DNA of 64,000 nucleotides, from contig NC_087377.1 in assembly GCF_963675165.1 (NCBI RefSeq), forward strand, positions 6,651,122-6,715,121, given 5' to 3'. The first letter of the stretch is position 1. The number at the start of each line of letters is the position of its first letter. The position numbers and the translations under genes are program-made. The notes under the pieces are model-generated. The model worked only from the letters and a program-made list of their open reading frames with translations, had not been told where the DNA came from and did no database searches. Positions 1 through 64,000 of the stretch are shown in pieces. This DNA comes from Halichondria panicea. Lineage: Eukaryota; Porifera; Demospongiae; Suberitida; Halichondriidae.

Positions 1-300
1 TGTGGTTCCCCTGGCCAATCCTAGCAATTTTTCACATTGCAAATGTTTTTCTAGTCGGATGTATATAGATTAATTATGATGTTGTACATCGCAAAACAGC
101 AATGTATCTGTGAAGCCATTTAGCTGGAACATTGTAAACTCTACAATTAACCTCTTAGCTCTCTACATAACAGTTAGACACGGTGTCTATGGGATTTAGG
201 CTTGACTATACAATACAACAAGTGTATTTTGCTTGACAATGGGATACCAAGTAAGTTGTAGGACTGAGTTGTCTCTAAAATAACACTAAAATAATGCTAA

Positions 301-461
301 GTCGCCAACCAGAGGAGGTACGACAGGGGCGGAGCAGCTCAAGCAATTAGCCTTTGATTGAGCAATAATTATCCGCCCAAGTCGTATGTTTTTGCTGAGA
401 GTAATCAGAGGCTAATTACTTTAGCTGCACCTCGCCTGTCGTACCTACTCTGGTCGCCAAC
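301..461. mobile_element. Mutator-like MITE with 9-bp TSD (copy A)
   Basis: Element 310-452 has inverted ends, CAGAGGAGGTACGACAGG on the left and CCTGTCGTACCTACTCTG on the right, with longer imperfect arms. It is flanked by the 9-base direct repeat GTCGCCAAC (301-309 and 453-461). A related unfilled sequence lies near 16893-16917, where the same flank runs straight into TAGGCCTGG. A 9-base duplication suggests a Mutator-like transposase; no transposase is encoded. Confidence 0.8.
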
Positions 462-869
462 TAGGCCTGCATGCATGGTAGAGATTGTAAATGGGAATGG
501 TTTCAGATTAAACTAATTCCAATGATTTCTCTTGCCGAAATCACAAAAATAGCTCCGTGTTATCTTGAAGCTAGCTAACTATTATAGGTAGCTAGGTATT
601 AGATCTAGGTGGTAGCTATGAATTGCAAGTTGTGTCAAACAAAGTTGTGTAAGAAGGCCTCCTCCAATAAGCATCTTTACCAGGCCTAGTTGGCGATGTA
701 TAGCTAGCGAGACAACAAGGCTAGTTGTAGGTATACTAAGTCCCATAGTATACCTCCTTTGAGCCCATATACATGTATTCCCATGTAGATTCCCATCTAA
801 ATGCACGATAATGAAACCCCTAGCTAACAGCATCATTTTTATTCTTTAATGACATTACTATACCATACA

Positions 870-1100
870 GTGGGAAATTTTCGTGAGGTGCAATTTTTCG
901 AGGGCAGACATGCAGAAGACATGAAAATTCAAACTGAGATAAATTCCCATGGCACCGGTATTTCACATGCAAAGCTATTGGTGGGTGTGGTTTCCAGGTA
1001 TTGAACGCGAATAGTTATTAGAACCCACGAACATTTCTGCTGAGGGCTCTGGAACCAAATAGCGAAAATTTGCACCGGTGAAAAAGTGCCACTATACAAT
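870..1100. mobile_element. Degenerate inverted-repeat element
   Basis: The left part (near 871-900) and the right part (near 1064-1096) are imperfect inverted complements, with TTTTCG and GTGCAAATTTTCG-like motifs and ACTATA-type ends resembling the CCGTATA family elsewhere in the window. Present in both duplication copies (B about 37660-37900). Assignment to that family is inference from the ends. Confidence 0.45.
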
Positions 1101-1311
1101 GATTACTATATAATTATAATTATGTAATGTTAGGTAACTTACTTGTATGCTTGATACAAGCCTTGTGAAATGCTACCATAATTTCCACTAGTCGACCATA
1201 AGTGGCTGTCGAATTCGATGGATTGTCCAAATCAATTCTTCAATTTCATTAGAGCAGTGTGAAATTTGGCTTGGGTACTGTTGAAGAGTCTCGGATCGTT
1301 ATCGATTTCGT

Positions 1312-1447
1312 CTAACCTATAGCATGACTTAGGCCTAGCCTGTACTTGTATTCGTTGTATCCAGCAATCTCGGGGTAGACAACTGGAGAAGAGCTTCTTC
1401 CGAGCACTCTTGACTCAACTGAGCTGCAGTTGCTGTATTCTGACGAA
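1312..1447 (-). CDS. Candidate 3' exon of the Ig-type gene (uncertain)
   Basis: On the minus strand a good acceptor (pyrimidine-rich, ending TTTACAG at 1448-1449) is followed by an open frame ending at TAG (1312-1314). In the favoured frame it reads as a polar tail rich in tyrosines (VVYPEIAGYNEYKYR), as in the cytoplasmic part of a receptor. Another frame is also open for most of the length, and I could not make phases agree with the candidate exon at about 1560-1615, so frame and existence are uncertain. The copy B sequence is identical here and cannot help choose. Confidence 0.25.
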
Positions 1448-1790
1448 CTGTAAACATAGAAATTCCTTGTTAAAGAAATAAATCACATTATTTCGTACTG
1501 TCATGTGTAGTATAGCTATATACTGTTAAATGTACACCAAACAATATAATGATCGACACCTGACTCAGTGGTTGTGTGGAGGACTTCATGAGCCAGTTCA
1601 GTCGCTGCATTATCTGTGAGAATGATGACATAACAGCATATACATGAGACCCATGCACTTACACAATTGCAGAATCAATGTAGGCTAGCTATGTAAGTTC
1701 TTAATAAGCCAGAACTGATCGAAAAAAGTTTATGGGGGAACTCCATGAAAATACGGCCCACATCATAGGAAAAGTAGCTAGATAACTCAC

Positions 1791-1919
1791 TTATCTCATC
1801 TCTATAGAGAGCTCTGTAGACAATGAGGACCACTTTCCTAGCAGCGGCATTCTTCATCTCACACTGGTAGTGACCAAAGTCCTCCTCACTCACACTCTGG
1901 ACGCTCAGAGTGTTGGATA
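1791..1919 (-). CDS. Ig-like domain exon, C-terminal half (copy A)
   Basis: A 43-codon minus-strand exon between a CAG acceptor (plus 1920-1921) and a GTGAGT donor (plus 1785-1790). It encodes NTLSVQSVSEEDFGHYQCE followed by VVLIVYRA. The D-x-G-x-Y-x-C pattern is the hallmark of strands E-F of an immunoglobulin domain, and the hydrophobic run after it fits strand G. The N-terminal half of the domain was not found within the window with confidence. It is probably one exon of a cell-surface or secreted Ig protein transcribed leftwards. The exon is identical in copy B. Confidence 0.5.
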
Positions 1920-2637
1920 CTGGATTTCACTTTGCTCCAATCATCGAGGAAAACTGCTCCACAGAATTTCTATAAACTTGAGCACATACATGCTTGCTTT
2001 TTGACCGACACAATCTATAGATGAAAAGACAATCTAGATGAATTAGATCAATTGTGACATACGCATAATTATTTCTGGGCCTAACGCTATACATATACAT
2101 TTGTTGTCTTTTGACCTCTGAGATCAAAGGAATAGAAGTGCCAGTATAATTATGGCGTTTTGCACTGGGGATATTCATGCACTCCTGGCGGCACTCATAG
2201 CCATGTAATAACTATTGTAAAAACTGAGACCCTACACACCTTAAGTGTGGTTGGGAAAGGTGAGTGGAAACTGTCATTCTCGTGATGTGCTCTGACACTA
2301 TAAGGAATATCAATTGAAACTCTCAGGATACTCTAGGGCCCATGTGCCAATAAGGACCATCTCCTAGAACTACTGTAAAAAAAATTGTGGAAAGCACAAA
2401 AATGTGCAGGTGTTAAAGTTGTAAATGTGGTTTGTCAAGTGCAAGCACGCAATACGGTGCACAAAGCACACAATACATACAGTGTTCAGTTGTAAATGGG
2501 TTTGGATAACAGCTTCTAATCCAATAGGTGTTCGCTACCTGTAACATGGATATCTACGGATTTGTTACCCTCGTGCTGTTGTGTGTATTCCCTCGGGTTA
2601 CAAATCCAATACACCCTTGATATCCATGGTACAACTA
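1920..2637. other. Non-coding stretch with a foldback
   Basis: No supported exon. A foldback is visible at about 2544-2636: the arms contain ATGGATATC / GATATCCAT and GATTTGTTACCC / GGGTTACAAATC. The segment near 2098-2142 recurs at about 57780-57830, outside the duplication. Confidence 0.5.
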
Positions 2638-2815
2638 CCGTATAGCGGATATATTTCGAGGGTATAAATGTTTGTGGTTTTCGCTGATCAAGGTTCTACC
2701 GCGAACAATTATACCCACAAATTTAATATCACATGCATGCATGCTGCATAAAAGCTGCTATTCCGTGAAAACATTTCTAACAGTCAATTCCGCAAAAGTT
2801 TATACCCTCGAAATA
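2638..2815. mobile_element. CCGTATA-family MITE with TTTCGAGGGTATAAATG arms
   Basis: Starts after TA (2636-2637) with CCGTATAGCGG, then TTTCGAGGGTATAAATGTT; the right arm AAGTTTATACCCTCGAAAT closes near 2815 but the terminal CTATACGG is missing, so the right end is truncated. The same family occurs at about 24330-24488, 26970-27098, 58780-58953, 60368-60546 and 61640-61810. TA flanks point to a Tc1/mariner-type mobilising enzyme. Confidence 0.6.
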
Positions 2816-3036
2816 GAAATATACCTGTATATTTATTACTTGTTTAGTATAGTTAGAAAAGGTAAGTGGAAACTGTCATTCTCGTGTTATTGTGATTTGT
2901 ACTGTTTACTTTTGCTACCATTTAGATTAGCATGCATGGCTATACATCAGACAAACATACAAAAAACAGGCACACTATTATAACAGTTGACAAACTATCA
3001 GTTGGCAGCTACATAAACTAACCAGTACAACAAAGT

Positions 3037-4335
3037 TTATTTTGTAGAAAGCAGTGACTCAGATATCGAAAAGAAGATTCCTGAAAGAAGTAATATGACG
3101 TAAAGTGGGTTGCCGAGAGAAATTGGTATGTTTATTCCGGGTATGCGAGGCAAGAAATCGAAGTCCTCTTCCCATTCCACTGCCAGTCGTCGAGCAAGCG
3201 TTGAACGATTTGGGTTATCCTGAAACTTCTTCAGTTGGTTTTCTCTCAACTTGTTAAAGAACTCTTGATGATAGGTGTTCATTTTCCTAGCACAAAGATA
3301 AGGAATAAGCAAGGTGATGAACTGGTTAAGGTTATAAAGTAGATAGAATATTTGTGGAATGTCTGCAATTGGTGTGTCGCCATCACTATCAGCTCTCCAA
3401 GGACGAAGAATATTGTACGTTTTCAGAGAAGTTGCTACAAGATAGATAATCCAAGGAACAATAAACCAAGTTTGAAATAGCTCTTGAATAGCCTCAACTT
3501 TCTTTCCAATCTCTGTGTAGTTTTTGTCATACAATTTCCAGTCCTTGCTTACTAAATTCCAATCAGCAAGAGCTTGCTCCTCGGTGAGCTCAGGGGGAGA
3601 GTCCTGAGTTTGTTCCACGGTGGGCTCGGTATGTTTAGAGGAAGAGTTCTGAGTTTGCTTTACAGTGCGCTCGCAGGGAGAGTCATCAAGAGGCCAGATT
3701 TTACTCAAATAAAGTGTAGCGTAAATCATCAATGCCCGGACGATGTAGGCTGATAAGTAACGGAGAAAGTTGAAAGCACAGTAAGTTATGTAAATTTCAT
3801 GGTAGTGCCGAGAGCACTCCAGTGACCGGCTTTCACTATATTTAATTTCTTGAAAGATTCCAAGTCCAGGAATAGCAAACCCGAGTAAAATGTATGGTGC
3901 CAGTATGAGTAATATCACTGGTAGGTAGTAAAATCTTTTGGAAGTTGCTCTAAAGAACACTCTTGAATCAGTATCTTTCTGCTCGAAAAAGAAATGGTAA
4001 AACTGCTTTCCTAGTAGAATGAATTCCAAAAGTCGTAACACGCTTAGAATTGCATAAACAACAGTAGTGAAGATAAAGTCATGGCGAATATCAGCTTCTG
4101 AATTTGTGCTGTTGCTGCTTTTATCGTTGAAATTGCACTTGTTCCATCCTGTAATTCCGTACCGGGTTATTAACAGTAACCCTCTCAAACTGAAGACTAC
4201 CCACACAGCTCCAAACACAAACCAAAAAATTGCTTTCTTGGTTATTAACAGTAACCAACTGAAGACTACCCACACAGCTCCAAACACAAACCAACAAATT
4301 GCTTTCTTGGCACATGTACTACACTTCTGTGCCAT
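3037..4335 (-). CDS. Multi-pass membrane protein, 432 aa (copy A)
   Basis: Uninterrupted frame from an ATG at 4335 to the stop at 3037. I do not recognise a named family. About eight hydrophobic segments are visible (near residues 12-31, 35-56, 88-110, 134-160, 182-210, 290-310, 335-355, 408-428). A polar acidic loop around 220-280 carries a short repeat (TVKQTQNSSSKHTE / TVEQTQDSPPELTE). The first two hydrophobic segments are an internal duplication of about 23 residues (KKAICWFVFGAVWVVFS / KKAIFWFVFGAVWVVFS), nearly identical at DNA level. Downstream it is clearly, though distantly, related to the plus-strand neighbour: both share IFT-VVY near the first third, WFI-PWI, a YN-NQ motif and DF-PRI before the last membrane segment. 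The two genes are divergently arranged, so a shared promoter region is possible. Copy B differs at residue 131 (T to N). Confidence 0.75.
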   Translation of the reverse strand: MAQKCSTCAKKAICWFVFGAVWVVFSWLLLITKKAIFWFVFGAVWVVFSLRGLLLITRYGITGWNKCNFNDKSSNSTNSEADIRHDFIFTTVVYAILSVLRLLEFILLGKQFYHFFFEQKDTDSRVFFRATSKRFYYLPVILLILAPYILLGFAIPGLGIFQEIKYSESRSLECSRHYHEIYITYCAFNFLRYLSAYIVRALMIYATLYLSKIWPLDDSPCERTVKQTQNSSSKHTEPTVEQTQDSPPELTEEQALADWNLVSKDWKLYDKNYTEIGKKVEAIQELFQTWFIVPWIIYLVATSLKTYNILRPWRADSDGDTPIADIPQIFYLLYNLNQFITLLIPYLCARKMNTYHQEFFNKLRENQLKKFQDNPNRSTLARRLAVEWEEDFDFLPRIPGINIPISLGNPLYVILLLSGIFFSISESLLSTK

Positions 4336-4621
4336 ATTCTAAGTTTAACACTGCTTAATTAAAATAACTATAGACTCTATAAAATTGTTATCCTATAATC
4401 GCATCTATCTAGAATTTTAATCTAAGGTTTGTCAGGGACTTTACCAGGGACTTCCCAAAAGGTTTGTCATGCAGGACTTCATCAGGGACTTTACTGGCCT
4501 TAATTACCAGGACTTGACTCCATTCAATGACCACATGCTGATTAAAGTTCTATGCTGTACATCTATGCCTATGGTCTAACTCTAACCCTATTCTTTATAG
4601 ATTGATCTATAGGCTTTTAAG
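4336..4621. promoter_or_regulatory. Intergenic region of a divergent gene pair
   Basis: About 290 bases separate the ATG of the minus-strand membrane protein gene from the proposed first exon of its plus-strand relative. Short direct repeats of the type GTTTGTCA and CAGGGACTT occur several times between 4424 and 4496. No TATA box can be assigned confidently in such AT-rich DNA. A bidirectional promoter is inferred from geometry only. Confidence 0.35.
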
Positions 4622-6270
4622 ATGGTACTTAGCGGTGATCAAGATAAAGCTCAGGTCAGTAGTACATATACATAGACTAAAGACATTTAATATAAGATGC
4701 ATGTATACGTATCTATAATTATAATATGTGACACAATGGATGTACTGTCACATGCATGCAGTGCTGGTAGAAGGGATCATGAGGCTTATACGGCACCAGA
4801 TGTGCAAACGCTCTAAAATTTATAACTTTTCCTTTGCTAATCCAAACCCCTCCCTTCACACATACATCTGGTGCCGTATATACCACTTGAACTGGTAGAA
4901 GTAGCATTCCTGAACAATTGCCAGAAAGTATACTTTATGGTCATAACATTTCTCCTCAATTATTAAAGTCCACTAATGGATCTACCAGGTTTCTAGTGAT
5001 CTATTAAGAGCTTATAGGCCTCGAATCCAGGCCGATTAAAATACATATTTTAATCGGTAAAGCCTATTGATTTCACAGCATACAATTATTTACTGACACG
5101 TTGTACTTTTACATGCAGGCCGGCAAGAAGTTGCTATTTATACTGCTAGCTGTAGTAGTTGAAGTGACATTGCTGATCAAATTCCCGCTCTTTGTTCTAC
5201 GACAGCTGTCAACAACAGTTTTCCTGAAACAAGCCTGTCCATCAGTTAATGCAAGCCAAGTTGGCCAAGAATACATATTCACAATGGTAGTTTATAGCGG
5301 CTTGTACATTGGTCGCTGGTTTGAAACATTTGTGCTTCACATTCATATCTACAAATTTATCTTTTGTCAAAGCAACATAACTTTTGGGTCATTCTTAAAA
5401 AACTGCAAAAACGGGAGCTGTAAAGCAAACATTACACTGTTTATAACAGCTTTTGTACTTTCCTTATCATCTATAGCTATACCGATTCTTGGGACTATCC
5501 TTGAAGTAAAAAATGGGGAAGATTCTTCTTCAAGTTGTAACAGCTATATTTACGAACATCATTTGATCTATTGGGGTCTGGACATAATACGTTACATACA
5601 TGATGTTGTTATTCGCTTATTGCTACTTGTATCAGTGGTTGGCATAAAAGTGATTTGGTCTGAAGGCAAGGAAAAGGCAGGCAAGAAACTAGAATCTGAA
5701 ACAAGAGAGCCCACCACTTATCTAGAATATTCGCTGCGAGATTGTGATGTCACCAACCAATATAATAAAACGAAATTGGAAGACTACGATCAAAAAGGGA
5801 GATGTGTAAAGCAAGTTGTTGACATTTTTGAAGTGTGGTTTATTATCCCTTGGATACTGTTTTACATTAGTGCATCGCTAGAAACAGATCAACTGCTGCT
5901 GTCGTGGAGGAATGGATCGAGTGGAAGTGATCGTCACTATGATTTCTCCGAGATTACGTTAATGGTGTACAATTTTAACCAAATAATCTTCCTTACATTG
6001 GCATACATCGGCTCACAGTTAATAAATTGTGAACACAAGGAATATCTTAAACATTCACGATATGAACGACGTAACAAGCCCCATACAGCAAGTATTCAGG
6101 CTCACGCTAGGCTTACAAAGTTAGAGAAAGATGACCACTACGATTTTGTGCCACGAATCTGGGGCTCTAGTATCAAGGTCCATTTAGACAGCCCAATATA
6201 TGTATTGTTGTTGCTCCTTGGTATTTTGTTCACATTAATGAATGGCTTGATCTCTGAAGAGAATAACTAA
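4622..6270 (+). CDS. Multi-pass membrane protein, two exons, about 394 aa (copy A)
   Basis: Proposed exons 4622-4654 (ATG, MVLSGDQDKAQ, then donor GTCAGT) and 5119-6270 (after acceptor ACATGCAG). The join keeps the frame; without it the first in-frame ATG would be 5113, inside the acceptor, giving 385 aa. Hydrophobic segments appear near the start (LLFILLAVVVEVTLLIKF) and at about residues 60-85, 110-135, 160-185, 250-268, 290-308 and 365-388. It shares WFIIPWI, YNFNQI and YDFVPRI with the 432-aa neighbour, so the two are old paralogues facing away from each other. Several N-x-S/T sites and cysteine pairs lie in the first half, as expected for exposed loops. Function unknown; the family looks lineage-specific, which only a database search could confirm. 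Confidence 0.7.
4786..4882. repeat. Inverted repeat in intron 1
   Basis: TATACGGCACCAGATGTG (from 4788) is complementary to CATCTGGTGCCGTATA (4865-4880), separated by about 60 bases. It lies in the proposed first intron of the plus-strand membrane protein gene and could be a small MITE relic. Identical in copy B. Confidence 0.6.
5032..5057. repeat. Perfect 12-bp-arm palindrome
   Basis: CCGATTAAAATA, a CA spacer, then TATTTTAATCGG; flanking AGGC and GCCT extend the symmetry imperfectly. It sits about 60 bases before the acceptor of exon 2 of the membrane protein gene, so it could fold near the branch site. Also present in copy B. Confidence 0.7.
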
Positions 6271-6320
6271 TCCATTTGCTTTTGTTTAGCTGTTAAGATT
6301 TGCTATAGTATAAGTTTTTG

Positions 6321-6340
6321 CAGGAGCACATGTGCTCCTG
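6321..6340. repeat. Perfect 20-bp palindrome after the stop codon
   Basis: CAGGAGCACATGTGCTCCTG reads the same on both strands and lies 51 bases after the stop of the plus-strand membrane protein gene, followed by GTTTTTG. In RNA it would form a stem with almost no loop. It may be a 3' UTR protein site, a processing element or chance. Conserved at 43116-43135 in copy B, within the near-identical block, so conservation carries little weight. Confidence 0.6.
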
Positions 6341-8100
6341 GTTTTTGTCATTGAGTAGTATATGATTTATTTTTTGCAGGATCGATAATTCACAATTAAA
6401 TGAAGACAGACTCATAGAGTCTTAAAAGTTTTGATATTGTCAGCATAGTTGGCTATTGCTAGCGTTCTAGCCTGAAAGTGTTCACTATTACATTCAGCAT
6501 TAGCTCTATACTGATGCAACATTTGCTTGTAAATGTAGTTTGACCTGTCGAGCGTGTCTGCTAAAACCCTCACGAATCAATTTTTCATGCAGACATGATT
6601 TAATTCCACTACAAGCAAATGTTCCAAATTGAGAAGTAATGCCTGTTGTTGAACTTCCATCGAGCTCATTTTATCAACCTCGAACTTTTATGGCTATGTC
6701 AGAATTCTGATGTGACCAATTAAATCAAGAATTTACAGAGAGCGACAAAAAGTGGCAATTGGTAGTGCTAGTCAGCCTATAACTATGGCTACTGTTAGAC
6801 TGCAGTACGCCTGTGCAACACTTTTTTTGTTCCTTCCAGAAGCCAAATAAAATTCATAGCTGCATAAACGCTTCTTGCAAACGTTTGCGATTGACCTATG
6901 CATGCGTTGCACAATAATTGGGGTATGACACTGATGTAATGACAATTAACATTCCATTGTCCATTGTGCAAAGACCTTCAGACTAAAGTGCTTGCCCCTA
7001 GAGGGCGGCTGATTCATATGAGATTTAGAGATACTCATGCCAGTTATATTAAATCTCACCAGTTTTAGAAGTGTATCCATGCAGGGTTAAGGTGTTAAGG
7101 GTAGTGTATCTCGTAGTGTCTCAGCACAGAGGGGGAGGAGGGAGGACACTTGGTAACCACACCCACTCACACCACTCAGCTCAGGAAAAGGGCACTGCAT
7201 AGAGGCAAGGTTATCATACTTGACAAATTGATGCTGTCACACAATTCATTTTACCTCACACGGCCAGGGCACATTCATAATTATTATAATCAAATTCTGC
7301 CTAACACTTGTAGCCACTAGGACTGCACACCTTATATAATTACCAAGAGTCCATGATAAAAGAGAGAGATAGAGTATATATCATATTCCTATATAGATTC
7401 ACTGTTTGTTACAACAATTAATTGATATCACATTCTTTATGATGATAAGACGACCATAGATACCATAATTATAGTATCTATGAGACGACCATGACTGATA
7501 GCCTCATTCGCAGCGTCTCCTTTTTCTGTTCTTTGACACACAGGTCAATAAGATAAAATACGGTAAGAATTGGACAGTTCTTTCTTTCTTTCTTTGTTCC
7601 TTCAATTCTTACCTGTGTGCCCAACTGAACAGAAAAAGGAGAGGTTCTGATATACAGTGTGTAACACTGTTTGCTTCACTTAAAACACATCACTTAATTA
7701 ATAAAGGATGCATCCTTGCAGTTTATACCCAATAATTATATAGAGATTATACAGTCAGCACATATCTATGGTATACGGGTCAGAGAGCCGGATTAGCAAG
7801 AGTTTCCTACTGTATTCAGGGCTTGTACATGAAACCGCGGTGTTTACTCCAGGAAACTAGAGCACTGAAGTGTTAACCCTCTGCTGTTGACATGAATAAA
7901 TAGATCTATAAAAAGCAGAGGAGTAATTAAGAAGCAACAACTACAATTCTACCGTTTTAATAGTGACCTATATATATATATTGCTATAGGCAACATGTAA
8001 GTTTAGTTTTTGCTCGTTTTTATACGACAACAAAGCTTTTAACAATCGAAATCTGCCACTTTTATAACTTGTTGTGTGGAGGCTACACTGTTAAAACAGG
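6341..8100. other. Intergenic DNA without a recognised gene
   Basis: No convincing exon on either strand. Contents: a foldback at 7516-7642 (described separately), a small hairpin at about 7444-7490 (ATAGATACCATA / TATAGTATCTAT), a CTTT microsatellite near 7580-7593 and a TA run near 7970. Near 7344-7372 there is a motif (AAGAGTCCATGATAAAAGAG) that recurs as the arm of the foldback element at 30685-30919. Confidence 0.5.
7516..7642. repeat. Foldback element
   Basis: TCTCCTTTTTCTGTTC (7516-7531) pairs with GAACAGAAAAAGGAGA (7627-7642), and inside this ACACAGGT pairs with ACCTGTGT and AAGAATTG with CAATTCTT. It resembles a short non-autonomous inverted-repeat transposon. Same in copy B. Confidence 0.6.
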
Positions 8101-8235
8101 GGTGTATATGTACACCCCAAAATGGGTACCACATACGCTTTAAAAACTACCCCCTAGGGTGTAAACTACATACTCAATATTTACACCTTTAAGGTGTATA
8201 TATCTCTGTATAAGGTGTACTATAGGGTGTATAGT
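8101..8235. repeat. Cluster of GGTGTATA-type motifs in both orientations
   Basis: Variants of GGGTGTAT, AGGTGTAT and their complements TACACCC / TACACCTT occur at least seven times, so the segment can fold several ways. No coding frame. Role unknown. Confidence 0.45.
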
Positions 8236-9526
8236 ATGCATATAACCTGCATTCACATGATCACAGCTGTATCAAGTTAAAACACATCCACAAAACATCA
8301 TAGCAGCACTAAAATGAGATTATAATTATACATGTGCCAAAGGGTTCAATTTTGTTCGTTGAGTCCAAAGAATACACTTAGCTCGCACGTTGGCTCTTGT
8401 TCAACATCACATAGAAAATACAGTCTGCACTGGTATGGCAAACAACAAGGTAGGTGCTCCCATTCGTTTTTCATTCACAAAGATCGTCTGAATTCTGCAC
8501 AGAAAACAAAACACAAAGTCACAAGCATACAGTACATGGAGAATGTTAATTTTCACCGAACAAACTTTTGACGCATTCACATAATTATTATAAGAGCAAC
8601 ACATGCACAACCTTAAGGATCTACCTTATATACATTCGTACATGTACAAAATAGATAAGTCTTCAAAAACTCTTTAAATATTTGGATTGACGGGATACCT
8701 ATGTGCGCATACATAGAAAAGTACAGTCAGCTATTTTATAAAAGCCAAATTGAAGCACGTAATAGCATTGTGCTAACCTTGATATCATCTGAAGAACCCT
8801 CGCTATCAATTTTTTCCCTTGTCGCCATCTCTAACCTGAATATGCAATAATCCATGAGTCCCAGTTCTCCATTAATGATTGATTGGACACTCACATCTTT
8901 TTCAATACTGACGATTGTCTTGAACTCGGTTCAAAACTATTGAATATAGGCCTGCATAGAGGAATCAGATGTGTACAGATCAGATAAACTTGCTAACGAC
9001 AGGTAAGAATAGTCAAAGTCATAGATGGAAAATTAGTTTAGAACTTACCACTTCGTGAAGCTTCAAAGAAGGACAATTTATTCATAAGATCTGAGACCGC
9101 AACATAGATAGTTTGGTATAAGCTTCAATTTTGCTTACACCTCCTCTGCAATGCTCTAGTTTTTAGTACTGTTTCGGTTAGGGAGAGATTTGAAGAAGAT
9201 CTAACGGCTAAAGTCCAAAGTTACAACAGAGTAAGAATTGTTAAGAAAATTTTCTCCAGAAAATTAGTTCCATTGCAATTGATTGTTATTTTTTTACAAT
9301 CACCCCCATTTTAGTGTACATGTAAATGGATTTCTCACTATAAACATTAATTTTTGGGGAAGTATATTTGAATGAAAGCACCGCGGGTGCTGATGCCGCG
9401 GTGGAGGTGCCAAAGCTACATAACATAAAACTACTAATAGCTAGCTTTTATCATAGAACTGTTCTATCCATGCTTTTATACACACATTTATCATGATCAA
9501 CATTTTTGCATGCAATCACAGGGAAA
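8236..9526. other. Intergenic DNA, no supported gene
   Basis: Short open frames exist but show no domain, splice logic or sequence pattern of a protein. The part from about 9140 onward (including GCACCGCGGGTGCTGATGCC near 9378) recurs diverged at 21480-21790, partly inverted, so it is old repeat DNA. Confidence 0.45.
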
Positions 9527-9735
9527 CTCAAATAGTGGGTAATGATCGACCATGATTGTTGTTAAAAACGATCGATGCCAAAAGTTCAAGTCTAAATTAA
9601 TGGCTGCAAGTCAGCAGAGCCTTGTAGCTCTTTTCTCACTCTTGAAGCTACCAATAGCTAGCGTTATAGTGCAGAGCTAACTACTCAGTACAGTAGTAAC
9701 ACTCGGTGAACAAGACTCTTCTGCAATGGCATTAT
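9527..9735. repeat. Dispersed repeat R, 5' part (copy A)
   Basis: Contains GGGAAACTCAAATAGTGGGT followed by AGCAGAGCCTTGTAGCTCTT and ends before the insertion at 9736. Related copies: 21862-22140, 28058-28400 and 46322-46765. At 46535 and near 28300 the sequence continues directly into TTCTAAGTA-type sequence, so those copies show the uninterrupted state. Confidence 0.7.
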
Positions 9736-10587
9736 TATGCCTCGAGGCGTAGCCGCACGAGGGATACGGTAAAGCTGACTGTGTGTGTGTCTGTCTGTGT
9801 GTGTGTGTGTGTATTCCAGCTATAACTGCTCAACGGTTACAATGCGACGAAAACTAACAGCTTCTATAGGCTTCTAGCCACGTTCTCTTGGATTTTGATT
9901 CGTGGATTAGCAAACTAAAGCTTCTTTCTCGAGTTATGGCTAGTTTGACTCACATTGAAGGCTGTTGCAGTCTCTTCAGAATCTTTCATAGCATCATCTG
10001 TCCGCACAAACTTTCTATTCAACATATGAGTTAGCCTTGCACTAAAGCGCTAGCTTTTTGTTAGCTACAATACTCAGAAAATATCTGTTAAAACAGCTAG
10101 CTAGCAGTACAGTAGCCATTTGTAAAATTGATCTCTTTGGACACACCCTTTAATTATTCCTGTGGATGTAATGCGCATGCGCGCTCATTCCCCATGTGTG
10201 AGAAAATAATATCCAAGATCCAGATCCAGATCCTCCTGGCAGAATCATCTTTGTCTTGAGGGCCTGGTAAGCCACAAAACACTACCATATAACAATATAG
10301 ATAACAATATGCATGTACACAGGTCTTTTCTTCTTAGATATTATATACACTGAACTACAGATCCTGGAAGAATCAATTTTCTTCTTTCTTGATGTCCTGG
10401 TAAGCCACATAATACAAAAAATAATAACTTACAATAGATGCATGTAAATAAGTCTTTTCTTCTCAGTGACTTTATATAGATAAGCTAACTTTAATATAAA
10501 ATTCATTATAGATAACACTCTAATACTTTTGAGCGAAAGCAAAAACATGGCGAGAGGCATTAGCACAGCGCCAGCTTGAACACTAGT
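9736..10587. mobile_element. 852-bp insertion unique to copy A
   Basis: Copy B and the related repeat at about 28300 lack this segment. It is bounded by TTAT on both sides (9732-9735 and 10588-10591). The left part (9736-9970) is an inverted copy of the tail of repeat R (TATGCCTCG... TG microsatellite ... CTCGAGTTATGGC); the middle at 10205-10470 holds two diverged copies of a 160-base unit (CCTGGTAAGCCAC at both). There are no obvious terminal inverted repeats and no coding frame. Insertion rather than deletion in B is inferred from the third, unfilled copy. Confidence 0.75.
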
Positions 10588-10591
10588 TTAT

Positions 10592-10730
10592 TCTAAGTAA
10601 GCAAAACTAAGCATAACTCGAGAACAAAGTTTTATTTTGCAAATCCACAAATAGCATGCCAAGAAAACATGACTAGAAGCCTATAGAAACTCTTACTTGC
10701 ACTTCATTGATCCTTGAGCAGCTGAAATAG

Positions 10731-10784
<54 letters not shown>

Positions 10785-10825
10785 ACCGTATACCTCGCTT
10801 GCGCATGCACACCGAGGCATAATAA
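10592..10825 (+). repeat. Dispersed repeat R, 3' part with CA microsatellite
   Basis: Runs from CATAACTCGAGAAC through ACTAGAAGCCTATAGAAAC and a CA repeat (10733-10776) to CTCGCTTGCGCATGC and CGAGGCATAAT. Related copies at about 28300-28405, 31645-31810, 31940-32125 and 46535-46765. The fixed 3' end and internal microsatellite recall a SINE-like or other non-autonomous family; no coding frame. Confidence 0.65.
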
Positions 10826-11029
10826 TGTTAAACCTTATTCATTCACCTATATAATGGTATCAGCACAACAATTGATGTTCCTATCTTAAGGTACGTACAA
10901 CTACTCAAACATTTGTGGTATCAGTTTACTTGCTATAGACTGGATGCACTATACACAGATGTGCTTTTAGTAAAGTGTTCAGACAGATTCTTGTAAGCGA
11001 TAGTTATTGAGATAATCGCATGTTGTCCT

Positions 11030-11640
11030 ATTATTCACTGTGATTCGTACAGCGATTAATCGCGTATATCAATAATTACACGTCGTTAAGGCAGTAATTG
11101 CATGTCGTCATTAACGACGTGCAATTACTGCCTTGACGACCGCACGTTCGAATAACAGCCGCGGCTAATTTTTTCACTGAAACTGCAGCTAAAAATGTCC
11201 TTAAAACTCCATCACGAACGATTAACAATCAATAGTATGGCTACTCGTGCAATAAGGGATTAATAGCATGAGTAACAAGCAATGGCAAGGATACTAATTG
11301 CACGAGGCGTACTAATCGTATGATGTGCTATTAGTGACAGGAGAGTGTACAGCAATTAATCCCGTATCACATCCGATCCAGTAATTGCACGTTGTCATTG
11401 ACAGCGTGCAATTACCTATCAAGTAATTGCACGCTGTCAATGACAATGTATAGTTTTCGAATAACGGCCACGGCCGAAAATATTAATAAAAACTGCAGAG
11501 AACTTCATGATGCACTCATTAACAAGCACTGGCAAGGTTAATAGAACTCGGCTATGTCTCGTGCAATTAGTATCCTTGCCATTGCTTGTTACTCGTGCTA
11601 TAATAATACCATAAATTATTGCACTCTTAGCGCATACTAG
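11030..11640. mobile_element. Foldback element with GTAATTGCACGTCG arms (copy A)
   Basis: Carries several complementary blocks such as GTCGTTAAGGCAGTAATTGC and GACGTGCAATTACTGCC, then TAAGGGATTAATAGC and GCAATGGCAAGGATACTAAT with inverse partners near 11550-11600. Related shorter copies at 47000-47600 (B), 56650-57010 and 59150-59485 in the opposite orientation. No transposase frame. Likely a foldback-type transposon. Confidence 0.65.
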
Positions 11641-12065
11641 TGATTATCCTTATATGCACCTACCATGTATGGTAAAATTTTGGTCACATGAACGTCTCAG
11701 TGACTCAGGCAAATTTCTTCTTTGTTCCCATTTGACCAGATGTACGTGGCAGTGTTGGCAAGACATGGCAAAATTTTCTATCTTTCCTTCTCGTCCATGA
11801 CAACCGACAACCTGCACCTACATGGGTAGATCTAAGTAAAGGTGGTAAATCTTGATACCAAAATGCCTGACCTCTTTTGCCACAAAGCTCAAAGCTAGAT
11901 TTGGGATAAATGAGCCCCACCCTAGCCCTTCCTCTATCCATCCATTCCAGGTCTAGATGCAAATATTCATTTGTAAAATTGTTGACCATTACCTTTGTTG
12001 CAGTATTTTATGCAATGAAGACTGATGTTGCTATTCTGTTTGTGATTGTTTTTTTCTTAAAACAG

Positions 12066-15000
12066 GGTCTTGTTAGACCAGAAATAATTGGTGCAGTTGT
12101 CCTACCACATGGTGAGTAGAATATCTAATATCAGTTATGAAAACATTTTATAATCATGACTTTTTTATAAAGCACCGTACCGGTACTGTAAAAACTCGAT
12201 TTGAATAGAGGGCACCTTAAATCGAGGTTTTACGGTATACCGCGTACCGTAGTACCTCAAGGCTCGATTTAAGGCGACACTTTTTAATCACAATTCCAGA
12301 GGTCGCTTCTTATAGAAGTTAAAAAATTATTTTGAAGTCCTGGTGTCGCATATTTAGAGAGTTGCGTCTAATTAGAGGTAACTCCACCTAGTCTATTTGC
12401 CTCGATTTCAGGCCACATAAAGGGTCGTCTTGAATCAAACTCTTACGGTAGATCTACTTGATACAGCGCTAAAACAAAATTCCACTTTCTGGTGCATTTT
12501 TAGAAATCCAAAAATCGCGTTCAATCTGAGCTGGCACTTAATCATGTAGGCACTGCAATCTCTTAGTACGTGTCAAAACACCATGACTGTGTACATTCCG
12601 TCACGCTTTATCAGTCTCACAAACGGTGCCATGTACTGCACGGCCATCATAACATAAATGTCACAGACAGCACACAAAATTTACTAAATCAGGACACACC
12701 GATGTAGTAAAGTGTGAAATCGCTTTAATTAGCGTGAGCCCAATTTTTTTCAGATTTCAACAGCTATAATTATTCAGTCTATATGTAGACTTTCACCAAG
12801 GTTAGCATTAGATGGGCGTGGCCTGTCTATATATACAATGTAGGCTATTGTCAGCTTTCACTTTGTTCAAACGATTGTCATCTACACTGTTGCAAATCTT
12901 TTGTTAATATAGCAGGCTACGGGTAGCTATCAGAATGCTATTAGATGGCTAGAAACCTTCTATATCTACTTTCTTTAATCCACTTCCGTTTGTTGTGACG
13001 TTATTGTTTTACTGAGCATATATGATGTTATCTAAAGCCCCCAGATACCGGGTGAGATTAGCGCATGCGCAAGATCTGCCTTGGCATGCTTTTTTATGAG
13101 CGTCATAATAATTAGCAAACATAGCGCTTTTTAGAAATTGCGTTCAGTCTGAGTTGGCGCTTAAATTATGGTACCGCTGTAATTAGTATCAGGCGGCAAA
13201 ATTATACTGCATGCTAAAGGTTTGATGTTGCTGCAAGACTATAGATCTTGATCATGCATGGTAGTCTAGCAGTCTTATACTGTAGTTAGTGTAAACACAG
13301 CACCACTATAATTTTAATGTGAGATTCTAAAAGAAAAAGAAGAGCCAACTGTTCACAGATGCAAATTTTGTGTGGTTCTTATATAAAAAGGTGTGTTTGT
13401 GATGCCAAGGCAATCGCTTTGGAATTTTTATGAGGACGCATTCAATGCTATAGCTGCAATACTGTACATGTATTACTGTCTAGATGTAACTGTAAAAACG
13501 ATCGACCTAGCTGCGAGAGAGATTGCACTTTACTCTAGACTAGCCATAGCTATCATAATTTAAGCGCCAACTAGGAATGACAATTTTTGGGGCTAGAAAA
13601 AGCTCTTACGCCACTTGAGAATTTTTGGAGCGCTGCAATTATATCAGTCAACTATGATGATCTAGTTAATAAAAGACTGAAAGTCGATCGGCTTCTCGTT
13701 CACATGCAGGTGGAATAGCACTTGACCCCTCTCATTTCAAAACCACCAACAAGACTTCTCTGGCTCAAGCATGGGAGATTCACAATGCTTGTATGAAAGT
13801 AAGTTTAGAAATTACTGATATAGACTATAAATTATAGATATTCATCGGTAGTTATATAGGGCTCTTAATGTTCGTCAAAGGACACTACATAATATTAAAT
13901 AATGTTATAACGATGATAATTATTATAATCGTCAACATAACTAGATCTCACCCTGCTGACGTATAATATTTAGGCTGGCAAGCTGATAGAGGGGCTAAAG
14001 CCAGACCTCATCCTACTGAGCACCCCTCATGGAGTGGCTGACCAGACTAACTTCCAGTTCTATCTTAACTCAAAGGTACTCACTAATATAGTTTTTTTCA
14101 TCTATTTCATGTACGTAACGAGAGCTTGATGATTCAGTATAGTGTATAGGGATACCAAGACAGTGTCAAATTCTCAAATGAAAATCATGAACGATTGGGA
14201 TTTGTAATCAAACTTTTACTGTGTTGTATATAATCAGCTTGTGCACAATATATTATTGTTAGGCTGTGCATTTATGGTGTTACAGTAGGTAGCGATACGT
14301 AATTATGTCACAAGTTGTTTTGCCTTCTCTATTGATTGCCACGTATGTGTGTGTAGGGTTTTGGGAGCACCGATACTGACAACTGTGCTTGTCCCCCTTG
14401 CTGTTACAACGTCTCTGTTGACTTGGATCAAAATGTCTCCAAGGACCTCGTTATTGAATTGAAGGTACTTATTTACGACTATCTATAACATCTCCTATCA
14501 ACAAGGTATTGTTATAAGGAGTTTTTATACGCTCAGAATATCAGTATCTTTGATCGTTTAAACCCTAAACCTATAATCCATGAATTCAGATTTATTTCTT
14601 GGTGCTATAGGCTATGAGTCGTAATGTGAGTGGTCTGGTAGGGTTTGGAGATGCTGTCCCCTTTCCTCTTGCCTGGGGGGAGGTCATTCCCCTGCACTTC
14701 CTGTTGGGTGGAGCCAGAGTGGTGGTGCTCTCTCAGCCCAACAGGAGGTACACGGACAGTGTACAAATGATTCCTGAGCTGCTAGAGATGGGTGAGTACG
14801 TGACAATGCCTCGATGAGATTCTTAAACATGTTTTCACACTCTATATCCCTACATGATTGTATATATAGGGACGTCACTGTTCAGTGTACTTGAGTCGTC
14901 AAACCTGAAAGTGGTGGTAGCCATCAGTGCTGACCTGGCACATACTCATGACCACAATGGACCCTATGGCTATTCAAATGCCTCCCAGCCATTCGATGAT

Positions 15001-16266
15001 GTGAGTATTCTATCATACACTAGCTTTACCAGGTAACTATGCATACTGGTACACCTAAGCACACACAGAATTTCATTGGATACTTTTTGTGTTTCGCTGC
15101 TAACATAACTAGTTATTGCTATGGTACGGCGTAGTCTATTTATTATTTGTTTATTCAGGCCCTAGGAAAGTGGGCGGAATCGCTTGATTCCCAGGCTCTT
15201 TTGCACACTGCTGCTAGTCTGGTGGATCGCGCCTTGTCCTGTGGATTCACTGGTTTGGTTATGCTACACGGACTCATGGAAAGCATGTGAGTGTGTACAG
15301 TACCAAGGGCGTATAAAGGAGAAAAGGGCATGCAACAGTTTGCGAGCCAAAACCAAAGTGGGCGATGGAAAAGAACAGTAATATCTATTTAGTATATATC
15401 CTGTCTATATATAATTATGGCTTTAAAATTGGTTCTTCTTCTTTATACGCCCTTGACAGTACATAATTATTTGCTCATTTAATTTGCATCACTATATAAG
15501 GTCAGGGTGTCATACAAGGGGGTGGGGGGATTTGCATTTAGGTACTAGTTGTGACAAGAACGCAAAGGCAACCCAAAACTCACCAGAATACACCCAAGAC
15601 CATCACCGACTCAACATTTCCGCATGTCCCCCTGGGTCGGCGATGTTGCACACACTAACAGGGTATCAAAATACACCTTTTTTTAGCAAAATGTTCTGGT
15701 GATCGACTTTTAGACACCCCTTTCAGAATTCCTGGATCCACCCCTGCAGGTGTCTTTATTTCCCCCTTTACTTCAAAATCCTGTATTTTTGGTATGTAAC
15801 ATTGGCTTATGCACCAATCCCACAAACATTATTCCAACATTGAATAAAGTATTTGGAGAAAACCAATGCAGTTATAATTATACCATCTATACCGTATAGC
15901 GTGTAATTTTCGTGGGGAAAAATATTCGTGTTTTCGTGGTTGGAGGTCTGACCACGAATATTTTACCCATGAATGAAGCGACCTTGCCTACCTTTACCTG
16001 CAGTGCAAGCTCCAACCACGAAAATATTACCCACGAAATGTCTCGATCAATATTGCTGAACCACGAATATTTTGTCCCCCGAAAATTACCCGCTATACGG
16101 TACATTGTAGACTAGTTATCGATAAACGTCTTTTACACTTGTACATGCACACACGCTAAAACACAGAGGTTTAAAGTTCTGGACTTCTGAACTATTAGTC
16201 AATCACCATCCAAGTTATTATGGTATGATAGTAGCAACATTTCTAAAGACAGTACTAAATAATTAG
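12066..16266 (+). CDS. Extradiol dioxygenase-like protein, LigB/class III type (copy A)
   Basis: Predicted exons 12066-12111, 13710-13798, 13974-14075, 14357-14464, 14611-14791, 14870-15000, 15159-15286 and 16167-16266, all with AG/GT borders and consistent phases, giving about 294 residues; only a short first exon with the start codon is missing. The joined protein begins GLVRPEIIGAVVLPHG and contains PHGGIAL, STPHGVADQTNF, DNCACPPCCYNVSV, AWGEVIPLHFL, HNGPYGYSNAS and ends HHPSYYGMIVATFLK. These match class III extradiol ring-cleavage dioxygenase subunit B proteins, where the PHG and TPHG histidines are expected non-haem iron ligands. Length is normal for the family. All exons are open, so it is likely functional; the substrate is unknown. 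The last intron hosts a MITE missing in copy B. The unspliced upstream frame (ATG at 12016) looks like an intron tail, not a leader. Confidence 0.85.
12165..12460. mobile_element. Intronic inverted-repeat element(s)
   Basis: In intron 2. Starts GCACCGTACCGGTACTGTA and AAACTCGATTTGAATAG, with inverse TTAAATCGAGGTTTTACGGTA at about 12220-12238, then a second series TACCTCAAGGCTCGATTTAAGG ... AACTCTTACGGTA. Same arrangement at about 48185 in copy B and, in part, at 62983-63080 in copy C. Looks like adjacent or nested decayed MITEs. Confidence 0.5.
15892..16100. mobile_element. CCGTATA MITE with TA target duplication, absent in copy B
   Basis: 209 bases from CCGTATAGCG to CGCTATACGG, flanked by TA (15890-15891 and 16101-16102). 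In copy B (about 52018-52028) the same flanks meet with a single TA, so this is a filled/empty site pair. Inner arms ATATTCGTG / CACGAATAT repeat several times. It lies in the last intron of the dioxygenase gene. The TA duplication fits a Tc1/mariner-type transposase acting in trans. Confidence 0.9.
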
Positions 16267-16721
16267 TTGTTGTTGTGATTGACTATGTGCATGTGTTAAG
16301 TGCACGTTGCCATTTAGTGCAAGTTGTATGTGCAGATACCACCACAATTCACCGTTATATAATAACACATTTCTATTTTTCTATTGTAGAATGTAATGTG
16401 AGAATCTAAGTATAACTGTGACACCAGAATAATTGGCAGTCAATAGATTATCAATACAACAACCGTCTTAGAGTAACAGTCATGTATTCGCCACAGTTAA
16501 TTGTGCATGGTTATAATCCATGTCAGTTAGACCACCTCAGCAGTTCTGTACTACATTGTACCTTGCAAGGGTTTGTACGCCCTTGATTGTACATTTAGAT
16601 CATTCGTGCGTGATGCCACTCTCACACTCACTCCCACACTTCAAGGCAATTTGGGTATGTGTAATTAAATCACACCCCATAATTCTTGAACTAGCATTAC
16701 AGTATGGTACGTCTATAATTA
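16267..16721. other. 3' region of the dioxygenase gene, no further gene
   Basis: Follows the stop codon of the dioxygenase gene. No second exon or gene is supported. Conserved with indels in copy B. Confidence 0.4.
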
Positions 16722-17980
16722 CAGTAAACTCTCGCTGTACGGTCACCTCGATATACAAGTCGTTTCGTTTGGTAGCTTGATCTTTACTGCACAAAACTCA
16801 CCCTTAAAAAGCGGTGCTATTCTGTATACCAGCCAGTTTTGGCTGCCCCATAGCCTCGTTCCCAGTACAAGAGCCGATTTGTCTTTAAAATAACGCTAGG
16901 GCGACAACTAGGCCTGGTATTAATTGTATGTGGGCGTGGTTGGAAGTTGATGGGTGTAGCCGAAAACTGTATTGTAAAAACATGAGATAAAACCGAAATT
17001 TATGATACTGTATACTCCTATAGTCCATGCACGTATGCTAGTATTAAATAGTCTGGGTTCATGTGCATGGTCTATCAATATTTTTTAGTGTGCTGCTTTC
17101 AGTGAGCTCGTGCTCATCAGCTAAGAGTAGTACGATGGATGATCATGGGGGCTGGAGGGAAAATAGAGCTTCCTATAAAATTTAAGTGTACCATAAATAT
17201 TTACTGAAACTCATATGCAGTCATGGTCCACACAACACCAGCCAGCATGAGCAAATGCCGTAACGTCAATACTATTAAACAAGGATTGTACTGTGTCTAT
17301 AGCTTAGTAAAATTTCCAATGGTGAGAAGGGAGTTTATATTGGCTCACCTTGACTTGCAACACTCTAAGATACCAGAGATCTATGCCTAGAGTCTTATGG
17401 TGTATCTAAATTTCCCAGAACTGGTCCTATCAACCTTGTAGTCAATTCATATTAGTTATAGGTCATAAATACGTCTATAATTACAGTAAACTCTATTGTA
17501 ATCATGTCATTCAAAGGGTAGCGACTGGCCTATTCTTTTGTGAGAGTGATGCTTCGCACAAGATAGCGCATACGTAACTCGACTCCCAAACATTTGCACA
17601 CGGACATGGGTAATTACGGTAGCTTTTACGGAGTAAGTGTTTTTACGTACACCTTTAGTGTTGTTCACTCAGGAATTCGCTCGTTTGAGTGAATACCTAA
17701 GCGAATTCTAGATACAATCATACTAGGCGTTGTTGACCTAGCGTATTTTAGAGACAAATTGGCCTGGGAACGAGGCTATAGCTGCCCCACAAACTTAATA
17801 CGTTGCGTTTTGGGAGAGCATTAATTCATTATCCTCGAGACAGAACTGTAAATTAGTTTAGATTCGAGGTAGGGACCGCTATTTAGCTGCGGCTACTTTC
17901 TAAAATACAACCACCTCGCTATATATTTCGGCCAAGCTGTACTATCCTAAGGGTAACCGGATTATAATTTGAGTCTACTG
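16722..17980. mobile_element. CAGTAAACTC/GAGTCTACTG element interrupted by a second element
   Basis: Begins CAGTAAACTCTCGC after TA (16720-16721) and ends GAGTCTACTG before TA (17981-17982). Arms GTACGGTCACC and GGTAACCGG are inverted partners. A related half is at about 31377-31520 and the copy B version at 52606-53896. The TA-CAGTAG(A) ends are typical of pogo/Tc1-mariner-derived MITEs. Its middle is occupied by the element at 16851-17780, so it is the older insertion. Confidence 0.65.
16851..17780. mobile_element. Nested TAGCCTCG element with 9-bp duplication
   Basis: TAGCCTCGTTCCCAG at the left end mirrors CTGGGAACGAGGCTA at the right, with further paired arms (GATTTGTCTTTAAAATAACG / GTATTTTAGAGACAAATTGG). 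GCTGCCCCA stands on both sides (16842-16850 and 17781-17789), as after a Mutator-like insertion. The interior holds no protein-coding frame that I can support. It sits inside the older CAGTAAACTC element. Confidence 0.75.
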
Positions 17981-17989
17981 TATATGCAG

Positions 17990-18331
17990 TATAGTTATAA
18001 CCAGGAGTGCATGAATATAACATAACAACTCAGTTGGATGAATGGGCCTGTAGCCGCCTGTTTAATATTGTTGCTTCCCACTTTATACATAAAATTGCCA
18101 AACCCTGTAAATCTACATGCATGCATTTAATAACTACAGGTAAATACTGTATTATAGCTGATCATAGTAGTTACACAGCATAATTATACCGTGATGTAAT
18201 TGTATTCATTGCATAGAGTCTATAGGTCTACTAGGTGTCTACACTATTGATAGCTAGTAAAATTTCGCAATCCTTTCCTAGCACCAACTTTTGTATCCGA
18301 CACTGCAAATAGAGCAACAACACTATACAAA
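17990..18331. promoter_or_regulatory. Upstream region of the GTPase-like pseudogene
   Basis: AT-rich leader conserved with many indels in copy B (about 53900-54229). No element can be named. The last 30 bases before the ATG (CACTGCAAATAGAGCAACAA) are well conserved and are probably 5' UTR. Confidence 0.35.
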
Positions 18332-20315
18332 ATGGCTATGCCCCTGGTCACCCTGCCTGATGCTGAGGAGGGTCCTATCACTGTAACAACACCCATTGCC
18401 GACATCATTCCAAAGATCGCAGCAAGCAGTAAATGGAGAATCCTTGTGTATGGTATTAATGAGTCTGGTCAACAAGAGGCAAATGAGCCCCATATGCATC
18501 TCCTGAGTGGTATTCTTGGGAAAAAAATCACTCCTGAGGAGCTAACCTTTCCGAATTTTCACTTTCCAAGCAATGGTGTTACGGTGACAGTCCATATAGG
18601 ATCTCATTCTGATTGCAAAATATCTCATGACAAAGTTAATTTGATGGTGTACTTCATCTCTGTGAATAGAAAAATCGTCAACCACTCCCATGTAGTTAAA
18701 ATAGGAGAGATCACGACTGCACGCGGAGCTATGGTCTGGAAGCACTCTGTTATTGTGTTTACTGGTGTTGATGTCATTGCTGACGCGTATGCACTAAAGA
18801 CTGGAGATGTAGCTACACGATTGGAGGGAATACTGGACTCTTGGACCACTACAGTTCAACAAGCTCTTGACTCAGCAATTGCAAACGAAGAAGTAGGTAT
18901 CAAACCAGAAGAAGTGTTGTTACGACCAGCAGGACGACAAAATCAGCTCGATCTACCAATTCCACATACACAATGGTTTTCACTTCTTTGGTTAGGATGC
19001 TTTCTGTCATCTAAAGTCAACTCAACACCTGCCATTCTAAAGGTGGCTCAAGGCAGGATAGCAAACATCGTGACGGATAGTGACATAGACCAGTTACAGC
19101 TGTTCGAGCAACATATTCAAGTCAAAGAAAATAGTATACAGCTCCCCCAGAATAAGAGAATCGATCTCGGTTCAGCTATTGCCGGTGCTGCTGTTGTTGG
19201 AGCCACAATCGGTGCTGTTATCGGTACATTGGCAATTGGTGTTCCTTTGTTTGGAGTAGCTGCTGGTACTGGGCTTGTACTGGGAGCAGTTATTGGAGGA
19301 GGATTTGAAGTTAGCATTGCAGGTGCTGCTCTGGGTGGGAACTACAAGGTAGCAAAGGATAAGCAGATGGAAAAAATTGATGCTTCTGAGCTGAAGCTCT
19401 ATTACGCTGAGCTTCTATCTCGAATTCCAAAAATGAGTGCGTATCTGACAACATGGGCTGAAAAACAACTCAATTACAAGATCGTTGTTACTGGTGTGAA
19501 AGGTGAAGGTGTTTCCACAGTAGCAGCTGCACTTATAGGTAAACCACCCAGAGAAAGTGGCTCAGGTCTTCTTTATCTGCAGCAAATTATCCGTATGAAA
19601 GCAAATCTGCTCGTTTATGATTTCCAGGGGTTTTCCAAAAGTGGGAGGCAAGCAACTTAAGGCAAAAGAGTTTCAAAACAACAAAAATACTCACCTGCTA
19701 GTATTTTGTATACCAATGACATCACCAAAAGAGGATTTTGTGTATTCTCCACATGTCAAGTACTTGGAGCGGCTGTGTGAAGTCAATGACAAGATTCTAT
19801 GCAACACAGTTATTGCTCTCACTCATGCAAACGAGATGAGGGCTGAAATGAACAAGCGAAACGATTTGTCACAAACAAGCCTCCACCAGTTTTTCCATGA
19901 TGAGCTCAGAAGATGGAAGCTGCAAATATCCATGGTACTTGAAAAATACATTCATATCGACAGTGAAATCCCAAAAAAAAATCCCAGTAGTTCCAGTTGG
20001 AAATTCGAAGCAAGTGATCGATCTATCCGATGACGAAACTCCTTCCCCAGCCACCCAGTACCATTGGCTTTCTGAGATGCTTCTCCTCGCAATGCCAGCA
20101 ACAAAAGCAGAAGGATTGCCTGCTCTTATTGAAGCTAATCAACAACGAATTAGTAGCAGACTATGTCATTATCCAGATATAATGCTCCCGAACTAATCAT
20201 CAAAGCCAAATGCTCAATGTTTTCAAAGGCTGGGGTACAAGATAAGAAACAGCCAGGAGAGGCGATCGGTATCATCCTAGGAGTTAAAGAATTAGAACCG
20301 GATCAAACAGAGTAA
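18332..20315 (+). pseudogene. Tandem pseudo-GTPase-like protein gene, frameshifted (copy A)
   Basis: Homologous over its length to the intact 657-aa gene at 54230-56203. The first 430 or so codons are open. A G run at about 19627-19631 has one extra G relative to B (frameshift), a second shift lies in the A run near 19971-19981, and a third near 20177-20183 before the final stop equivalent at 20313-20315. A 9-base in-frame deletion (LVE relative to B) is near 19670. The remaining frames keep the sequence KTHLLVFCIPMTS, ALTHANEM and QYHWLSEMLL, so decay is recent. The start at 18332 aligns with the ATG at 54230 in B. A truncated product of about 442 residues could still be made. Confidence 0.8.
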
Positions 20316-20814
20316 ATTGACTCAGTTTTTAGCCTAGTATTCCATGCATGCGTGATAATAATTATAATGAGTGCAGTTTTAAAATCCATTTGTGCCTATA
20401 ATGAATTAATAAAATTCTAGCATCAAACTTAATTATTTTGATGATGCTATTCACCATCCTGTTTACCTGTGCATATAATATACCCATAGACAAAGCACAT
20501 TGTAGTCAAAGTGTACACCTGTGCATATGTACCTACTGTACACAAAGCAAGAAAACCTCTTCACTATCACGTTTAGAATTCATTACCTGTTACACCTACA
20601 GTACATCCAGTCTAGAGAGTTTAATACCAAAATAGATGAGTAATTGTACTTACAACTAAGATCTAAGAAATTGTGCTGATACCGAATAAGCTACAACATT
20701 ATTCAAAAATAATTATTTTCCAAAGTTGCTGTAGTGGAAAATCATTTTAGGTGAAAATGAGGGTGATTGTAAAAAAAATGTGTGTAACATCAATAATTAT
20801 CTCCAGAAATACCG
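20316..20814. other. End of segmental duplication, no gene
   Basis: 3' flank of the pseudogene; similarity to copy B continues weakly (for example around CTGTGCATATA near 20467) to about 20640 and then stops. The segment 20730-20790 is a relative of 9285-9330. Confidence 0.45.
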
Positions 20815-21448
20815 TATAATGTGGTTAGTAAGTGCATGCGCCTATAGGGAAAAAAGCAAGCCTCTATGCACCTATTAACCAGATGCACTTATAGAGGTTA
20901 ACCACGCCCATGACGTTTCAATAAAGCAAATCTCCATTAGCTGGCTCGATCGTTGTCTAGTCATATCAGCAGTAACACAACTAGTGAAAGAGACTAATTA
21001 ACATGTCTATTAGTTATGTGTTTTAGAACACTTATATAGACTTGGTTGTTTAGTTACCATGGTTTGTGTTATGGATAGTTAATGATCTCTGTACAGTTTC
21101 CTGGAGCAGAGCCTCCCTTAGTCTTTTGTTCTGTACAATAGTTCTTTGTTGTAAAGAGGCCCTGCGCGTCTCTCTGTACTACACCCTGCATGCATGTTCA
21201 GTTCTGTCAGTTGTTCTCGTTGTTCTCATTGTTCTCTAATTGTTGTGTGAAGCTAAACTAAACTCGAAGATATGCGCTGCACCGCTGCTTGTTAAATACT
21301 CTTGCCAACAATATCTATAAAGAAGTTTGGAGACCAGTTGTTGGGCAGAGAACTGTGCGGAAAACTATGCGCCTTCTATCGATCAACTCTTGGTCTGCTG
21401 ACCAGTATGCGCCTATTAGTTGATGTGCGCTTATTAACCAGATTATAC
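20815..21448. mobile_element. Inverted-repeat element with GTATAATNTGGTTA ends
   Basis: Left end CCGTATAATGTGGTTAGTAA (from 20814) and right end TTAATAAGCG-type complement (CGCTTATTAACCAGATTATAC, about 21428-21448) are inverted partners, both including ATGCGCCTAT motifs. A smaller pair (TAACCAGATGCACTTATAGAGG) lies near 20876. A degenerate relative is at about 28985-29240. No transposase. Confidence 0.5.
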
Positions 21449-21479
21449 AATAAAGTGCTTCTGGACAAAATTTCCTTAG

Positions 21480-22140
21480 TTTTATTCAAGCTTAATTTTT
21501 GGACCTTAGCCGTAAGATCTTCTTCAAATCTCTTTCTAACCGAAACGGCACTAAAAACTAGCAATTTTTAGCACTGTGGAGGATGTGTAGATATTTAAGC
21601 AACATTGAACTTTTCATAAGATAGCCAAACTATCTATAGATGTTGTGATAAAGTTCCAAACCTTAGCCGGAAACCGTTGGCCTTTTCTCTCCCTAACCGA
21701 TTACTATAACAATGAAAGCACGGCGGGTGCTGATGCCTCGGTGGAGGTGCCAAAGCTACATAACATAAAGCTACTAATAGCTAGCTTTTATACACACATT
21801 TATTATAATTTTTATCATGATGAACATTTTTAATTTTGCATGCAGAATCCAGAATCCAGAATCACAGGGAAACTCAAAGAGTGGGTAATGATCGACCATG
21901 ATTGTTGTTAAAACGATCAATGCCAAAAGTTCAATGGCTGCACGTCAGCAGAGCTTTGCAGCTCTCTTCTCACTCTTGCAGCTAGCGTTCTAGTGCAGAG
22001 CTAACTAGTAAGTAGAGTAGCAACACTCGGTGAACAAGTTTTGCTACGGACTCTTCTAATTAATCACGAATGTTTGATGCTTGCAAAACATTCTAGTAAT
22101 ATGGTAAGCAAAACTAGGCATAACTCGAGAACGAAGCATT
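21480..22140. repeat. Diverged copy of repeat DNA from 9.1-9.7 kb
   Basis: Contains GCACGGCGGGTGCTGATGCC (near 21718) and GGGAAACTCAAAGAGTGGGT (near 21867), matching 9378 and 9527, and then GCATAACTCGAGAACGAAGC (repeat R). The part at 21490-21560 matches 9155-9215 in inverted orientation. Non-coding. Confidence 0.6.
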
Positions 22141-22144
22141 ACTG

Positions 22145-22221
22145 CCTGCAGTTGGAAATGATCAACAATTTTGAAACAAACTAACCATAAATGTCAATTG
22201 TTGATCATTTTCAACTGCAGG
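22145..22221. repeat. Foldback hairpin
   Basis: CCTGCAGTTGGAAATGATCA at the left pairs with TGATCATTTTCAACTGCAGG at the right around a 30-base loop. A short inverted-repeat element or relic. Confidence 0.7.
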
Positions 22222-22233
22222 CGGTATTTTACC

Positions 22234-22380
22234 GAGCGACGTATTGCAATTATCAAGCAATGTATTAAAATGATCGAGCGATGTAACTCTATATTTATCC
22301 AGCGATGTACATATTAAATATTTTATCTAAGAATGCAACTCTATACATCCAGCGATGATAAGTCATTCATTGAGCAATGA
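22234..22380. repeat. Degenerate direct repeats GAGCGATGTA
   Basis: Variants GAGCGACGTA, AAGCAATGTA, GAGCGATGTA, CAGCGATGTA, CAGCGATGAT and GAGCAATGAA recur at roughly 25-45-base spacing. It looks like a decayed minisatellite. No function can be assigned. Confidence 0.5.
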
Positions 22381-23040
22381 ATATGAGTTTAGAGTTAGTT
22401 CATAGGGTTCGAAGGTTATTTTATTCCGCAGCCTTTAATCAGAGTACATATGCGCATGCATAGACAGAGACTAGACATTCGTGACTGAAATAATAATTAT
22501 GTTCCTCTATACAGAAGATGAGGATTTAACAATGGTTAGGGGTTTAGGAGCAAGCAGGTTCTGAGAGCCCTGCCCTAACACTTTTTTTGCATTGCATGGC
22601 ATGTCCACCCTCGTCATTCTATCTTGCTGCTGAATGCATGCATAGGGTGTGTAGAACAGTATATATATCTATAGATATGTATAATTAAGATATAACATAT
22701 GTATGTAAGATGTAAGATATGTATATCTAATGTAGATTTGTGGGAAAAACAAGAATGACAGCTTGAGTAACTTCTGGGTGCCAGGCCAAGTGGAACCAGC
22801 CACCCCTGCCACAGTGCCCCCACCAGGTAGGGAGCAATCCTTTCGCCTTCTTCATGCTTATTTCAGTCACAAGTGTCTCTAAAATTACTGCCCATGCATG
22901 TGCATGCGTACTTTGATTAAAGACGGTGGCATAAAATAACCTTTGAACCCAACTCATATTCATTGCTGGATGTATAGAGTGTATCCCTGGATAAATATGT
23001 TTTTGAAACAGAGAAAACTATGACAAGGTTATGACAACAT
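22381..23040. other. Intergenic DNA, nothing recognised
   Basis: No exon, TE end or repeat can be supported apart from short AT-rich runs near 22660-22735. Confidence 0.4.
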
Positions 23041-23064
23041 TATGAGCTCAACACAAAATTGACA

Positions 23065-24725
23065 TAACATGCATGGTTGCCCTCATAACAGGAAAACAGT
23101 CAGGACAAAAACATGCATGACCTCTAGTTGATACAGCCCACATTTAGAACATGCATGCAGCATAACAGCAACAAACAGTAGCAAAGTCAACAGTCACTGA
23201 AAACGTGCAAAATGGCACAGAGAGACTCTTAGGATACCAGATCGTCAGCTGCAGCTGTATCTATATGAGTACACAATCTTCGTATTGTTTTTAATTCCAT
23301 TGATTATGGGGGGAGGGATATACGGCAGTCAGCTATTCGACTCCATTGATATCGAAGCATATATCAACCCGCCCAAGGCTCAGAGAAATACTGGTGAGCA
23401 GTCTCAGAACGATCAAACAGTGGAAAACCAAAACGAAATTAAGGCTACAAGATGTTAATGACTTAAATCGTGTTACTGATGAAAAAATATCTCTTTGGAA
23501 TTTTTAGTTTTACTTCAGCTGTAGTTTTCACATACTCTATAATAATTATATGTATATCAATATGGGTTAATTTGTTAGCCAGTGCCATCCACTTCAGGCA
23601 TAGTACAAGGAGGTTAGGGTGGGTACAGGCAAATATTAAATTATCCAACTATATACACGGTATAGCTAAATAGCTCGAGAGCCCTCAGAAGAAATGTTCG
23701 CAGTTCAATGCCAAGAAACCACATCCACCAATTATAACTTTGCCAGGGTTTCATCTAGTGGGGGGACGGGCGGGGGGAAGCTTCCCCCCCAGAATGCTCA
23801 GCTTCCCCCCAAAAGAGAGGGGAAAATAGGGGGAGAGAGAGAGGGAGAGAAAGAGAGAAAGGGGTACTATACCCAACATTATCTAGACACGGTCTTTTGC
23901 TACTAATACATGTAGATGATTGGTCATCACCTAGTCTTACCACAAATCTATCCATTGCTTTTGTATATAATAATTAGTATAATCACATGTGGTTTCTAAA
24001 GTGTTCTATAGATACGGTCCAATTTCAAACCAGCATACCAAGTTACATGTAAAATACAGGTTCTACTAGCTTGATCCTCTATAATTATAATCACAAGAGA
24101 AATCGATTCCATGAGTTTTAAATCGCATTCTATAATTATAATGACTAATGTTCTGCAACAAACATATGTAAATGTTATTTGTTCAAACATGTATTATAAT
24201 TGTAAGTGCACTAACTGTCACATATAATTATTAAGTTCAGCAATAATTAGTATGGTATACAACTGCACTGTCAATCCTATATGTCCTACTGGTTGAACTA
24301 GTCCACATAAACATAATTAAAAACTTTCAAGCGTATAAATGTTTGCGGTTTTCGCTGATTAAGCATGTAGAAAATTTCTATTCACAAATTTAAATCGCAT
24401 GTATGCTATTGCATGAAAATTAATCTGCAAAAACCTTAGGCTACGGTCATTCCGCGAAAGTTTATACCTCGAAATACCCACTATACGGTATCTGATTCCT
24501 GCAGCATTATAATTATACTATGATACTATTCATCTGTGTACACCTGTGCATACCTACGACAAAGCAAGAAAAACAAACATTGTCAAATTCATTATCTGTT
24601 ATACCTCCAACATAGTATGTAAATATCGTTATATTTTTGCCAGCGGTATACATGCATGGCATCACTATTATAGTGTAAATCATATAGCTGTGCCAAATGC
24701 TCCAAAGTTGACATCACATGAATGG
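23065..24725 (+). repeat. Local tandem duplication, unit 1
   Basis: The upstream part (23065-23215) matches 24717-24871 and the downstream part (23450-24700) matches 26040-27300. The two units are direct neighbours, each carrying one copy of the five-pass membrane protein gene; in unit 1 the gene is reduced to its start and end. The shared downstream part includes GGACGGGCGGGGGGAAGCTT (near 23765 and 26407) and a CCGTATA-type MITE. Confidence 0.85.
23212..23458 (+). pseudogene. Internally deleted membrane protein pseudogene
   Basis: The leader and ATG (GTGCAAAATGGCA) match the intact gene at 24869, but four bases later the sequence jumps to the 3' part (ACTCTTAGGATACCAGATCG, equal to about 25696 in the intact gene). 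About 820 bases are missing and the start is out of frame with the 3' part, meeting TAG after six codons. The 3' part itself is open to TAA (23456-23458): last membrane segment, then one NDQTVENQNEIKATRC repeat tail. It preserves the original C-terminus that the intact copy has lost. Confidence 0.85.
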
Positions 24726-24868
24726 TTGCCCTAGGTAACAGGAAAACAGTAAGGACAAAAACATACATGACCTCTAGTTAATATATACAGCCCACATTTA
24801 GAACAGTTACATGCATGCAGCACTCTTGATAACATCTGCAAAGTCAACAGTCACTGAAAACGTGCAAA
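24726..24868 (+). promoter_or_regulatory. Leader region of the five-pass membrane protein gene
   Basis: Conserved with 23075-23211 in the deleted copy, including ACATGACCTCTAGTT and CACTGAAAACGTGCAAA just before the ATG. Probably 5' UTR and proximal promoter; no motif can be named. Confidence 0.4.
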
Positions 24869-26005
24869 ATGGCAGAAACCATACAGAAAGACTATTCCTA
24901 CTACAGAAGGTGGACGTATGAGTTTCCAATTGGTATCCTAACAGCAATTCTCATTGTTGGATTGATTTCTATTATCTTGACATCTATTTGCAGAAAAGTA
25001 CTGCCAAAATGGACAAAGAAGTCGTATGTCTATCCATGGCAGATTCGTTTCTTTCTCGATGGTTTTCGAGACGCAATGCTCCGTACAACCAACTTCCTAC
25101 TCTTTGAGTTTGAACACGAGAAAGCAGTTGAGAAACACGAGTACCGACTGTATGGAATCCAAGTTCACCTCTATGTACTACAGTATCTCTTCATTGTTCT
25201 CCTGACTATCTTGTCTTTTTGCGTACTTACATTCTGGAACAACTTCCTGGCTGAATCTACTGTGGACAGCTGTGATTCGCTATATGACTGCTTTCCAATA
25301 CACCGAGCAAACCAGACACCTATTTCAATACCTGCAATTACAAACTGTGATGACTTCTCGATCAACGAAAACACTACAGTACTCTGCTACCGATTGGTGT
25401 ACAGGTACTCTGAAGGACTTGGAGAGGCTGGTGGGTTTCTGTTCTCCATGCAAGTGATAACAAACCTACTCATCTATTGCGTTGTCAGAATGGTTAGAGC
25501 AATGCTCAAGATAACGAAAATAGCACTCCGTCGAAAAATTTCTCAGTCAAACGATCAAAAGCTGGACAAAAAAAGGGTTTTCTGTATCTCTATTATTTCT
25601 AAAGTTTTAGTTGTATCGATTGTAGTGGTATTGTATTCATTGATCTTTGTACTGTGTCCGTTATGGCTACTTTTAGACAGGCAAGACTTCGAGGAAACTC
25701 TTAGGACACCAGATCGTCAGCTGCAGCTGTATCTGTACGAGTACACAATCTTCGTATTGTTTTTAATCCCATGTATTGTGGGGGTAGGGATATACAGCAG
25801 TCAGCTATTCGACTCCATTGATGTCGAAGCATATATCAACCCGCCCGAGGTTCAGAGAAATACTGGTGAGCAGCCTCAGAACGATCAAACAGCGGAAAGC
25901 CAAAACAAGATTAAGGCTCAGAGAAATACTCAGTCTCAGAACGATCAAACAGTGGAAAACCAAAACAAGATTAAGGCTCAGGGAAATACTGGTGAGCAGT
26001 CTTAG
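24869..26005 (+). CDS. Five-pass membrane protein with C-terminal repeat tail, 378 aa
   Basis: Single open frame from ATG at 24869. Hydrophobic segments at about residues 20-41, 100-123, 195-220, 250-277 and 290-312. The loop at about 125-185 is cysteine-containing and has N-x-T/S sites, so it is probably exposed. After the last segment the tail carries repeats of the type NDQTVENQNKIKAQRNTG. The frame ends at TAG (26003-26005) inside the third repeat: CAG in the sister copy (near 23404) is TAG here, and the frame beyond stays open to TGTTAA at about 26056 with the ancestral-like ending IKTTRC. So the tail lost about 17 residues by a single C to T change, or the codon is a sequence variant. 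Not clearly related to the 432/394-aa pair and no named family recognised. Confidence 0.75.
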   Translation: MAETIQKDYSYYRRWTYEFPIGILTAILIVGLISIILTSICRKVLPKWTKKSYVYPWQIRFFLDGFRDAMLRTTNFLLFEFEHEKAVEKHEYRLYGIQVHLYVLQYLFIVLLTILSFCVLTFWNNFLAESTVDSCDSLYDCFPIHRANQTPISIPAITNCDDFSINENTTVLCYRLVYRYSEGLGEAGGFLFSMQVITNLLIYCVVRMVRAMLKITKIALRRKISQSNDQKLDKKRVFCISIISKVLVVSIVVVLYSLIFVLCPLWLLLDRQDFEETLRTPDRQLQLYLYEYTIFVLFLIPCIVGVGIYSSQLFDSIDVEAYINPPEVQRNTGEQPQNDQTAESQNKIKAQRNTQSQNDQTVENQNKIKAQGNTGEQS

Positions 26006-26058
26006 AACGATCAAACAGTGAAAAACCAAAACAAGATTAAGACTACAAGATGTTAATG
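25850..26058 (+). repeat. Coding minisatellite at the gene's 3' end
   Basis: Three diverged units of about 60-66 bases (CAGAACGATCAAACAG ... AACAAGATTAAGGCTCAG) in frame, the last interrupted by the TAG stop. The sister pseudogene has one unit, so the number has changed since duplication. Confidence 0.85.
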
Positions 26059-27330
26059 ACTTAAATCGTTTACTGATGAAAAAATATCTTTAGAATTTTT
26101 AGTTTTACTTCAGCTGTAGTTTTCACATGCATGCATGCTGTCTGGCCATCATACATGCATACTCTATAATAATTACATGTATATCAATATAGGTTAATTT
26201 GTTAGCCAGTGCCATCCACTTCAGGCATAGTACAAGGAGGGAAATTTTTTAGGGTGGGTACAGGCAAATATTAAATTATCGCGAATATTCAACTATATAC
26301 ACGGTATAGCTAAATAGCTCGAGAGCCCTCAGAAGAAATGTTTGCAGTTCAATTTCAAGAAACCATATCCACCAATTATAACTTTGCCAGGGTTTCATCT
26401 AGTGGGGGACGGGCGGGGGGGAAGCTTCCCCCCCAGAATGCTCAGCTTCCCCCCAAAAGAGAGGGGAAAATAGGGGGAGAGAGAGAGGGAGAGGAAGAAA
26501 GAAAGGGGTACTGTACCCAACATTATCTAGACACGGTCTTTTGCTACTAATACATGTAGATGATTGGTCATCACCTAGTCTTACCACAAATCTATCCATT
26601 GCTAATTATAATAATTAGTATAATCACATGTGGTTTCTAAAGTGTTCTATAGATACGGTCCAATTTCAAACCAGCATACCAAGTTACATGTAAAATACAG
26701 GTTCTACTAGCTTGATCCTCTATAATTATAATCACAAGAGAAATCGATTCCATGAGTTTTAAATCGCATTCTATAATTATAATGACTAATGTTCTGCAAC
26801 AAACGTATGTAAATGTTATTTGTTCAAACATGTATTATAATTGTAAGTGCACTAACTGTCACATATAATTATTAAGTTCAGCAATAATTAGTATGGTATA
26901 CAACTGCACTGTCAATCCTATTTCCTACTGGTTGAACTAGTCCACATAAACATAATTAAAAACTTTCAAGCGTATAAATGTTCTACTCACAAATTTAAAT
27001 CGCATGTATGCTATTGCATGAAAATTAATCTGCAAAAACCTTAGGCTACGGTCATTCCACGAAAGTTTATACCCTCGGAAATACCCACTATACGGTATCC
27101 TGATTCCATTATAATTATACTATGATGCTATTCATTTGTGTACACCTGCATGTGCATACCTATGACAAAGCAAGAAAAACAAACATTGTCAAATTCATTA
27201 CCTGTTATACCTCCAACATAGTATGTAAATATCGTTATACTTTGCCAGCGGTATACATGCATGGCATCACTAAAATCAAACTATTGGTTATTATTAGCTG
27301 TGCCAAATGCTCCAATAATGTGGGAGTGTG
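26059..27330 (+). repeat. Local tandem duplication, unit 2 downstream part
   Basis: Closely matches 23459-24700. Differences include small indels, a missing GCGGTTTTCGCTGATTAAGC block in the MITE near 26980, and an extra GCATGCATGC-rich insert near 26128. No gene. The part from about 26640 onward is related to the 1.27-kb array at 58.5-62.5 kb. Confidence 0.8.
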
Positions 27331-27562
27331 TCAACATTAAGATGCCCTGCCCATTTTTCTCAGCAAGCTTCCTGGGGGGGGGGAGGTTTCTGGGCAACCA
27401 GGACCTCAGGAAACCCGAAAATTGATTCTACCAAGAATCTGTACGTACGTGGTTCAACATGGATCGTCTCACACATGTGGGATGAGCGCGCATGCGCATT
27501 AGATCCACTGGAATAAGGGGCGTGTCTACAAGAAGTTAAGTCACAAAAATTATTAATTTTTT
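27331..27562. repeat. Fragment of the 1.27-kb array sequence
   Basis: Contains TGCCCTGCCCATTTTTCTCA, a G run near 27374 and GATGAGCGCGCATGCGCATT (27481-27500), as found in each unit of the array at 58.5-62.6 kb. Non-coding. Confidence 0.65.
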
Positions 27563-27832
27563 AGGACCTCGTTATTGAATTGAAGGTACTATTTACGACT
27601 GTCTATAACATCACCTATCAACAAGGTATTGTTTTCAGAAAGAGTCAGAATGTCCGAACGTTAAATTTGAATATATCCTTGATTATTGAAACCCTAAACC
27701 TTAGTAGACTATAATTATGATGCATGAAGTCAGATTCATTCTTGGTGCTAGGCTATGAATCGTAATGTGAGTGGTCTGGTTGGGTTTGGAGATGCTGTCC
27801 CCTTTCCTCTTGCCTGAGGGGAGGTTATTCCC
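27563..27832 (+). pseudogene. Dioxygenase gene fragment (parts of two exons)
   Basis: 27565-27585 is the end of the exon coding DLVIELK with its GTACTA donor side, and 27753-27832 is the first part of the next exon (MNRNVSGLVGFGDAVPFPLA). In the latter TGG is TGA (near 27815), a nonsense change, and the exon is cut at 27832 by a MITE; the rest of the gene is absent. The intron between them is shorter and diverged. A dead partial copy, presumably moved with flanking repeats. Confidence 0.8.
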
Positions 27833-28054
27833 TAGTTGGGCGTGGCCAAACCGTCCCTGATTGGTTACACTTCCGTTTGCATCTAGTTGCAAAACCGCAT
27901 GCAGTGTATGCTGTGGTTTACACGTCATTAAGTCGGTTAACACCCACTTGAGAATAACAATATTCATAGCAGTGTTACATAATGCAGCAGGACAAATCCC
28001 AGATAAGTTTGCAATCCGACCTCCCGTCAGGGACGGTCGAGCCACGCCCAACTA
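27833..28054. mobile_element. TAGTTGGGCG Mutator-like MITE
   Basis: 222 bases from TAGTTGGGCGTGGC to GCCACGCCCAACTA. It is a relative of the element at 62067-62356, sharing ATGCGGTTTTGCAAC-type arms and GACCTCCCGTCAGGGA. No flanking direct repeat: the left side is dioxygenase exon and the right side is repeat R, so a rearrangement happened at this element. Confidence 0.8.
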
Positions 28055-28405
28055 GTCATAGGAAACTCGAAGAGTGGGTTATGATAGCCCATGATTGTTG
28101 TTAAAAATGATTGATGCCAAAATTTCAAGTTTAAATTTAATAGCTGCATCAGCAGAGCTGCCTTGCAGCTCTTTTCTCACTCTTGCTTCTACCAATAGCT
28201 AGCGTTCTAGTGCAGAGCTAGCTACTAAGTAGAGTAGCAACACTTGGTGGACAAGTTTTGCTACGCACTCTTCTAAAAGGGCTGCAATGACATTCTAAGT
28301 AGGCATACCTCGAGAACGAAGCGAATTAAAATCTAAGAAAATGACCAGAAGGCTATAGAAACTCTTACCTCGCTTGCGCATGCGCACCGAGGCATAATTA
28401 TAGTG
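28055..28405 (+). repeat. Dispersed repeat R
   Basis: GGAAACTCGAAGAGTGGGTT through GCAGAGCTGCCTTGCAGCTC to CTCGCTTGCGCATGCGCACC and CGAGGCATAATTA. It carries the uninterrupted junction (near 28296) equivalent to the 9736 insertion site. The CA microsatellite of other copies is missing. Confidence 0.7.
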
Positions 28406-29330
28406 TCTCTATATACAGCTTGCAAAACAGAGCATCAAGCTAGGTGCCCAATGGTGCCTTTTGGGTCTATTTAATTGGATTCTTATGAGCGCACATGATA
28501 AAACCTGACAGTGGATGACACACATCCATCAGCCTCCTCTACACATTGGCTATAAAGCTTGCTAGATAGTACGTGGCTTTAATTCGGGCCATTTTATTAC
28601 ACATGCATGTGCACTGGATCAACCCTATTTGTTTTCATAGGAAGAGACGTCGGTCTTCTTTGCTGGCTCTACTGTGAGCTTTACTCCAATCTCACTGCAT
28701 ATCAGCCTGGTGTTCTACTTAATTTTAACACTCCATGCAGGCTTCTTTGCTGGCTGAACCTGATTTCCCTCTGTATAATTTATGTATAGTTGCTGCTAAG
28801 TTTTCATGTTCATATACATGCAATTTGTAAAACAATCTGGTTGTGAGACGTCAAACCGCCAAGGGTTTAGCTAGTACTTCAGTGCTCTAGTTACAACCAG
28901 TTGCATGCTTGTGAGTAAAGAGGTTCAGTACTAGTTTCTGCAGTATTTTAACGTTATCTTTTAGCTAGTATAAGAGATTTCCATTTTTAGATTAAGTGCT
29001 TTTTAACAAGGACTCCATTGGCACCGTACTGGATGTTATTAAGCACATGCGCCTATTACTATTTCCACAGTAATTCACATTGTGCTTAGAAGCGGATAAG
29101 CGCCGTAATAAAGGAACTATAGTGTTCTGTAATTACAATAGTACGTATACATTGGGAGTGCACTTAACCCAGTTAGTTGGAGTTTTAAACCATTCATGTA
29201 TAGCCAGCACCTAACCACTTATATGCGATATAATACGGTATGTTAATTTTGGAATTGAGCAAACAAAGACAAAGTTATAGTAGCATTAAGAGGGCGATTC
29301 TTTAATTATTAATTTAGCAGACTGTACTGA
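28406..29330. other. Intergenic DNA upstream of the FN3/death-domain candidate
   Basis: No supported exon. The 28985-29240 part holds a decayed inverted-repeat element (GCACATGCGCCTATTAC and ATGCGATATAATACGGTA), related to 20815-21448. A 5' exon of the following gene may lie here but none stands out. Confidence 0.4.
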
Positions 29331-29381
29331 TGCTAGGCTTTACATTCTCTGACCCCTCTCCCTCCACACACGCACACACAG

Positions 29382-30622
29382 TCGGACCAGTGATTTCTAA
29401 GTGTGACTCAGTGGTCCACTTCAAGGATGGCCAAAAAGTCACTATAAGCTGGAAAATTCGTCCAAGTCCCTATCATCACTTCATCATCCACGTCTACAAG
29501 GAAGGCACTGACGATCCAGTTCACTCAAAGGAGATCAATTTCGATTCAACGAAACACTGCTATGAAGAATCTTTCAATGTGCCTGGTCATACTAGGGGTA
29601 CTTATTCGGTTGTTGTGGAGGCCGTGCGAGAGAGCGGTCAGAGTGTTTATAGCGAACGAACCCCTTTGGAAACCTCTAAAAGTGTGTGGCATTTCTGCTT
29701 CGATTTTGCTAGTATGGTATTTTGTATCGTATAAATAGTATCCCCCCTCTTATGTACGTACAGTTTGTATTTTGTGTTTGCTTCATTTGTACACGTCGTA
29801 TTTGCAAACAAAAATGCAGTGCATTTTGTCTTCATTGTGGTACTATTGTTCTCTTAACACATAGGTACCACAGCAACACATGATAAAGAGGATTCAAAAT
29901 TAAATACTGTCAATGACCTGAAACGAATCTTGAGCATTAATGACATGCTGAACAGTGATATAGACGATCAAGACCCATCTTTCTTAGCTCACTACTTCGA
30001 CGCCTTTGGTCTTAACCCTGGGCAACAGTATGATGTGAATTTCAATAAAGAAGAAGAAGAAGAAATGATGAACTGTTTACATATGAAGCAGCAAAATCAT
30101 ATTTTAAAGGCACTTGTCAAAGTTTTACTGGAAGTAGGGGAAGCATCTATTACCATTGGATCAGTTAGTTGTATTCCAGCTTTCTTGGCTAATTTTTTGA
30201 CTCCCACAGTGGAAGTACTGCTTCCAGTACCTGCATAATTAAAAGAGCAACATTTGAAAGAATGAGTAATAAATACAGTAGGGGGGTAATCCTACCAGTA
30301 GATGATTTTTTGACGTGGTATTTGCCAACACCAATTGCAATAGATCCAATGCAAAAAAAAGTATCCGATGAATTCATCAATCGAATCGGCAGAATCCCAA
30401 ACTTTGAGTGGATCCCTCTGGCCTGGCAACTTAAACTTCAAAAGCAAGACATTCGGGAAATTTCAAAGAACATTGTATCTCAACCAGACAAGGTTCGAGC
30501 AATGCTAATGAAGTGGAGAGATAACAGCAAGGCCCAGAAAACGACCTACAACTACTTTATTAATGTATTGCTCCAGAACTTCTGTGCTGACCTTGCTTGG
30601 AATGCTTGCAATCTGATAAAAG
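29382..30622 (+). CDS. Candidate FN3 plus death-domain protein (partial model)
   Basis: Exon 29382-29681 follows acceptor CACACAG and encodes a fibronectin-III-like fold (VGPVISKCDSVVHFKDGQKV, TISWKIRP, YSVVVEAVRESGQSVYSE). Exon 29865-about 30235 joins in phase (SK|STTATHDKED) and encodes an acidic linker and a helical stretch (ILKALVKVLLEVGEASITIG). The frame at 30262-30622 encodes FINRIGRIPNFEWIPLAWQL, then PDKVRAMLMKWRD and LLQNFCADLAWNAC, the six-helix pattern of a death domain; it ends at a good donor, GTATGT (30623). The link between the second and third segments is not resolved: the frames differ and no intron fits perfectly, so there may be a small intron, a frameshift or two genes. 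The first and last exons are missing. If real, the product would be an adaptor or receptor of the innate/apoptotic type. Confidence 0.5.
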
Positions 30623-30684
30623 GTATGTTGCCGTTGAGGCTATAACACGTGCTCCTTCATGTTTTATAGGCTCCTTCCTTGTCG

Positions 30685-30919
30685 GCAAGAGTCCATAATA
30701 AAAGAGAGAGATTATTAAACAAAGCGTTACCTTGCATTCGAAAAGTAACGTGACTTCCTGCCTCAAAGCAGCAATAATGTTATTGCCAAATTATCATTAT
30801 TGATCAGTGATCACGCGTTTCAGACAGGAAGTCACGTTAGTTTTCGAATACATTCGATGCACAGTATGCATGTATTTGATAATTATACCCTCGATCTCTC
30901 TTTTATTATTATGGACTCT
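30685..30919. mobile_element. Foldback MITE with AAGAGTCCATAATA ends
   Basis: AAGAGTCCATAATAAAAGAG on the left pairs with CTCTTTTATTATTATGGACTCTT-type sequence on the right (30894-30919), and inside GTAACGTGACTTCCTG pairs with CAGGAAGTCACGTTA. A relic of the same end is at about 7344. It lies directly after the donor of the death-domain exon, that is, in an intron or the 3' flank. Confidence 0.75.
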
Positions 30920-31017
30920 TGTAAGTCTTGTTGTTGGTTGGTGCTCTTTTCGAGAGTGTTTACATGCGCTCATTGTGGTCAGACACCAAAAGAGTGTAGT
31001 AAATACAATACGCCTTA

Positions 31018-31152
31018 CCGTATAGCGGGTAATTTTTGCGAGTAAAAATTCCTTTGACTTCATTGCCTGCACGGCATGCGTTCTGGTAAACTACGCCTAC
31101 ATTTCGTTGATCGTGGAGGTCAGCTTTCCCATGAAAATTTCCCGCTATACGG
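31018..31152. mobile_element. CCGTATA MITE, 135 bp, TA flanks
   Basis: CCGTATAGCGGGTAATTTTT to GAAAATTTCCCGCTATACGG between TA dinucleotides (31016-31017, 31153-31154). Same ends as 15892-16100 and 62609-62804 but a different interior. Confidence 0.85.
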
Positions 31153-31154
31153 TA

Positions 31155-32689
31155 CGATAATTATGGTATACCCAGGATGTACCACCCACAACCCTTGTTT
31201 ACAAGAAAAATATTTGCATATTTGTGGGATGTATTTGTGGCAAATTATTGTGCTGTCAGGTAGAATCCTGCAACCTGATAGGTCCATTAGGTGAAATTAT
31301 TTTCATAATGAATCTCCCCATAACCGCTGCTGCATCAAGTTATGACGCATAGATGCTCAAATGTCATTGGCTGCTACAGTAGACTCTCGTTACCGATCAC
31401 CCTTAGGATAGTGCTGGCCGGAATAGCGAGGCGGCTGCATGCATTTTAAAAAATAGCTGCGGCTAAAAAGCGACCCTACCTCGAATCTAATGACTAATTT
31501 TGCGGTTATGTCTCGAGGATAATGACTCCAATTTAGATGTAATCCTGCCAAACCACACCCAAAATGTAATATCCGGCCGTAATAAAATCCTAATTCACGA
31601 CAGTATAGTCACCGTAGGTATGCAGCCTTGCAGCTATTTCCTGACTCTTGCCATAACTCGAGAAAAAGCTATTTCACGAATCAAGAATGTGGCTAGAAGC
31701 CTATAGAAGCTGTTAGTTTTTATCGCATTGCAACCGTTGAGAAGTTACAGCTGAAACAGACCCACACACACACACACACACACACAAGCAGTCAGCTTTT
31801 AAATTACCGTTAGTGCCATCCTTTCACTACATACATGATAGTGAGAAAATGACTGTGGGATCGCTGCTGTTTTGGCTCCTTGAAGAAGGCACTTTTCATG
31901 CACAAATCCTAGGTTTATTTGCAGTTGAAAACGTATTGCTATAATGTGTGTCGGAGGTTAGCCACATAAATATAGTATTTTATGGAGGAATGTGCGTGCA
32001 CGGAGAAAGCACGAATTAAAATCTAACACGACTATAATTATATAGAAGCGTATAGAAACACACTTCTTTGAGCAGCTTTAGCAGTCTACACAGACACATG
32101 CACACGCACCGAGGCATAATTACAATAATACAAAACTTTTTTGCATTTTTGACATTAAAATTTAAAGTATTATTTGCTTTCTATACTTACAGACCTCCAG
32201 CGTGAAGCATAAATTGAAGTTCATCAAATCGAACATCAACTATTATGTTATTGTTATACATGAATTGAAGTAGTGTAATCATTTACATAAACGCAGATTT
32301 GTTGTTGTTAAAGCCAGTATTATATCATCACTCCCAAGATGCTATCGACACTTAAGAGGAGAGGATCTCGGCTGATCTGTGGCCACGATTGTTTTTGTTC
32401 TATGTATGCACCACTGGAAAATCATTTTGTGGTGCTGTAATTAAAGACGGTTGTCTGAAAAGAGTAGGGCCAAGCTAATTATTTAATCTATTAATTCTCA
32501 CTATTATTCTTACCTATTATTTAATTTTTTCAAGCCTTTGTTTTTGTCTGATGTAATATGAACATGAACAGTTAAAATTTTTCCTCTAGATCTCTTCCTA
32601 CAGGTGGATTGCAACCTTTCTCTTTGTGAGCTTTGATGCTTTAAGGACTTCAAAACACTTTTTTGATATTTTATAGAGCATACGCAATA
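31155..32689. repeat. Repeat-rich intergenic DNA
   Basis: No gene supported. Holds a half element with CAGTAGACTCTCG (31377) and TACCTCGAATCTAATGAC (about 31479), two copies of repeat R (31645-31810 with a CA microsatellite; 31940-32125), and otherwise featureless AT-rich DNA to 32689. Confidence 0.55.
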
Positions 32690-32987
32690 CAGTAGAACCT
32701 TGATTATCCGGACACCTTGGCCGGATAGGTGTCCGGATAAGTGAATATGCCGGATGATCGAATAGATAAACCACGCCTTGATCCACCCACTTTATTAATA
32801 AACAGCAGTGCCACATGGTTGTCTGCGCATGCGTAGAAGATAAGCAGGCATGTCTCCATGGTAACAGCTGCAACGCGCATGCGCATTTTAGGGACACGCC
32901 CATTTTCGGAATTATTAAAAAGAAAACTGCCAAGCCGGATAATCGAGGTTCCGGATAATGGAGGGCGGGATAATCGAGGTTCTACTG
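32690..32987. mobile_element. pogo/Tigger-like MITE
   Basis: Begins CAGTAGAACCTTGATTATCC and ends GGATAATCGAGGTTCTACTG-type, 298 bases, with TA on both sides (32688-32689, 32988-32989). Such CAGTAGAACC ends with TTATCCGG are known from pogo/Tigger-type Tc1-mariner elements of many animals. Extra CCGGATAA motifs lie inside both arms. No transposase, so non-autonomous. Confidence 0.85.
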
Positions 32988-32989
32988 TA

Positions 32990-34329
32990 GTGCCTTGCAT
33001 ATAAAATTTGCCTATTACTGTATAGATAAGCTGGTTCAAATTGGACCTATATAATAATACGCAGTCTGATGAATAATCAAGACTATAATTATATACATGC
33101 CTATAATTATATACATTTAATAAGAAGCATTGCTTGCTCGAAATAATTTGGTCTTGCCCTTGCTTGAAAGTCTAGGTATAAGCATAAATAATTGAGTTTT
33201 CAATCTTATGGTATAAGGAAGAGTATCAATGACTTTCGTCAGGAGTGAGGACTAGAAAAGACCTACTTACTCTCACATATCATCTTGAGATCTCAGCAAC
33301 ATCTTGCCTTTTTCTAAGCATATATATATACATGCGTTACGTCCATAAACACCAATCACAAATTACCATGCATAGGACCAACTCAACTTATTCACTTATG
33401 CAGTCGTTGGTCTGCTTGGTTCTATGGGCTGGGCCTGATCATGAGACTGCCTAAAAAAAATGTATGCCTGTGGGTTGAACCCTAAAGTACCTGGCTCGTT
33501 ATTGTAGAGTAGCTCAGCCCTCATCATGCTTGGATTGACTTCCAAAATGAAACTGGTATTGTAAGAAATCCTTGCATGAGTGCAACATCTGTAGAGTACC
33601 ACATGTCCACATCACAATCTAGCCTGTATTATATATACTGGTGAGAGTATAGTAAGTTTATACAACTCACATTGGCAACAAAGACATCAGCTGAAGATTC
33701 ATTCGAAAGGTTCTTTTTTTTCTGTTGTTTGGATAACAGATAGCATGCACGAATATTGTTTTGTAGCTATTGAGCCACTGTACACATGTACCTTTGGTAG
33801 GCTGAGAACATGACGGAGGAGCATCATCCTCAGAGTACTGACTAATCTAGATAAACGTTCGTTCTATCGTGCAGAAAAGGATAGCAGAAGAGGGGGGCCT
33901 AGAATGTTAAAATTCTAGGCCCAGGGGGGCCCAAAATTTTATGACACCGGTAACGTTTCACAGGAAGCTATGGTCCAGTCTTTGTTATCAGCGTAATGGC
34001 CAGTGCCTGAGAGTAAACTTTCAAGTGTGTGATATACCTAACACACTTAAAATTCACCGAGACAATCGAACTGCAATCAAACCTGAGCTGATTGTTGTAT
34101 GAACATGGTCTATTTCAATGACAACATAGCCAACTGTCTTCCATTTCTTTTTAATCTCGCACTCGGCGCCTTGAATCAACGTAACTGTTTGTTGGCCCTG
34201 GTCCCATTTTCTTCCACCACTGACTATTACGTATAGAGCCCTTGTAATCACTATCTTCAGAACTACCACGCACAATTTTCATTGTCGCTAGAATGGTGCA
34301 TCAAGTCTGGTGTGTTTTGTGTTCCTCCT
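32990..34329. other. Intergenic DNA with one hairpin
   Basis: No exon is supported with confidence. A clean hairpin GGGCCTAGAAT / ATTCTAGGCCC occupies 33895-33922, followed by a second G/C run (GGGGGGCCC). The minus-strand frame at 34054-34275 shows no recognisable domain. Confidence 0.4.
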
Positions 34330-34416
34330 TGCAAAAGAATTTCCATTTATAACAACGATCAATCAGCCACCATATATTTAGGGGAATCTGTCTCAGTAAT
34401 TTGTGGACCTGCAAGT
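34330..34416 (+). CDS. Possible Ig-like domain fragment
   Basis: The plus-strand frame reads CVPPCKRISIYNNDQSAT then IYLGESVSVICGPA, which resembles the A-B strands of an Ig domain (G-E-S-V-x-V-x-C). The frame closes soon after and only a weak donor (AGTAGAC) is seen. It is not continuous with the GT92 gene. Could be a lone exon, a relic or chance. Confidence 0.25.
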
Positions 34417-34616
34417 AGACAAAAAAGACAGTGTTAGGTATTTTACAATAAATACAAATACATGTCACACAAGCCTAGCGTATAGCTAGATATCAAATAA
34501 ATCGATGCTCTGAAAGCTTACACAACTATCTTGTTGATGTACTTCTGATGCCATGTCCTCATTCAGGCAGTCCAACAGCTCTAAGGCCTGATATAATAGG
34601 ATAAGGATCCATCTTA

Positions 34617-34672
34617 CCGTATAGCGGGTAATTTTTGTGGGGTAAAATATTCGCGGGTAAGTTTCGTGGGTT
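34617..34672. mobile_element. Half of a CCGTATA MITE
   Basis: TA then CCGTATAGCGGGTAATTTTT and GGGGTAAAATATTCGCGGG, as in the left arm of 15892-16100, but no right end follows within the next few hundred bases. Truncated relic 160 bases upstream of the GT92 gene. Confidence 0.65.
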
Positions 34673-34829
34673 GTCTACTCTACATCTAGACTGTACTAGC
34701 TGCTTCATGCTTGAAACCTAAAAGCTCTTTTTTAGAGACCATTCAAAGGTCGAAGTCTATATGGGTCAAAGGCATTAAATCTGCCCAAAGAGACTGGATG
34801 ATCTATCTCTAGCTATATGATAGATCTAT

Positions 34830-36215
34830 ATGGAAAGATTAGTTGTGTTGAGTTTCAAATCCAAGAGAAAACAGCTGTTGATGTTAGCAGCTTCGATTTG
34901 CTGCCTATTACCAATACTTTGGTTTATCAGAAATGTATTTCTACCACCCAATGCAGTGAAACTCCCTGTGAACATAGATATGGATCCGCCAGCTCGCCAT
35001 AAAGATAATACTCGACGACCCATCAACATTCCCAACCGTATCTCATATACGGATCACCCCTACCAATTAGCGCACCAAGCTGACACTGACAACGAGGGGT
35101 CAAGCAACCAGACTACACTGAGTACAGTGCTGATACCGATTATTAACTTTGTTGTTTGCTCTGCGTTTATTGACTTGCGGCCAAGAGATGGATATAGTAA
35201 CTCCACAGTGATTCTTGCTGAGGCTTCAAAGGAAATACTAAAGTTTGGTTTAATTGTAAGCTGTGGTGTTGATGAGATTGGTGCTAAAATACACAAAACT
35301 AAAACTCTATACTTTGGTTGGATTGAAAGCCACTTTCCGAATCTTACTCATGAGGAAATAATGATTACATGCTATGATCTTGAAGCCCATGACAATAGTA
35401 CAGCTTTTGTCACGTATCGTCCAGCACCAAACTCAAATAAAGTAATAACAAGCACTGTTCGAGTTTCATACTTATTAACAGGTGAACGAAAACAAAGCAA
35501 AAAGAAAGTTGTAGTTTGTACAATGTGTTTCGGATCTACTCCACATTGGTTCAACGAGTGGTTGAGATATCAGAAGACTCTAGGAGTTGATCTGGTTCAA
35601 ATAAATGTTGACGACCAGTGTATGAATGAAATCAGGAACTTGAGAACATTTCAGCAATATAGTGAGAATGGTTTCTTGAAAATACAGTACTACAAAACTA
35701 TTTTCTCTTCTACGCAAGTCTTTTACCACTCTCAGGTTCTTAAATATCACGACTGCTTGTACCGACATCAAAATTCATATGAGTACGCACTATTTTTGGA
35801 TATGGATGATTTCTTCATTCCACGAATATCGAACGAAAGTACAATGAAGTACTATTTGAATACATATTTACCAGAAGACAATCAAGCAGCTGTTAAATTC
35901 CACTGGCATAATTTTTTCCCAGATTGCGGCTTGACACAACCACCAGAAAACGTTAAAGATGGTAACGTTACCAGAATCCTTCGAATAAAAGAATATTCGG
36001 ATTCTGGCAACTGGAAGTTTGGGGGTAGATTATCACTGATGACATCGGTTCGTGTTCACACACCAATTGAATTCATCAAAGGTTCGAAACAAGTATATGA
36101 GTTTGACAGCAGTATTGCTTACGTAGCACATATTAAACACAATCGATTAAAAAAAAGATTAAAAAAATTGCCTAGTAGTTTTGACTGTTTACAAAAGAGT
36201 TTAGATATCTTATAG
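34830..36215 (+). CDS. Glycosyltransferase family 92 protein
   Basis: Single-exon frame of 461 residues from ATG 34830. A basic start (SKRKQ) followed by one membrane segment at about residues 16-37 gives the type II topology of Golgi glycosyltransferases. A stem region with N-x-S/T sites follows. The catalytic part starts near residue 226 (KVVVCTMCFGSTPHWFNEWL) and continues with VDLVQINVDDQC and ALFLDMDDFFIPR, whose D-M-D-D (residues 324-327) fits the metal/nucleotide-sugar binding D-x-D. These are features of GT92 (formerly DUF23), whose characterised nematode member galactosylates core fucose; the donor and acceptor here are unknown. Unlike most genes of the window it is not duplicated. 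The C-terminus ends with a basic run (RLKKRLKKL), about where the family domain ends. Confidence 0.85.
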   Translation: MERLVVLSFKSKRKQLLMLAASICCLLPILWFIRNVFLPPNAVKLPVNIDMDPPARHKDNTRRPINIPNRISYTDHPYQLAHQADTDNEGSSNQTTLSTVLIPIINFVVCSAFIDLRPRDGYSNSTVILAEASKEILKFGLIVSCGVDEIGAKIHKTKTLYFGWIESHFPNLTHEEIMITCYDLEAHDNSTAFVTYRPAPNSNKVITSTVRVSYLLTGERKQSKKKVVVCTMCFGSTPHWFNEWLRYQKTLGVDLVQINVDDQCMNEIRNLRTFQQYSENGFLKIQYYKTIFSSTQVFYHSQVLKYHDCLYRHQNSYEYALFLDMDDFFIPRISNESTMKYYLNTYLPEDNQAAVKFHWHNFFPDCGLTQPPENVKDGNVTRILRIKEYSDSGNWKFGGRLSLMTSVRVHTPIEFIKGSKQVYEFDSSIAYVAHIKHNRLKKRLKKLPSSFDCLQKSLDIL

Positions 36216-36847
36216 TTTGCTATTCATAATTATTATACCACCATGGCAATTATTTATACCTGATATGTTCACAAATACGAGAAATTATTATGCAGCCAAC
36301 GAGCATCCTGAGGTTTTCAATTATAAAGCAGCCCCTTAATAATTATAGTACATGTACTTGTAAAAAAAGTCTTTGTTGACCATAATAATAATTTTTGCAC
36401 ATAGACATGATCATGAGCGAGCAGTCGACTTAGCACAGCCACCCACGCTTCTGCACTCCGGTGTATAGTTCAAAATGCAGCTATAGCTAATCTCCAATTA
36501 AATGCAATGAAGGCTGTTGGTATAAATATTCATAAATAATCATATACAGGACTGGTGCATGCGCAGTCAGTTCGAAAATATCTTATCCTCACCCACACCA
36601 AACCCTTTATTTTACTATAATTGTAGTCTCAGTCTGCGAACTGTTTTTACAAGTTTTGTCTTTGTATGGAATTGTGCACATGTACAAACTGTATAAAATA
36701 CACGATATTTGTTATGATTAAATAGTGCAATACATAAACTGAGTTTGGCTAACCCTGAGTTCACATGTTCGAACTGAAAAGATGTGTGTCTGCATGTACA
36801 TATCCTTGCAATTTCTCTACTTTTCAATTGCCTGTATAATTATAGGT
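36216..36847. other. Spacer between GT92 gene and duplication copy B
   Basis: AT-rich, no exon recognised. The similarity to the left end of the window begins at 36848, which sets the duplication border. Confidence 0.5.
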
Positions 36848-37113
36848 GTATATAGATTAATTATGATGTTGTACATCGCAAAACAGCAACGCATCTGTGA
36901 AGCCATTTAGTTTGAACATTGTAAACTCTGGACAATTAACCTCTTAGCTCTCTAGCTACATAACAGTTAGACACGGTGTCTACAGGAATTAGGCTTGACT
37001 ATATATACAATACAACAAGTGTATTTTGCTTGACAATGGGATACTAAGTAAGTTGTAGGTTAGCCTCGTCCCCTGACCAAGTTGCCTCTAAAATAACACT
37101 AAAATAATGCTAA

Positions 37114-37278
37114 GTCGCCAACCAGAGGAGGTACGACAGGCGCGATGCAGCTCAAGCAATTAGCCTTTGATTGAGCAATAATTATCCGTCCAAGTCGTAT
37201 GTTTTTGCTGAGAGTAATCAGAGGCTAATTACTTTAGCTGCACCACGCCTGCATGTCGTACCTCCTCTGGTCGCCAAC
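37114..37278. mobile_element. Mutator-like MITE with 9-bp TSD (copy B)
   Basis: Element 37123-37269 between GTCGCCAAC repeats (37114-37122, 37270-37278). Here the right end reads CCTCCTCTG and mirrors the left end CAGAGGAGG perfectly, while the A copy has CTACTCTG; a few internal bases differ from A. The insertion predates the duplication. Confidence 0.8.
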
Positions 37279-38585
37279 TAGGCCTGCATGCATGGTATAG
37301 AGATTGTAAATGGGGGTGGTTTCAGATTCAACTAATTCCAATGATTTCTCTTGCCGAAATCACAAAAATAGCTCCGTGTTATCTTGAAGCTAGCTAACTA
37401 TTATAGGTAGCTAGGTATTAGATCTATAGGTGGTAGCTATCAATTGCAAGTTGTGTCAAACAAAAAGTTGTGTAAGAAGGCCTCCTCCAATAAGCATCTT
37501 TACCAGGCCTAGTTGGCGATGTATAGCTAGCGACAACAAGGCTAGTTGTAGGTATACTAAGTCCTATAGTATACCTCCTTTGAGCCCATATACATGTATT
37601 CCCACGATAATGAAAGCTAACAGCATAATTTTTATTCTTTAATGACATTACTATACCGCACAGTGGGAAATGTTCGTGAGGTGCAATTTTTCAAGGGTAG
37701 ACATGCAGAAGACATGAAAATTAAAACTGAGATAAATTCCCATGGCACTGGTATTTCACATGCAAAGCTATTGGTGGGTGTGGTTTCCAGGTATTGAACG
37801 CGAATAGTTATTAGAACCCACGAACATTTCTGCTGAGGGCTCTGGAACCAAATGGCGAAAATTTTGCACCGATGAAAAAGTGCCGCTATACGATGATTAT
37901 TATATAATTATAATTATGTAATGTGTTAGGTAACTTACTTGTATGCTTGATACAAGCCTTGTGAATGCTACCATCATTTCCACTAGTCGACCATAAGTGG
38001 CTGTCAAATTCGATGGATTGTTCAAATCAATTCTTCAATTTCAGTAGAGCTGTGTGAAATTTGGCTTGGGTACTGTTGAAGTTTCTCGGATCGTTATCGA
38101 TTTCGTCTAACCTATAGCATGACTTAGGCCTAGCCTGTACTTGTATTCGTTGTATCCAGCAATCTCGGGGTAGACAACTGGAGAAGAGCTTCTTCCGAGC
38201 ACTCTTGACTCAACTGAGCTGCAGTTGCTGTATTCTGACGAACTGTAAACATAGAAATTCCTTGTTAAAGAAATAAATCACATTATTTCGTACTGTCATG
38301 TGTAGTATAGCTATATACTGTTAAATGTACACCAAACAATATAATGATCGACACCTGACTCAGTGGTTGTGTGGAGGACTTCATGAGCCAGTTCAGTCGC
38401 TGCATTATCTGTGAGAATGATGACATAACAGCATATACATGAGACCCATGCACTTACACAATTGCAGAATCAATGTAGGCTAGCTATGTAAGTTCTTAAT
38501 AAGCCAGAACTGATCGAAAAAAGTTTATGGGGGAACTCCATGAAAATACGGCCCACATCATAGGAAAAGTAGCTAGATAACTCAC

Positions 38586-38714
38586 TTATCTCATCTCTAT
38601 AGAGAGCTCTGTAGACAATGAGGACCACTTTCCTAGCAGCGGCATTCTTCATCTCACACTGGTAGTGACCAAAGTCCTCCTCACTCACACTCTGGACGCT
38701 CAGAGTGTTGGATA
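38586..38714 (-). CDS. Ig-like domain exon, C-terminal half (copy B)
   Basis: Sequence-identical to the exon at 1791-1919, including acceptor and GTGAGT donor. Encodes EEDFGHYQCE with the Ig F-strand cysteine. The candidate tail exon equivalent lies at about 38107-38242. No N-terminal half of the domain is found between this exon and the membrane gene at 39832 either. Confidence 0.5.
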
Positions 38715-39831
38715 CTGGATTTCACTTTGCTCCAATCATCGAGGAAAACTGCTCCACAGAATTTCTATAAACTTGAGCACATACATGCTTGCTTTTTGAC
38801 CGACACAATCTATAGATGAAAAGACAATCTAGATGAATTAGATCAATTGTGACATACGCATAATTATTTCTGGGCCTAACGCTATACATATACATTTGTT
38901 GTCTTTTGACCTCTGAGATCAAAGGAATAGAAGTGCCAGTATAATTATGGCGTTTTGCACTGGGGATATTCATGCACTCCTGGCGGCACTCATAGCCATG
39001 TAATAACTATTGTAAAAACTGAGACCCTACACACCTTAAGTGTGGTTGGGAAAGGTGAGTGGAAACTGTCATTCTCGTGATGTGCTCTGACACTATAAGG
39101 AATATCAATTGAAACTCTCAGGATACTCTAGGGCCCATGTGCCAATAAGGACCATCTCCTAGAACTACTGTAAAAAAAATTGTGGAAAGCACAAAAATGT
39201 GCAGGTGTTAAAGTTGTAAATGTGGTTTGTCAAGTGCAAGCACGCAATACGGTGCACAAAGCACACAATACATACAGTGTTCAGTTGTAAATGGGTTTGG
39301 ATAACAGCTTCTAATCCAATAGGTGTTCGCTACCTGTAACATGGATATCTACGGATTTGTTACCCTCGTGCTGTTGTGTGTATTCCCTCGGGTTACAAAT
39401 CCAATACACCCTTGATATCCATGGTACAACTACCGTATAGCGGATATATTTCGAGGGTATAAATGTTTGTGGTTTTCGCTGATCAAGGTTCTACCGCGAA
39501 CAATTATACCCACAAATTTAATATCACATGCATGCATGCTGCATAAAAGCTGCTATTCCGTGAAAACATTTCTAACAGTCAATTCCGCAAAAGTTTATAC
39601 CCTCGAAATAGAAATATACCTGTATATTTATTACTTGTTTAGTATAGTTAGAAAAGGTAAGTGGAAACTGTCATTCTCGTGTTATTGTGATTTGTACTGT
39701 TTACTTTTGCTACCATTTAGATTAGCATGCATGGCTATACATCAGACAAACATACAAAAAACAGGCACACTATTATAACAGTTGACAAACTATCAGTTGG
39801 CAGCTACATAAACTAACCAGTACAACAAAGT

Positions 39832-41130
39832 TTATTTTGTAGAAAGCAGTGACTCAGATATCGAAAAGAAGATTCCTGAAAGAAGTAATATGACGTAAAG
39901 TGGGTTGCCGAGAGAAATTGGTATGTTTATTCCGGGTATGCGAGGCAAGAAATCGAAGTCCTCTTCCCATTCCACTGCCAGTCGTCGAGCAAGCGTTGAA
40001 CGATTTGGGTTATCCTGAAACTTCTTCAGTTGGTTTTCTCTCAACTTGTTAAAGAACTCTTGATGATAGGTGTTCATTTTCCTAGCACAAAGATAAGGAA
40101 TAAGCAAGGTGATGAACTGGTTAAGGTTATAAAGTAGATAGAATATTTGTGGAATGTCTGCAATTGGTGTGTCGCCATCACTATCAGCTCTCCAAGGACG
40201 AAGAATATTGTACGTTTTCAGAGAAGTTGCTACAAGATAGATAATCCAAGGAACAATAAACCAAGTTTGAAATAGCTCTTGAATAGCCTCAACTTTCTTT
40301 CCAATCTCTGTGTAGTTTTTGTCATACAATTTCCAGTCCTTGCTTACTAAATTCCAATCAGCAAGAGCTTGCTCCTCGGTGAGCTCAGGGGGAGAGTCCT
40401 GAGTTTGTTCCACGGTGGGCTCGGTATGTTTAGAGGAAGAGTTCTGAGTTTGCTTTACAGTGCGCTCGCAGGGAGAGTCATCAAGAGGCCAGATTTTACT
40501 CAAATAAAGTGTAGCGTAAATCATCAATGCCCGGACGATGTAGGCTGATAAGTAACGGAGAAAGTTGAAAGCACAGTAAGTTATGTAAATTTCATGGTAG
40601 TGCCGAGAGCACTCCAGTGACCGGCTTTCACTATATTTAATTTCTTGAAAGATTCCAAGTCCAGGAATAGCAAACCCGAGTAAAATGTATGGTGCCAGTA
40701 TGAGTAATATCACTGGTAGGTAGTAAAATCTTTTGGAATTTGCTCTAAAGAACACTCTTGAATCAGTATCTTTCTGCTCGAAAAAGAAATGGTAAAACTG
40801 CTTTCCTAGTAGAATGAATTCCAAAAGTCGTAACACGCTTAGAATTGCATAAACAACAGTAGTGAAGATAAAGTCATGGCGAATATCAGCTTCTGAATTT
40901 GTGCTGTTGCTGCTTTTATCGTTGAAATTGCACTTGTTCCATCCTGTAATTCCGTACCGGGTTATTAACAGTAACCCTCTCAAACTGAAGACTACCCACA
41001 CAGCTCCAAACACAAACCAAAAAATTGCTTTCTTGGTTATTAACAGTAACCAACTGAAGACTACCCACACAGCTCCAAACACAAACCAACAAATTGCTTT
41101 CTTGGCACATGTACTACACTTCTGTGCCAT
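39832..41130 (-). CDS. Multi-pass membrane protein, 432 aa (copy B)
   Basis: Same length and start as the gene at 3037-4335. The only protein difference I see is N for T at residue 131 (codon change at 40739). It retains the duplicated first membrane segment and the TVKQTQ/TVEQTQ loop repeat. Diverges head-to-head from the gene starting at 41417. Family unknown. Confidence 0.75.
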   Translation of the reverse strand: MAQKCSTCAKKAICWFVFGAVWVVFSWLLLITKKAIFWFVFGAVWVVFSLRGLLLITRYGITGWNKCNFNDKSSNSTNSEADIRHDFIFTTVVYAILSVLRLLEFILLGKQFYHFFFEQKDTDSRVFFRANSKRFYYLPVILLILAPYILLGFAIPGLGIFQEIKYSESRSLECSRHYHEIYITYCAFNFLRYLSAYIVRALMIYATLYLSKIWPLDDSPCERTVKQTQNSSSKHTEPTVEQTQDSPPELTEEQALADWNLVSKDWKLYDKNYTEIGKKVEAIQELFQTWFIVPWIIYLVATSLKTYNILRPWRADSDGDTPIADIPQIFYLLYNLNQFITLLIPYLCARKMNTYHQEFFNKLRENQLKKFQDNPNRSTLARRLAVEWEEDFDFLPRIPGINIPISLGNPLYVILLLSGIFFSISESLLSTK

Positions 41131-41416
41131 ATTCTAAGTTTAACACTGCTTAATTAAAATAACTATAGACTCTATAAAATTGTTATCCTATAATCGCATC
41201 TATCTAGAATTTTAATCTAAGGTTTGTCAGGGACTTTACCAGGGACTTCCCAAAAGGTTTGTCATGCAGGACTTCATCAGGGACTTTACTGGCCTTAATT
41301 ACCAGGACTTGACTCCATTCAATGACCACATGCTGATTAAAGTTCTATGCTGTACATCTATGCCTATGGTCTAACTCTAACCCTATTCTTTATAGATTGA
41401 TCTATAGGCTTTTAAG

Positions 41417-43065
41417 ATGGTACTTAGCGGTGATCAAGATAAAGCTCAGGTCAGTAGTACATATACATAGACTAAAGACATTTAATATAAGATGCATGTA
41501 TACGTATCTATAATTATAATATGTGACACAATGGATGTACTGTCACATGCATGCAGTGCTGGTAGAAGGGATCATGAGGCTTATACGGCACCAGATGTGC
41601 AAACGCTCTAAAATTTATAACTTTTCCTTTGCTAATCCAAACCCCTCCCTTCACACATACATCTGGTGCCGTATATACCACTTGAACTGGTAGAAGTAGC
41701 ATTCCTGAACAATTGCCAGAAAGTATACTTTATGGTCATAACATTTCTCCTCAATTATTAAAGTCCACTAATGGATCTACCAGGTTTCTAGTGATCTATT
41801 AAGAGCTTATAGGCCTCGAATCCAGGCCGATTAAAATACATATTTTAATCGGTAAAGCCTATTGATTTCACAGCATACAATTATTTACTGACACGTTGTA
41901 CTTTTACATGCAGGCCGGCAAGAAGTTGCTATTTATACTGCTAGCTGTAGTAGTTGAAGTGACATTGCTGATCAAATTCCCGCTCTTTGTTCTACGACAG
42001 CTGTCAACAACAGTTTTCCTGAAACAAGCCTGTCCATCAGTTAATGCAAGCCAAGTTGGCCAAGAATACATATTCACAATGGTAGTTTATAGCGGCTTGT
42101 ACATTGGTCGCTGGTTTGAAACATTTGTGCTTCACATTCATATCTATAAATTTATCTTTTGTCAAAGCAACATAACTTTTGGGTCATTCTTAAAAAACTG
42201 CAAAAACGGGAGCTGTAAAGCAAACATTACACTGTTTATAACAGCTTTTGTACTTTCCTTATCATCTATAGCTATACCGATTCTTGGGACTATCCTTGAA
42301 GTAAAAAATGGGGAAGATTCTTCTTCAAGTTGTAACAGCTATATTTACGAACATCATTTGATCTATTGGGGTCTGGACATAATACGTTACATACATGATG
42401 TTGTTATTCGCTTATTGCTACTTGTATCAGTGGTTGGCATAAAAGTGATTTGGTCTGAAGGCAAGGAAAAGGCAGGCAAGAAACTAGAATCTGAAACAAG
42501 AGAGCCCACCACTTATCTAGAATATTCGCTGCGAGATTGTGATGTCACCAACCAATATAATAAAACGAAATTGGAAGACTACGATCAAAAAGGGAGATGT
42601 GTAAAGCAAGTTGTTGACATTTTTGAAGTGTGGTTTATTATCCCTTGGATACTGTTTTACATTAGTGCATCGCTAGAAACAGATCAACTGCTGCTGTCGT
42701 GGAGGAATGGATCGAGTGGAAGTGATCGTCACTATGATTTCTCCGAGATTACGTTAATGGTGTACAATTTTAACCAAATAATCTTCCTTACATTGGCATA
42801 CATCGGCTCACAGTTAATAAATTGTGAACACAAGGAATACCTTAAACATTCACGATATGAACGACGTAACAAGCCCCATACAGCAAGTATTCAGGCTCAC
42901 GCTAGGCTTACAAAGTTAGAGAAAGATGACCACTACGATTTTGTGCCACGAATCTGGGGCTCTAGTATCAAGGTCCATTTAGACAGCCCAATATATGTAT
43001 TGTTGTTGCTCCTTGGTATTTTGTTCACATTAATGAATGGCTTGATCTCTGAAGAGAATAACTAA
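41417..43065 (+). CDS. Multi-pass membrane protein, two exons (copy B)
   Basis: Exons 41417-41449 and 41914-43065, as in copy A. I found only silent differences (a TAC/TAT near 42147 and a TAT/TAC near 42840), so the protein appears identical to copy A. The palindromes at 41827-41852 and 43116-43135 are kept. Confidence 0.7.
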
Positions 43066-46000
43066 TCCATTTGCTTTTGTTTAGCTGTTAAGATTTGCTA
43101 TAGTATAAGTTTTTGCAGGAGCACATGTGCTCCTGGTTTTTGTCATTGAGTAGTATATGATTTATTTTTTGCAGGATCGATAATTCACAATTAAATGAAG
43201 ACAGACTCATAGAGTCTTAAAAGTTTTGATATTGTCAGCATAGTTGGCTATTGCTAGCGTTCTAGCCTGAAAGTGTTCACTATTACATTCAGCATTAGCT
43301 CTATACTGATGCAACATTTGCTTGTAAATGTAGTTTGACCTGTCGAGCGTGTCTGCTAAAACCCTCACGAATCAATTTTTCATGCAGACATGATTTAATT
43401 CCACTACAAGCAAATGTTCCAAATTGAGAAGTAATGCCTGTTGTTGAACTTCCATCGAGCTCATTTTATCAACCTCGAACTTTTATGGCTATGTCAGAAT
43501 TCTGATGTGACCAATTAAATCAAGAATTTACAGAGAGCGACAAAAAGTGGCAATTGGTAGTGCTAGTCAGCCTATAACTATGGCTACTGTTAGACTGCAG
43601 TACGCCTGTGCAACACTTTTTTTGTTCCTTCCAGAAGCCAAATAAAATTCATAGCTGCATAAACGCTTCTTGCAAATGTTTGCGATTGACCTATGCATGC
43701 GTTGCACAATAATTGGGGTATGACACTGATGTAATGACAATTAACATTCCATTGTCCATTGTGCAAAGACCTTCAGACTAAAGTGCTTGCCCCTAGAGGG
43801 CGGCTGATTCATATGAGATTTAGAGATACTCATGCCAGTTATATTAAATCTCACCAGTTTTAGAAGTGTATCCATGCAGGGTTAAGGTGTTAAGGGTAGT
43901 GTATCTCGTAGTGTCTCAGCACAGAGGGGGAGGAGGGAGGACACTTGGTAACCACACCCACTCACACCACTCAGCTCAGGAAAAGGGCACTGCATAGAGG
44001 CAAGGTTATCATACTTGACAAATTGATGCTGTCACACAATTCATTTTACCTCACACGGCCAGGGCACATTCATAATTATTATAATCAAATTCTGCCTAAC
44101 ACTTGTAGCCACTAGGACTGCACACCTTATATAATTACCAAGAGTCCATGATAAAAGAGAGAGATAGAGTATATATCATATTCCTATATAGATTCACTGT
44201 TTGTTACAACAATTAATTGATATCACATTCTTTATGATGATAAGACGACCATAGATACCATAATTATAGTATCTATGAGACGACCATGACTGATAGCCTC
44301 ATTCGCAGCGTCTCCTTTTTCTGTTCTTTGACACACAGGTCAATAAGATAAAATACGGTAAGAATTGGACAGTTCTTTCTTTCTTTCTTTGTTCCTTCAA
44401 TTCTTACCTGTGTGCCCAACTGAACAGAAAAAGGAGAGGTTCTGATATACAGTGTGTAACACTGTTTGCTTCACTTAAAACACATCACTTAATTAATAAA
44501 GGATGCATCCTTGCAGTTTATACCCAATAATTATATAGAGATTATACAGTCAGCACATATCTATGGTATACGGGTCAGAGAGCCGGATTAGCAAGAGTTT
44601 CCTACTGTATTCAGGGCTTGTACATGAAACCGCGGTGTTTACTCCAGGAAACTAGAGCACTGAAGTGTTAACCCTCTGCTGTTGACATGAATAAATAGAT
44701 CTATAAAAAGCAGAGGAGTAATTAAGAAGCAACAACTACAATTCTACCGTTTTAATAGTGACCTATATATATATATTGCTATAGGCAACATGTAAGTTTA
44801 GTTTTTGCTCGTTTTTATACGACAACAAAGCTTTTAACAATCGAAATCTGCCACTTTTATAACTTGTTGTGTGGAGGCTACACTGTTAAAACAGGGGTGT
44901 ATATGTACACCCCAAAATGGGTACCACATACGCTTTAAAAACTACCCCCTAGGGTGTAAACTACATACTCAATATTTACACCTTTAAGGTGTATATATCT
45001 CTGTATAAGGTGTACTATAGGGTGTATAGTATGCATATAACCTGCATTCACATGATCACAGCTGTATCAAGTTAAAACACATCCACAAAACATCATAGCA
45101 GCACTAAAATGAGATTATAATTATACATGTGCCAAAGGGTTCAATTTTGTTCGTTGAGTCCAAAGAATACACTTAGCTCGCACGTTGGCTCTTGTTCAAC
45201 ATCACATAGAAAATACAGTCTGCACTGGTATGGCAAACAACAAGGTAGGTGCTCCCATTCGTTTTTCATTCACAAAGATCGTCTGAATTCTGCACAGAAA
45301 ACAAAACACAAAGTCACAAGCATACAGTACATGGAGAATGTTAATTTTCACCGAACAAACTTTTGACGCATTCACATAATTATTATAAGAGCAACACATG
45401 CACAACCTTAAGGATCTACCTTATATACATTCGTACATGTACAAAATAGATAAGTCTTCAAAAACTCTTTAAATATTTGGATTGACGGGATACCTATGTG
45501 CGCATACATAGAAAAGTACAGTCAGCTATTTTATAAAAGCCAAATTGAAGCACGTAATAGCATTGTGCTAACCTTGATATCATCTGAAGAACCCTCGCTA
45601 TCAATTTTTTCCCTTGTCGCCATCTCTAACCTGAATATGCAATAATCCATGAGTCCCAGTTCTCCATTAATGATTGATTGGACACTCACATCTTTTTCAA
45701 TACTGACGATTGTCTTGAACTCGGTTCAAAACTATTGAATATAGGCCTGCATAGAGGAATCAGATGTGTACAGATCAGATAAACTTGCTAACGACAGGTA
45801 AGAATAGTCAAAGTCATAGATGGAAAATTAGTTTAGAACTTACCACTTCGTGAAGCTTCAAAGAAGGACAATTTATTCATAAGATCTGAGACCGCAACAT
45901 AGATAGTTTGGTATAAGCTTCAATTTTGCTTACACCTCCTCTGCAATGCTCTAGTTTTTAGTACTGTTTCGGTTAGGGAGAGATTTGAAGAAGATCTAAC

Positions 46001-46534
46001 GGCTAAAGTCCAAAGTTACAACAGAGTAAGAATTGTTAAGAAAATTTTCTCCAGAAAATTAGTTCCATTGCAATTGATTGTTATTTTTTTACAATCACCC
46101 CCATTTTAGTGTACATGTAAATGGATTTCTCACTATAAACATTAATTTTTGGGGAAGTATATTTGAATGAAAGCACCGCGGGTGCTGATGCCGCGGTGGA
46201 GGTGCCAAAGCTACATAACATAAAACTACTAATAGCTAGCTTTTATCATAGAACTGTTCTATCCATGCTTTTATACACACATTTATCATGATCAACATTT
46301 TTGCATGCAATCACAGGGAAACTCAAATAGTGGGTAATGATCGACCATGATTGTTGTTAAAAACGATCGATGCCAAAAGTTCAAGTCTAAATTAATGGCT
46401 GCAAGTCAGCAGAGCCTTGTAGCTCTTTTCTCACTCTTGAAGCTACCAATAGCTAGCGTTATAGTGCAGAGCTAACTACTCAGTACAGTAGTAACACTCG
46501 GTGAACAAGACTCTTCTGCAATGGCATTATTCTA
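43066..46534. other. Intergenic DNA, copy B, no gene
   Basis: Equivalent of 6271-9735, with the same 20-bp palindrome (43116-43135), foldback (44311-44437), GGTGTATA cluster (about 44896-45030) and repeat R start (about 46322). Only one or two substitutions are apparent. At 46532-46535 the TTAT empty site of the copy A insertion is seen. Confidence 0.5.
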
Positions 46535-46669
46535 AGTAAGCAAAACTAAGCATAACTCGAGAACAAAGTTTTATTTTGCAAATCCACAAATAGCATGCCA
46601 AGAAAACATGACTAGAAGCCTATAGAAACTCTTACTTGCACTTCATTGATCCTTGAGCAGCTGAAATAG

Positions 46670-46723
<54 letters not shown>

Positions 46724-46765
46724 ACCGTATACCTCGCTTGCGCATGCACACCGAGGCATAATAAT
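46535..46765 (+). repeat. Dispersed repeat R with uninterrupted junction
   Basis: Continues directly from the 5' part of repeat R, with a CA microsatellite at about 46673-46716 and the CTCGCTTGCGCATGC / CGAGGCATAAT 3' end. Confidence 0.65.
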
Positions 46766-46969
46766 GTTAAACCTTATTCATTCACCTATATAATGGTATC
46801 AGCACAACAATTGATGTTCCTATCTTAAGGTACGTACAACTACTCAAACATTTGTGGTATCAGTTTACTTGCTATAGACTGGATGCACTATACACAGATG
46901 TGCTTTTAGTAAAGTGTTCAGACAGATTCTTGTAAGCGATAGTTATTGAGATAATCGCATGTTGTCCTA

Positions 46970-47590
46970 TTATTCACTGTGATTCGTACAGCGATTAATC
47001 GCGTATATCAATAATTACACGTCGTTAAGGCAGTAATTGCATGTCGTCATTAACGACGTGCAATTACTGCCTTGACGACCGCACGTTCGAATAACAGCCG
47101 CGGCTAATTTTTTCACTGAAACTGCAGCTAAAAATGTCCTTAAAACTCCATCACGAACGATTAACAATCAATAGTATGGCTACTCGTGCAATAAGGGATT
47201 AATAGCACGAGTAACAAGCAATGGCAAGGATACTAATTGCACGAGGCGTACTAATCGTATGATGTGCTATTAGTGACTGGAGAGTGTACAGCAATTAATC
47301 CCGTATTACATCCGGTCCAGTAATTTCACGTCATCATTGACAGCGTGCAATTACCTATCAAGTAATTGCACGCTGTCAATGACAATGTATAGTTTTCGAA
47401 TAACGGCCACGGCCGAAAATATTAATAAAAACTGCAGAGAACTTCATGATGCACTCATTAATAAGCACTGGCAAGGATAATAGCACTCGGCTATGTCTCG
47501 TGCAATTAGTATCCTTGCCATTGCTTGTTACTCGTGCTATAATAATACCATAAATTATTGCACTCTTAGCGCATACTAGTAATTATCCTT
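46970..47590. mobile_element. Foldback element with GTAATTGCACGTCG arms (copy B)
   Basis: Counterpart of 11030-11640. Divergence from A starts to rise inside this element (for example AGCACGAGTAAC here against AGCATGAGTAAC in A), which marks the right end of the near-identical block. Confidence 0.65.
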
Positions 47591-47860
47591 ATATGCACCT
47601 ACCATGTATGGTAAAATTTTGGTCACATGAACGTCTCGGTGACTCAGGCAAATTTCTTCTTTGTTCCCATTTGACCAGATGTACGTGGCAGTGTTGGCAA
47701 GACATGGCAAAATTTTCTATCTTTCCTTCTCGTCCATGACAACCGACAACCTGCACCTACTTGGGTAGATCTAAGTAAATGTGGTAAATCTTGATACCAA
47801 AATGCCTGACCTCTTTTGCCACAAAGCTCAAAGCTAGATTTGGGATAAATGAGCCCCACC

Positions 47861-47935
47861 CTAGGCCTAGTCTCGCGAGCAGACTTGTCCTAGAGGTTCC
47901 CCCCCTCCCACGTCTGCTCGCGAGACTAGGCCTAG
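47861..47935. mobile_element. 67-bp inverted-repeat element flanked by CTAG, absent in copy A
   Basis: Element 47865-47931 has 20-base perfect ends, GCCTAGTCTCGCGAGCAGAC and its complement, around a 27-base pyrimidine-rich centre. CTAG flanks both sides; copy A (near 11922) has one CTAG and no element. It sits upstream of the first recognised dioxygenase exon. A 4-base duplication does not fit the TA or the 8-11-base families, so another enzyme must have moved it. Confidence 0.85.
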
Positions 47936-48075
47936 CCCTTCCTCTATCCATCCATTCCAGGTCTAGATGCAAATATTCATTTGTAAAATTGTTGACCATT
48001 ACCTTTGTTGCAGTATTTTATGCAATGAAGACTGATGTTGCTATTCTGTTTGTGATTGTTTTTTTCTTAAAACAG

Positions 48076-51000
48076 GGTCTTGTTAGACCAGAAATAATTG
48101 GTGCAGTTGTCCTACCACATGGTGAGTAGAATATCTAATATCAGTTGTGACAACATTTTATAATCATGACTTTTTTATAAAGCACCGTACCGGTACCGTA
48201 AAAACTCGATTTGAATAGAGGGCACCTTAAATCGAGGTTTTACGGTATACCGCGTACCGTAGTACCTCAAGACTCGATTTAAGGCGACACTTTTTAATCA
48301 CAATTCCAGAGGTCGCTTCTTATAGAAGTTAAAAAATTATTTTGAAGTCCTGGTGTCGCATATTTAGAGAGTTGCGTCTAATTAGAGGTAACTCCACCTA
48401 GTCTATTTGCCTCGATTTCAGGCCGCATAAAGGGTCGTCTTGAATCAAACTCTTACGGTAGATCTACTTGATACAGCGCTAGAACAAAATTCCACTTTCT
48501 GGTGCATTTTTAGAAATCCAAAAATCGCGTTCAATCTGAGCTGGCACTTAATCATGTAGGCACTGCAATCTCTTAGTACGTGTCAAAACACCATGACTGT
48601 GTACATTCCGTCACGCTTTATCAGTCTCACAAACGGTGCCATGTACTGCACGGCCATCATAACATAAATGTCACAGACAGCACACAAAATTTACTAAATC
48701 AGGACACATCGATGTAGTAAAGTGTGAAATCGCTTTAATTAGCGTGAGCCCAATTTTTTTCAGATTTCAACAGCTATAATTATTCAGTCTATATGTAGAC
48801 TTTCACCAAGGTTAGCATTAGATGGGCGTAGCCTGTCCATATACAATGTAGGCTATTGTCAGCTTTCACTTTGTTCAAACGATTGTCATCTACACTGTTG
48901 CAAATCTTTTGTTAATATAGCAGGCTACGGGTAGCTATCAGAATGCTATTAGATGGGCTAGAAACCTTCTATATCTACTTTCTTTAATCCACTTCCGTTT
49001 GTTGTGACGTTATTGTTTTACTGAGCATATACGATGTTATCTAAAGCCCCCAGATATCGGGTGAGATTAGCGCATGCGCAAGATCTGCCTTGTCATGCTT
49101 TTTTATAAGCATCATAATAATTAGCAAACATAGCGCTTTTTAGAAATTGCGTTCAGTCTGAGTTGGCGCTTAAATTATGGTACCGCTGTAATTAGTATCA
49201 GGCGGCAAAATTATACTGCATGCTAAAGGTTTGATGTTGCTGCAAGACTATAGATCTAGATCATGCATGGTAGTCTAGCAGTCTTATACCGTAGTTAGTG
49301 TAAACACAGCACCACTATAATTTTAATGTGAGGTTCTAAAAGAAAAAGAAGAGCCAACTGTTCACAGATACAAATTTTGTGTGGTTCTTATATAAAAAGG
49401 TGTGTTTGTGATGCCAAGGCAATCGCTTTGGAGTTTTTATGAGGATGCATTCAATGCTATAGCTGCAATACTGTACATGTATTACTGTCTAGATGCAACT
49501 GTAAAAACGATCGACCTAGCTGCGAGAGAGATTGTACTTTACTCTAGACTAGCCATAGCTATTATAATTTAAGCGCCAGCTAGGAATGACAATTTTGCGG
49601 GCTAGAAAAAGCTCTTACGCCACTTGAAAGTGTAATGAATTTTTGGAGCGCTGCAATTATAGAAGTCGATTGGCTTCTCGTTCACATGCAGGTGGAATAG
49701 CAGTTGACCCCTCTCATTTTAAAACCACCAACAAGACTTCTCTGGCTCAAGCATGGGAGATTCACAATGCTTGTGTGAAAGTAAGTTTAGAAATTACTAG
49801 ATATTCATCGGTAATTATATAGGGCTCTTAATGTTCGTCAAAGGAAACTATAACCGTATTACTAGAATGTTTTGTGAGCATCAAACATTTACGAATTTTG
49901 CGAGGGTTGATCAATTCGCATCAATAAAATCCGCAAAACCTAAATTATTACTAGTAAATACACACGATCCTTGCCAGAACGCAATAGTTAGATCGCAAAG
50001 GGTCAAATTTTCTGCTAATTTGGCTCATTCACAAAAGTTTTTCACCCGCAAAATATTCTGGTAATACGGTACATAGTATTTAAATGCTGTAATGCTGTAA
50101 TGATGATAACAATAACAATAATTATAATCGTCAACATAACTAAATCTCACCCTGCTGACGTATAATATTTAGGCTGGCAAGCTGACACAGGGGCTAAAGC
50201 CAGACCTCATCCTACTGAGCACCCCTCATGGAGTGGCTGACCAGACTAACTTCCAGTTCTATCTTAACTCAAAGGTACTTCACTAATACAGTTTTTTTCA
50301 TGTACGTAACGAGAGCTTGATGATTCAGTATACAGTGTCAAATTAACTATTTCTCAAATGAAAATCATGAACGATTGGGATTTGTAATCAAACTTTTACT
50401 GTGTTGTATATCAGCTTGTGCACAATTGTTAGGCTGTGCATTTATGGTGTTACACAATGCATTTACAAGTTGTTTTGCCACGTATGTGTGTGTAGGGTTT
50501 TGGGAGTGCCGATACTGACAACTGTGCTTGTCCCCCTTGCTGTTACAACGTCTCTGTTGACTTGGATCAAAATGTCTCCAAGGACCTCGTTATTGAATTG
50601 AAGGTACTTATTTACGACTATCTATAACATCTCCTATCAACAAGGTATCGTTAAGGAGTTTTTATACGCTCAGAATATCAGTATCTTTGATCGTTTAAAC
50701 CCTAAACCTATAATCCATGAAGTCATATTCATTTCTTGGTGCTATAGGCTATGAGTCGTAATGTGAGTGGTCTGGTAGGGTTTGGAGATGCTGTCCCCTT
50801 TCCTCTTGCCTGGGGGGAGGTTATTCCCCTGCACTTCCTGTTGGGTGGAGCCAGAGTGGTGGTGCTCTCTCAGCCCAACAGGAGGTACACGGACAGTGTA
50901 CAAATGATTCCTGAGCTGCTAGAGATGGGTGAGTACGTGACAATGCCTCGATGAGATTCTTAAACATGTTTTCACACTCTATATCCCTACATGATTGTAT

Positions 51001-52202
51001 ATATAGGGACGTCACTGTTCAGTGTACTTGAGTCGTCAAACCTGAAAGTGGTGGTAGCCATCAGTGCTGACCTGGCACATACTCATGACCCCAATGGACC
51101 CTATGGCTATTCAAATGCCTCCCAGCCATTCGATGATGTGAGTATTCTATCATACACTAGCTTTACCTGGTAACTATGCATACTGGTACACCTAAGCACA
51201 CAGAATTTCATTGGATACTTTTTGTGTTTCGCTGCTAACATAACTATGGTACGGCGTAGTCTATTTATTATTTGTTTATTCAGGCCCTCGGAAAGTGGGC
51301 GGAATCGCTTGATTCCCAGGCTCTTTTGCACACTGCTGCTAGTCTGGTGGACAGCGCCTTGTCGTGTGGATTCACTGGTTTGGTTATGCTACACGGACTC
51401 ATGGAAAGCATGTGAGTATAACAGTACCAAGGGTGTATAAAGGAGAAAAGGGCATGTAACAGATGTGAGCAAAAACCAAAGTGGGCGGTGGAAAACGACA
51501 GTAATATCTATTTAGTATATCCTGTCTATATATAATTATGGCTTTTGTTCTTCTTCTTTATACACCCTTGACAGTACATAATTATTTGCTCATTTAATTT
51601 GCATCACTATATACGTGTATAAGGTCAGGGTGTCATACAAGGGGGTGGAGGGATTTGCATTTAGGTACTAGTTGTATGACAAGAACGCGCAAAGGCAACC
51701 CAAAACTCACCAGAATACACCTAAGACTAGCATCACCGACTCAACATTTCCGCATGTCCCCCTGGGTCGGTGATGTTGCACACACTAACAGAGTATCAAA
51801 AATACACCTTAAAATGTTCTGGTGATCGACTTTTAGACACCCCTTTCAAAATTCTTGGATCCACCCCTGCACGTGTCTTTATTTCCCCCTTTACTTCAAA
51901 ATCCTGTATTTTTGGTATGTAACATTGGCTTATGCACCAATCCCACAAACATTATTCCAACTTCGGACAACGTTGAATAAAGTATTTGGAGAAAACCAAT
52001 GCAGTTATAATTATACTATCTATACATTGTAGACTAATTATCGATCTATGTGCATAAACGTTTTTTACACTTAACTTGTACATGCACACACGCTAAAACA
52101 GAGGTTTAAAGTTCTGGACTTCTGAACTATTAGTCAATCACCATCCAAGTTATTATGGTATGATGGTAGCAACATTTCTAAAGTCAGTACTAAATAATTA
52201 GT
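48076..52202 (+). CDS. Extradiol dioxygenase-like protein, LigB/class III type (copy B)
   Basis: Exons 48076-48121, 49692-49780, 50173-50274, 50496-50603, 50748-50928, 51007-51137, 51284-51411 and 52102-52202 (last codons SYYGMMVATFLKSVLNN). All lengths and phases equal copy A. Both histidine motifs (PHGG, STPHG) and the CPPCCYN motif are intact. Visible replacements against A include V for M near the end of the second recognised exon (HNACVK), AD for TD (GFGSADTD), P for H (HTHDPNG), S for R (LVDSALS) and M for I in the last exon. Few replacements and no breaks suggest both copies remain under constraint. Intron 3 carries a MITE (49853-50069) that A lacks, and the last intron lacks the MITE that A has. 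First exon unresolved. Confidence 0.85.
49853..50069. mobile_element. CCGTATTAC MITE in copy B intron only
   Basis: Left end ACCGTATTACTAGAATGTTT and right end AATATTCTGGTAATACGG with TA on both sides (49851-49852, 50070-50071). Copy A has no such element between the matching flanks (near 13886). CGCAAA/TTTGCG-rich arms inside. A separate TA-type family from CCGTATAGCG. Confidence 0.75.
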
Positions 52203-52605
52203 TATTGTTGTACGTGATTGACTATGTGACTTTTGTGTTAAGTGTACGTTGCCATTTAGTGCAAGTTGTATGTGCAGATACCACAATTCACAATAATTAC
52301 CGCACATTTCTATACACCTATACACATTATTGTAGAATGTAATATGAGAATCTAAGTAACTGTGACACCAGAGTAATGGGCAGGCAATTTTCCACATGCA
52401 GCTGTGGTTATCATCATTTATTATACCTCCTCAGCAGTTCTGTACTAGACATGTACATTAATAGATCATTCGTGATACCACGTCTCACACTCACTCCCAC
52501 ACTTTAAGGCAATTTGGGTATGTATATAATTACCCAAATTACACACCCATAATTCTCAAGCTATAAATTATACTTAACATGCATTATTTGGTACGTCTGT
52601 CTATA
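52203..52605. other. 3' flank of copy B dioxygenase gene
   Basis: Counterpart of 16267-16721 with many indels; no gene. Confidence 0.4.
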
Positions 52606-53896
52606 CAGTAGACTCTCACTAATCCAGCTCTCTGAAGTGCGGTCACCTTGATATACAAGTCGTTTCATTTGGTACGGATTTGTGTAGTGCACAAAACTCG
52701 CCCTGAAATGCGGCCACTCGCTATCCCGTTCCCAGTACAGGCCAATTTGTCTCTAAAATAGGCCTGGTATTGATTGTATGTGGGCGTGGTTGGAATTTGA
52801 TGGGTGTAGCTAGATGGGCGTGCCCGTCCCCAACCATAAAAGGGGGGACGGGTTTCAGCCCTATCTAGCATTCGTTCTGCTGTTCCTGTACTAATGAATA
52901 TAGTTAATATTAGCCGCGCCTCTAACCACAGAGCTCAGTTTGCTGCAGAAAAGGGGAGGAGCTGGGAAGCCAAGGAATGCATTACGTAAGAACTACATGT
53001 ATATAATCTGATTGGTGCTGAAATGTATTACGTAAGCAGTCTGCGATCTGAATGTGCTGCGTGATTTTCTGCAGCAGAACAAATGCTAGATAGAGCTGAA
53101 ACCCGTCCCCCCCTTTTATGGCTGGGGACGGGCACGCCCATCTAGGGTGTAGCCGGAAACTGTTTTGTAAAAACATACTAATTATACAGAATGACCGAAT
53201 AGTTATGATATTGTATATTCCTTGCTTTCAGTGAGCTCGTGCATGCCCATCAGCTAAGAGTAACGATGGATCATGGGGGCTAATGGAAAAATGGAGCTTC
53301 CTGTAAAATTTAAGTGTACCATAAATATTCACAGAAACTCACATGCAGTCATGCATGGTCTACACAACACCAGCGAGCATGAGCCAATGCCGTAACGTCA
53401 CACTATATACTAGGATTGTGTCTACAGTTAGTAAATTTCCAATGGTGAAAGGGGGTTTATCAAAGGTACGTAGTGACTGGGCCTGTTCTTTCATGAGAGT
53501 GAAGCCTCCTTGCTTCGCACAAGCAGTGCATACTCCACTCAAGAACACTTGCACACGTACTTACTCTGGCACGGAATTAATGATTACGGTAGCTTTTACG
53601 GAGTAAGTATTTTTACGTACACCTATTATATAGTGTTTGCTCACTCAGTGAATACTTAGTGAATTCCAGATACTCAATACTAGGCGTTGTCGACCTAGCG
53701 TTATTTTAGAGACAAATCGGCCTGGGAATTAGGCTAGCTGCCCCACAAACTAGATTTTTTGCATTTTGAATGTGGTTCGAGGTACAGGGACTGCTATCTA
53801 GCCACGGCTATTTTCTGAAATACAGCCACCTCACTATAATTCTTTCCGGCCAAGCTATACTATCCTAAGGGTGACCGGATTAACAAGACTATACTG
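52606..53896. mobile_element. Three-layer nested element complex (copy B)
   Basis: Outermost CAGTAGACTCTCAC...ATACTG element with TA flanks, inside it the decayed TAGCCTCG-type element (ends near 52728 and 53735), and inside that the MITE at 52811-53144. Copy A has only the first two layers, so the order of insertion is readable. Confidence 0.7.
52802..53153. mobile_element. TAGATGGGCG Mutator-like MITE with 9-bp TSD, absent in copy A
   Basis: Element 52811-53144 (334 bases), TAGATGGGCGTGCCCGTCCC to its complement, with arms extending through ACCATAAAAGGGGGGACGGG and CTATCTAGCATT. GGGTGTAGC flanks both sides (52802-52810, 53145-53153); copy A has it once (near 16952). Ends resemble TAGTTGGGCG of 27833 and 62067. 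No coding frame. Confidence 0.9.
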
Positions 53897-54229
53897 TATA
53901 TCCAAATACTAACAACTCGTTGCATGAATGGGCCTGTATAGCCGCCTGTTCAATATTGTTGCACTTTATACATAAAAATACCAAACCCTGTAGATCTACA
54001 TGTGCATGCATGCAGGTAAGCATAATAGCATATAATTATGATTATAGCAACAGTGTCTGCATACCCATGGTTACACAGCATATAATTGTATTCATTGCAT
54101 AGTAGAGTCTATATAGGTGTCCACATAACAGATAAACACTAGTCTTGATAGCTAGTAAATTTTACAATCCTTTCCTAGCACCAACTTTTGTACCGTGACA
54201 CTGCAAATAGAGCAACAACCCTATACAAA

Positions 54230-56203
54230 ATGTCTACCCCTGATGCTGAGGAGGGTCCTACTACTGCAACAACACCCATTGCTGACATCATTTCAAACAT
54301 GAAAGCAAGCAGCGAATGGAGAATCCTTGTGTATGGTGTTAATGAGCCAGATCAACAAGAGGCAAACGAGCACCATATGCATATCCTGAGTGGTATTCTT
54401 GGAAAAGAAATATCTCCTGACGAGCGAACAATTCCAAATTTTGACTTTTCAAGCAATGGTGTTACGGTGACAGTCCATATAGGATCTCACCCTGAATGCA
54501 ACGTATCTCATGACGAAGTTGATTTGATGGTGTACTTCATCCCTGTGAATGGAGATATCGTCGACCATTCCCATGTAGTTAAAATAGGAAAGATCACGAC
54601 TGCACACGGAGCTATGGTTTGGAAGCACTCTGTTATTGTGTTTACTGGTGTTGATGCCACTGCAGACGCGTATGCACTGAAGACTGGAGATGTAGCTACA
54701 CGATTGGAGGGAGTACTTGACTCTTGGAACACTACAGTTCAACAAGCTCTCGACTCAGCAATCGCCAACGAAGTAGGTATCAACTCAAAAGAAGTGTTGA
54801 TACGACCAGCAGGAAGACGAAATCAACTCAATCTACCAAAACCACATACACGATGGTTTTCACTTCTTTGGTTAGGATGCTTTCTGTCATCTAAAGTCAA
54901 CTCGATACCTGCCATTCTAAAGGTGGCTCAAGGCAGGATAGCAAACATCGTGAAGGATAGTGACATCGACCAGTTACAGCTGTTCGAGCAACATATTCAA
55001 GTCAAAGAGAATAGTATACAGCTCCCCCAGAATATGAGAATCGGTCTCGGTTTAGGTGGAAGTTCAGCTATTGCCGGTGCTGCTGCTGTTGGAGCCACAA
55101 TCGGTGCTGTTATTGGTGCATTGGCAATTGGTGTTCCTTCGTTTGGAGTAGCTGCTGGTACTGGGCTTGCACTGGGAGCAGTTATTGGAGGAGGATTAGG
55201 AGCTAGCATTGCAGGAGCTGCTGTGGGTGGGAGATACAAGGCGGCAAAGGATAAGCAGATGGAAGAAATCGATGCTTCTGAGCTGAAGCTCTATTACGCT
55301 GAGCTTTTATCTCGAATTCCAAAAATGAGTGCTTATCTGACAACATGGGCTGAAAAGCAAATCAATTGCAAGATCGTTGTTACTGGTGGGAAAGGTGAAG
55401 GTATTTCCACAGTAACAGCTGCACTGATAGGTAAACCACCCCGAGAAAGTGGCTCAGGTCTTTATCTGCAGCAAGTTATCCGTATGAAAGCAAATCTGCT
55501 CGCTTATGATTTCCAGGGTTTTCCAAAAGTGGGAGACAAGCAACTTAAGGCAAAAGAGCTAGTTGAGTTTCAAAAGAGCAAAAATACTCACCTGCTAGTA
55601 TTTTGTATACCGATAACATCGCCAAAGGAGGATTTTGTGTATTCTCCACACGTCAAGTACTTGGAGCGGCTGTGTGAAGTCAATGACAAGATTCCATGCA
55701 ACACAGTTATTGCTCTCACTCATGCGAATGAGATGAGGGCTGAAATGAACAAGCGAAACGATCTGTCACAAACAAGCCTCCACCAGTTTTTCCATGATGA
55801 GCTCGAAAGCTGGAAGCTGCAAATATCCACGGTATTTGAAAAATACATTCATATCGACAGTGAAATCACAGAGAAAATCCCAGTAATTCCAGTTGGAAAT
55901 TTGGAGCCAGTAATCGATCTTTCCGATGACGAAAATCCCACCCCAGCTACCCAGTACCATTGGCTTTCTGAGATGCTTCTCCACGCAATGCCGGCAACAA
56001 AAGCAGAAGGATTGTCTGCTCTTATCGAAGCTAATCAACAACGAATTAGTAGCAGACTATGTCCTTATCCAGACAATGCTCCCGAACTAATCGTCGAAGC
56101 CAAGTGCTCAATGTTTTCAAAGGCTGGACTACAAGATAAGAAACAGCCAGGAGAGGCGATTGGTATGATCCTAGGAGTTAAAGAACCGGATCAAAACGAG
56201 TAA
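54230..56203 (+). CDS. Tandem pseudo-GTPase-like membrane protein, 657 aa (intact copy)
   Basis: Start chosen at the ATG of 54230, which aligns with the start in copy A; an in-frame ATG-less extension to 54188 exists. Residues about 30-250 resemble a GTPase fold of the AIG1/GIMAP kind (WRILVYGVN strand, VDLMVYFIPV, SVIVFTGVDA in the G4 position) but lack a P-loop. Residues about 272-334 are a glycine/alanine-rich hydrophobic stretch (AIAGAAAVGATIGAVIGALA and ALGAVIGGGLGASIAGAAVG), which could insert in membranes. A second GTPase-like part follows: KIVVTGGKGEGIST (386-394) has I where the P-loop lysine belongs, YDFQGF (D427) fits the G3 D-x-x-G, and ALTHANEM (about 495) stands at G4. The final 100 residues are an acidic linker (DLSDDENPTPATQYHWLSEM) and tail. 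Probably a nucleotide-independent or altered GTPase relative; cellular role unknown. Single exon. Confidence 0.8.
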   Translation: MSTPDAEEGPTTATTPIADIISNMKASSEWRILVYGVNEPDQQEANEHHMHILSGILGKEISPDERTIPNFDFSSNGVTVTVHIGSHPECNVSHDEVDLMVYFIPVNGDIVDHSHVVKIGKITTAHGAMVWKHSVIVFTGVDATADAYALKTGDVATRLEGVLDSWNTTVQQALDSAIANEVGINSKEVLIRPAGRRNQLNLPKPHTRWFSLLWLGCFLSSKVNSIPAILKVAQGRIANIVKDSDIDQLQLFEQHIQVKENSIQLPQNMRIGLGLGGSSAIAGAAAVGATIGAVIGALAIGVPSFGVAAGTGLALGAVIGGGLGASIAGAAVGGRYKAAKDKQMEEIDASELKLYYAELLSRIPKMSAYLTTWAEKQINCKIVVTGGKGEGISTVTAALIGKPPRESGSGLYLQQVIRMKANLLAYDFQGFPKVGDKQLKAKELVEFQKSKNTHLLVFCIPITSPKEDFVYSPHVKYLERLCEVNDKIPCNTVIALTHANEMRAEMNKRNDLSQTSLHQFFHDELESWKLQISTVFEKYIHIDSEITEKIPVIPVGNLEPVIDLSDDENPTPATQYHWLSEMLLHAMPATKAEGLSALIEANQQRISSRLCPYPDNAPELIVEAKCSMFSKAGLQDKKQPGEAIGMILGVKEPDQNE

Positions 56204-56649
56204 ACTGACTGCAGTTTTAGCACAGTTTTAAATAGCACACTATAGTAACTATAACACTATTCCATGCATGCATGAAAACAAACAAACGTATGTATATATG
56301 CGAGTGTAGCTTTAAGTTTATTTGTGCCAACAATCTATAATACAAATCACTATCACAGTTATGTGTGGTTGCTCCTTGACAACCATTAGAGCGTAAAACT
56401 CATAATTATTTATTATGATCATGCTATTCACCCTCTTGCATGTATACCTGTGCATATACCCTATAGACAGACTGAGCACATTGTTATCAAATTGTACAAC
56501 TGTGTATACCTACACAAGCAAGAAACTAAATTATCTTCACATCACGTTTAATCGAATTCATTTACTTGTTTACATCCATTGGTATCGTAACATGATCACC
56601 TCAAAGTATAAATTCTAACTGTATGGGTGCATGGGAGTGTACTACACTG
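56204..56649. other. 3' flank and right border of copy B
   Basis: Similarity to 20316-20640 is patchy (GTGCATATACCC near 56451) and ends at about 56615. No gene. Confidence 0.45.
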
Positions 56650-57010
56650 ACTTCAATTAGTATAATTAATAGTATGGCTAAGAGTGCAATATGGGATTAA
56701 TAGCATGAGTAACAAGCAATGGCAAGGATACTAATTATTGCATGAGGCATAGCCGAGTGCTATTAACCTTGCCGGTGCTTGTTATGAGTGCTATTAATCC
56801 CTTATTGCACGAGTAGCCATACAATTGATTGTTAATCGTTTGTGATGCACTTTTAAGGACATTTTTAGCTGCAGTTTCAGTAAAAAAAAAAGCCGTGGCC
56901 GTTATTCGAGCGTGCGGTCGTCAAGGCAGTAATTGCACGTCGTTAATGATGACGTACAATTACTGCCTTGACGACGTGCAATTACTGATATGACAGCATG
57001 CAATTATTTT
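56650..57010. mobile_element. Foldback element, GTAATTGCACGTCG family
   Basis: Contains AGCAATGGCAAGGATACTAA, AACCTTGCCGGTGCTTGTTA and TAATCCCTTATTGCACGAG, then GGCAGTAATTGCACGTCGTT and GACGTACAATTACTGCC as a close inverted pair. Opposite orientation to 11030-11640. Confidence 0.7.
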
Positions 57011-57642
57011 TTGCTGTAATTATACTGGCTGTTTGACAAATAAATTATACTTGAATCTAATCCACATTGTTTGTTAATATAATTATGGTAAACTCTACAC
57101 CATAATAATAATTATACTGACTTGCAATTGTAAGGTGTTATTTCTACCCAAATTTCTGATTTGCAACAAACACATGATTATATGTTTGACATGCATAATA
57201 ATAGTTTGTACATGTGTGGTAAACTCTATTTGGTCAGTGCCTGGCCAACATGCATAATTCCCATGAAAGCAGCTCAAATAGATGCTCACTTGTTTGTAAT
57301 TATGAGCTAGTACACACACCAATGTTTTGTTTTTTTTTAGTTTTACAACTAATCAAGCAACTAGCATTTATATATAGCCGACAAACGATGTCGATTTGGG
57401 GGATGACTATTATATAAAGAGTTCAAGTTAGCTCATGTTATAATTACTGAACGACATGCACTATTATAGCTGAATAATACTTTTCAAGCCGATGAAATGT
57501 GTGATATAGCTAGTAGTGTATACAACCGGGCCATAACATTTATTATAGATAATTTTTGAGGGTCTATTTCGCAAAATTGGCTGTTTTAATTTAGCTGATG
57601 TACTATATTATTACCTATGTATACTATAGCTATCATAGCCCT
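57011..57642. other. Intergenic, nothing recognised
   Basis: Very AT-rich with ATAATTAT runs; no exon or element end. Confidence 0.4.
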
Positions 57643-57712
57643 TGTGGCATTAGCCTCGATTCCAGGCATCACTTCACTCAGGGAAGGCCAGTGAAGGAGG
57701 CTACTGTGGCAT
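57643..57712. mobile_element. 54-bp TAGCCTC mini-element with 8-bp TSD
   Basis: TAGCCTCGATTCC ... GAAGGAGGCTAC (57651-57704) lies between two TGTGGCAT copies (57643-57650, 57705-57712). The ends match the larger TAGCCTCG element at 16851-17780. One of the smallest elements of this type here. Confidence 0.65.
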
Positions 57713-58047
57713 GGGCTGGGTAATAACAATTATAGGTTTTCTAAACTAACCAAGCATCACTGCATGTATTGTATTTGTAATAAGTTGTTGCCTTTTGACC
57801 TCTGAGATCAAAGGAATAGCAATGCCAATAATTTTTATATCAGTGGCATATTGCATGCACTGTGGTCAGTCTGTATAATATGGCATACAGAAATGAAATT
57901 TACCTTTCGGTGAGGTGGCCCACACCCGGCACCAAAACAGAACAAAACCACCAAATTACCATTTTTTCCCCGTATATCTACGCATTCTATATGCAGGTTT
58001 CTATATGCAAAAATAGTTTTTTTCAAGGCAACAAATTAGTTAGGTAG
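57713..58047. other. Intergenic with fragment shared with 2.1 kb
   Basis: 57780-57850 matches 2098-2175 (TTTTGACCTCTGAGATCAAA, ATTGCATGCACT-type ending). No gene. Confidence 0.45.
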
Positions 58048-58148
58048 TTGTGCCACAAGCTGTTTATTGGCCCTTGTAGTAGATAATGATCTCGGGCCTA
58101 AAGGCCCTTGACCACAATCTACTACCAGACCAATAAACAGCTTGTGGC
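58048..58148. repeat. Foldback
   Basis: TGCCACAAGCTGTTTATTGG at the left is the exact complement of CCAATAAACAGCTTGTGGCA at the right, with TAGTAGAT / ATCTACTA inside. Short non-autonomous element. Confidence 0.75.
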
Positions 58149-58271
58149 ACTCATACCGCATGCATATGTGGTAACTTACAACGCTTATACCGTGATCCTT
58201 GCGGACAATGCTCATACCACATGCATATGTGGTAACTTACAACGCTTATACCGTGATCCTTGCGGACAATG
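58149..58271. repeat. 61-bp tandem repeat, two copies
   Basis: CTCATACCGCATGCATATGT and CTCATACCACATGCATATGT head two almost identical 61-base units (G/A at one position), each ending TCCTTGCGGACAATG. A recent slippage or unequal-exchange product; it starts directly at the border of the foldback. Confidence 0.85.
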
Positions 58272-58530
58272 CTCTGGACCGTTGGTACAGATGACATGTT
58301 ATAGATAGCAGGGTTTTGAGGTTATACTTTAGAAAACCTATATATCTGATTTTTAGGCTCTCACCTTTGCAGTTAATTATCAAGACCCATTATTATTGCA
58401 TACCACGGGCTATATGGTATAGCTATAGCATACACGTAACACTAATTAACAGCTAATATTCGTCTCGCTGTATTTTTTACCCATTTATTAGTAAAGAAAA
58501 AAGAGAGGCTATAAGCATCTATAAAGGCCA
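58272..58530. other. Intergenic, nothing recognised
   Basis: AT-rich, no exon or element end supported. Confidence 0.4.
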
Positions 58531-60052
58531 GGCACCATGCAGTTGAGGTAAATTATTGCTACAAAAAAAAATCAGCTGTACACACACCAAGACACGAATT
58601 ACACAACATGCGCAAGCAATATGGCATACAGCTTCCATTAGCTTGATCCTCTATAATCACAAGAGAAATCGGTTCCTTAAATCGCATCCTATAATTATTA
58701 TGACTAATGTTTCCCAACAAACCTATGTAATTGTACTCAATCATGTATTATAATAATTTATTTGTAAACTTAATTTCGAGGGTATAAATGTTCGCGGTTT
58801 TTGCTGATTAAGCGTGTAGAATATTTACTCACAAATTGAAATTGTATGTATGCTATTTCACGAAAATTAATCTACAAAAACCTTAGGCTACCAGACCCGG
58901 TACCGTCATTCCGCGAAAGTTTATACCCTCGAAATACCCACTATAATTATACGGTATCTGATTCCAGCATTATAATTATACTATGATGCTATTCACCTGT
59001 GTACACCTGTGCATACCTACGACAAAGTAAGAAAAACAAAGCAAGAAAAACAAATTCATTACCTGTTATACCTCCAACAAAGTATGTAAATATCGTTATA
59101 CTTTGCCAGCGGTATACATGCATGGCATCATATAATAATTAATAGAATGGCTAAGAGTGCAATATGAGATTAATAGCACGAGTAACAAGCAATGGCAAGG
59201 AACTAATTGCACGAGGCTAAGCCGAGTGCTATAAACCTTGCCAGTGCTTGCTAGGAGTGCTAGTAATCCCTTATTGCACGAGTAGCCATACTATTGATTG
59301 TTAATCGTTTGTGATGCAGTTTTAAGGACATTTTTAGCTGCAGTTTCAGTAAAAAAAATTAGCCACGGCCGTTATACGAACGTGCGGTCGTCAAGGCAGT
59401 AATTGCACGTGGTTAATGACGACGTGCAATTACTGATACGTGATTAATCACTGTACGAATCACAGTGAATAATAGGACAACATGGTTGATATTAGCTGTG
59501 CCAAACGCTCCAATAATGTGGAAGTGTATCAACATTAAGAGATGCCCTGCCCATTTTTCTCAGTAAGCTCCCTGGGGAGGGGGGGGGGTTTCTGGGCAAC
59601 CAGGAAACAACGGTAGCAATGGTATAATTATGGTATCATTGTAGTGTTTTGTGGCGTACTAGAAAGATGAAAATTGATTCTACCAAGGATCTGTGGTTCA
59701 AAATGGATCGTCTCACACGTGGGGGATGAGCGCGCATGCGCATTAGATACACTGGAATAAGGGGCGTGTCTACAAGAAATTAAGTCACACAAATTAATGG
59801 CTACTGAATAGATATACTGGCTTCGCAATTATTTAAAGTGTTGCCTTAAATCGAATAAGTACACAGTATAATATATTATGCCTCATTTTGCTATTTTAGG
59901 AAGACATGTGTGGAACCTCCCATAATGGACCCTCTCACTAGTCTCTAGAGGACAACCTTTCTATAAAGGACACTAGCTATGGCCATGGCATGGATTTAAA
60001 ACACAATCTAAGTACACAGCAACAACCTAGCTCCCACAAGCAGACCATTCCT
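58531..60052 (+). repeat. 1.27-kb tandem array, unit 1
   Basis: Starts at CACCATGCAGTTGAG and runs to CCACAAGCAGACCATTCCT. It contains a CCGTATA-type MITE (about 58780-58960), GCCAGCGGTATACATGCATG, a long G run near 59580 and GATGAGCGCGCATGCGCATT. It is longer than units 2 and 3 because of the foldback element at 59150-59485. Related sequence lies at 23.7-24.7 and 26.3-27.5 kb. No protein-coding frame. Confidence 0.85.
59150..59485. mobile_element. Foldback element inside array unit 1
   Basis: Same family as 56650-57010 and in the same orientation, with AGCAATGGCAAGGAACTAAT, TAATCCCTTATTGCACGAG and GCACGTGGTTAATGACGACG arms. Unit 2 and 3 lack it at the matching place (near 60723 and 61990). 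Confidence 0.75.
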
Positions 60053-61319
60053 GACACCATGCAGTTGAGATAAATTATGGCTACAATAATTATTGTACAA
60101 ACACCAAGACACGAATCACACAACATGCGCAGGCAATATGGCATACAGCTTCCATTAGCTTGATCCTCTATAATCACAAGAGAAATCGGTTCCTTAAATC
60201 GCATCCTATAATTATTATGACTACCAACAAACCTATGTATCAATCATGTATTAATTTGTAAGCTAGTGCACTAACTGTCACATAATTATATTAAGTTCAG
60301 CAATAATCATTATGATTATAATTATAGAATTAGTCCACATATTAAACATAATAACACATAAAACTTAATTTCGAGGGTATAAATGTTCGCGGTTTTTGCT
60401 GATTAAGCATGTAGAATATTTACTCACAAATTGAAATTGTATGTATGCTATTTCACGAAAATTAATCTACAAAAACCTTAGGCTACCAAACCCGGTACCG
60501 TCATTCCACGAAAGTTTATACCCTCGAAATACCCACTATATACGGTATCTGATTCCAGCATTATATAATTATACTATGATGCTATTCACCTGTGTACACC
60601 TGTGCATACCTACGACAAAGCAAGAAAAACAAACATTATCAAATTCATTACCTGTTATACCTCCAACAAAGTATGTAAATATCGTTATACTTTGCCAGCG
60701 GTATACATGCATGGCATCATATAATAATAATAATTATTATAGTGTGAAATCAAACTATTGGTTATTAGCTGTGCCAAACGCTCCAATAATGTGGGAGTGT
60801 ATCAACATTAAGAGATGCCCTGCCCATTTTCTCAGTAAGCTCCCTGGTGAGGGGGGGGGGTTTCTGGGCAACCAGGAAACAACGGTAGCAATGGCATAAT
60901 TATGGTATCATTTTAGTGTTTTGTGGCGTATCAGAAATATGAAAATTGATTCTACCAAGGATCTGTGGTTCAAAATGGATCGTCTCACACGTGGGGGATG
61001 AGCGCGCATGCACATTAGATACACTGGAATAAGGGGCGTGTCTACAAGAAGTTAAGTCACAAAAATTAATGGCTACTAAATAGATATACTGGCTTCGCAA
61101 TTATTTAAAGTGTTGCCTTAAATCGAATAAGTACACAGTATAATATGCCTCATTTTGCTATTTTAGGAAGACATGTGTGGAACCTCCCATAATGGACCCT
61201 CTCACTAGTCTCTAGAGGACAACCTTTCTATAAAGGACACTAGCTATGGCCATGGCATGGATTTAAAACACTATCTAGGTACACAGCAACAACCTAGCTC
61301 CCACAAGCGGACCATTCCT
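60053..61319 (+). repeat. 1.27-kb tandem array, unit 2
   Basis: 1267 bases from ACACCATGCAGTTGAGATAA to the next identical start. Only small differences from unit 3 in shared parts. Non-coding. Confidence 0.85.
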
Positions 61320-62600
61320 GACACCATGCAGTTGAGATAAATTATGGCTACAATAATTATTGTACAAACACCAAGACACGAATCACACAACACGCATGCG
61401 CAGGCAATATGGCATACAGCTTCCACTAGCTTGATCCTCTATAATCACAAGAGAAATCGGTTCCTTAAATCGCATCCTATAATTATTATGACTAATGTTT
61501 CCCAACAAACCTATGTATCAATCATGTATTAATTTGTAAGCTAGTGCACTAACTGTCACATAATTATATAATAAGTTCAGCAATAATCATTATGATTATA
61601 TAGAATTAGTCCACATATTAAACATAATAACACATAAAACTTAATTTCGAGGGTATAAATGTTCGCGGTTTTTGCTGATTAAGCGTGTAGAATATTTACT
61701 CACAAATTGAAATTGTATGTATGCTATTTCACGAAAATTAATCTACAAAAACCTTAGGCTACCAGACCCGGTACCGTCATTCCGCGAAAGTTTATACCCT
61801 CGAAATACGGTATCTGATTCCAGCATTATAATTATACTATGATGTTATTCACCTGTGTACACCTGTGCATACCTACGACAAAGCAAGAAAAACAAACATT
61901 GTCAAATTCATTACCTGTTATACCTCCAACAAAGTATGTAAATATCGTTATACTTTGCCAGCGGTATACATGCATGCATGGCATCACATAAATAATAATA
62001 TTATAGTGTGAAATCAAACTATTGGTTATTAGCTGTGCCAAACGCTCCAATAATGTGGGAGTGTATTAGTTGGGCGTGGCCCGACCGTCTCCCTGACGGG
62101 AGGTCGGGTTGCAAGCCTATCTGGGATTTGTTCTGCAGCATTATGTAACACTGCCATAAATATTCTTCTTCTCAAGTGGGTGTTAACCGACATGATGACG
62201 TGGATAAACCACAGATACTGCATGCGGTTTCGCAACTAGATGCAAACGGAACTAAGCACGTGAAAAATGCTGCAATCTGATAGGGCGCCAGAACAAATCC
62301 CAGATAGGCTTGCAACCCGACCTCCCGTCAGCAGATGGTCGAGCCACGCCCAACTAGGAGTGTATCAACATTAAGATATGTCCTGCCCATTTTTCTCAGT
62401 AAGCTTCCTGGTGAGGGGGGGGGGGATTTCTGGGCAACCAGGAAACAATGGTAACTCATGGTATTATGGTATCATTGTAGTGTTTTGTGGCTTACCAGTA
62501 TGAGGCCTCAAGAAGGATCTGTGTTTCAAAATGGCCTGGATCGTCTCACAAGTAGGGGATGAGCGCGCATGTGCGCATTTAGCCTAAGGGGCGTGTCTAT
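61320..62600 (+). repeat. 1.27-kb tandem array, unit 3 (interrupted, 3' end lost)
   Basis: Follows unit 2 without a gap. Interrupted by the MITE at 62067-62356 and diverges from the other units after GGGGCGTGTCTATAG near 62600; the final CCACAAGCGGACC part is missing. Confidence 0.8.
62058..62365. mobile_element. TAGTTGGGCG Mutator-like MITE with 9-bp TSD
   Basis: Element 62067-62356 (290 bases), TAGTTGGGCGTGGC to GCCACGCCCAACTA, flanked by GGAGTGTAT (62058-62066, 62357-62365). Array unit 2 shows the empty site (GGGAGTGTATCAACATTAAG near 60792). Arms CCCGACCGTCT and GACCTCCCGTCA pair, and GCGGTTTCGCAACTAGATGC lies inside. Confidence 0.92.
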
Positions 62601-62608
62601 AGATGCTA

Positions 62609-62804
62609 CCGTATAGCTGGTAATTTTCGTGGGGCAAAATATTCGTGGTTTTTGTGGTTGGAGGTCTGACCACGAATATTTTACCCACGAATGAAGCGAC
62701 CTTGCCTACCTTTACCTACAATCCAAGCAGCAACCACGAAAATATTATCCATGAAATGTCTGAACCACAAATATTTTGTCCCCCGAAAATTACCCGCTAT
62801 ACGG
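62609..62804. mobile_element. CCGTATA MITE, 196 bp, TA flanks
   Basis: CCGTATAGCTGGTAATTTTC to TTACCCGCTATACGG between TA dinucleotides (62607-62608, 62805-62806). The interior matches 15892-16100 closely (GGTTGGAGGTCTGACCACGA, ATGAAGCGACCTTGCC). A full-length family member. Confidence 0.9.
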
Positions 62805-62887
62805 TATATAAATGCCACTTCTAAAATTGTTGACCATTAATGCTGATGTTGCTATTCTCTTTGTGATTGTTTTTTTTCTTACGACAG

Positions 62888-62933
62888 GGTCTTGTTAGAC
62901 CAGAAATAATTGGTGCAGTTGTCCTACCACATG
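62888..62933 (+). CDS. Dioxygenase-like gene, third copy, first recognised exon (partial)
   Basis: A 46-base exon identical in sequence to the exon at 12066-12111 (GLVRPEIIGAVVLPHG), with acceptor TTACGACAG and donor GTGAGT. The following intron sequence matches intron 2 of copies A and B (about 62983-63090 and 63640-64000), so the rest of the gene should lie beyond the right edge. Upstream, homology to A starts only at about 62822, just inside the upstream intron, so whether this copy has a promoter is unknown. The pyrimidine tract before the acceptor has one more T than A, which supports it being intron. Confidence 0.7.
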
Positions 62934-63082
62934 GTGAGTAATATTGTGAGAACACTTTTATTACTATGTCGATCTTTTTAGTACCGTATCGTAGTACCTC
63001 AAGGCTCGATTTAAGGCGACACTTACAATTCCAGAGGTCGCTTCTTAATTGAAGCCCTGGTGTTGCATATTTAGAGAATCGC

Positions 63083-63433
63083 ATCTGGTAACTAGACTGG
63101 CGGCGATAGCCGCCCGAGTGCGTAGCGCGAGCGACTGGCAAACTGCTTATCAGTCACTCGTCTCAGCAGAAGTGTAATAGATCGTATGACACTACTAAAC
63201 ATGAATATCGTTATAGATAATGTGGTTAAATTTTGCTACGAGATTCAGCTACTATGGAATGCACTGAATCCCCTGAAGTGTAAGTGCGGTTACAATTACA
63301 GGGCTAATATGACGTTGAGCAATCTGATAGGCTGCAATGCTCGTTGCAGCTGAGATGAGTGACTGATAGGCAGTTTGCCAGTCCCTCGCACTACGCACGC
63401 GAGGGGCTGTCGCCGCCAGTCTATCTGGTAACT
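63083..63433. mobile_element. AGACTGGCGGC MITE with 11-bp direct repeat
   Basis: Element 63094-63422 (329 bases) with ends AGACTGGCGGCGATAGCCGC and GCTGTCGCCGCCAGTCT and paired arms GCGAGCGACTGGCAAACTGC / GCAGTTTGCCAGTCCCTCGC. ATCTGGTAACT flanks both sides (63083-63093, 63423-63433). The homologous place in copies A (about 12370-12390) and B has no element. It lies in an intron of the third dioxygenase copy. Confidence 0.88.
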
Positions 63434-64000
63434 ACACCTAGTCTATTTGCAGGGTTTCATACAGAGGGGGGGCGCCCTGGGATTTCCCACCCCCAGCCAA
63501 AATTTACCCCCCCTAGAAATCTTAAAATTAATTAATAATGTCATAATAAAAATGTATGACTTTTCTCCTTAAAAATGTCTACATTAAAACTATAGACTAG
63601 TAAAATGTATGGTTTGAATGAAGCACACCAAATTAAAGCTAAGGGTAGCTATCAGAATGCTATCCGATGGGCTAGAAACCTTCTATCCAATCCACTTCCG
63701 TTTATTGTGACGTCATTGTTTTACTGAGCATAATTATACGATGTTATCTAGCTCCCAGATACCGGGTGAGATTAGCGCATGCGCAAGAGCTGCCTTGGCA
63801 TGTTTTTTTATAAGCGTCATAATAATTAGCAACCATGGCGCTTTTTAGAAATTCGTTCAATCTGAGTTGGTGCTTAAATTATGGTTCCGCTGTAATTGGC
63901 AAAATTATACTGCTGCTGCAATTTAAGACTATAGATCTAGACCATGCATGGTAGTCTAGCAGTCTTGTACCTAAACACAGCACCACTATAATTTTAATGT
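63434..64000 (+). other. Intron of the third dioxygenase copy
   Basis: The first 200 bases include a C run near 63484-63515 and have no counterpart in A. From about 63640 the sequence follows 12920-13320 (GGGTAGCTATCAGAATGCTAT, CCGGGTGAGATTAGCGCATG) with indels. The next exon would be expected about 400 bases beyond the window. Confidence 0.65.

Follow-up and report, generated by a model that had tools for sequence, protein, structure and literature searches.

The systems closest to the locus described here are families of duplicated sequences in which the copies exchange DNA with one another. In human segmental duplications, putative interlocus gene conversion events are reported to average 6.26 kbp, the top 10% exceeding 14.4 kbp, and conversion is described as repositioning whole genes (PMC10172114). 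The authors of that study point out that deletion plus duplicative transposition could yield a conversion-like signal. In Arabidopsis, the RPP8 family is described as three loci, with a direct tandem pair and exchange among the copies (PMC6771003). Neighbouring similar copies may also be an artefact, the false heterotype duplication, which is given as the main source of false duplications, at 4 to 16% of sequence in previous assemblies (PMC9516828).

The locus that we analyzed shares with the human cases a tract on the scale of several kilobases to >10 kb that lies between diverged paralogues and carries whole genes (PMC10172114), and with RPP8 the three loci, the direct tandem arrangement and the exchange among copies (PMC6771003). 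It also differs from both. The human events were called across 102 haplotypes (PMC10172114), whereas the tract between our copies A and B is read from one assembly with three copies (A, B and a partial C). RPP8 has population data (PMC6771003), whereas the genes here are uncharacterised and the tract includes intergenic DNA. The reading that we favour, with a probability of roughly 70%, is an old, multi-step segmental duplication with three direct and unequal copies that was later patched by interlocus (non-allelic) gene conversion.

The window is the whole stretch of 64,000 nucleotides (C1:6651122-6715121), on an 18.1-Mb contig of a eukaryote genome of 131 Mb in 39 contigs. Its gene content, with GT92, Death domain, dermatopontin and AIG1-family frames, may point to a sponge-like animal. 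All positions are given in window coordinates, with base 1 at C1:6651122 and values below 1 denoting upstream sequence. We added 60 kb of the same contig on either side (184 kb in total); the window and both flanks contain no N bases. After a self-comparison, copies A and B were aligned globally and their divergence was read off in steps of 250 bases. For the left part, the differences were listed individually, and the edges of divergence were placed by a segmentation chosen by BIC.

Self-comparison gave a direct duplication of 60-9736 against 36847-46531 that continues to 20333/56221, with an A/B period of 36.8 kb. The window part of copy A lies at 61-20640 (plus strand), and copy B, from its GT92 gene to just past a 674-codon frame, at 34843-56221 (plus strand). 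The block has its start about 4.3 kb before the window (at about -4253), together with a second GT92 gene, and -4253 to -2215 is 94.5% identical to 34843-36839. A 2.27-kb insertion in A, absent from B, separates this upstream GT92 gene from the part of the block within the window. The earlier note had let the block run from 61 to 20640/56615. Both limits had to be moved, the start to about -4253, with the insertion in A interrupting the homology, and the end to about 20333/56221, after which the homology fades.

A third copy, C, absent from that note, starts at 63638 on the plus strand and is mostly beyond the window: only 63638-64000 falls inside, and the remaining 7.5 kb or so extend downstream as far as 71540. 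It matches A 12916-20788 with 95.5% identity over 63638-71540. Because copy C begins at the position corresponding to A 12916, it does not cover the tract described below. Copies A and B are separated by a spacer of 14,054 bases (20789-34842), which is unrelated to the flanks except for scattered repeats and holds an open frame, TM3. The locus is a small array with patchy exchanges, rather than a pair with a single odd stretch.

The array includes a tract in which A (1289-11268) and B (38084-47207) are nearly identical. Its 9,124 aligned columns contain four substitutions (at A 3944, 5352, 6045 and 6882; 0.04%) and no small indels, plus one insertion of 856 bases in A. The nearest differences that bound it are A 1288, the last before, and A 11269, the first after. 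To the left (60-1288), 42 of 1198 positions are substituted (3.5%), and to the right (11269-13600), 40 of 2330 (1.7%). The segmentation placed its cuts at 1297 and 11252, with 4 differences in 9100 columns inside, 47 in 1325 (3.55%) in the adjoining left segment and 110 in 4600 (2.39%) in the right one. Two short outer segments are higher, at 31/250, where the alignment is partly doubtful, and 20/218. The bounds of about 1288-11268 proposed earlier, with few differences and one insertion between more diverged sides, were recovered both by the alignment in 250-base steps and by the list of differences, and the steps show uneven identity across the block. A contiguous stretch is therefore far more alike than the sequence to its left and right in the same two paralogues, which is the pattern by which interlocus conversion is recognized.

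Chance clustering of substitutions was assessed by shuffling the 245 A/B differences over 17,118 columns (A -4253 to 16440) 2,000 times. None of the 2,000 permutations reached the observed pattern, and this explanation was rejected. Among the shuffles, the fewest differences in any stretch of 9,124 columns was 98, against the 4 observed, and the longest clean run was 858, against 3,530. The tract is real in the assembly and well beyond chance. Near-identity within the tract is equal within and between the two open frames, and on this ground strong coding constraint was also rejected as the cause of the identity.

We also aligned five other pairs, chosen from a longer list of local matches, and none of the five shows a comparable long tract of near-zero divergence. 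An upstream pair differs by 1.0-7.7% in 12 usable 300-base steps, its first four steps (36-65%) being misaligned, and a downstream pair by 4.0-10.3% in eight steps. Three short pairs range from 0 to 18.7% in 150-base steps, with two steps at 0, in two short tandem pairs. There are local tandem duplications with periods of about 1.3 and 2.6 kb at 59490-62066 and 23531-27315, which share repeat sequence. Before the window, between about 21 and 8 kb from its start, lies a further direct duplication, roughly 5 kb in size and with a BLAST identity of 92-96%.

A dispersed repeat overlaps or adjoins the right edge of the tract. The first 300-odd bases to the right of the tract belong to a dispersed repeat family: 11066-11653 has inverted relatives at 56656-56991, and about 11314-11650 has many relatives elsewhere. 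A rearrangement breakpoint could be the alternative for this one edge. The step in divergence persists past the repeat, with 26 substitutions listed at A 12137-13589. A relative of 12217-12900 with 95% identity is found on another contig (C14:2624134-2624805), which makes it probable that a dispersed element forms part of the right side.

The insertion of 856 bases occupies 9732-10587 (plus strand) in A only, has TTAT on both sides and corresponds to an empty site in B. The 2.27-kb insertion of A contains an inverted copy of this element (about -2216 to -1359), which matches it at 99.9% over 858 bases. Both element copies are flanked by TTAT (on the element's strand), they are in opposite orientation, and B has empty sites at both places. 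The tract could in principle reflect a misassembly in which both copies were built, over 10 kb, from reads that belong to one of them. The assembly nevertheless presents two distinct sequences, which differ by four substitutions and by an insertion with a clean empty site, and we regard such an error as very improbable.

Comparison with copy C shows that the nearest relative of A changes along its length. The switch point, located by counts of shared variants, lies at A 13596-13680. Of the variants that A has in common with one other copy, 24 to the left of this point are shared with B and 6 with C; to the right, 9 are shared with B and 63 with C. This test used 102 sites up to A 16300, and sites common to B and C against A were set aside. 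The chi-square of the switch is 44.1, against a maximum of 18.2 in 2,000 permutations (0/2,000). To the right of the switch, a second tract of low divergence, this one between A and C, spans A 13965-18134, with 27 differences in 4150 columns (0.65%) between segments of 43/1000 and 57/2150. In steps, A/B divergence is 0.7-7.0% at 13.9-16.2 kb and 3.8-17.4% at 18.1-20.4 kb, and A/C divergence in the same steps is 0.7-1.8% and 1.6-4.1%; over about 16.5-18 kb of A, B is not truly alignable.

Up to A 16222, there are about 26 sites at which B and C agree against A. At A 14763-15062 (B about 50900-51197, C about 65449-65746), B equals C (0/298) and A differs by two. Sites of this type are at odds with one clean switch and suggest small exchanges in addition to the A/B and A/C ones. 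Among the larger outer segments, divergence is 2.0-3.6% for A/B and 2.65-4.3% for A/C, and short segments reach 9.2, 12.4 and 13.5%. As expected around an interlocus conversion, the outer parts thus keep an older and different relationship, being 2-4% diverged, with the nearest relative switching at about 13.6 kb.

Such a hybrid structure is also what one or more unequal crossovers between misaligned copies could produce, the tract then being the remnant of a younger exchange. The copies are direct and close, A looks like a hybrid of B on the left and C on the right with one main switch point, and the larger outer segments show similar A/B and A/C divergence, as if A had been made in one event. 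An unequal crossover is, however, expected to involve the whole 36.8-kb period including the spacer, whereas the spacers are non-homologous and only 10 kb are near-identical. We therefore consider this explanation of the tract unlikely, if the least unlikely of the alternatives to conversion, and a crossover may still be the origin of copy A, though not of the tract. A single simple tandem duplication was rejected, since near-identity extends over 10 of the 36.8 kb and the spacers are non-homologous.

The flanks bear on whether A and B are two haplotypes of one locus assembled in tandem, with the tract marking where the alleles hardly differ. The 2-4% divergence of the sides, with its indels and insertions, would fit alleles of a very polymorphic species. 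Were A and B alleles, the DNA leading into the two copies should be alike, and so should the DNA that follows each of them. For the first comparison, 1,166 of the 14,054 spacer bases (8%) match the 56 kb upstream of A, in 13 pieces, the seven longest being 74-80% identical and scattered. For the second, 1,737 of the 14,054 (12%) match the region between B and C, in 16 pieces, and the seven longest are again scattered, at 74-85% identity. Apart from scattered repeats, the two copies thus have unrelated rather than allelic flanks. Like a false heterotype duplication as described in PMC9516828, A and B are neighbouring similar copies in one assembly; unlike it, they have no gap between them and their flanks are non-homologous. 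Of the signs of false duplication that this paper lists, the analysis covered the gap, which is absent. The more distant third copy and the absence of N in the 184 kb also speak against haplotypes, and we judge this explanation to be improbable, somewhat more so than unequal crossover. Assembly error in general is unlikely.

The earlier note had offered gene conversion and tandem haplotypes as the two possible causes. Gene conversion is the one that gained, from the sharp edges of the tract and from the change, within A, of the copy to which it is closest, and tandem haplotypes lost ground to the non-homologous flanks and the lack of N.

The sequence downstream of A was also compared with that downstream of C. 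Matches cover 3,597 bases, and the single clear gene-sized match is TM3 (24703-25910 against 76057-77298, 91%). TM3 itself occupies 24833-26005 in the spacer, and its relative follows copy C. The spacer also contains a frame with a Death domain (PF00531) at 30193-30645 (3e-05; 24.5 bits against a cut-off of 22.6).

Two open frames, TM1 and TM2, lie inside the near-identical tract in divergent orientation. In copy A, TM1 (3037-4338, minus strand) is an uninterrupted frame of 433 codons with seven hydrophobic stretches, and TM2 (5071-6270, plus strand) is an uninterrupted frame of 399 codons with six, as counted by a simple hydropathy scan. In copy B, TM1 (39832-41133, minus strand) differs from its counterpart by one residue, and TM2 (41866-43065, plus strand) encodes the same protein. 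TM1 and TM2 are about 30% identical to each other in a two-row alignment, and neither matches a Pfam family above its cut-off. Searched against the whole genome, the TM2 protein hit its own two copies, which are identical, both TM1 copies (about 30%) and, on C15, a pair of remote relatives (23-24%), with no third close copy found. Near the start of TM1, both copies carry a 75-base direct repeat (4165-4310 and 40960-41105).

The other genes of the array lie outside the tract. Copy B starts with a GT92 gene (34824-36215, plus strand; PF01697, 1.8e-23), whose partner is a frame in the flank upstream of A, at about -4275 to -2896. The two frames have 465 and 463 codons and are 96% identical. Towards the other end of the copies lies a gene that we tentatively call GTPase-like from its sequence. 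Its frame has 674 codons in B (54179-56203, plus strand), the longest of the three copies and the only full one; in both A and C it is disrupted by frameshifting indels. In A the frame ends early, after 468 codons (18254-19660, plus strand), with frameshifting indels relative to B, and as a compared region the gene extends over 18254-20320. The gene has no Pfam match above cut-off, its AIG1 match reaching E 0.21 and 11.3 bits against a cut-off of 27. An AIG1-family GTPase frame (PF04548, 1.1e-15) lies about 10 kb beyond copy C, and a dermatopontin frame is also present in the flanks.

The TM1/TM2 pair is near-identical in A and B, while the neighbouring, tentatively GTPase-like gene outside the tract is broken in A and C and whole only in B. 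One may ask whether homogenisation of the tract is recurrent or favoured by selection; we consider this doubtful.

Gene conversion is supported because the tract has sharp edges and because the nearest relative switches inside A, and, given the human figures, a tract of 10 kb is within the known sizes of conversion events (PMC10172114). Under our preferred reading, copies A, B and the partial C would have arisen by old, multi-step segmental duplication. An exchange between A and C, either older or partial, would have affected about 4 kb. The youngest and largest visible event would be the copying of about 10 kb between A and B, including the TM1/TM2 pair, which could have run in either direction, from A to B or from B to A. 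After this event, A would have gained the 856-base element, and the four point changes would have arisen in either copy. We infer a non-crossover strand exchange, or break-induced copying with the neighbouring copy as template, as the origin of the tract, and the same holds for the order of these events.

The mechanism is already known, and the event is of an ordinary kind, although the case is unusually clear. The locus is a clean example of a long tract exchanged between duplicates, with a relative age that follows from the contrast of about 0.04% with 2-4%. A third copy close by and the flanking sequence are of help in separating exchange from assembly error without reads. Identity between duplicates, as the tract illustrates, is not readable as the age of the duplication.
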